From Actinomycetota bacterium (lineage in GTDB: Bacteria > Actinomycetota > AC-67), in contig VAWS01000002.1 in the NCBI GenBank assembly GCA_005884515.1, positions 1-37,882 of the forward strand: a DNA stretch of 37,882 bases, given 5' to 3'. Below are positions 1 to 37,882 of the stretch, piece after piece. The notes under the pieces were generated by a model, which was not told the origin of the DNA, made no database searches, and was given only the letters and a program-made list of their open reading frames with translations. The translations under genes were made by a program, and so were the position numbers. Position 1 is the first letter of the stretch. Each line of letters begins with the position of its first letter.

Positions 1-2
1 AC

Positions 3-278
3 GAGGACGGCGCGCACTCATGCGGCGAGTCGCTTCTCTTCAACTTGATGCACATGGGATGCACGATCCCGCCGAACGTCGACACGTATTGGGTCGGCGA
101 TGCAGGACCGGGCCCCTCGTACATCGAGGCCGGTCAGGATCACGAGTACACGAAACGCACGACGCGGTGGACGGCGCACAACCTGGTGCACATGGCACGC
201 ATCCTGAAGGCGACCCCGATCCCTGCCGAAGGCAACACGCGCGAAGGCGACGAAGAGCACACGCTGCACGCGGGCTAG
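3..278 (+). CDS. NADPH-dependent FMN reductase / flavodoxin-family oxidoreductase, C-terminal part (truncated by window start)
   Basis: Frame 3 reads EDGAHSCGESLLFNLMHMGCTIPPNVDTYWVGDAGPGPSYIEAG...; resembles C-terminal half of NAD(P)H-dependent FMN reductase family; stop TAG 276-278. Confidence 0.6.
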   Translation, partial: EDGAHSCGESLLFNLMHMGCTIPPNVDTYWVGDAGPGPSYIEAGQDHEYTKRTTRWTAHNLVHMARILKATPIPAEGNTREGDEEHTLHAG

Positions 279-543
279 ACGGAGTCGTAGGTGGCGATAA
301 CGACGCCCGTCGTGGTCACGACGCTGTCCACCAGCTTCAATCGCACGACCGGCACACGGTCGGTGAAGAGGCGGCGGCCCGATCCGAGGACGATCGGGTA
401 GATGAGAAGCAGGAACGTGTCGATGAGCTGCCGTTGCATGAGCGACTCGATGAGAACCCGCCGCGCGTATCCTCGTCGGGACGAGCGGGCGCCTGCATCA
501 CGCCGTCGAGTGAAACGTTGTTGACGACCGTGATCGTGCCCAT
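275..543 (-). pseudogene. RibD_C / dihydrofolate-reductase-like protein remnant with internal deletion and frameshift
   Basis: N-terminus MGTITVVNNVSLDGVMQAPARPDEDTRGGF then, in another frame, VLIESLMQRQLIDTFLLLIYPIVLGSGRRLFTDRVPVRLKLVDSVVTTTGVVIATYDSV*; the central part of the domain is absent. Confidence 0.75.
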
Positions 544-561
544 CAGATGGAGACCAAGCCT

Positions 562-810
562 CTACTCAACTCTGTCTTCCGGCATCTGGAGGGCTCGGAG
601 GAGCTTAAGCACTGCATCCGCGTCGGACTCCGCTACAGAAACGTCGGCGCCTTCGACCGCGTCGATCGAGGGGTAAACGACCGATCGCGCGCGGACGACG
701 GCGCGGAAGCCGTTCGCCGCTAACGTCGTTCGGATGAGATCGGCCGACGCGAAGGACGCAAACGTCGCAACCACAACCGAGCCGTCCTCTTGCCGTCTAT
801 AGACGGTCAT
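562..810 (-). CDS. DUF2007-like putative signal-transducing protein
   Basis: 82 aa ORF MTVYRRQEDGSVVVATFASFASADLIRTTLAANGFRAVVRA..., typical of the short DUF2007 fold. Confidence 0.5.
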   Translation of the reverse strand: MTVYRRQEDGSVVVATFASFASADLIRTTLAANGFRAVVRARSVVYPSIDAVEGADVSVAESDADAVLKLLRALQMPEDRVE

Positions 811-861
811 GCCTCGATGCTACCGGCCGGCGCGCTCGGAGGCTCCGCGTGCGATGCATTG

Positions 862-1269
862 TCAACCACTCGGCAGGAAGGCGAGCACGATGTCGCGCGT
901 GGGGTTGTCGACGTTCGGATCGATGATCGCGATCCGTTGCCACGTGCCGAGCGACACCTCGCCGCCGATCACGGGTAGCGTCAACGTCGGCGCGATGAAC
1001 GCCGGCAGGACGTGTGCCGCACCGTGTCCGGCGCTGCCGTGGCTGTGGCGGTAGCGATGATCTCTCGGCAGCATGAACTCGAGCCGATCCCACAGATCGT
1101 CTTCGCTCCCGGATCCGAGCTCCATCAACGCGAGCCCGGCCGTTGCGTGTGGGAGCGAGACACTCACCAACCCGTCGCCTTCGCCGGAGACGAACGTCTC
1201 CACGTGATCCGTGATGTCGACGATCGCCGGCTTGCTTCCGGTCTTCACTTGGAAACTCGTCGTCTTCAT
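862..1269 (-). CDS. yjbQ: YjbQ family (UPF0047) protein, secondary thiamine-phosphate synthase-like
   Basis: 135 aa; HATAGLALMEL, DHRYRHSH...GHGAAHVLPAFIAPTLTLPVIGGEVSLGTWQRIAIIDPN.. R motifs. Confidence 0.85.
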   Translation of the reverse strand: MKTTSFQVKTGSKPAIVDITDHVETFVSGEGDGLVSVSLPHATAGLALMELGSGSEDDLWDRLEFMLPRDHRYRHSHGSAGHGAAHVLPAFIAPTLTLPVIGGEVSLGTWQRIAIIDPNVDNPTRDIVLAFLPSG

Positions 1270-1294
1270 GAACCGAGTCTAACGACCGGCCGGC

Positions 1295-1762
1295 TCAGCG
1301 ATCGGCGGGAACCGGCTCTCGCAGCCACTCGGGCAGGTACACGGCGCCCGGACCGTCCTCCGCTGCTTCGTCGTGCGGGTTCGAGAGTAAGCACGTCTTC
1401 AACGAGAGGCATCCGCAGCCGATGCACGAGTCCAAGCCGTCCCGAAGCGCAACGAGGGCATCGATCTCGCTATCGAGACGCTTTCGCCACGATCGAGAGA
1501 TCTTCGTCCAGTCGGCGCGCGTCGGCGTCCGCGAGGCAGGCAATCTCGAGAGCGCCGTACGCACTTCGTCAAGCGTGAGGCCCACGTGTTGCGCGGCGCG
1601 GATGAAAGCGAGGCGCCTCAGGACACTGCGCTCGTATCGGCGCTGACCACCCTCGGTCCGCCTCGCGAGGATCAGACCTTCTCGCTCGTAGAACCGCAGA
1701 GCCGAAGGGGCGAAGCCGCTTCTCGTTGCGACTTCACCAACTGTTAACAGGTCGATCCCCAC
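1295..1762 (-). CDS. soxR: Redox-sensitive MerR-family regulator SoxR
   Basis: MerR HTH (LLTVGEVATRSGFAPSALRFYEREGLI) and [2Fe-2S] motif CIGCGCLSLKTC (CX2CXCX5C). GTG start at 1762 with GGAGGA upstream preferred over the TTG at 1801, which lies inside the operator. Confidence 0.9.
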   Translation of the reverse strand: MGIDLLTVGEVATRSGFAPSALRFYEREGLILARRTEGGQRRYERSVLRRLAFIRAAQHVGLTLDEVRTALSRLPASRTPTRADWTKISRSWRKRLDSEIDALVALRDGLDSCIGCGCLSLKTCLLSNPHDEAAEDGPGAVYLPEWLREPVPADR

Positions 1763-1780
1763 GAACGAGTCCTCCGGTTC

Positions 1781-1811
1781 TTGACTTGAAGTTAACTTCA
1801 ACTCTTAGTCT
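1781..1811 (+). promoter_or_regulatory. Candidate SoxR operator/promoter of the SDR gene
   Basis: Perfect 16-bp palindrome TTGAAGTTAACTTCAA (1786-1801) between TTGACT (1781-1786) and TAGTCT (1806-1811), 19-bp spacer, divergent from soxR. Confidence 0.7.
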
Positions 1812-1846
1812 ACGCCTCGAACCATCCGAATGGAATGGAGGCACTC

Positions 1847-2230
1847 ATGAAGGTTGCGCTCATCACAGGAGCGTCCAGGGGGTTCGGAGCCGCCCTAGCA
1901 GACGAGCTGAACGCGCGCGGCTGGAGCCTCATCGTCGACGCGCGCCACGAGGACGCGCTCGCCGAGGCGGCCGCACGCTGGGAGAACGCGTTCGCGATCG
2001 CCGGAGACGTCTCCGAACCGGCGCACCTCGATGAGCTTGCGCGCGCGGTCCACCGGCTGGGACGGCTCGATCTGCTCGTCAACAATGCGAGCCTGCTCGG
2101 ACCGAGCCCGCAGCCGACGCTCGACCGCTACCCCATCGGCGTGCTCGCGAGCGTCTACGACGTGAACGTCTTCGCGCCGCTCGGCGATCTTGGGCGCGGA
2201 GAACCAAAGTATCGCCGCGTACGCATTTGA
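1847..2230 (+). CDS. Short-chain dehydrogenase/reductase, N-terminal fragment (frameshifted at about 2180)
   Basis: MKVALITGASRGFGAALADELNARGW..LLVNNASLLGP...YDVNVFAPL; then frame loss. SD GGAG upstream of ATG 1847. Confidence 0.8.
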   Translation: MKVALITGASRGFGAALADELNARGWSLIVDARHEDALAEAAARWENAFAIAGDVSEPAHLDELARAVHRLGRLDLLVNNASLLGPSPQPTLDRYPIGVLASVYDVNVFAPLGDLGRGEPKYRRVRI

Positions 2231-2393
2231 TCCCGGCGACATGCGCACCCAGATGCACCAGGAAGCGTTCCCCGGCGAGGACATCTCCGACCGGCCCGAG
2301 CCGGAGACCATCGTCGCCGCGCTGCTGCGCCTGATCGAAACGCGACCGAAGAGCGGCCGCTACCGCGCCGCCGACCTGATGGTGAACGCATGA
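2190..2393 (+). CDS. Short-chain dehydrogenase/reductase, C-terminal fragment
   Basis: GAENQSIAAYAFDPGDMRTQMHQEAFPGEDISDRPEPETIVAALLRLIETRPKSGRYRAADL; continues the SDR family after a missing central segment (YxxxK not found). Confidence 0.7.
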   Translation: MGAENQSIAAYAFDPGDMRTQMHQEAFPGEDISDRPEPETIVAALLRLIETRPKSGRYRAADLMVNA

Positions 2394-3436
2394 CGGCGAC
2401 GTTCACCGTTCCCACCGAGCTTTCGGCCACCGAGCCGCCGGAGTCACGTGGATTCGCGCGCGACGAGGTCAGGCTGCTCGTCGCGAACCCCGACGGCATC
2501 CGGCACACGCGCTTCCGCGAGATCGCGAGCTTCCTCGACCCCGGCGACCTCGTCGTCGTCAACACCTCTGCGACGATCCCGGCCGCCGTCGACGGGATCC
2601 GCGCATGCGATGAGCAGATCGTTGTGCATTTCTCGTCGCCCCTCGACGATGGAGCGTGGGCGGTCGAGTTGCGCCTCGCCGACGGGTCCGGACCGGTGCC
2701 CGACGCGATCGTCGGCGAAACCGTGTACCTCGAGGGATGCGAGAGCGCGCTGCTCGTCGCGCCGTACCCGGATGCGCGCGCACTGCTCGGGTCGAGGCTG
2801 TGGCGCGCGCGCCTCTCGATCGACGGCTCGGTGCCCGGCTACCTGGCGTTGCACGGCCGCCCGATCACGTACGGCTACCTGCGCGGAACGTGGCCGCTCG
2901 CCGATTACCAAACCATCTTCGCGCGCGACCCGGGAAGCGCCGAGATGCCCAGCGCCGCACGCCCGTTCACGGACAAGCTCGTCACCGATCTTGTCGTTCG
3001 TGGCCTCGCGGTCGCACCGATCACGCTCCACGCCGGCGTCTCTTCCCTTGACGCCGGCGAAGTCCCTCTGCCCGAACGTTTCAGCGTGCCGGAGACGACC
3101 GCGCGCCTCGTGAACTTCACGAGAAAGAACGGCCGACGCGTCATCGCGCTCGGGACGACCGTCGCGCGCGCGCTCGAAAGCGTCGCGCGCGCGGACGGAA
3201 CGGTGACGTCCGGCCGCGGGTGGACCGACCTCGTTCTCGGCCCCGACCGGCCGGCGCGCGCCGTGACCGGCCTCGTCACCGGCTGGCACACGCCGGAGTC
3301 GTCACACCTCGCCTTGCTCGAAGCAGTCGCCGGACGGCAGCTCGTCCAAGAGGCGTACGACGCTGCGCTCGAAGCCGGCTATTTATGGCACGAGTTCGGT
3401 GACAGTTGCTTGCTCTTGCCGAACAAAGGTCAGTAA
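2390..3436 (+). CDS. queA: S-adenosylmethionine:tRNA ribosyltransferase-isomerase (QueA-like)
   Basis: 348 aa; DLVVVNTSATIPA, GYLALHGRPITYGYL, LPERFSVPETTARLVN.., RVIALGTTVARALES motifs; ATGA overlap with the SDR. Confidence 0.8.
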   Translation: MTATFTVPTELSATEPPESRGFARDEVRLLVANPDGIRHTRFREIASFLDPGDLVVVNTSATIPAAVDGIRACDEQIVVHFSSPLDDGAWAVELRLADGSGPVPDAIVGETVYLEGCESALLVAPYPDARALLGSRLWRARLSIDGSVPGYLALHGRPITYGYLRGTWPLADYQTIFARDPGSAEMPSAARPFTDKLVTDLVVRGLAVAPITLHAGVSSLDAGEVPLPERFSVPETTARLVNFTRKNGRRVIALGTTVARALESVARADGTVTSGRGWTDLVLGPDRPARAVTGLVTGWHTPESSHLALLEAVAGRQLVQEAYDAALEAGYLWHEFGDSCLLLPNKGQ

Positions 3437-3591
3437 CCGCCGCCGGCGCCGCCGTGGTGGAAGGCGACGAAGTAGATGACGAGGTACGCGATTCCTCCGA
3501 TGAGAAGGTAGAGACCGACCAACTTCGGCCATCTCTTCTTGTATCCGCCCTGCTTCTGCGAACCGGTGTTGGCGCGCTCGCGGGTATCCAT
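3430..3591 (-). CDS. Small membrane protein, 53 aa (not in supplied ORF track)
   Basis: MDTRERANTGSQKQGGYKKRWPKLVGLYLLIGGIAYLVIYFVAFHHGGAGGGY*; GGAGG-type SD before ATG; one predicted TM; stop overlaps the 3' end of the queA-like gene. Confidence 0.6.
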   Translation of the reverse strand: MDTRERANTGSQKQGGYKKRWPKLVGLYLLIGGIAYLVIYFVAFHHGGAGGGY

Positions 3592-3670
3592 GGTGAAGAC
3601 CTCCTTCACCTACTGATACGCACGGCGCGCAAGCAGAGATTGCACCTTCCAGGACCAGGAACGTGCGTTA

Positions 3671-4195
3671 CTAGCCGACCGAGCCGGCGTCGGCGCCGCG
3701 CGCCCGGATGTCGGCGAGCACCTTGTCGAACAGCGCTTGCGCTTCTTTCGCGATCTGCTTCAGGTCCTCAACTTCGCGCGCCGCCTCCGCCGTCGCCGAC
3801 GGGTTCATGCGCGCGACCGTTTGCTCGAGCAGCTGCGCGCGCAGCCCCGCGGACACGGAAACCTCGGAAAGCTCTTGCAGCGTGATACGGAGCAGCCATC
3901 GAACTCGCCGGTCCTGCGTCTCCTTGTCGACGACGCGCGGCTCGCGCTGCTGTTGCTTCTGTTCGGGTAGCGGGACGCCTTCGCCGAAGTTCTCGCGGAC
4001 GTACGCTTCGAAGCGCACACCCTTGGGAATGCCGAGCTTCCGCCGGATCGCTTGCTTGTGACTTTCGAGCGTGCCGAGTGCGATCCCCAACGCTTCGCAC
4101 GCTTGGCTGGGCGCGACACCTTCGATGGCAAGGGCGATCACGCGCCACTCTTGCGGCGTGATCCTGCTCGCGCGGTCGACCATCGACTCGTCCAA
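3671..4195 (-). CDS. LuxR/GerE-type helix-turn-helix protein with C-terminal helical region
   Basis: ITPQEWRVIALAIEGVAPSQACEALGIALGTLESHKQAIRRKLGIPKG HTH near the N-terminus, followed by a charged helical tail. Confidence 0.65.
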   Translation of the reverse strand: MDESMVDRASRITPQEWRVIALAIEGVAPSQACEALGIALGTLESHKQAIRRKLGIPKGVRFEAYVRENFGEGVPLPEQKQQQREPRVVDKETQDRRVRWLLRITLQELSEVSVSAGLRAQLLEQTVARMNPSATAEAAREVEDLKQIAKEAQALFDKVLADIRARGADAGSVG

Positions 4196-4209
4196 CCTGT
4201 ACCGCCCCT

Positions 4210-5997
4210 TTACTCCAGCGCCTTCTGTCCCAAGAGCACTTTCAATTCGGCATAAAGCCCATTTCGCCTCTCCACACAGTATCGGTGAGGTAAGCGCAGA
4301 GTCTTAGCAGGGGTCGCCCCGGATAAGAGGCGTAGATGGACAGGAGTCGGCCCCGGATGGGACTCCAGAACGTCTTTCAGGCGCTCGACGAACGCCGGCG
4401 TGCAGGTTTCCGCAGGGACGCTCAGGACCAGGGGGGCCCCGCCGGGATCCAGGCTCGGGATGGCAATTTCTTGCGCTATGACTTTCGCCTCGTCGTCCCG
4501 CATGTCGATCTTGCCGCGCACGGTCACGATCGCGTCCGCGGCCAAAAGCGGCGCGGCCGACACGTACGAGCTCGGGAAAACGACGACCTCGACCGAACCC
4601 TGGAGATCTTCGAGCCAGAACACCGCCATCGGCTCGCCCTTCTTCGTGAACTTCTTCTGCATACGCGTAACGATGCCGCCGATGGTCACGCCGTCTTGGT
4701 CGCGCAGCCCGACGAGATCGGTGATCTTGTGCGACGACGCCTGGCGCAAGATGTCCTCCACGGCGAGCAGCGGGTGGTCCGACACGTACACCCCGAGCAT
4801 CTCTTTCTCGGCCGCCAGCAGCACGTTCTTCGGGATGTCGTCGCCCGTGGGCAGCTCGAAGTCGACGTGCATCGCCGGATCGTGCGCGAAGAGGCTGAAC
4901 TGGCCCTGCTCCGCCGCGCGCGCGTCCGCCACTGCGGCGTCGACGATGGACGCGACCTTCTCGTGCAGCACTACGCCCTTCTCCGCGTCCCGCTGCAGCA
5001 GCGATGTGCGATCGATCTTCAGCGAGTCGAACGCGCCGGCTTTCGCCAGCGACTCAACGACGCGCCGGTTCAGAACGATGTGGTCCACCTTCCGCGTGAA
5101 GTCGGCGAAGGAGGTGAACGCGCCTTTCTGCGTACGAGCCTTGATGATCTGTGCGACGACGCTCTCCCCCACGTTGCGCACAGCCGACAGCCCGTAGCGG
5201 ATCGTTCCTTCCGGCGTCGGCGTGAAGTCGGACTCGCTCGCGTTGACGTCGGGCGGCTCGACGGTGATGTTCAGGGCGCGCGCCTCCGCGAGGTACGCCG
5301 GGCTGCGATCCGGGTTGTCCTTGACGCTCGTCAGCAGCGCGGCCATGTACTCGATCGGATGGTTCGCCCGCAGGTAGCCCGTCTGGTACGCGACGAGCCC
5401 GTAGCACGCGGCGTGCGCGCGATTGAACGAGTAACCGGCGAACGGCTCGATCAGCTTCCATAAGCTGCGGGCCTGATCCTCGGTGAGGTCTTTCGCGCGC
5501 GCGCCCTCGAGGAACCGCGGCTCCTCGGCGTCGATCACCTTCTTGATCTTCTTCCCGAGCGCTTTACGCACAAGGTCCGCTTCGCCGGCGCTGTATCCCG
5601 CGATCAGCTGCAGGATCTGCAGGATCTGCTCTTGGTAGACGATCACGCCGTGCGTATCGCGCAGCACCGGCTCGAGCGCGGGGTGGAGGTACTGGACCGA
5701 CGATGAGTCGTTCTTGCCCCTGATGTACTTCGGGATCTCCTTCATCGGGCCCGGCCGGTAGAGCGCGACCATGGCCACGATGTCCTCGAACCGGTCCGGG
5801 CGCAGCTTCACGAGTGCGTCGCGCATCGGCGGCGACTCCAGCTGGAACACGCCCATCGTCTCGCCGCGGCTCAGCATCGCGTACGTCGCGGGATCGTCCA
5901 TCGGGATCGCGTCGATGTCGATCGTCACGCCGCGCTTCGCCAGCAGGTCGATCGCGTCCCCGAGGATCGTAAGGTTGCGGAGCCCGAGGAAGTCCAT
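4210..5997 (-). CDS. dnaE: DNA polymerase III alpha subunit, C-terminal fragment
   Basis: MDFLGLRNLTILGDAIDLL..., YQEQILQILQLIAGYSAGEADLVRKALGKK, FAGYSFNRAHAACYGLVAYQTGYL, OB-fold GGIVTRMQKKFTKKGEPMAVFWLEDLQGSVEVVVFP. Confidence 0.95.
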   Translation of the reverse strand: MDFLGLRNLTILGDAIDLLAKRGVTIDIDAIPMDDPATYAMLSRGETMGVFQLESPPMRDALVKLRPDRFEDIVAMVALYRPGPMKEIPKYIRGKNDSSSVQYLHPALEPVLRDTHGVIVYQEQILQILQLIAGYSAGEADLVRKALGKKIKKVIDAEEPRFLEGARAKDLTEDQARSLWKLIEPFAGYSFNRAHAACYGLVAYQTGYLRANHPIEYMAALLTSVKDNPDRSPAYLAEARALNITVEPPDVNASESDFTPTPEGTIRYGLSAVRNVGESVVAQIIKARTQKGAFTSFADFTRKVDHIVLNRRVVESLAKAGAFDSLKIDRTSLLQRDAEKGVVLHEKVASIVDAAVADARAAEQGQFSLFAHDPAMHVDFELPTGDDIPKNVLLAAEKEMLGVYVSDHPLLAVEDILRQASSHKITDLVGLRDQDGVTIGGIVTRMQKKFTKKGEPMAVFWLEDLQGSVEVVVFPSSYVSAAPLLAADAIVTVRGKIDMRDDEAKVIAQEIAIPSLDPGGAPLVLSVPAETCTPAFVERLKDVLESHPGPTPVHLRLLSGATPAKTLRLPHRYCVERRNGLYAELKVLLGQKALE

Positions 5998-7567
5998 CTT
6001 CAGGCAACCCCTCGAGGCCGCGCGCGACGTCGATCACCTGCTTCGAGTCGGGGTCCGTCTGGTACAAGGACCGCATGTCGCTCGCACCCGCGTAGGCCTG
6101 GTTCCCGCGGTCGCCGGGGGGCCACTCGAACGACTGATCGAAGCATGCGGCGAGCGGCGGGTCCTTCCCCAGGATCCCCGGTGGGTACGCGCGCGCGAGC
6201 CGGTCACCGACGACGTACGGCATGCCGAGCACACGCGCCGCGTCGCGGATCGCCTGCTTGCCCTTGATCGTTGCGAAGGTCACGATCTGCGCCACCCGCT
6301 CCTCGCCGTACTTGCGCACGGCGTACCGCAGCACCTCGCCGCGCCCGCGCACGTCGAAGTCCATGTCGATGTCCGGCATCTCCTTGCGCGCCGGGTTCAG
6401 GAAGCGCTCGAACATCAGCCGATACTTGATCGGGTCCATGCCGACGATCCCGAGGCAGTAGGACACGATCGAGCCGGCCGAGCTACCGCGGCCCGGGCCA
6501 CAGCGCACGCCGTTCGCCTTTGCGTACGCGATCAGGTCGGCGACGATCAAGAAATACGAGGCGAACCCCATGGACGCGATCGTCGACAGCTCGAACTCGA
6601 TCCGCTCACGGACCTCGTCGGTGAGCGGGTCGCCGTACCGCGCCGCAGCGCCCTCGTACGTCAGGCGTCGCAGGTACGCGTCGACGCTCTCACCGGTCGG
6701 CGTCACGAAGACCGGCAACCGCTGCACGCCCATCTCCAGCGTGACGTTGCATCGCTCCGCGATCTCGAGGGTGGCGTCGCACGCGTCCGGGTGGTCGCGG
6801 AACAGCGCGCGCATCTGCTCGGGCGACTTCAGGAAGAACTCTTCGGCGTCGAACTTGAAGCGGCCCGGCTCGTTGATCGTCGAGCCGGTCTGGATGCACA
6901 ACAGGACGTCGTGAACGGGCGCATCCTGCTTGTGGGTGTAGTGGAGATCGTTCGTTGCGAGCAGCCTCGTGCCGGTCCGTCTCGCGATGTCGATCAGGTG
7001 CGGGAACACGGTGTGCTGGTCGGCGAGGCCGTGGTCCTGGAGCTCGACGAAGAAGTTATCGGGGCCGAAGATCTCGCGGTACTCGCCGACGACCTTGGTG
7101 GCCTGCTCGACCTGGCCTTGCAGCAACAGCTGTCCGACTTCGCCGGCGAGGCAGCCGCTCGTCGCGATGATGCCCTTCGCGTGCTGCGCGAGCAGCTCCT
7201 TGTCGACGCGCGGCCGGTAGTAATAGCCTTCGAGGTGCGCGAGGGAGACGAGCTTCATGAGGTTGCGATAGCCCTCGTCGGTCTCGGCGACGGCCGTCAT
7301 GTGGTGGTTCGAGTCTTTCTCGCGCGAGGACTTCTCGAAGCGCGAACGGGTCGCGACGTACAGCTCCGAGCCGATGATCGGCTTCACGCCGTGCCGCCGG
7401 CCCGCTTGGTAGAAGTCGACCGCGCCGTACATGACGCCGTGGTCGGTGATCGCCATGGCCGGCATGCCTTGCTCGGCCGCGGACCGCATGAGCTCATCGA
7501 TGCGGCTGGCTCCGTCCAGCATCGAGTACTCGGTATGGGTGTGAATGTGGACGAAGCTGTCGGACAA
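5564..7567 (-). CDS. dnaE: DNA polymerase III alpha subunit, N-terminal fragment incl. PHP domain (meaningful homology ends at about 6005; the rest is out of frame)
   Basis: MSDSFVHIHTHTEYSMLDGASRIDELM..; GPGRGSSAGSIVSYCLGI; PDIDMDFD; ends ...DSKQVIDVARGLEG, then frameshift. Confidence 0.95.
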   Translation of the reverse strand: MSDSFVHIHTHTEYSMLDGASRIDELMRSAAEQGMPAMAITDHGVMYGAVDFYQAGRRHGVKPIIGSELYVATRSRFEKSSREKDSNHHMTAVAETDEGYRNLMKLVSLAHLEGYYYRPRVDKELLAQHAKGIIATSGCLAGEVGQLLLQGQVEQATKVVGEYREIFGPDNFFVELQDHGLADQHTVFPHLIDIARRTGTRLLATNDLHYTHKQDAPVHDVLLCIQTGSTINEPGRFKFDAEEFFLKSPEQMRALFRDHPDACDATLEIAERCNVTLEMGVQRLPVFVTPTGESVDAYLRRLTYEGAAARYGDPLTDEVRERIEFELSTIASMGFASYFLIVADLIAYAKANGVRCGPGRGSSAGSIVSYCLGIVGMDPIKYRLMFERFLNPARKEMPDIDMDFDVRGRGEVLRYAVRKYGEERVAQIVTFATIKGKQAIRDAARVLGMPYVVGDRLARAYPPGILGKDPPLAACFDQSFEWPPGDRGNQAYAGASDMRSLYQTDPDSKQVIDVARGLEGLPEDGLPRAPQPYDPRGRDRPAGEARRDDRHRRDPDGRSRDVRDAEPRRDDGRVPAGVAADARRTREAAPGPVRGHRGHGRALPAGPDEGDPEVHQGQERLIVGPVPPPRARAGAARYARRDRLPRADPADPAADRGIQRRRSGPCA

Positions 7568-7657
7568 ACCGCCGCCCCCGGGGAAGGCACGACTGGAAGA
7601 ATTACAGAGATGTCATTCTACCGCCGCGGCCGGGGACAGCCAAGGCTTCGCCGGATT

Positions 7658-8443
7658 TCACGACCTCGTTCGAGCAGCCTCGAGCGCCGCCGCCAGGTCT
7701 TGAGGGAGCGGATCGTCCAGCTCGATGAGGGCGCCGGTCGAGGTCCTGCCGGTGATCGGACGCGCCTCGACGAGAGCGGTGTCTGGCAACCTCTCGAGCA
7801 CCGTGATCTCCGTGACCGCCGAGCGGCCGCCGGCGACGACGGCCATCTTCTTCCGGTCCCGGGTCGAGCGGCCGATCGGCGCGTCGATCGTTGTGGTGGC
7901 GGTGTCGGGGATCCCTTCGACCAAGGCGAGATAGACCCGAGTCACCGCGCGCGCGGCGAGCGCGTCGGTCAGGGCGGCGTGGGTCGCTTCGTCCTTGGCG
8001 ACGATCATCAGGCCGCTCGTGCCGGCGTCGAGCCGGTGGACGATTCCGGGGCGCTCGGCGTCTCCCCCGGCCGGCGCTCCGCCGGCGCGCGCGAGCAGCG
8101 CGTTGACGAGAGTTCCCGAGCTGTGCCCGGGGGCCGGATGGACCACGAGACCCGCCGGCTTCGAGACGACGAGAAGATGCTCGTCTTCGAAGACGACGCG
8201 GACCGGGATCTCTTCGGCTTGGGGAACGGCGCTCTCGTGTTCGGGTATCGAGACGCTGACGCGCATCGCGTCCTCGACGCGCAAGGACTTCGTCGCCGCG
8301 CGCCCGTCCACCAGCACGGAACCCGCTGCGATCAGTTTCGCTGCAGCCGCGCGCGACATGCCGGCACGCGCGCTTACGAATGCGTCGAGCCGCGTCCCGG
8401 CGTCGTCGGCCGAGACGAGGAGCTCACGCGGGGGCGCGCTCAC
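7658..8443 (-). CDS. rluD: RluA/RluD family pseudouridine synthase with apparent in-frame internal deletion
   Basis: S4-like N-terminus; [33 protein letters not shown]; jumps from ARPITGRT directly to [23 protein letters not shown], skipping the usual HQIRVHL...QFLHA part. ORF can extend to 8467. Confidence 0.88.
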
Positions 8444-8814
8444 GCTCTTTCGCGCGACGCTCGGCACGATACGACGCGATCAGCAAGAGCAGCGCTCCGA
8501 TCACCACCGCCGAGTCGGCGACGTTGAACACCGGCCACCAGTGGAAGTCGATGAAGTCGATCACCCGGCCCCGGACCACGCCCGGCGGGCGCGCGATGCG
8601 GGAAGACCACCGGGAAGTGACGGAACAGACCGAACGCGGACCCGGGGTTTCGCTGCAGTGTCCACGCGAGCACGCCTCCGATCACGCGCCGCGACTCGCC
8701 CTCTCGCAGATCCGAAACGACAAGGGCCTTCGTGACCTGGTCGACGGCAACGACGACGGCGCCGGCCGCGAACAATAGGAGAGCGGTGCGGCGAGTGGGG
8801 GCGGGCGTCTCCAC
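8424..8814 (-). pseudogene. lspA: Lipoprotein signal peptidase LspA, interrupted (internal deletion plus frameshift at about 8590)
   Basis: Frame 1: METPAPTRRTALLLFAAGAVVVAVDQVTKALVVS...[20 protein letters not shown]; frame 2: [51 protein letters not shown]. Confidence 0.88.
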
Positions 8815-8853
8815 TTGCGAATCATATGCGCGCGCAGTGCGCGCGCCGGGTGC

Positions 8854-9597
8854 TCAGCGCGTGCGCTCGTCGATCTGCTTGCAGTTCAGGCAGAGCGTCG
8901 AGTACGGCAGGGCCAGCAGCCGCGCCTTGGCGATCGGGTTGCCGCAGTTCTCGCAGATCCCGTAGGTCCCCCGGTCGATCGCGTTGATCGCGTGGTTCAC
9001 CTTGTCGAGCAGGTCCCGGATGTTGTTGCCGATCGAGAGCTCCTTCTCGCGCTCGAACGTGAAGCTGCCCGCGTCGGCGTACTCCTCGTCGAAGGAGACC
9101 TCGCCGGAAACCTCCGACTGCGAGACGTTGAACGCGGCGTCTTCGAGGTCGCTGAACTCGCGCGTGAAAACGTTCCGCTGCTCGACCAGCGCGGCACGGA
9201 TCGTCGCGATCTCCTTCGGCGTCAGCTCGGGCTTGCGCGGCTTCTTCGGCGGCTCGGGCTTCGGTGGAGGCGCCGGCTTGGCCTGCACGACGGGCTTCGC
9301 CACCGGCGCGGGCTTGGCGACCGGGACCGGCGACTTCGGAACGGATGCTTTGGCGACGGTCTTCGGCGCTGCGACCTTCGGCGCCGGCCGGCCGGCCGGC
9401 TTGGCCGGCGGCTTCGCGACCGGCCGCTTGGTCGGCTTGGTCTTCGGCGCTGGCGACTTGGCGCGCACCGTCTTCGGGGCGGCCTTCTTCAGGGGCTTGG
9501 CCGCCTTCTTGGCCGCCGCCGGGCGGGCCGTCTTCGGGGTCCGGGCAGCCTTCGGCCGAGCCTTGGGGGCGGTGATTTTTTTCGCGGGCCGAGCCAC
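8854..9597 (-). CDS. TraR/DksA-type C4 zinc-finger protein with long K/A/P-rich N-terminal extension
   Basis: C-terminus GTYGICENCGNPIAKARLLALPYSTLCLNCKQIDERTR (CX2C..CX2C); GTG start at 9597 with AGGAGGAG SD; N-terminal tail VARPAKKITAPKARPKAARTPKTARPAAAKKAAKPLKKAAPK... The 804 aa ORF listed extends spuriously upstream. Confidence 0.88.
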   Translation of the reverse strand: MARPAKKITAPKARPKAARTPKTARPAAAKKAAKPLKKAAPKTVRAKSPAPKTKPTKRPVAKPPAKPAGRPAPKVAAPKTVAKASVPKSPVPVAKPAPVAKPVVQAKPAPPPKPEPPKKPRKPELTPKEIATIRAALVEQRNVFTREFSDLEDAAFNVSQSEVSGEVSFDEEYADAGSFTFEREKELSIGNNIRDLLDKVNHAINAIDRGTYGICENCGNPIAKARLLALPYSTLCLNCKQIDERTR

Positions 9598-9813
9598 GTG
9601 GCTCCTCCTGGAACGTGCATCAGCACTCGCCGGGGGGCCGGCGGGATGCAGCAGGGTAGCATCGCCCCTATCGACCGTCAAACGTTTCATGCGCATGTGA
9701 ACGCAGGATGACGTCAATGTATTTCCGCAGGTCACGGCGTATGAAACGCGGGGGCGTCCGGAACCGGAGCGACGGTAAGATGGCGCCCGACGCCGACCCG
9801 GAGAGACCGCACC

Positions 9814-12800
9814 GTGCCCTTCAAACCAGTCGACAAACAACCCGACCACGTCGGGATCGAGCACGCCGTCGGCGACCGGTGGCGACACGAACGGACGTTC
9901 GAACGGCTCCGTGAGCAGAACGAAGGGAACCAGCGCTGGTCGTTCTTCGACGGGCCGATCACGGCCAACAACCCGATGGGCGTCCACCACGCCTGGGGCC
10001 GGACGCTGAAGGACATATGGCAGCGGTACCACGGGCTGCTCGGACACGACCAGCGGTACCAGAACGGCTTCGACTGCCAAGGGCTGTGGGTCGAGGTCGA
10101 GGTCGAGAAGGCACTCGGCCTCAACTCCAAGCGCGAGATCGAAGAATACGGGCTGGACAAGTTCGCGCGCGCATGCCGCGACCGCGTCGCGAAGTACGCC
10201 GGCGTGCAGACCGAGCAGTCGCGGCGTCTCGGCCAGTGGATGGACTGGGACAACTCGTACTTCACGATGACCGACACGAACATCAGCTACATCTGGGGCT
10301 TCCTTAAAGAGTGCAACGCGCGGGGCTGGCTGTACCGCGGTCACCGGTCGATGCCGTGGTGCCCGCGATGCGGGACGTCCCTCTCGCAGCACGAGCTGAT
10401 GGACTCGTACAACGACATCACCCACCCCTCGCTGTACGTGCGCTTCCCGATCAAGGGTCGCGAGCGCGAGTACTTGATCGTCTGGACCACGACGCCGTGG
10501 ACGCTGCCGGCCAACGTCGCCGCCGCCGTTCATCCGGACGAGGACTACGTTCGCGTCGAGACGCTCAGCGGCACCGCGATCGTGGCGAAGGCGCGTCTCG
10601 AGCACGTGCCGTTGAAAGGCAAGGTGCTGGGGACCGTCAAAGGCGCAGACCTCGTCGGTGCGCGGTACGACGGCCCGTTCGACGACCTCGAAGCGCAGAA
10701 GGATGTCGAGCACCGTGTCGTGGCGTGGGACGACGTGTCGATGGAAGAAGGCACCGGGATCGTCCACATCGCGCCGGGGTGCGGCGCCGAAGACTTCGAG
10801 CTGTCGAAGCGCGAAGGGTTGCCGGCGCTGATCCCGATCGACGAAGCGGGCGCCTTCTATAAGCAGTACGGGTGGCTGCACGGGCGCCACACCGGTGAGG
10901 TCGCGCATCAGATCATCGAGCAGCTGGGCGAGCGCGGCAGGCTGCTCGAAGCGGGCGAGCTGACGCACCGCTACCCCGTGTGCTGGCGGTGCGGGACGGA
11001 GCTCGTGTACCGGCTCGTCGACGAGTGGTTCATCTCCTCCGACGGCGTGCGGCAGCCGATGATCGACACCGCGCGCACCGTGCACTGGCAGCCGCCCCAA
11101 TACGGAAAGCGCATGGAGGACTGGCTGCGCAACATGGGCGACTGGTGCATCAGCCGCAAGCGCTACTGGGGCTTGCCGCTCCCCTTCTACTTCTGCGATT
11201 CCGGTCACATGACGATCGTCGGATCGAAAGACGACCTGCTCGCGCGCGCGCTGCGCGGCACCGAGCACCTCGAAGAGCTACACCGGCCGTGGATCGACGA
11301 GATCGTCATCACCTGCGACGAGTGCGGCGAGGAAGCCGTACGTGTGAAGGACGTCGGTGACTGCTGGCTCGACGCCGGCATCGTCCCGTTCTCGACGCTC
11401 GGCTACAAGAACCCGCAGTGGATCGACCACGGCTACTCCACCGGTTCCGGCGAAAACCTGAGCCGCGCGGACCTGCCCAACCACGAGCATTGGGAGAAGT
11501 GGTTTCCGGCCGATTGGATCAGCGAATCTCGCGAGCAGATCCGGCTGTGGTTCTACTCGATGCTCTTCATGAGCGTCGTGCTGGAAGGGCGCGCGCCCTA
11601 CGAGCGCGTGCTGACGTACGAGCGCGTGACCGACGAGACCGGCCGCCCGATGCACAAGTCCTGGGGCAACGCGATCTGGTTCGACGACGCGGTCGAGTCG
11701 ATCGGCGCCGACGTGATGCGGTGGCTGTACGCCGCACAGGTCCCGTCGCAGAACCTCGGCTTCGGGTACGGGCCGGCGAACGAGGTCAAGCGCAGGCTGC
11801 TCACGCTGTGGAACACGTACTCGTTCTTCGTCATCTACGCGAACATCGACGGCTTCACGCCGCGGTTCGAAACGCTGTCGGCCGGGCCGCGCGCGACGAA
11901 CGCGCGCCCGCTCGACCGGTGGATCCTCGCGCGCACCCAGCACGTGATCGGGGCATGCGGCGCGGCGCTGGACGACTTCGACTCACCACGTTTCGTGCGG
12001 CTCGTCGAGACGTACTGGGAGGACCTCTCGAACTGGTACGTGCGCCTCTCTCGGTCCCGTTTCTGGAAATCGGAAGACGACGCGGACAAGAAGGTCGCGT
12101 ACGAGACGTTGTGGTACTGCCTCGTCCAGGCGACCCGTCTGATCGCGCCGGTCATGCCGTTCCTCGCCGACGAGATGTGGTCCAACCTCGTGGCAGGCGT
12201 CTGCGAAGACGCGCCGGCGAGCATCCACCTGGCCGGATACCCCATGGTCGATGACGCGCTCGCCGACGATGCCTTGCTCGACGAGATGGAGGCGGTGCGC
12301 GCGGTGGTCGAGCTGGGCCGCGCGGCGCGCGACAACGCCAACCTGAAGGTCCGGCAACCGCTGCGCGCGGTGATCGTCGCGACCGAAGACGACACGCGTC
12401 GCCGGCAGCTCGCGATGCACCTCGACCTGATCCGCGAAGAGCTGAACGTGAAAGACGTCGTGCTGGCCACGTCGGCCGAAGATTTCGCGCAAACCGAAGT
12501 GATGCCGAACTTCCGGCTGCTCGGGCAGAAGTATCGGAAAGACGTCGGCCGCATCCAACAGCTGCTGAAGGACGGCGCCTTCGAGCGCGCCGACGGTGAG
12601 GTCAAGGTCGGCAACTGGGTGCTGACCGCGGACGAGGTCGAGGTGCGGACGCGCGCGCGCGAAGGCTTCGCCGTCGTCGACGGCGGGGGGTTCGCGGTCG
12701 CGCTGGACACGGAGATCACGCCGGAGCTCGCGCTGGAAGGGCGCGCGCGCGACCTCATCCGTGAGATCCAAGACATGCGCAAGCAGGGTGGCCTCGAGAT

Positions 12801-12933
12801 GACCGACCGCATCAGGATCCTGTACCCGGAGCAGCACGCCGCGACGTTCGACGCGCACGGCGAGCGGATCAAGGTCGAGACGCTGGCCCTATCAGCCGAG
12901 CAGGGCGAGAACCTCGCGATCGAACGCATATGA
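9814..12933 (+). CDS. ileS: Isoleucyl-tRNA synthetase
   Basis: 1039 aa; GPITANNPMGVHHAWGRTLKDIWQRY, WTTTPWTLPANVA, KRYWGLPLPFY, TGRPMHKSWGNAIWFDDAVE, anticodon-binding region. Confidence 0.95.
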   Translation: MPFKPVDKQPDHVGIEHAVGDRWRHERTFERLREQNEGNQRWSFFDGPITANNPMGVHHAWGRTLKDIWQRYHGLLGHDQRYQNGFDCQGLWVEVEVEKALGLNSKREIEEYGLDKFARACRDRVAKYAGVQTEQSRRLGQWMDWDNSYFTMTDTNISYIWGFLKECNARGWLYRGHRSMPWCPRCGTSLSQHELMDSYNDITHPSLYVRFPIKGREREYLIVWTTTPWTLPANVAAAVHPDEDYVRVETLSGTAIVAKARLEHVPLKGKVLGTVKGADLVGARYDGPFDDLEAQKDVEHRVVAWDDVSMEEGTGIVHIAPGCGAEDFELSKREGLPALIPIDEAGAFYKQYGWLHGRHTGEVAHQIIEQLGERGRLLEAGELTHRYPVCWRCGTELVYRLVDEWFISSDGVRQPMIDTARTVHWQPPQYGKRMEDWLRNMGDWCISRKRYWGLPLPFYFCDSGHMTIVGSKDDLLARALRGTEHLEELHRPWIDEIVITCDECGEEAVRVKDVGDCWLDAGIVPFSTLGYKNPQWIDHGYSTGSGENLSRADLPNHEHWEKWFPADWISESREQIRLWFYSMLFMSVVLEGRAPYERVLTYERVTDETGRPMHKSWGNAIWFDDAVESIGADVMRWLYAAQVPSQNLGFGYGPANEVKRRLLTLWNTYSFFVIYANIDGFTPRFETLSAGPRATNARPLDRWILARTQHVIGACGAALDDFDSPRFVRLVETYWEDLSNWYVRLSRSRFWKSEDDADKKVAYETLWYCLVQATRLIAPVMPFLADEMWSNLVAGVCEDAPASIHLAGYPMVDDALADDALLDEMEAVRAVVELGRAARDNANLKVRQPLRAVIVATEDDTRRRQLAMHLDLIREELNVKDVVLATSAEDFAQTEVMPNFRLLGQKYRKDVGRIQQLLKDGAFERADGEVKVGNWVLTADEVEVRTRAREGFAVVDGGGFAVALDTEITPELALEGRARDLIREIQDMRKQGGLEMTDRIRILYPEQHAATFDAHGERIKVETLALSAEQGENLAIERI

Positions 12934-13934
12934 AGAACGTCGGGGTCGCCGGGCTTCCCGGCGCCGGTGCGAGCACGATCTTCACCGCGCTCACGTCGCT
13001 CGAAGGCGCCGCGCCTGGCAAGAGCAACCAAGCCGTCGTCCCCGTTCCCGACGAGCGCGTCGACGTCCTGACGAAGCTGCACGACTCGAAGAAGTCCGTG
13101 TACGCCACGCTCCGCTTCGTCGAGACGTCGGGCATGGTGCGCAAGGGCTCGCGCGGGGCCGGTTCGCTGTCCGCCGAGCTGCTCGGGCACCTGCGCGCGT
13201 CCGACGCGCTGCTGCTCGTCGCGCGCGCGTTCGGCGGCGCCGACCCGGCGACCGACCTCGGCGATCTGACCCTCGAGCTCATCTACGCGGACCTCGACTC
13301 GGTCGGCGCGAAGGTGCAACGGGACGCGAAAGCTGCTCGGACGGCGGACGAGAAGCGAGCGGTGGAGTCGCTGGAGCGCGCGCGCGGCATGCTCGAATCC
13401 GGCACGCCCTTACGCGACCAGACCTGGGACGACGTCGAGCTTGCCGCGTTCCAAGGGATGGCGCTGCTGACGCTGAAGCCGGTGGTAGTCGTCGCGAACG
13501 TCGACGAGGACGCGGCCGGGAAACCGCTGCCCGTGGCCATGGTGCCGGTGGCCGGCGCGCTCGAGACGGAAGTGGCCGGCATGGACCCGGTGGAAGCGGC
13601 CGAGCTGCTCGCGTCGTTCGGCCTCGAAGAGCGCGGGCTCGCGCGCGTGATCCGTGCCGTCTACGAGACGCTCGACCTTCTGACGTTCTTAACGGCCGGC
13701 GATACCGAGTCGCGCGCGTGGGAAGTCCGTCGGGGCGCGACCGCGCCGGAGGCCGCCGGCGTGATCCATTCCGACTTCCAGCGCGGCTTCATCCGCGCGG
13801 AGGTCGTCGCGTACGACGCGCTGGTCGACGCGGGATCGTGGAACGCTGCGCGCGCGAAAGGACTCGTGCGGCAGGAAGGCAAGAGCTACGTGATGCGCGA
13901 AGGCGACGTCGTCGAGTTCCGGTTCGCCGTCTGA
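12930..13934 (+). CDS. YchF/Obg-like GTPase family protein (TGS domain) with degenerate P-loop
   Basis: MKNVGVAGLPGAGASTIFTALT (YchF-like, Walker A K>A), DAVLL..., NVDED, C-terminal TGS: AGDTESRAWEVRRGATAPEAAGVIHSDFQRGFIRAEVVAYDALVDAGS. ATGA overlap with ileS. Confidence 0.88.
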   Translation: MKNVGVAGLPGAGASTIFTALTSLEGAAPGKSNQAVVPVPDERVDVLTKLHDSKKSVYATLRFVETSGMVRKGSRGAGSLSAELLGHLRASDALLLVARAFGGADPATDLGDLTLELIYADLDSVGAKVQRDAKAARTADEKRAVESLERARGMLESGTPLRDQTWDDVELAAFQGMALLTLKPVVVVANVDEDAAGKPLPVAMVPVAGALETEVAGMDPVEAAELLASFGLEERGLARVIRAVYETLDLLTFLTAGDTESRAWEVRRGATAPEAAGVIHSDFQRGFIRAEVVAYDALVDAGSWNAARAKGLVRQEGKSYVMREGDVVEFRFAV

Positions 13935-13937
13935 GCG

Positions 13938-14552
13938 TTACCGCGCGCTGGGCTTGCGCGGCGCGGCCTTCTTCGGAGCAGCTTTCTTGGCTGTCGCATT
14001 CTTGGCCGTGGTCTTCGCCGCCGGCTTGCGCGCGGTTGCCTTCTTCGGAGCTGCTTTCTTCGCCACCGCGCTCTTCGCCGCGCTCTTCGCCGCGCTCTTG
14101 GCGGCCGCTTTCTTCGGCGCAGCTTTCTTCGCCGCCGGCTTGCGCGCGGCAGGCTTGCGCGTCGTCGTGCGCCGGACGGGCGCCGGCTCGGGAACGATGT
14201 CGTAGGACTCGGTGTCGGGAGCTCCGAAGAAGTCTTCGCGCGCTTCGTCCAGGTCGAGCGGCTCGGCGGCGGCAGACTCAGACTCGAGCGCAGGCACCGG
14301 CTCCATCTCGCGCATATCGTCCGGGAGCGCGGGCGCGACGTATGCCTCCATCTCCGGAGCAGAGACCGACAGGCCGCCGGAGGCGATCGCCGGACGCTTG
14401 CGCGAGTCGCGCATCACGCCGACGAGGAGGAGTACCGCGGCCGCAACGCTGCAGCCGATAGAGGCGCCGATCATCTGCAGCCCGGTCGAGAACACACCGA
14501 CCAGGAACGTCGCTATTGCTGCGGCAAGGAAAAGGACGCTAGTGGCGATCAC
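13938..14552 (-). CDS. Two-TM membrane protein with histone-H1-like (KKAAPKKAAAK) C-terminal tail
   Basis: N-terminus MIATSVLFLAAAIATFLVGVFSTGLQMIGASIGCSVAAAVLLLVGVM; acidic middle; C-terminal RKPAAKKAAPKKAAAKSAAKSAAKSAVAKKAAPKKATARK... Confidence 0.65.
   Translation of the reverse strand: MIATSVLFLAAAIATFLVGVFSTGLQMIGASIGCSVAAAVLLLVGVMRDSRKRPAIASGGLSVSAPEMEAYVAPALPDDMREMEPVPALESESAAAEPLDLDEAREDFFGAPDTESYDIVPEPAPVRRTTTRKPAARKPAAKKAAPKKAAAKSAAKSAAKSAVAKKAAPKKATARKPAAKTTAKNATAKKAAPKKAAPRKPSAR
14068..14103. repeat. 12-bp tandem repeat, about 3 copies (GCGCTCTTCGCC), encoding SAAK units
   Basis: GCGCTCTTCGCC GCGCTCTTCGCC GCGCTCTTGGCG read directly. Confidence 0.8.
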
Positions 14553-14680
14553 TGGGGAAGCACTCCTCCTGAAAACACGACCGACCTTCGACCTTCTGTA
14601 ACGCGCGACCGACGGCGCGGGATACTACCCGGTGACCCAAGCCCTCGCCATAATTCCGGGAAATCGGGCCATTTACTCGG

Positions 14681-15106
14681 CTATTCACCTGCCCAGAAGG
14701 GCTCGCGCTGCTCGGCGACCGGGGCCTCCGGCGCGGGGGCCTGCGGCGCGTCGCGCTCGATCTTCTGGACGGTGGCCGAGGGCGTCGCCGCCTCCAGCTG
14801 CTTGATCTGCTCTTCCAGGAATCGCCTGACGCGCGTACGCACTTCGTTCTCGACGCGCTGGGGATCGTCGGTCGCTGCGTGAACCGGCCCGGGAGCGGGT
14901 GGACCCCGACCCTCACGCAGCCGTGCCACTTCCTGCTGAAGCGCCGCGATGCGCACCTTCATCTTCTGGTTGTCCTCGGCGAGCTTCGTGAACTCCTCCA
15001 CGACCTCGTCGAGGAAAAGGTCCACGTCCGCCTGGTTGTAGCCGCGGAGCGCTTCGCGGAATTCCTTGCGGACGATGTCTTGGGGGTTCAGCGGCATCGG
15101 TATCAA
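14681..15106 (-). CDS. divIVA: DivIVA domain protein (Wag31-like, short)
   Basis: MPLNPQDIVRKEFREALRGYNQADVDLFLDEVVEEFTKLAEDNQKMKVRIAALQQEVARL; C-terminal VENEVRTRVRRFLEEQIKQLEAA. Confidence 0.85.
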   Translation of the reverse strand: MIPMPLNPQDIVRKEFREALRGYNQADVDLFLDEVVEEFTKLAEDNQKMKVRIAALQQEVARLREGRGPPAPGPVHAATDDPQRVENEVRTRVRRFLEEQIKQLEAATPSATVQKIERDAPQAPAPEAPVAEQREPFWAGE

Positions 15107-15110
15107 GCCC

Positions 15111-15395
15111 TCAACAGCGTGCGACCGCGCCCCGCAGGAGCGCGACGATCAGGAAGACTAACAATATCGACACGTCGAGCGCACCGGAGCCGATCCTGAT
15201 GGGGGGTATCAGCCGCCGGAACGGACGCAAGACCGGCTCGGTGACTGCGTTGACCGCCCGGATGATCGGATACAGCCACTCGGGAGGCCGAGTAAGCGCC
15301 ACGACCCAGGACAGGATGACCGCGGCGATAAGGAAGTAGAAGAAGATCGAAAGGATGAAGTAGAGGACACCACATCCTGTGAATGCCTCGAGGAT
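15111..15395 (-). CDS. yggT: YggT family membrane protein (no canonical start codon; ATC at 15395 suggested)
   Basis: ILEAFTGCGVLYFILSIFFYFLIAAVILSWVVALTRPPEWLYPIIRAVNAVTEPVLRPFRRLIPPIRIGSGALDVSILLVFLIVALLRGAVARC*; preceded in frame by the sepF stop codon. Confidence 0.75.
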   Translation of the reverse strand: MLEAFTGCGVLYFILSIFFYFLIAAVILSWVVALTRPPEWLYPIIRAVNAVTEPVLRPFRRLIPPIRIGSGALDVSILLVFLIVALLRGAVARC

Positions 15396-15404
15396 GACTG
15401 CTCC

Positions 15405-15890
15405 CTAGAACTCGCCGAACAGGCCGTGCTCCACCAGTCGGCGCTTCTCGTCGGCGGAAACCTCCATGTTGAACGGCGTCAGCAGGAAGACCTGCTCCCC
15501 CACCTTCTGCATCCGGCCGTTCAAGCCGTAGACCAGGCCGCTCGCGAACTGAAGGATCTTCGGAGCGTGCTTCTGCTCGGTCATGCGCAGATTGATGATG
15601 ACCGGAACGCCGCCCTTGAACTGGTCGGCGAATTCCTGTGCGTCGTCGAAGATCCGGGGTTCCACGACGCGGATCTGCCGCGGCGCCGCGGTCGGGATCG
15701 AGCGGACGACGCCACCGCGGCCGGCCGGGTGCCGGTCTTCGTTGTGTGAACGCTCTTCACGACGGACGGTCCGGACCATCTGTGCTTCGTCGCGACGCGG
15801 TGTGTCTTCGTCGACGAGGCTCTCGTCGAACTCCTCTTCCTCGTCCATGAGTCCGAGGCCCACCAGCGTCTTTTTCCACATCTCACGCAT
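15405..15890 (-). CDS. sepF: Cell division protein SepF
   Basis: MREMWKKTLVGLGLMDEEEEFDE...; VVEPRIFDDAQEFADQFKGGVPVIINLR...RILQFASGLVYGLNGRMQKVGEQVFLLTPFNMEVSADEKRRL-type domain. Confidence 0.92.
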   Translation of the reverse strand: MREMWKKTLVGLGLMDEEEEFDESLVDEDTPRRDEAQMVRTVRREERSHNEDRHPAGRGGVVRSIPTAAPRQIRVVEPRIFDDAQEFADQFKGGVPVIINLRMTEQKHAPKILQFASGLVYGLNGRMQKVGEQVFLLTPFNMEVSADEKRRLVEHGLFGEF

Positions 15891-15964
15891 CGTCTACCCC
15901 TCCCGCCCGCGCGGTTGCCCCAAGCCTAAGACACTCCGGCCCCGAACGTCGTGAACGGGGACGA

Positions 15965-16675
15965 TCAATTTCCCGACCTCGACGCTTTTGCGCCGGGATG
16001 CGGCGCGCGCGCGCCGAATATCGCCGTCCCGATCCGCACGATCGTGGCTCCTTCTTCGATCGCGACCTCGAAATCCTCGGTCATACCCATCGACAGCTCC
16101 GTGACGTCGGGCGCGCGCTCTCGTATCGCGTCTCTCAGCTCTCGCAGCGCCCGGAACGCCCGGCGTGCCGCCGAGGGTTCGCCTTGCGGCGCGATCGTCA
16201 TGAGACCGCAGAGTCGAAGTCCGTCCACATCGAGCAGCTTTGTCGCCGTTTCGAGCGCGCCGGCCGGCGAAACTCCGTGCTTCGTCGCCTCATCCCCGGT
16301 GTTCACCTCCAGCAGCACGTCCTGGGTGGCCCCTTTCACTTCGGTCCGTCGCCCGATCACCTCGCCGAGCGATGCTGAGTCCACGCTGTGGATGAGCACG
16401 ATGCGCCCGACGACCTGCGCGACCTTGTTCCTTTGGAGCGTTCCGATCATGTGCCAACGAATGTCGAGGTCCGGTAGCGCTGCCTGCTTCTTCTTCAGCT
16501 CCTGGACCCGGTTCTCGCCGAGATCCGCGAGGCCGAAGGTCACCCCTTCTCTCGCCGCGTCGACGCCGACGTCCTTCGTCACCCCGACCAGCGTGATCTC
16601 ACGTGGATCGCGCCCCACGCGCTGCGCCGCCGCGTCGATGCGCGCGCGAACGGCGGTCAGGTTCTCGGCGATCAT
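15965..16675 (-). CDS. yggS: YggS family PLP-binding protein
   Basis: LVGVTKDV.., [73 protein letters not shown]. Confidence 0.92.
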
Positions 16676-17466
16676 GCCGCATCGATCGTCGCGAGGAGCC
16701 CTTGACGCGCGGCGTGCCCGGCGCGATGGCTGAAGAACCTATGCGGCTCGCACCGCGTGCACAGCGCGGACAGATGGATCGAGGCGACGCCGGCACGCCG
16801 GAGCGCGATGCGCGCGCCTCCCCACAGATCGACGCGCATCGTCCCGTTGCGGCGCTCTACGTCTGGGCCGAGTGCCGCGCGCGCAGGTTCGGCAACGTCG
16901 TCGCCGACCTCGTAGCAGCACGGTCCGATCGACGGGCCGATGAACGCCATCAGCGCATCGGGTGCGCCCATGGCGCGCACGGTCGCTTCGATCACGCCGC
17001 TCGTCATTCCCCGCCAGCCCGCGTGCACCGTTGCGATGCGGCGGGCGGCCGGATCGACAAGGAGGACGGGAACGCAATCGGCGATCAGAACCGCAAGGAC
17101 GACGCCCGGCTCGTCGGTCCATAGAGCATCGATCCCGGGCAGCGTCGTTTCGGGAGAATCGGCGCCGGCTCCCTTGCGTTCACCATCGACGCGCACCGTT
17201 TCCGCGCCGTGAACCTGCCGGCCGCTCGTCCACGACGCCGGATCGCCGCCGATCACCGCCATCGCGCGCGCGCGGTTCGCCATCACGACGTCCGGATCGT
17301 CGCCGGAGAAAAAGGACAGGTTCAGCGACGAGAACGGGTCGCCGCTGAACCCCCCATGCCGCGTGGTGAACGCAATGCGGATGCCCGCGCTCTCGAGCGC
17401 GGGCACCGCGAGATATGCACCGGGCGAGGCGTCGCCTCGCGCGGGGAAGGCGCGCCAGGCGAACAC
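16672..17466 (-). CDS. pgeF: Peptidoglycan editing factor PgeF (laccase-domain, DUF152)
   Basis: [92 protein letters not shown] start at 17466. Confidence 0.92.
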
Positions 17467-17470
17467 CTCT

Positions 17471-18556
17471 TTACCGCCGGAGGAACGACGGGATGTCTTC
17501 GAGCTCCTCGTCGGCGTCGAACACGACGGTCCGGCGAGGCGCTTCCGTCCCGAGATCCAGCTCTTCGTCCTCTTCGAGCGCGAGCGCACCCGAAACGTCC
17601 CGGCTCGACCACCGCTCGAACCCGGCCGCGATCACCGTCACCCGGACTTCGTCGCCGAGCGAATCGTCGATCGCCGCTCCGAAGATCACGTTCGCTTCCG
17701 GGTGCGCGTGGTCGCTGATGATGCGCGCAGCTTCGTTCACCTCGTACAGCGTGAGGTCGCTGCCGCCGGTGATGTTGAGCAGGATGCCGCGCGCGCCGTC
17801 GATCGACGTCTCCAGCAACGGGCTCGACACGGCCGCGCGCGCCGCTTCAACGGCACGGTCGTCGCCGCGCGCGTGACCGACGCCCATCAACGCCGAGCCG
17901 GCGTCGGTGAGGATCGCCTTCACGTCGGCGAAGTCGAGGTTGATGAGACCCGGCGTGGTGATCAGGTCGGTGATGCCTTGCACGCCCTGGAGCAGCACCA
18001 TGTCCGCCATCTTGAACGCGTCGAGGATCGTCGTGTTCTCGTCTGCGACGTCGAGCAACCGGTCGTTCGGGATGATGATGAGCGTGTCGACCTTGTTCTT
18101 CAGCTCTTGGATGCCGCGCTCGGCCTGCTCCGCACGCACCTTGCGCTCGAAGGAGAACGGACGGGTGACGACGCCGATCGTCAGAGCGCCGAGCGACTTC
18201 GCGATCTCTGCCACGACGGGCGCGCCGCCGGTCCCCGTGCCGCCGCCTTCTCCTGCGGTGACGAAGACCATGTCGGCACCTTTCAGAACTTCCTCGATCG
18301 TCTCGCGCGCCTCGCCGACGGCCGTGCGGCCCGTCTCGGGGTTGGAGCCGGCGCCGAGGCCTCGTGTGATCTCACGGCCGATGTCGAGCTTTAGGTCGGC
18401 ATCTGACATCAGCAACGCTTGCGCGTCGGTGTTGATGGCGATGAACTCGACGCCCTTCAGGCCTTCTTCGATCATCCGGTTGACGGCGTTCACGCCGCCG
18501 CCGCCGATGCCGACGACCTTGATCACCGCGAGGTAGTTCTGCGGTGTCGCTGCCAT
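17471..18556 (-). CDS. ftsZ: Cell division protein FtsZ
   Basis: [76 protein letters not shown]-terminal [17 protein letters not shown] before ATG 18556. Confidence 0.98.
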
Positions 18557-18612
18557 ACCCGTCGCCTCCTTCTCGGTCCGTCGGACCGAACGTCGAGCCA
18601 TTCGTCTTCAAG

Positions 18613-18633
18613 CTCACCGGCATCGCCGGTGAG
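18613..18633. other. Perfect hairpin, 9-bp stem/3-nt loop, ftsZ upstream region
   Basis: CTCACCGGC ATC GCCGGTGAG. Confidence 0.7.
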
Positions 18634-18642
18634 TGTTCGTGC

Positions 18643-18660
18643 CTTCCGCTTTCGCGGAAG
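18643..18660. other. Perfect hairpin, 7-bp stem/4-nt loop, ftsZ upstream region
   Basis: CTTCCGC TTTC GCGGAAG, immediately adjacent to the previous hairpin. Confidence 0.65.
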
Positions 18661-18771
18661 CGCGTGCGCGCGCGGATGAAGTGCTCGTTGAACCTTCGGC
18701 CGTGTGCGCTGGGGAAGACGCGCGATCGAGGCAGATCGGGTTGTCAATGCAGGTCAGGAGCGGTGTTAACG

Positions 18772-18788
18772 TTCAACTTGAGGTTGAA
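18772..18788. promoter_or_regulatory. Candidate operator dyad in ftsQ-ftsZ intergenic region
   Basis: TTCAAC-TTGAG-GTTGAA interrupted palindrome in an AT-richer patch upstream of ftsZ. Confidence 0.4.
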
Positions 18789-18900
18789 TAATCTGTAAAC
18801 CTCGAGTGACGGTCGAGAATGTACAACGCGCCTCTACCTCAAGTCAACACAAAGACTACGAAAAAATCGCGGTGTCGACACTCGTAGCGCGCGAAATGAG

Positions 18901-19668
18901 TTAGGAGATCTGCGCGGCCGGTCGGTCGGGTGCGCGCACATCGATGCGCACGAGCCGTTTGTGGTCCGCCGCGACGCGCGCAGCAACCAACTGCACGGCG
19001 AGCAGCTTCTGGTCGATCTGATCCGCCGTTCCCAGCACCACGGTCGTCGTGCCGAGCTTGAACGCGACCGAGTGGTCGGCCAGCAGCTGGAACGAGGTCA
19101 GCTGCGCGCGCATCGAGTTCGGCATCTTTGCCCAGACCGCGAGCACGTTGTTCTCGTCGTCTTGGGTGAACTGCGCGATGTCGAAGCTGGCAGGCAGGAA
19201 CACGGTTGGAACGCTTCCGCTCGGGTTCACGGAGAGCTGGACGTCGTGCTGGTCGAGGTACCACGCTTGGCCGTTCCCCCGGACTTCCAGCGCGGCCGTC
19301 CGCTCGACGACGGTGATCTTCACGCCGAGCGACCCTTCTCGCGTCACGCGCGCGTCCGCGAGTCCCGGGAGGACCCGAACCCGTGCCGCCACCGCGTTGT
19401 AATCGATCCCGAGTGCGCTCTGCCCGACGTGAAGGCCGCTCGCATCGACGATCTCTTGCTTCGAGAGCGAGACGGCTCCGACGACATCGATCTTCTGCAG
19501 GCTGAAGACGCTGGAACGCATCATGATCCACGCCCCCGACGCGATCCCCGCAACCACGATCAGGGTGATGATGATCCTGCGCCGACGGCGGCGTTTCTGC
19601 GCGCGTACTTCTCGCCGGCGCGCGGCGATCCGTGGGGATCGGACCACCCTATCCGCGGTGCGAACCAT
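18901..19668 (-). CDS. ftsQ: Cell division protein FtsQ/DivIB (POTRA domain)
   Basis: Basic N-terminus, single TM, VFSLQKIDVVGAVSLSKQEIVDASGLHVGQSALGIDYNAVAARVRVLPGLADARVTREGSLGVKITVVERTA. Confidence 0.9.
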   Translation of the reverse strand: MVRTADRVVRSPRIAARRREVRAQKRRRRRRIIITLIVVAGIASGAWIMMRSSVFSLQKIDVVGAVSLSKQEIVDASGLHVGQSALGIDYNAVAARVRVLPGLADARVTREGSLGVKITVVERTAALEVRGNGQAWYLDQHDVQLSVNPSGSVPTVFLPASFDIAQFTQDDENNVLAVWAKMPNSMRAQLTSFQLLADHSVAFKLGTTTVVLGTADQIDQKLLAVQLVAARVAADHKRLVRIDVRAPDRPAAQIS

Positions 19669-20596
19669 CCGGAACCTCCTCGAACTCCCCGATCAGCTTC
19701 AGTTCGGGCTCGAGCTCGACCCCCGTATCCTCGCGCACCATCCGCTGGATCCGGCGGAGCAAGGTATAGACATCGTCCGCGCGCGCGTCGTCCTCGGCCA
19801 CGATGAAGTTCGCGTGAACCTCCGAGATGCGCGCGCCGCCGACGCGCATCTGCTTCCCGCAGACCTGCTCGATCAAGCGAGCGGCGTGGTCCCCCGGGGG
19901 ATTCTTGAAGACGCTTCCCCCATTCGGCAGGTTGAGGGGCTGAGTGCGCCGTCGCCACTCCTTCGCTTCGTTCATACCCGCAACGATCTCTTCCGTCGTC
20001 CCCATCCGAAGCGTCAAGGACGCAGCGGTGACGATCGAGCCGGTCGGCAGATCCGACCGCCGGTACGAGAACCCGGCCTCCTCGGCTGAAAGCCGCCGCC
20101 GCGTGCCGTCGGGGAGCACGAAGATGTCAACGGACGAAAGAACCTCGGCGAGCTCGTGGCCGTGCGCGCCGGCGTTCATGCGCACCGCGCCGCCGAGGCT
20201 CGCCGGGATCGCCACCGCGAACTCGAAGCCGGCGAGCTCGTGGTGCATCGCAAGCGTCGCGAGCGCCGGCAAGGGCATCGCGCCACCGGCTTCGATCGTC
20301 CTGCCCGACGCGTTCGACCACCGGAACCCGGCGCCGAGGCGCAGCGCGACGCCGTTGAACCCGCGGTCCGACACGAGCATGTTCGAGCCGCGCCCGACGA
20401 CCAACACCGGAACGCCCGCTTCCTTGATCGCCGCCGCCAGCGCCTCGAGGTCTTCGAGGCCGGCCGCGTCCAGCATCACGTCGGCCGGACCGCCCAGCCG
20501 GTACGACGTCAGCGGGGCGATCGAGCCGTTCCGTTCGACGCGGCCGTGCGCGCGCTCGGTCAAGATGCGCGCGGCAACGTCGCCGGCGGTGCTCAT
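19649..20596 (-). CDS. murB: UDP-N-acetylenolpyruvoylglucosamine reductase MurB
   Basis: SYRLGGPADVMLDAAGLEDLEALAAAIKEAGVPVLVVGRGSNMLVSDRGFNGVALRL, PLNLPNGGSVFKNPPGDHAARLIEQ, GARISEVHANFIV; start inside the 19649..21508 ORF. Confidence 0.95.
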   Translation of the reverse strand: MSTAGDVAARILTERAHGRVERNGSIAPLTSYRLGGPADVMLDAAGLEDLEALAAAIKEAGVPVLVVGRGSNMLVSDRGFNGVALRLGAGFRWSNASGRTIEAGGAMPLPALATLAMHHELAGFEFAVAIPASLGGAVRMNAGAHGHELAEVLSSVDIFVLPDGTRRRLSAEEAGFSYRRSDLPTGSIVTAASLTLRMGTTEEIVAGMNEAKEWRRRTQPLNLPNGGSVFKNPPGDHAARLIEQVCGKQMRVGGARISEVHANFIVAEDDARADDVYTLLRRIQRMVREDTGVELEPELKLIGEFEEVPDGSHRG

Positions 20597-21993
20597 GAGC
20601 GTGCGCGCGCCTCGAGGCTCAGAAGGATATCGTCGCACAGCATCGTCACGTCGCCGGCGCCGATCGTCAGAACGAGGTCGCCGGGTAACGCACGTTCTGC
20701 GATGTACGGCACGATGTCGCCGCGCTTGGGCAAGTACGCGACGCGGCGACGCGGCTCGGCGTCCAACACGCCGTCGACGACGATCTTTCCGGTGATACCC
20801 GGCTGCGGATCCTCGCGGGCGCCGTACACGTCGGTGACGACGACCACGTCGGCTCCCGCGAGGGCAGCGCCCAGCTCTTTCCCCAGGTGCATCGTCCGCG
20901 AGTACAGGTGCGGCTGGAAGACGGCGACGAGCCGGCGCGGTGATTGCTCGCGCGCCGCAGCCAGCACGGCACGCACCTTCGACGGATTGTGCGCGTAGTC
21001 GTCCACCACGGTGACTCCCGCCGCAAGACCTCGGCGTTCGAACCGGCGACGCACCCCTGCATAACGCTCGAGCGCCGCCACGATCTCGGAGAATGCGAGA
21101 CCCACTTCGCTGGCAACCGCGACCGCCGCCAAGGCGTTGAGAGCGTTGTGCGCACCGGGAACCGGAAGATGAAGCTCCAGGGGTTTCCCGCCGTTGCGCG
21201 AAACCATCAACGTCTGCTCGCCGTTCGACGCGATCCGCTCCGCCGTCCAGTCTCCCTCGTTCAAGCCGTACGTGACGAGGCGCCGACGGACGCGCGCGGC
21301 GAGCGCGCGCACTCCGGGGTCTTCGATGCACGCAACGATCGCGCCGTCCGGTGGGACGTTCTCCATGAACGCGAGGAACGTGTCGCGCACCTCGTTCTCG
21401 TCCTTGTAGTGATCGAGGTGGTCGGCTTCGATGCTGGTCACGACCGCGATCTCCGGGGCGAGCCACAAGAACGACCCGTCGCTCTCGTCGGCCTCGGCGA
21501 CGAGCCACTCCCCCGCGCCGTCGTGCGCGTTGGTGCCGCGCTCGTTCACTTCGCCGCCCACCAGGAAGCTCGGATCGAGTCCCGCGTGCTGCAGCACGAG
21601 CGCGATCATCGACGTCGTCGTCGTCTTGCCGTGCGTACCGGCGACGGCGATGCCACGGCGGTCGCGCATCAATATCGCGAGCAGCTGCGCGCGATGCAGT
21701 ACGCGAACACCGGCCTCCTCGGCGGCGCGCAGCTCCGGATTGGACGGCCGGATCGCGGACGAGACGACGACCGTCTCGGCGTCGCCGAGGTTGGCGGCAT
21801 CGTGGCCGACCGCGATGCGCGCGCCCTGGACGCGCAGCGCTGCGAGGTCGGGAGACTCCTTCAAGTCCGACCCGGACACGCGCACGCCGCGCGCGAGCAA
21901 CACCTTCGCGAGCGCACTCATCCCGGCTCCGCCGATGCCGATCAGATGTACGGGGCCAAGCTCGGAGACGAGGGAACGCTTCGGCTCACGCAC
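20593..21993 (-). CDS. murC: UDP-N-acetylmuramate--L-alanine ligase MurC
   Basis: LGPVHLIGIGGAGMSALAKVLLARGVRVSGSDL, GIAVAGTHGKTTTTSMIALVL, EADESDGSFLWLAPEIAVVTSIEADHLDHY, VVDDYAHNPSKVRAVLAAAR. Confidence 0.97.
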   Translation of the reverse strand: MREPKRSLVSELGPVHLIGIGGAGMSALAKVLLARGVRVSGSDLKESPDLAALRVQGARIAVGHDAANLGDAETVVVSSAIRPSNPELRAAEEAGVRVLHRAQLLAILMRDRRGIAVAGTHGKTTTTSMIALVLQHAGLDPSFLVGGEVNERGTNAHDGAGEWLVAEADESDGSFLWLAPEIAVVTSIEADHLDHYKDENEVRDTFLAFMENVPPDGAIVACIEDPGVRALAARVRRRLVTYGLNEGDWTAERIASNGEQTLMVSRNGGKPLELHLPVPGAHNALNALAAVAVASEVGLAFSEIVAALERYAGVRRRFERRGLAAGVTVVDDYAHNPSKVRAVLAAAREQSPRRLVAVFQPHLYSRTMHLGKELGAALAGADVVVVTDVYGAREDPQPGITGKIVVDGVLDAEPRRRVAYLPKRGDIVPYIAERALPGDLVLTIGAGDVTMLCDDILLSLEARARS

Positions 21994-22984
21994 GGCGCGC
22001 CTCCGCGAGAGACATGATCCAGCTTGCCATCGCGTCGGCGGCATCCGGCCGTGAGACCGACCGCGCCGCATCCGCCATGTGTGCGCGCGCGGCCGGCTCA
22101 CCGAGGATCGGCGCGATCACGGAGTCGAGGTGGTCGGGCGTCGCGCTCGCGTCTTCCACGAGGGTGGCCGCGCCGGCGTCGACGAGCATGCGCGCGTTGG
22201 CGTGCTGCTCTTTCCGACGCGCGATCGGAAGCGGCACGAGCACCGCGGGGAGGCCGACGGGCTCGATGCGCGCACGGACGTCCGTGTCGTGCACGCTGCC
22301 GGTCACGATGATCATCTGCACATCCTCGCGCGCGCTCCAGCGCGCCGCGAGCCCGATCGCCGCTTCGTTCAGCCGGGCCGCGCCGAGGCTCCCGCCGAAA
22401 ACGAGGACGGTCGTGAGCTCGGGCGAGAGTCCGAAGGATTCCAGCGCCTCGGACCGCAGCGCCTCCCGCGAGAACCGTGTGATCGCTTTGCGCATCGGCA
22501 GCCCGACCAGCCGGGGCGAGCGCCCCCGGAACAGGCGCACTGTTTCCGGGAAGGAGACTGCGATGTTGGTCGTCAGGCGCGCAGCTGCCTCGTTCGCGAG
22601 ACCGGGGATCGCGTTGCCTTCGTGGATCAATGCCGGGAGGCGTGCGAGGCGCGCGGCGGTGACCACGGGCAAGCTCGGATACCCGCCCATCCCGACGACG
22701 ACCGATGCACCCTCGCTGCGAAGGATGCGGCGGGCTTGCGCGGTGGCCGGAAGCATCGATGCTGCCGCAACGATCCCGCGAAGGTCGCGTTTGAACGGCG
22801 CGACCGACGTCCGGTGGATACGGTACCCGGCGGCGTTGATCAGCGTCTGGTCGAGCTCGCGGGCCGTTCCGATGAACGAGATCGTGACGCCGGGTGCGCG
22901 TTCGTCGAGCGCGGCCGCGATCGCGAGCGCGGGAACGAGGTGTCCGCCGGTCCCCCCGGCCGCGATCACGACCGAATCGGTCAT
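21986..22984 (-). CDS. murG: UDP-GlcNAc:undecaprenyl-P-P-MurNAc-pentapeptide transferase MurG, with apparent in-frame internal deletion
   Basis: VVIAAGGTGGHLVPALAIA, GMGGYPSLPVV, LIHEGNAIPGLANE; after IIVTGSVHDTDVRARIEP jumps to VGLPAVLVPLPIARRKEQHANARML, omitting the usual acceptor/UDP-GlcNAc-binding segment. Confidence 0.93.
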   Translation of the reverse strand: MTDSVVIAAGGTGGHLVPALAIAAALDERAPGVTISFIGTARELDQTLINAAGYRIHRTSVAPFKRDLRGIVAAASMLPATAQARRILRSEGASVVVGMGGYPSLPVVTAARLARLPALIHEGNAIPGLANEAAARLTTNIAVSFPETVRLFRGRSPRLVGLPMRKAITRFSREALRSEALESFGLSPELTTVLVFGGSLGAARLNEAAIGLAARWSAREDVQMIIVTGSVHDTDVRARIEPVGLPAVLVPLPIARRKEQHANARMLVDAGAATLVEDASATPDHLDSVIAPILGEPAARAHMADAARSVSRPDAADAMASWIMSLAEARRA

Positions 22985-24240
22985 CGAACGGTTCGCGAAC
23001 GTGCGGGGGCTCGGCGCGTCGGCGCCTTCTTCGCCGGAGCAGAGACCGGAGCCACCTCGCGCTTCGGCGGCCACTCTTCTTGGCGTCCGATGTTGATCAA
23101 GATCCCGATCGCGGTCAGGGTGAACACCAAGGATGAGCCACCGAAGGAGACCAGCGGGAGCGGCACCCCCGTGATCGGCAAGAGACCCGTGACGGCGCCC
23201 ATGTTGATCACCGCTTGCCCGACGATCCACGCGGTGACGGCGCCGGCGACGATTCGTCCGAACTTGTCCGGCGCGCGGCGTGCGATGCGCACACCTGCGT
23301 ATGCGAGCAACGCGAACAGCGAGATAACGGCAAACGTGCCGAGCAGCCCGACCTCTTCACCGATGATCGAGAATATGAAGTCGGTGTGCGCGTTCGGAAC
23401 GTATAGCCACTTCTGCCGCGAGGCACCGAGCCCTACGCCGAACAACCCGCCCGACCCCAGCGCGATCTGCGACTGCACCGCTTGGTAGCCGGTGTTCAGC
23501 GGGTCTTTGAATGGGTTCGTGAACGAGAAGAGGCGCGCGCGCCGATAGGCCTTGGACATCGACAGCATCACCGACGCGCCGATCCCTGCGACCCCGAGCC
23601 CGCCCAGCACCGAGATCCGGGACCCCGCGACGAACAGCACGGTGAACGCGATCCCTGCGAGGATCAACGTCGTTCCCATGTCGGGCTGGATCATGACGAG
23701 CAGCCCCACGATGCCGGCGATGATCCCGAACGGAACCACGACGTCTTTGATCGTCCACAGACGGCGGCCTTTGCGGACGCAGATGTCGGCGCCGACGAGA
23801 ACGAGGGCGAGCTTCGCGAGCTCGGAGGGCTGGAACCGGATCGGGCCGAACGACAGCCACCGGCTGGACCCGCCGGCCGTCGTCCCGAACGCCGGGTGGA
23901 GCACGAGCATGAGCCCGACCAGCGCGGCCAGCATCATGAAATACGACAAACTGCGCCAGCGCCGGTAGTCGACGACGGCGGCCACGATGAGGCAGGCGAT
24001 CCCGACGAACGACCACATCAGCTGGCGCATGAAGTACGTGAAGGGAGACGCGCCGGCTTCGTACGCGGAGACCCACGAGGAGGAGAGGATCATGATGAGC
24101 CCGCCGCCGAGGAGCAGCGCCGTCGTCCCGATGACGAGCGCGGCGCTCGTCGTCATGCGCGCAGTCGACCCGTTCGCCGTCTTCCTGCGCGTGCGGCCGA
24201 ACCAGCCGGCCGGTGTTCGTGCGAGCTCGAGAACCGTCAT
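22981..24240 (-). CDS. ftsW: Lipid II polymerase FtsW (SEDS family)
   Basis: Multi-TM; GGSSRWLSFGPIRFQPSELAKLALV, QPDMGTTLILAGIAFTVLFVAG, NTGYQAVQSQIALGSGGLFGVGLGASRQKWLYVPNAHTDFIFSIIGEEVGLLG, GVPLPLVSFGGSSLV. Confidence 0.95.
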   Translation of the reverse strand: MTVLELARTPAGWFGRTRRKTANGSTARMTTSAALVIGTTALLLGGGLIMILSSSWVSAYEAGASPFTYFMRQLMWSFVGIACLIVAAVVDYRRWRSLSYFMMLAALVGLMLVLHPAFGTTAGGSSRWLSFGPIRFQPSELAKLALVLVGADICVRKGRRLWTIKDVVVPFGIIAGIVGLLVMIQPDMGTTLILAGIAFTVLFVAGSRISVLGGLGVAGIGASVMLSMSKAYRRARLFSFTNPFKDPLNTGYQAVQSQIALGSGGLFGVGLGASRQKWLYVPNAHTDFIFSIIGEEVGLLGTFAVISLFALLAYAGVRIARRAPDKFGRIVAGAVTAWIVGQAVINMGAVTGLLPITGVPLPLVSFGGSSLVFTLTAIGILINIGRQEEWPPKREVAPVSAPAKKAPTRRAPARSRTVR

Positions 24241-25562
24241 TGGTCGCTCCCCTCGATCCGATGGACGGCAGCGCGGAACGCATCCCCGCGCTCTTCGTAG
24301 TTCTTGAACATGTCGAACGAGGCACACGCCGGAGAAAGAAGGACGGTGTCGCCCGCTACGGCCAGCTCGCGCGCGCGCGCTACGGCATCTTCCATCGAGC
24401 CGGCCTTCTCCGCGGGGATGCCCGCCGGTGCGAACGCCGCGTCGATCTCACCGGCCGACTCTCCGATCGCAACGACGGCGCGCAGGTGCGGCGCGGCGGC
24501 TGCGAGCTCGGACAGATCCAGACCCTTGTTGCGCCCGCCGGCGATCAGCACGACGTCGTGCATCCCTTCGAGCGCGGCCAGCGTCGCGTGCGGGTCGGTC
24601 GCCTTCGAGTCGTTCACGTACGTGACCCCCTCGACGACGGCGATCTCCTCGATCCGGTGGCGGCCGGTTTCGAACGCAGCGAGCGCCGCCCCGGCCGTTG
24701 CCGGTTCGACACCGAGCGCGCACGCTACGGCGGCTGCGGCGATCGCGTCGCTGCGGTTCGGGCGCCCGCGCGCGCGCAAGCGAGACGCTTCGACGACACG
24801 GCCCTCGGGAACGACTATCCAGCCGTCCTCGACGCCCGCGCCGCCGTGCGGCCGCTGGTCGTCGGCGAACAGCACCTGCCCCGCTTTCCCCGTCGCCAGC
24901 GCGCGGCACACCGGATCGTCGTGAACGATGGCAACGTCTTCGGATCCCTGGTTTTCGAAGATGCGGCCTTTCGCGCGGCGGTAGGCCTCGTCCGAGCCAT
25001 GCCAGTCGAGGTGGTCGTGCGCGACGTTCAGCAGGACGGCCACGGGAACGCGGAACTCGTCGATACCCTGCAGCTGGAAGCTCGACAGCTCGGCGACGAT
25101 CTCGGCGTCGGGCGTGAACGATACGAGCGGCGTGCCCACGTTCCCCGCCGCAACCGCGTCACGGCCGGCCGCTCGCAACGCGGCGACCGTCATCTCGGTC
25201 GTCGTCGTCTTGCCGTTCGTACCGGTGATTGCAACGAGCGGCCGCACACCAAGCCGGAAGGCAAGCTCGACCTCGCTCCACACCGGGAGACCGCGCCGGC
25301 GCGCTTCCTCGATCCACGGCGACGACCACGGAACACCCGGGCTGGCGACGACCAGCTCGGCGTCGCCGAGGTCGGCGGGGTCGGTGCGGCCGAGAACGAC
25401 GCGAGCGCCGGCGATGCCATCGGCACGCTCGCGCTGCTGGTCGCCGTCTGCGGCGTCGAGCACCGTCACCGACGCGCCGGCGTCGAGCAGCGCGCGCGCG
25501 GCGGCCTCACCCGAGCGCGCCAAGCCGAGCACGACCGTCTTCTTCCCGGCGAGCGCGCTCAT
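24237..25562 (-). CDS. murD: UDP-N-acetylmuramoylalanine--D-glutamate ligase MurD
   Basis: MSALAGKKTVVLGLARSGEAAARALLDAGASVTVLD, LVAITGTNGKTTTTEM, ELSSFQLQGI, LNVAHDHLDWHGS, YVNDSKATDPHATLAAL, SPACASFDMFKNYEERGDAFR. Confidence 0.95.
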   Translation of the reverse strand: MSALAGKKTVVLGLARSGEAAARALLDAGASVTVLDAADGDQQRERADGIAGARVVLGRTDPADLGDAELVVASPGVPWSSPWIEEARRRGLPVWSEVELAFRLGVRPLVAITGTNGKTTTTEMTVAALRAAGRDAVAAGNVGTPLVSFTPDAEIVAELSSFQLQGIDEFRVPVAVLLNVAHDHLDWHGSDEAYRRAKGRIFENQGSEDVAIVHDDPVCRALATGKAGQVLFADDQRPHGGAGVEDGWIVVPEGRVVEASRLRARGRPNRSDAIAAAAVACALGVEPATAGAALAAFETGRHRIEEIAVVEGVTYVNDSKATDPHATLAALEGMHDVVLIAGGRNKGLDLSELAAAAPHLRAVVAIGESAGEIDAAFAPAGIPAEKAGSMEDAVARARELAVAGDTVLLSPACASFDMFKNYEERGDAFRAAVHRIEGSDQ

Positions 25563-26617
25563 ACCGGCGGGCCGCCCTTCGACAGGAACTCGGCATAGAA
25601 CAACCCGAGGCCGAGCGCCGCTGCGAGCCCGGCGATGATCCAGAAGCGGACGATGACCGTGAATTCCGGCCAGCCGCCCAGCTCGAAGTGGTGATGCAAC
25701 GGCGCCATCTTGAAGATACGCCGGCGGAAGCCCCGGAACGCGACCACCTGCATGATCACCGACGTGGTCTCGAGGACGAACAGCCCGCCCAGCACGACGA
25801 GGAGCAGCTGCGTGCTCGTCAGGATCGCCAGACCGGCGATTCCGCCGCCGAGCGCCAGCGACCCCGTGTCGCCCATGAAGATGCGCGCCGGCGCAGCGTT
25901 CCACCACAGGAATCCCGCGCACGCACCGAGACCCGCCGCCGCTACGACGGCGAGGTCGAGCGCGTCGGGGATGCCGTGGTAGCAGCCGGGCACGATCGCG
26001 CACGTCGTCGGCCCGTGACGGAACTGCCAGAACGCGATGAAGATGTACGCCGCGAACACGAGCGTGCTCGAGCCGGCCGCCAACCCGTCGAGGCCGTCGG
26101 TCAGGTTCACACCGTTCGTTGTGCCGGCCATCATCACGAACACCCAGACGACGAAGAACGGCCCGAAGTTGAGCGCGCTCTGGCGGATGAACGACAGCGT
26201 CGTCGGCGCGTTCGTGTGCGTGACGACCGCGACGGTGAACCCGACGGCCACGAGCAGCTGCCCCAGCATCTTCGCCGTCTTGTTGAGCCCGAGGCTCCGC
26301 TGCCGGCTGATCTTGATGTAGTCGTCGAGGAACCCGACGACGCCCATCGCGACCATCGTGCAGAGCACGATGCCGCCGGCCCAGCCGAAGCTGCCGCCGG
26401 CGAGGTGGGCCCCCACGTAGCCGGCGATGACGGCGATGATGATCATCACACCGCCCATCGTCGGCGTGCCGACCTTCTCGGCGTGATGCCCGATGTCGCC
26501 CCAGTCCTCGCGGAGGCGCTGCCCGAACCCCAGCCTGCGGAACGCCCGGATCAAGAACGGCGTGCCGCCGAGAGAGACCAGCAAGCTGATCATCGCGGCG
26601 AAGAGAACGGTCTTCAT
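25559..26617 (-). CDS. mraY: Phospho-N-acetylmuramoyl-pentapeptide-transferase MraY
   Basis: GTPTMGGVMIIIAV, GFLDDYIKISRQRSLGLNKTAKMLGQ, NGVNLTDGLDGLAAGSS, FMGDTGSLALGGGIAGLAI, HHHFELGGWPEFTVIVRFWI. Confidence 0.97.
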   Translation of the reverse strand: MKTVLFAAMISLLVSLGGTPFLIRAFRRLGFGQRLREDWGDIGHHAEKVGTPTMGGVMIIIAVIAGYVGAHLAGGSFGWAGGIVLCTMVAMGVVGFLDDYIKISRQRSLGLNKTAKMLGQLLVAVGFTVAVVTHTNAPTTLSFIRQSALNFGPFFVVWVFVMMAGTTNGVNLTDGLDGLAAGSSTLVFAAYIFIAFWQFRHGPTTCAIVPGCYHGIPDALDLAVVAAAGLGACAGFLWWNAAPARIFMGDTGSLALGGGIAGLAILTSTQLLLVVLGGLFVLETTSVIMQVVAFRGFRRRIFKMAPLHHHFELGGWPEFTVIVRFWIIAGLAAALGLGLFYAEFLSKGGPPV

Positions 26618-27990
26618 GGAGTTGGAACCTCGAGCGCGTGCGCGACGCGTTCCAGCCCCGCCGCGCGCGACGCCTTCACCAAGACGACGGCGTCGGGCTC
26701 CATGCGCGCGCGCAACACCGCGATCGCGTCGTCGATCGTTGCGGCGAAGATCGCTTCTCCGCCGAACATGCCTTCCAGCCGAGCAGCCTCGTGCACGGCG
26801 CGCGCATCCTCACCGACCGTCACCAGGTGCGTGACGCCCAAGCGGACGGCCAAGCGCCCGACGCGATCGTGCGCCGCGGTGGTCTCGTCGCCGAGCTCGG
26901 CCATCGGCCCCAGCACAGCCCACGAGGGTCGTCCGCGCGCCATCGCCGCGAGCGCCTTCAGCGCCGCGGCCGTCGAGTCCGGGTTCGCGTTGTACGCATC
27001 GTTCAGGATCCGCCGCCCGCCGACGTCGTGGAGCTCCATGCGCCACGCCGACCCTTCGGCGCGCGCGAGGCCGTCGGCGGCGCCGTGCAGAGACACGCCG
27101 GCTGCGCGCGCCGCCGCCGCGGCAGCAAGCGCATTGGACACCATGTGCTCCCCCGGCATCCGCAGCGTGACCCGCGCGCGCTCGTCGCCGGCGAGCAACG
27201 TGAACGTCGCGCGCGCCTCGTCGTCCAGCGAGACGCCTTCCGCACGCACGTCGGCTGAGGCTGCTCGGCCGAAGCTGACGACGTGTCCGCGCGTGCGCGC
27301 CGCGAGCGCGTCGACGCGTGGGTCATCGGCGTTGAGCACCGCCGTGCCCTCCGGCGCGAGCGCTTCGACGAGCTCGCCCTTCGCGAGCGCCGTGTTCTCG
27401 AGCGAGCCGAACATGCCGATGTGAGCCGGGCCGATGTTCGTCACGACGGCCACGTCCGGCCGGATCATCGGCGCGAGCGACGCGATGTGGCCGATGCCCC
27501 GGCTGCCGACTTCGATGACGAGGACCTCGGTGTCTTCGTCTGCGCCGAAGATCGTGAGCGGCACGCCGATCTCGTTGTTGTACGACGCATTCGCTGCGAT
27601 CGTCCTGCGCTCGCTCGCGCACGCGGCGGCGGTGAGGTCCTTCGTGCCGGTCTTGCCCGACGAGCCGGTGATCGCGATCGTCGTCGCCCGCAAACGCCTA
27701 CGGACGAACGCAGCGAGCGAGGACATCGCGGCGAGCGGGTCGTTCACGCGCACAGCAGCAGCGAATGCTCCGGCGTCCTCGCGCACGACCGCGGCGACGG
27801 CGCCGCCACGGACCGCGTCGTTCGCGAACGCGTGGCCGTCCGCGCGCTCACCCGCGAGCGCGAAGAAGAGCGCGCCCGCCGACGTCGCGCGCGAGTCGGT
27901 GATCACCGACGTCACGGTCGCGTCGGGATCAGCGCCGTCGACGCGGCCGCCGCACACCTCCGCGATTTCCTTCACGCTGAGAGCGATCAC
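26614..27990 (-). CDS. murF: UDP-N-acetylmuramoyl-tripeptide--D-alanyl-D-alanine ligase MurF
   Basis: ITDSRATSAGALFFALAGERADGHAFANDA, TIAITGSSGKTGTKDLTAA, NNEIGVPLTI, EVGSRGIGHI, ILNDAYNANPDSTAAALKAL, VLGPMAELGD. Confidence 0.95.
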   Translation of the reverse strand: MIALSVKEIAEVCGGRVDGADPDATVTSVITDSRATSAGALFFALAGERADGHAFANDAVRGGAVAAVVREDAGAFAAAVRVNDPLAAMSSLAAFVRRRLRATTIAITGSSGKTGTKDLTAAACASERRTIAANASYNNEIGVPLTIFGADEDTEVLVIEVGSRGIGHIASLAPMIRPDVAVVTNIGPAHIGMFGSLENTALAKGELVEALAPEGTAVLNADDPRVDALAARTRGHVVSFGRAASADVRAEGVSLDDEARATFTLLAGDERARVTLRMPGEHMVSNALAAAAAARAAGVSLHGAADGLARAEGSAWRMELHDVGGRRILNDAYNANPDSTAAALKALAAMARGRPSWAVLGPMAELGDETTAAHDRVGRLAVRLGVTHLVTVGEDARAVHEAARLEGMFGGEAIFAATIDDAIAVLRARMEPDAVVLVKASRAAGLERVAHALEVPTP

Positions 27991-28775
27991 CGGCGGCTCC
28001 GGCTCTGCAACGCTCCGCGCGCGACGATGCGGTCGTCGAATGGGATCGTGTGATCGGCGAACTGCTGGCCGGTCTCATGGCCCTTACCGGCGATCACGAT
28101 CACGTCGCCTCGCGCCGCGCCGTCGATCGCTGCTTCGATCGCCTCGCGCCGGTCTGCGATCCGCTCGAACGGGCGTCCCGTCTCGCGCGCGCCGGCTTCG
28201 ATCTGCTCGATGATCGCGATCGGATCTTCCGTCCGTGGGTTATCGCTTGTGATGATCGCGCGGTCGGCGAGTGTGGCCCCAACCTTCCCCATCAACGGAC
28301 GCTTGCCGCGGTCGCGGTCCCCGCCGCACCCGAACACGGCCACCAGGCGCGCGCCCGGCCGCGTGATCTCGCGCGCGGCGCGAAGCAGGCCTTCGAGCGA
28401 GTCCGGCGTGTGCGCATAGTCGACGAGCACCGTGAAGTCTTGGCCGGCCTCGATCGGCTCCATCCGGCCGGGGACACCGCGCAGCGACGCGATACCTTCG
28501 GCGACGGGACCGATCGGCAATCCCAGAGCGCGCGCAGCAGCGAGCACGCCGAGCGCATTCTCGACGTTGTACCGCGCGGGAAGGTTCACGCGGATCGGGA
28601 CCGATCGGCCGCCGACGTCTGCGATGAACGAGCTGCCGGTGCGGGCCAGCTCGAGGGAATGGCCGCGAACATCCGCTTCATGATCGATCGCGAACGTCAC
28701 GAGCGGCAGGTCCGTTCGGGCAGCGAGCGCGCGCCCTCGCTCGTCGTCGAGGTTCACGACCGCACGTTCGGACAT
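27987..28775 (-). CDS. murE: UDP-MurNAc-tripeptide synthetase MurE, C-terminal fragment
   Basis: SERAVVNLDDERGRALAARTDLPLVTF...; YNVENALGVLAAARALGL; VLVDYAHTPDSLEGLLRAARE; FGCGGDRDRGKRPLMG; ITSDNPRTEDP; GKGHETGQQFADHTIPFDD. Confidence 0.93.
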   Translation of the reverse strand: MSERAVVNLDDERGRALAARTDLPLVTFAIDHEADVRGHSLELARTGSSFIADVGGRSVPIRVNLPARYNVENALGVLAAARALGLPIGPVAEGIASLRGVPGRMEPIEAGQDFTVLVDYAHTPDSLEGLLRAAREITRPGARLVAVFGCGGDRDRGKRPLMGKVGATLADRAIITSDNPRTEDPIAIIEQIEAGARETGRPFERIADRREAIEAAIDGAARGDVIVIAGKGHETGQQFADHTIPFDDRIVARGALQSRSRR

Positions 28776-29347
28776 CTCAGGGCGGAAGAGCAGCGCTTTC
28801 GCGCGAGGCCCTCCGACGACGCTTCCATCGCAGCGCCGCCGACCCCCGCGTCGCGCATCGTCGAAAGGAGCCGTTGCAGATCGATCGCTTCCGGGGTCGT
28901 CCGTGTCACCGGCAGAACGGTGTCGCCGATGTGCGTCTCGACGGTGCCGATTACGCCCGGCGTAATACCCAGCGCGCGGAACACCGCTTCGAACATGAAC
29001 GTCGTCGTCGTCTTGCCGTTCGTTCCGGTCACGCCGACGAGCGTGAGCGCGCGCGACGGGTCGCCGAAGAACAGCGACGCGAACGGGCCCATCGCGGTGC
29101 GCACCGAAGGGACGATGGCCTGAGGAACCGGAACGTCGAGCGGCCGCTCGACCACGAGCGCCACGGCTCCTGCCTCGACTGCGCGCGCGGCGAAATCGTG
29201 TCCGTCGGCGTGCTCGCCCGGAACGCAGAAGAACAGCGTGCCCGGAGTAACGGCACGAGAGTCGTACGCGACGTCGTCGATCGGCACGCTGCCGTCTCCC
29301 TGCAGGCGCGCGCCGCGAACACCATCGACCAGGGTCTGAAGGATCAT
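28754..29347 (-). CDS. murE: UDP-MurNAc-tripeptide synthetase MurE, N-terminal fragment
   Basis: IDDVAYDSRAVTPGTLFFCVPGEHADGHDFA; LVGVTGTNGKTTTTFM; IGTVETHIGDTVLPVTRTTPEAIDLQRLL; AAMEASSEGLA, then frame loss at about 28805. Confidence 0.93.
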   Translation of the reverse strand: MILQTLVDGVRGARLQGDGSVPIDDVAYDSRAVTPGTLFFCVPGEHADGHDFAARAVEAGAVALVVERPLDVPVPQAIVPSVRTAMGPFASLFFGDPSRALTLVGVTGTNGKTTTTFMFEAVFRALGITPGVIGTVETHIGDTVLPVTRTTPEAIDLQRLLSTMRDAGVGGAAMEASSEGLARKRCSSALRCPNVRS

Positions 29348-29441
29348 GGGCACGGCGGTCGTCCTTCCCGCCCCGGCCCGCCGCCGGAACCGGGCGGGCC
29401 GCTCGGCCGGCATGCTGGCAGACGCGAACTGTACCACGCGC

Positions 29442-30173
29442 TCAGGGCTGCTTCGGGGTCTTCGATTTCGTCGGCAGCACCGCAGGCGTCGCCGCGGGGG
29501 ACGGCGATGCGGTCGGCGACGGCTTGGGCTTCGGCAAGGCGTGCGCGCGCATCTCGCCGATCGAGGGACCACCGGGCAGCGGTGCAGTCGGCGCGATCCC
29601 GAGATGCGCCAGTGAGTACTGCATGATCTGCTTGAAGACCGGCGCTGCCGTCGCCGCGGCGACACGCGGCGTCGGGTTGTACAGCTGCACGAGCGTGACG
29701 AGACGCGCATCGTCCGCCGGTGCCAGGCCGACGAAGGTCGTGATCAAGTTCGTCGAGTAACCACGCGCGTGCAGGTTCGGTACGCGCGCGGTTCCGGTCT
29801 TGCCGGCGACAAGGTACCCGGGGATCTGCGCGCGCGTCCCGGTTCCGTCTTCGACCACGCCGACGAGCATCCCGCGGACCTGGGCCGCGACGAAGGGGCT
29901 GACGACGCGGCGGCTCGGCGACGGCGGTGCCGGCGTCAGCGCCCCGTCGGGTTGCACCACCCCGCGGACGAGACGCGGCTGCACCTGAACACCGTCGTTC
30001 GCGATCGTCGCGTACACCATCGCCATCTGCAGCGGCGTGACGGCGATCCCTTGGCCGATCGGGATCGTCGCGAGGCTCGTCTCGTACCACTGGTCGTACG
30101 GGAGTGTGACGCCCGCCGACTCGCCCGGGAACCCGACGCCGGTCGGGCGCCCGTATCCGTACCGGTTGAGCAT
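29442..30173 (-). CDS. ftsI: Peptidoglycan D,D-transpeptidase FtsI, C-terminal fragment (homology in this frame begins at about 30255)
   Basis: Frame includes RTYADAIAESSNIGTIEVAIKVGKRRIYDMLNRYGYGRPTGVGFPGES (SxN) and VAGKTGTARV (KTGT) motifs. Confidence 0.92.
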   Translation of the reverse strand: MLNRYGYGRPTGVGFPGESAGVTLPYDQWYETSLATIPIGQGIAVTPLQMAMVYATIANDGVQVQPRLVRGVVQPDGALTPAPPSPSRRVVSPFVAAQVRGMLVGVVEDGTGTRAQIPGYLVAGKTGTARVPNLHARGYSTNLITTFVGLAPADDARLVTLVQLYNPTPRVAAATAAPVFKQIMQYSLAHLGIAPTAPLPGGPSIGEMRAHALPKPKPSPTASPSPAATPAVLPTKSKTPKQP

Positions 30174-31168
30174 GTCGTAGATGCGCCGCTTCCCGACCTT
30201 GATCGCAACCTCGATCGTCCCGATGTTCGACGACTCAGCGATCGCGTCCGCGTACGTGCGGCCTCGATCGCGGCCGACGCAGTGATCACCTTGTTCACCG
30301 ATCCCGGCTCGTACGCGTCTGTGACGATGCGGTTGCGCATCTCGGCCGGCGTCGCTGTGCCGAAGTTGTTCGGGTTCAGCGCCGGCCAGTTCGCCATCGC
30401 CAGCACGTCGCCGGTCTTCGCGTCCAGCACGACGGCCGTACCGTTCTGCGCTCCAGTCGCGCGCGCACCGCGCGCGAGGGCCTGCTCGGCGTAAAACTGG
30501 ATGTCCCGGTCGATCGTCGTCTGGATCCCATTGCCGTTGACCGGATCGACGATGGAGTTGCGGCCTTGCGGGATCGCGCGGCCTTGCGGGTCGTGCTCGA
30601 TGACCTGTTTGCCCGGGGTGCCGGAAAGGACCTTGTTGTACATCGACTCGAGCCCCGAGAGCCCGACGTTGTCGACGTTCACGAAGCCGAGCACTTGCCC
30701 GGCAAGGTCGTTCGACGGGTACGTGCGCGCCGTTTCGTCCAACGCGCCGACGTACGGGATCCGTAGGGCGAGCACCCGTTCGGCGACGTCGACCGGCACC
30801 TTGCGTGCGAGGTACACGAAGCCGGCCTGCTGGCTCAGCTTCGCCGTCAGCGTCTTCACGTCGATGCCGAGGATCGGCGAGATCTTCGTCGCGGCACCGG
30901 CCGGGTCGGTGATGCGCTGGGCGTCGGCGTAGAGCGCGCGCGCATCCGAGGAGACCGCCAGGGGGACCATGTTCCGGTCGAAGATCGCTCCCCGCTGGGC
31001 GGGAAGCTCGATCGTGCTTATCCGCTGCTGCAGGCCGAGCGAGTCGAGGGGTGCCGCCCGGACGATCTGGAGCATGACGAGCCGGACCGCGACCGACGCG
31101 AAGAGAAGCGTAAAGATGAAGAGAAGAACGACGAGCCGTAGAGCGGGCCGGGTGCCGCGACGACGCAC
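29936..31168 (-). CDS. ftsI: Peptidoglycan D,D-transpeptidase FtsI, N-terminal fragment (homology ends at about 30262)
   Basis: RGAIFDRNMVPLAVSSDARALYADAQRI...; VLDAKTGDVLAMANWPALNPN; EPGSVNKVITASAAIEA (SxxK), then frameshift. Confidence 0.92.
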   Translation of the reverse strand: MRRRGTRPALRLVVLLFIFTLLFASVAVRLVMLQIVRAAPLDSLGLQQRISTIELPAQRGAIFDRNMVPLAVSSDARALYADAQRITDPAGAATKISPILGIDVKTLTAKLSQQAGFVYLARKVPVDVAERVLALRIPYVGALDETARTYPSNDLAGQVLGFVNVDNVGLSGLESMYNKVLSGTPGKQVIEHDPQGRAIPQGRNSIVDPVNGNGIQTTIDRDIQFYAEQALARGARATGAQNGTAVVLDAKTGDVLAMANWPALNPNNFGTATPAEMRNRIVTDAYEPGSVNKVITASAAIEAARTRTRSLSRRTSGRSRLRSRSGSGASTTCSTGTDTGARPASGSRASRRASHSRTTSGTRRASRRSRSAKGSPSRRCRWRWCTRRSRTTVFRCSRVSSAGWCNPTGR

Positions 31169-31179
31169 GCGGCCCCCCT

Positions 31180-31581
31180 CTACCTCCCCTCCCGGGTTTG
31201 GGAGGGGCCGCTCCGAGTGGACGGTGGGGTGAGAACGACGACGCCGGGCGCCGGGACCATGCCCATCTGCTGCGCGCGCGTCGCGATCCTGTCAGGCGAG
31301 GCCAGCCTGGCGACCTCGAGCTCCAGCTGCTCGGTCGTGAGGCGCTTCGCCTGCACGGCGTTCTCGAGGCTCGACTGGCGGAATGCCGCTTGGCCGAGGA
31401 AGACCTGCGCCACGACGAGCGCGAACAGCGCCATGCCGGTCGCCGTCAGGGCCAGGACGATGAACAACGTTGGGGGGCGCCGGCCCGGCGCCGGGCGGCC
31501 GCGCACCACACGAAGGTGACGGGGTCGCTCCGGCGCCGGGACCGGTCGCCTGGGGCTTGTTGCCGTCCGTGGAGGCGTCAC
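31180..31581 (-). CDS. ftsL: FtsL-like cell division protein (septum formation initiator-like)
   Basis: Position between rsmH and ftsI; single TM (LFIVLALTATGMALFALVVAQVF) followed by coiled-coil LENAVQAKRLTTEQLELEVARLASPDRIATRAQQMGMV. Confidence 0.75.
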   Translation of the reverse strand: MTPPRTATSPRRPVPAPERPRHLRVVRGRPAPGRRPPTLFIVLALTATGMALFALVVAQVFLGQAAFRQSSLENAVQAKRLTTEQLELEVARLASPDRIATRAQQMGMVPAPGVVVLTPPSTRSGPSQTREGR

Positions 31582-32522
31582 GCGGCGGAGCCTCCCGGCG
31601 GACCATCGGGCTCGGGCGGCGCTGCGAGCCGTTCCGCCGCGCGCAGCCGTGCCGCCGACGCGCGCGGGTTGCGCGCGATCTCCTCTTCCGAAGGGCGCTC
31701 GGGCTTCCGGGTCAGCAACCGCAGGCGGGGCGCCTCGCCGCTCGCCTCCTCGCGCATGAACCGCTTGACCAAGCGGTCTTCGCCGGAGTGGTAGGACAGC
31801 GCGACGAGGCGCCCGCCTGGAGAAAGCTCCGCGGATGCCTGCGGGAGGGAAGCTTGGATCGCCTCGAGCTCCTTGTTGACCTCAAGGCGGAGTGCTTGAA
31901 AGGTGCGGCGCGCCGGGTGCGGCCCTACCCGACGCGCCGCTGAAGGGACCGCGGCGCGGATGACCTCGACCAAATCCCCTGTGGTCGCGATCGGCCGGCG
32001 CTTCCGCGCCGCTACGATGAACTCTGCGATGCGCGACGCCCACCGCTCTTCGCCGTACGAGCGGATGACGCGCGCGAGCTGCCGCTCGTCGTAGGTGTTC
32101 ACAACGTCGTAGGCGCTGAGCGGCGCCGTTGTATCCATCCGCATGTCGAGCGGAGCGTCGTGCTGGTAGCTAAAGCCGCGCTCCGGCCGGTCGACGTGCA
32201 TCGAGGACAGCCCGAAGTCGTAAACGACGGCGTCGCTCGGACCCCAGCCGGACTGGGTCACGATCTCCCCCAACTCCGCGAAGTTCCCGTGCACCAGCCG
32301 AACCTGGTCCCCGAACGACGCGAGCCGATCGGCGGCCAGGCGGAGGGCATCCGGGTCGCGATCGATGCCGAGCAGCCTGCCAGTGGGCCCCAGAGCCCGG
32401 AGGAGCGCCGCCGCGTGCCCACCCGCGCCGACGGTGCAGTCGATGACGGAACGCGCACCCGGCGACGGCACGGCGTACCGGACGACGGCTTCTGCGAGGA
32501 CCGGAACATGCGGCTCATCCAC
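31578..32522 (-). CDS. rsmH: 16S rRNA (cytosine1402-N4)-methyltransferase RsmH (MraW)
   Basis: EPHVPVLAEAVV, DCTVGAGGHAAALL, RGFSYQHDAPLDMRMD, RPIATTGDLVEVIRAAVP, HPARRTFQALRLEVNKELEAI, ALSYHSGEDRLVKRFM; GTG start at 32522. Confidence 0.95.
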   Translation of the reverse strand: MDEPHVPVLAEAVVRYAVPSPGARSVIDCTVGAGGHAAALLRALGPTGRLLGIDRDPDALRLAADRLASFGDQVRLVHGNFAELGEIVTQSGWGPSDAVVYDFGLSSMHVDRPERGFSYQHDAPLDMRMDTTAPLSAYDVVNTYDERQLARVIRSYGEERWASRIAEFIVAARKRRPIATTGDLVEVIRAAVPSAARRVGPHPARRTFQALRLEVNKELEAIQASLPQASAELSPGGRLVALSYHSGEDRLVKRFMREEASGEAPRLRLLTRKPERPSEEEIARNPRASAARLRAAERLAAPPEPDGPPGGSAA

Positions 32523-32532
32523 CCCTCCCCCG

Positions 32533-32697
32533 TCATCGCGTCCCGGCGAACAAGCGCACGGCGATCGCACCGAGACCGATGAACGCGCTCATGCTCGACA
32601 GCATCAGCACGATCAAGAGCAAGCTTTCGCGGAGCTCCTTCACCGGCTTGAAGCCGTCCTCGGGGACGCGGGGTTCCCCCATCGGTGCCTGCTCCAC
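32533..32697 (-). CDS. Small single-TM protein, 54 aa, between mraZ and rsmH (not in supplied ORF track)
   Basis: GTG start: VEQAPMGEPRVPEDGFKPVKELRESLLLIVLMLSSMSAFIGLGAIAVRLFAGTR*; fills the mraZ-rsmH gap. Confidence 0.55.
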   Translation of the reverse strand: MEQAPMGEPRVPEDGFKPVKELRESLLLIVLMLSSMSAFIGLGAIAVRLFAGTR

Positions 32698-32731
32698 AAA
32701 CGCTCCCCCTACCTAGCTGGCTTCGTTGCTG

Positions 32732-33163
32732 TTAGAACGGCAGGTCAGGGTTGGACTCAGAGAGGTCGGCGTAGTTCGGCAGTCCTTCCGAGAGGCGCTG
32801 GGCCCACGCGGTTCGGGACCAGATCTCCGCGAACTCCCCTCGGCCGGTCACCGTGACCTCGCGCTCGAGGCCCGCGTATTCCCGAAGGTGCTCGGGAACG
32901 GTGATCCTGCCTTGCTTGTCCGGCTCCTCCTCGACCGCCGAGGCGTACCAGATCCGAAGGAAGTCCCTCACCTGACGGTTCGACTGACTCGACTCCCGCA
33001 ACCGAGCGGAAACGCTCTCCCACTCCTGCGGCGGGTACACCGCGAGACACTTGTCGAGACCGCGGGTGAGGACGCAGCCGTCTGCTAGAAGCCCGCGGAA
33101 CTTCGAGGGGAGGATGATTCTCCCCTTGGCATCCAGCGAGTGCTGGTACTCCCCCAGGAACAC
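32732..33163 (-). CDS. mraZ: Transcriptional regulator MraZ
   Basis: MFLGEYQHSLDAKGRIILPSKFRGLL...DKQGRITVPEHLREYAGLEREVTVTGRGEFAEIWS; two SpoVT/AbrB-like repeats; GTG start. Confidence 0.97.
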   Translation of the reverse strand: MFLGEYQHSLDAKGRIILPSKFRGLLADGCVLTRGLDKCLAVYPPQEWESVSARLRESSQSNRQVRDFLRIWYASAVEEEPDKQGRITVPEHLREYAGLEREVTVTGRGEFAEIWSRTAWAQRLSEGLPNYADLSESNPDLPF

Positions 33164-33182
33164 TTCGGCGCTCTACCATCCA

Positions 33183-33207
33183 CCACTTGGCGCCACTCTA
33201 CTCCACT
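33183..33207 (-). promoter_or_regulatory. MraZ box: three AGTGG direct repeats at 10-bp spacing
   Basis: On plus strand CCACT at 33183-33187, 33193-33197, 33203-33207; overlaps putative -10 (TAGAGT); candidate -35 TTGACG at 33219-33224. Confidence 0.75.
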
Positions 33208-33319
33208 GATGAATCGAGCGTCAAGAGTTCCCGCACGTCGGCAATGACTAATTTAGAACAGGACTGTTAAGAACTGTTGCAGGTGGGAGTGGATAGCCCG
33301 GACGGGTGTGGCCCGCCGA

Positions 33320-33871
33320 TCAGGCGGGGGCCGGTGCGGGGTGCGGAGCCGGGTGCGCGTGGCCGCCGTTGAGGTACGGCTCCCACTTGGGATCGACGTG
33401 GCCGACGGCGACGATGATCCAGATCTTCTCCCGCGGAGCAGCCGGCTTGCTCCGCAGCCGCATCCCCGCTTCCGACGGGAGGCGATTCTCCTTGCGCGTG
33501 TTGCACGCCTTGCACGCGGCCACGACGTTCTCCCACGTGTGCGTGCCTCCGCGCGATCGCGGGATCACGTGGTCAACGTTCTCTGCGCCCGCACCGCAGT
33601 ACTGGCACTGGAACGAGTCTCGGACGAACACCGCACGCCGGGACAAGCTGGCACGAGCGCGATACGGCACCCGAACGAAGTACTTGAGCCGGATGACGGA
33701 TGGGATCGGAACGGTCATGCGCTCGGAGTGATAGGACCCGCCGTCCTGATGGACGAGCTCAGCCTTGTGCTTGAGGACGAGGACCAGCGCCCGCCGCGCG
33801 CTTACGACGCAGAGCGGCTCGAACGTTGCGTTGAGGACGAGGGCTCTTCCCAACTGACGGTCCTCCCCCAC
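33320..33871 (-). CDS. HNH endonuclease
   Basis: RDSFQCQYCGAGAENVDHVIPRSRGGTHTWENVVAACKACNTRKENRLPSEAGMRL: canonical HNH with CxxC zinc pairs. Confidence 0.9.
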   Translation of the reverse strand: MGEDRQLGRALVLNATFEPLCVVSARRALVLVLKHKAELVHQDGGSYHSERMTVPIPSVIRLKYFVRVPYRARASLSRRAVFVRDSFQCQYCGAGAENVDHVIPRSRGGTHTWENVVAACKACNTRKENRLPSEAGMRLRSKPAAPREKIWIIVAVGHVDPKWEPYLNGGHAHPAPHPAPAPA

Positions 33872-33962
33872 GCTGCCGCATGGTTGGGAGAAGTATAGAG
33901 GAGGGGAACCACCAGCGCGCGCGACTCAGGGTGAACGGTAAGCGCGGAGGGACGGTGCTCGG

Positions 33963-34481
33963 CTACGCCCGCCGGCGGCGGCGCTTCGCGGGCTCCGCCT
34001 CATCGCGCAGCTCTTGCTCCGCGGCGCGAAGAGTGCGAACGAACTGGTCGCGATCCCGAAGGAATTCACTCACGCCCTGGTCGACCTCGCCGGCGAGCTC
34101 GTCGATTGCTACGAAGAAGGTCATCTGACCCTGCTGCAGGGCGTCGATGATGTCGCCGTCCGTCTTGCAGATCTTGAAGATGCTCTGTCCATCGGTGACG
34201 AGCTTGACCCCGGAGAGATGCTCGTCCAGGCCGGCGCTTCCGCGCAGGTACTCGAACGCGCGCCGCACGCGCTGCAAGGACATGCCGCCTTCGAGCAGCG
34301 AGTTGACGACCTTCAACGCGACGAGATCGCGGAACGAATACAGCCTTCGAACGCCAGGTCGGCCTCCCGTCGCTTGTACGGACGGCTTGACGAGCCCGAT
34401 CTTGTCCCAATAGCGAAGCTGGTTGCCGGTGCAGGCAGTGAACCGCCCAGCCTGAAGCGAAGTGAATCCTTCCACTGGCAC
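33963..34481 (-). CDS. MerR-family transcriptional regulator
   Basis: TACTGNQLRYWDKIGLVKPSVQATGGRPGVRRLYSFRDLVALKVVNSLLEGGMSLQRVRRAFEYL; C-terminal conserved-looking LSGVKLVTDGQSIFKICKTDGDIIDALQQGQMTFFVAIDEL. Confidence 0.85.
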   Translation of the reverse strand: MPVEGFTSLQAGRFTACTGNQLRYWDKIGLVKPSVQATGGRPGVRRLYSFRDLVALKVVNSLLEGGMSLQRVRRAFEYLRGSAGLDEHLSGVKLVTDGQSIFKICKTDGDIIDALQQGQMTFFVAIDELAGEVDQGVSEFLRDRDQFVRTLRAAEQELRDEAEPAKRRRRRA

Positions 34482-34652
34482 GATCCCTGCGCGAGTTTAA
34501 AAAAAGTTGGTTGAACGACCTGGGGGGAAGAGCCTCTGTTGTACGGCACCGGTGACCGGAAAGGCAAGACAGTGAAGAGTTTTTTTTAGGAAACTTTTTT
34601 TTCCACAAGCGCGCAGCGTTCGGCAGGACAAATGAACGCTGTAACGACGTGT

Positions 34653-35018
34653 TCAGCCGTCGTCGCGCTCGAAGCGCTTGCGCCAACGTTCTTCGGCGCG
34701 GCCGAAGCACGATGGGCCCTCTTGCCGGGACCTCGGGGAGACGGGACCGATGTCCCGCGACGCGCGCGCGATCACGAACAGCGCGATCAACATAACGACG
34801 AAGCCGGCGATGCCCAGCTGCTCGGTGAGAGAGGTGACGAGACCGGCGATCATGAGCACGAATCCCGCGATGAACACCAACGAGGCGCGCTTGATGCGCT
34901 TGATGGCGATGCCGCGAGGGGTCGCCGCGCTCGTCGAGCGCGCGAATTTCGGATCCTCGGCCGCGAGCCGTGCCTCGATCTCGTCGAGGATCTTCTGTTC
35001 GTGATCCGATAGGGGCAT
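34653..35018 (-). CDS. DUF3040 membrane protein
   Basis: MPLSDHEQKILDEIEARLAAEDPKFA..., two TM segments; typical actinobacterial DUF3040 N-terminus. Confidence 0.85.
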   Translation of the reverse strand: MPLSDHEQKILDEIEARLAAEDPKFARSTSAATPRGIAIKRIKRASLVFIAGFVLMIAGLVTSLTEQLGIAGFVVMLIALFVIARASRDIGPVSPRSRQEGPSCFGRAEERWRKRFERDDG

Positions 35019-35088
35019 GCGATCTCCAGCAACGACCTCGCCATGAATTATAGGAGCGGCGCAATCGCCCTCACAAGGAGTATCGGCC

Positions 35089-35868
35089 TCAGCGCGCCTC
35101 GAAATGAGGCTCACGCTTTTGTACGCGTGCCGCTACAGCCTCGATGAAGTCCGACGACGCCAGGATACGCCGTTGCGCCGTCGCCTCGCGGTCGAGTCCC
35201 TCTCGAACCGGCGCATCGAACGCGCTGTTCATCAGCCGCTTGATGGCGGCCAGCGCGAGCGGCGGCCCCGCGGCCAGCTCGCGCGCCCACTCCGTCGCGC
35301 TCTGCAGGTGCGTCCCGGCGGCCACGACCTTATTCACAAGCCCCATCTGCAGAGCCTCGTCCGCCCCGACGCGGCGGGCAGTCATCGCCAGCTCCTTGGC
35401 TCTCCCCAGACCGATCAGGCGCGGGAGCCGCTGCGTGCCGCCGAGGTCGGGCAGGATCCCCCATCGAACCTCCATCACGCTCAGCTCCGTGTCGTCCGCG
35501 GCCACTCGGAAGTCACAGGCGATCGCAAGCTGAAGGCCGGCGCCGAACGTCGGCCCAGCGATCGCGGCGATCGTCGGCTTGGCGACCTTCTCGAAGACGG
35601 TGAACGACGACTGCAGTCCGCCGATGTCGATCCCCGACGGGCTCCCGTTGTTGCCGGAAGTGAACACGCTGGTATCGATGCCGCTCGAGAAGTTCGATCC
35701 GTCGCCCGTCACGACGACGGCGCGCACGGACCGATCCGCGCCCGCGCGCGCGCCGGCCTCGGCCAGCGCGGCGAAGACGTCCATGTCCATCGCGTTGCGC
35801 ACCTTTGGGCGCGCGATCGTGACGGTCGCGACCGAGCCCGACACCTCGTACCGAACCTTCTCATTCAT
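35089..35868 (-). CDS. Enoyl-CoA hydratase/isomerase family protein
   Basis: VATVTIARPKVRNAMDMDVFAAL, KPTIAAIAGPTFGAGLQLAIACDFRVAADDTELSVMEVRWGILPDLGGTQRLPRLIGLGRAKELAMTARRVGADEALQMGLVNKVV. Confidence 0.9.
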   Translation of the reverse strand: MNEKVRYEVSGSVATVTIARPKVRNAMDMDVFAALAEAGARAGADRSVRAVVVTGDGSNFSSGIDTSVFTSGNNGSPSGIDIGGLQSSFTVFEKVAKPTIAAIAGPTFGAGLQLAIACDFRVAADDTELSVMEVRWGILPDLGGTQRLPRLIGLGRAKELAMTARRVGADEALQMGLVNKVVAAGTHLQSATEWARELAAGPPLALAAIKRLMNSAFDAPVREGLDREATAQRRILASSDFIEAVAARVQKREPHFEAR

Positions 35869-37123
35869 CTCGCGCCTCCCGTTCGTCCGGTCCTTCATCC
35901 CGTCGAGCAGCCCGTGGCCTCGGCTGTGCCACCGCAGCCCGCTCGACCGTGTCGCCGCCGTACCGTTCCCGGAGCCGGTCGACCGCACGGTCGGCCGCTC
36001 CCCACCGATCGGGTCGCTCGCCGATGCGAAGCTGCTCCGGACCCGAACCGGCGACGAGGCCGCTCGCCGCGACCCCGAGGAGCCGGATACGGGGCCGATG
36101 AAGCCGAAGCGATGCGTACAGGTCGCGCGCCGCTGCGTAGATCTTCGCCGCACCGTCGGTCGGCGCAGGCAGCGTACGCGAGCGGGTGATCGTTTTGAAA
36201 TCCGAGAAGCGCACCTTGATCGTGACCGTCCGCGCCGAGTGACCACCGCTACGGAGCCGCTGCGCGACGCGATCGGACAGGCGCAACAGCTCCCGACGGA
36301 TGTGCTCGAGCGCGTCGAGGTCGCGTTCGAAGGTCTGCTCGGCCGAGACCTGCTTCGCCGGCTCGTACGGGACGACGGCGCGGTCGTCCTCACCTTTCGC
36401 GAGCGCGAGCAAGTGCGCAGCCGGGCCGGGACCGAAAGCACGCTCGAGCACGCCGTCGGGCAACGCCACGATGTCGCCGACCGTCCGCACACCGAGACGG
36501 TCGAGCGCGGCCTCCGTCTGCTCGCCGACGCCCCACAGCGCGCCGCACGGAAGCGGGTCGAGGAACTCGTGGATCTTCTCGGCGGGAACGTGGACGACGC
36601 CGTCGGGCTTCGCGTGCTGGCTCGCGAGCTTCGCGAGGAACTTGTTCGGCGCGACGCCGACCGAGCACACCAACGATCGTTCGGAGCGGACGCGCGCGCG
36701 GATCTTCTCGGCGATCGCGACCGGCTCGCCGAACAGCCGCGTCGACCCGCCGACGTCGAGGAACGCTTCGTCGAGTGAGATCTGCTCGACGAGCGGCGTG
36801 AAGGAGAACAAGATCTGCAGGATCAGATCCGACTCCGCGCGGTACAGCGTGAAGTTGGGTGGAACGAAGATCAGGTTCGGGCACAGACGGCGCGCACGCA
36901 CGCCGGGCATCGCTGAGTGAACGCCGAACGCGCGCGCCTCGTAGGACGCCGCCATGACGACGCCGCGCGGACCGCCGCCGCCGACGGCGACCGGCTTCCC
37001 GGCGAGCGACTGATCTTCGCGGACTTCGACCGACGCGTAGAACGCGTCCATGTCGACGTGAAGGATCGGTTCGGTGACCGTCTCCCCTCCTATGCTCCGG
37101 CCGACCCTCCGCTCGCGTGCCAC
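35861..37123 (-). CDS. dinB: DNA polymerase IV (DinB, Y-family)
   Basis: ILHVDMDAFYASVEVREDQSLAGKPVAVGG, SYEARAFGVHSAMPGVRARRLCPNLIFV, QISLDEAFLDVGGS, GVAPNKFLAKLASQHAKPDG. Start uncertain: natural N-terminus near 37078 has GTC. Confidence 0.93.
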   Translation of the reverse strand: MARERRVGRSIGGETVTEPILHVDMDAFYASVEVREDQSLAGKPVAVGGGGPRGVVMAASYEARAFGVHSAMPGVRARRLCPNLIFVPPNFTLYRAESDLILQILFSFTPLVEQISLDEAFLDVGGSTRLFGEPVAIAEKIRARVRSERSLVCSVGVAPNKFLAKLASQHAKPDGVVHVPAEKIHEFLDPLPCGALWGVGEQTEAALDRLGVRTVGDIVALPDGVLERAFGPGPAAHLLALAKGEDDRAVVPYEPAKQVSAEQTFERDLDALEHIRRELLRLSDRVAQRLRSGGHSARTVTIKVRFSDFKTITRSRTLPAPTDGAAKIYAAARDLYASLRLHRPRIRLLGVAASGLVAGSGPEQLRIGERPDRWGAADRAVDRLRERYGGDTVERAAVAQPRPRAARRDEGPDEREARDE

Positions 37124-37882
37124 AGCTTGCGCGGCGCGTCCGCGGCGCCATCCGAAGGCGCCGCGCGCGCCGGCATCGGTATCGCGCGCGCGGCGTGCTC
37201 GTGCGCGGGCACCGGCGCAGGCTTCCCGCGGTTACGACGCCGTTCGGCTTCCGCCGCCTCGATCTCTTCGACGCCTTCGGTCCACAGCGCGTCCACGTCG
37301 AGCGTCCCGTTTCGGTGCTGCTTCGCAAGATCGGCCAGGTTCCACGCGCGCTCGCAGTTGATCGACACTCCCCCGCGACCGGCTCCCGTCTTGCGCAGCG
37401 TTCCGCGGACGACGAGCAGCCACGAGTGGAACACCGTCCACGCGCAGTGCTCCTGCACGCTTTCGAAGATCGTCGCGTCGGACAGCGCGGTCCCGTCGTC
37501 CAGCGTCACGAAGATGATCCGCTGCCCCGAGCGAACCGCCGGCGTCTGCGACGCGACCTTCACCCCCGCGATCATCACGCGCGCGTTCTGACGGTGTCGC
37601 CGCAGGTGGTCGGCGCGCGTCACGTCCAGCGCGCGAAGCACGTCGGAGTAGAACGAGACGATGTGGCGCGAGACGTCCATCCCCGTGACCTCGACCTCCG
37701 CGCGCACCTTCTCCGCCTCGCTATACCCACGCAGCCCGAACGACGTGACCGGCTCGCGCACGCGTAGCTCCTGCTGCATCACTTCGGGCTTCGGCTCCTT
37801 CTTATCCCACAGCTCGTTGACGAACAGCAACATGTCGCGCCGTCCACCGAACTCGTCGAGCCCGCCGGCGTGGATCAGATTC
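37090..37882 (-). CDS. DnaE2/ImuC-like error-prone DNA polymerase III alpha, C-terminal part (truncated by window end)
   Basis: NLIHAGGLDEFGGRRDMLLFVNELWDKKEPKPE...; OB-fold ARVMIAGVKVASQTPAVRSGQRIIFVTLDDGTALSDATIFESVQEHCAWTVFHSWLLVVRGTLRKTGAGRGGVSINCERAWNL. Confidence 0.85.
   Translation of the reverse strand, partial: NLIHAGGLDEFGGRRDMLLFVNELWDKKEPKPEVMQQELRVREPVTSFGLRGYSEAEKVRAEVEVTGMDVSRHIVSFYSDVLRALDVTRADHLRRHRQNARVMIAGVKVASQTPAVRSGQRIIFVTLDDGTALSDATIFESVQEHCAWTVFHSWLLVVRGTLRKTGAGRGGVSINCERAWNLADLAKQHRNGTLDVDALWTEGVEEIEAAEAERRRNRGKPAPVPAHEHAARAIPMPARAAPSDGAADAPRKLWHASGGSAGA

Follow-up and report, generated by a model that had tools for sequence, protein, structure and literature searches.

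The window analyzed here is the entire contig C71 of the source MAG, 37,882 bp in length, with a GC content of 67.7% and zero N. The source MAG (G000) is a 2.39-Mb draft in 248 contigs and is 82.8% complete. Eight genes in the window each lack one internal piece. We compared them with G001, a MAG from the same genus (340 contigs, 62% complete, ~90–95% nucleotide identity to the window region), and with G002 and G003, which belong to other genera of the same family and were used as intact references. G010, a reference more distant than G002 and G003, was used for dnaE. The missing segments are present and intact in the relatives (G001, G002, and G003), and their sizes agree, including those measured against the other genera.

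At the start of the window lies a RibD_C/dihydrofolate-reductase-like gene (275..543, minus strand) whose frame is shifted at a join between positions 453 and 454. Alignment to PDB 8jsv gives a loss of ~99 aa, or ~297 bp, and the C-terminal half matches PF01872 at 145–196. This loss is an outlier, beyond the 72–163 bp range described below. Contig C287 of G001 carries 122 bp of the missing segment and then ends. An SDR-family gene (1847..2393, plus strand) has lost 137 bp at 2183/2184, also with a frameshift, and this size is identical when measured against each of G001, G002, and G003. The gene for the DNA polymerase III alpha subunit, dnaE (4210..7567, minus strand), is shifted in frame at ~6004, and its GC3 profile switches frame. 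Its loss measures 140–143 bp against G002 and G003, and 119 bp against the more distant G010. The next gene encodes an rluA-type pseudouridine synthase (approximately 7658..8450, minus strand) and has an in-frame join at ~7741, where 141 bp (47 aa) are missing as sized from the full G002 protein versus the window protein. Between dnaE and the rluA-type gene (window 7567–7742), G002 has ~2.5 kb extra and G003 ~1.3 kb, either a gene-content difference or a larger loss. Further large shifts relative to G002 and G003 (e.g., −183, +416, +1278, and +2459) fall between matched gene segments.

The remaining four genes are all on the minus strand. The signal peptidase II gene, lspA (8430 to approximately 8814), is frameshifted at ~8601 and has lost 119 bp, an identical figure against each of G001, G002, and G003. 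Both LspA halves match PF01252, with the profile position skipping from 49 to 101. The murG gene (21986..22984) lacks 126 bp (42 aa) in frame at ~22259–22261, and murE (27987..29347) lacks 100 bp with a frameshift at ~28804; both were sized against G002. The MurE halves match the expected family, and the Mur_ligase_M profile position skips from 69 to 105. Finally, ftsI, encoding a PBP transpeptidase (29442..31168), is frameshifted at ~30258 by a loss of 97 bp, identical against G002 and G003. The C-terminal part of FtsI enters the transpeptidase profile at position 94. Contig C128 of G001 stops 63 bp inside the missing ftsI segment. Since two G001 contigs end within segments missing from G000 (those of the RibD_C-like gene and ftsI), assembly may be difficult at some sites in both MAGs.

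The initial annotation, made from the window's letters alone, had proposed that these eight genes each lack one internal segment, and the coordinate jumps against relatives together with the jumps in Pfam profile position bear this out. All eight of its junctions agree to within a few bases with our alignments to relatives, and its division into six frameshifting and two in-frame joins (rluA-type and murG) is correct. Its expected loss of 30–110 aa also holds, as seven of the eight genes lack 32–48 aa. The gaps are real in the deposited sequence.

Next, we aligned sampled stretches of other G000 contigs with G001, covering 112,519 aligned bases (112.5 kb). Small indels of 1–19 bp numbered 105, and there were none of 20–71 bp. 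Beyond these, the alignment contains 24 losses unmarked by Ns, of 72–163 bp (mean 116, SD 21), in a count that is blind to losses common to both genomes. Fourteen are in G000 and 10 in G001; they lie at different sites, and in each case the piece is intact in the other genome. Their size distribution is therefore narrow and separate from that of the small indels (≤19 bp), and the losses recur across the assembly irrespective of gene or sequence. One of the 24 events involves a 72-bp tandem unit (L126:6920-6995, on G000 contig C35), of which G000 has one copy fewer than G001; this may reflect genuine repeat variation or a collapsed repeat. A few G000/G001 length differences of more than 400 bp lie outside the 72–163 bp cluster, including 666 bp (L135:9358-9400) and 421 bp (L134:16295-16868), and these two are possibly real.

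The joins are blunt. Exact microhomology at the junctions is 0–3 bp in all but the tandem-repeat case, where it is 18 bp, which rules out repeat- or microhomology-mediated deletion. The lost segments have a GC content of 0.668, versus 0.671 in random segments, and their folding energy per base resembles that of random segments of the genome. Dropout through GC content or hairpins was rejected, as the lost segments did not differ from random ones in these respects. The lost segments gave no cross-hits when compared with one another, and no shared ends were seen. Loss length is a multiple of three in 12 of the 24 events, versus 8 expected, which is not significant. We also searched the rest of the G000 assembly for the pieces supplied by G001 and obtained chance-level matches only; these pieces were not found elsewhere in G000.

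Other G000 contigs carry N runs, which excludes the simple case in which all Ns were stripped from the assembly. The N runs in G000 and G001 are irregular in length (2, 3, 4, 27, 29, 96, 183, 184, and 215), as estimates of gap size would be. Such a run proves too short where the other genome covers the gap: 29 N stand for 130 bp (short by 101), 183 N for 297 bp (short by 114), and 2 N for 83 bp (short by ~80). A run of 96 N, in a less conserved stretch, is short by ~135 bp. These shortfalls (80, 101, 114, and ~135) are within the range of the losses that carry no Ns. One gap of this kind faces the window itself: a queA-like gene is broken in G001 (C287, L017:2467-2469), where 2 Ns replace ~83 bases that the window keeps at 2650–2732.

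Losses of ~116 bp throughout G000, and at other sites in the sister genome G001, indicate assembly gaps that were closed without Ns. Judged from the assemblies themselves, this shows that contigs were abutted and a short stretch, typically ~116 bp, was dropped with no Ns written, in both G000 and G001 and at different places. On the same sequence evidence, the eight gaps in the window are almost certainly an artefact of MAG assembly and not biology, and the living cell presumably carries these genes in intact form. The initial annotation had favored an assembly that systematically closed short unsequenced gaps and wrote no Ns, and this reading gains support from the blunt 72–163 bp losses elsewhere in G000, from those at other sites in G001, and from the N runs, which are undersized to a similar degree.

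The exact software step behind the gaps is one that we infer. A short-read scaffolder may have produced gap estimates biased low by roughly 115 bp. A positive estimate would then be written as that number of Ns, and an estimate of zero or below would yield no N, with the contig ends abutted or trimmed instead. The occurrence of N runs of 2, 3, and 4 indicates that gap estimates extend to values close to zero. With no N written and the ends abutted or trimmed at zero or negative estimates, the shortfall would stay nearly constant. Losses without Ns are never smaller than 72 bp, which suggests either additional trimming of the contig ends, to the extent of the negative estimate, or false merging of read pairs.

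False merging would be a different artefact, in which non-overlapping read pairs were merged or concatenated before assembly, so that each fragment lost its unsequenced middle and such reads bridged low-coverage spots. An unsequenced insert middle would give both the narrow, unimodal loss size and the blunt joins. However, false merging alone leaves the similarly undersized N-run gaps unexplained, and we consider it an unlikely, though possible, source of the losses. Real deletions, arising by genome decay or in variant strains whose essential genes are broken, would agree with the eight genes being broken in the deposited sequence, and the few large length differences between G000 and G001 (421 and 666 bp) may indeed be real. 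But the uniform size, the blunt joins, and the fact that both genomes are hit at different sites all argue against deletion, as does a broken set that includes dnaE, lspA, murG, murE, and ftsI. Genome decay would also be expected to leave a broad range of deletion sizes, whereas the indels seen are ≤19 bp or 72–163 bp, with few above 400 bp. We regard real deletion as very improbable.

The likeness in size of the losses, at ~116 bp, could also recall short intervening elements or programmed elimination of DNA, the genes then being repaired at the RNA or DNA level. The absent pieces, however, are conserved coding sequence, mutually unlike and with no shared ends seen, and not an inserted element; those that G001 supplies are not found in the rest of the assembly, and the loss lengths are not multiples of three significantly more often than expected. 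Such elements are extremely improbable here. Equally improbable is the related idea that the population's DNA truly lacks these segments and that some undescribed process restores the genes. Mass pseudogenisation or an RNA/DNA-level repair system, which the initial annotation had raised in the event that reads supported the junctions, is not needed given the recurrence in the sister MAG. Undersized scaffold gaps closed without Ns remain our preferred reading.

Local assembly errors have been described previously and are suspected of being prominent where IDBA-UD was the assembler; left uncorrected, they lead to incomplete or incorrect protein-coding genes in public databases (Chen et al. 2020, PMC7111523; ra2.py). 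As in that study (Chen et al. 2020, PMC7111523), the errors reported here lie inside scaffolds and leave public MAGs with protein-coding genes that are wrong or incomplete. They differ in kind, as the errors in that study were unsupported consensus sequence and Ns inserted despite overlap, whereas G000 and G001 lose sequence without any Ns, the shortfall being nearly constant at ~116 bp. Our literature search found no published account of exactly this N-less, constant-shortfall behaviour.

By extrapolation, 14 such events in 112.5 kb of G000 would correspond to roughly 300 joins in the 2.39-Mb genome. Many genes would then be falsely broken or shortened, which would depress completeness estimates and mislead studies of pseudogenes, essentiality, and domain loss. 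Such genomes can be spotted without reads by comparing two congeneric MAGs, where the signs are no indels of 20–71 bp, a cluster of losses at 72–163 bp, blunt joins, and short N runs. The gaps themselves have no biological meaning, and their practical use lies in warning of such genomes and in testing for them without reads.
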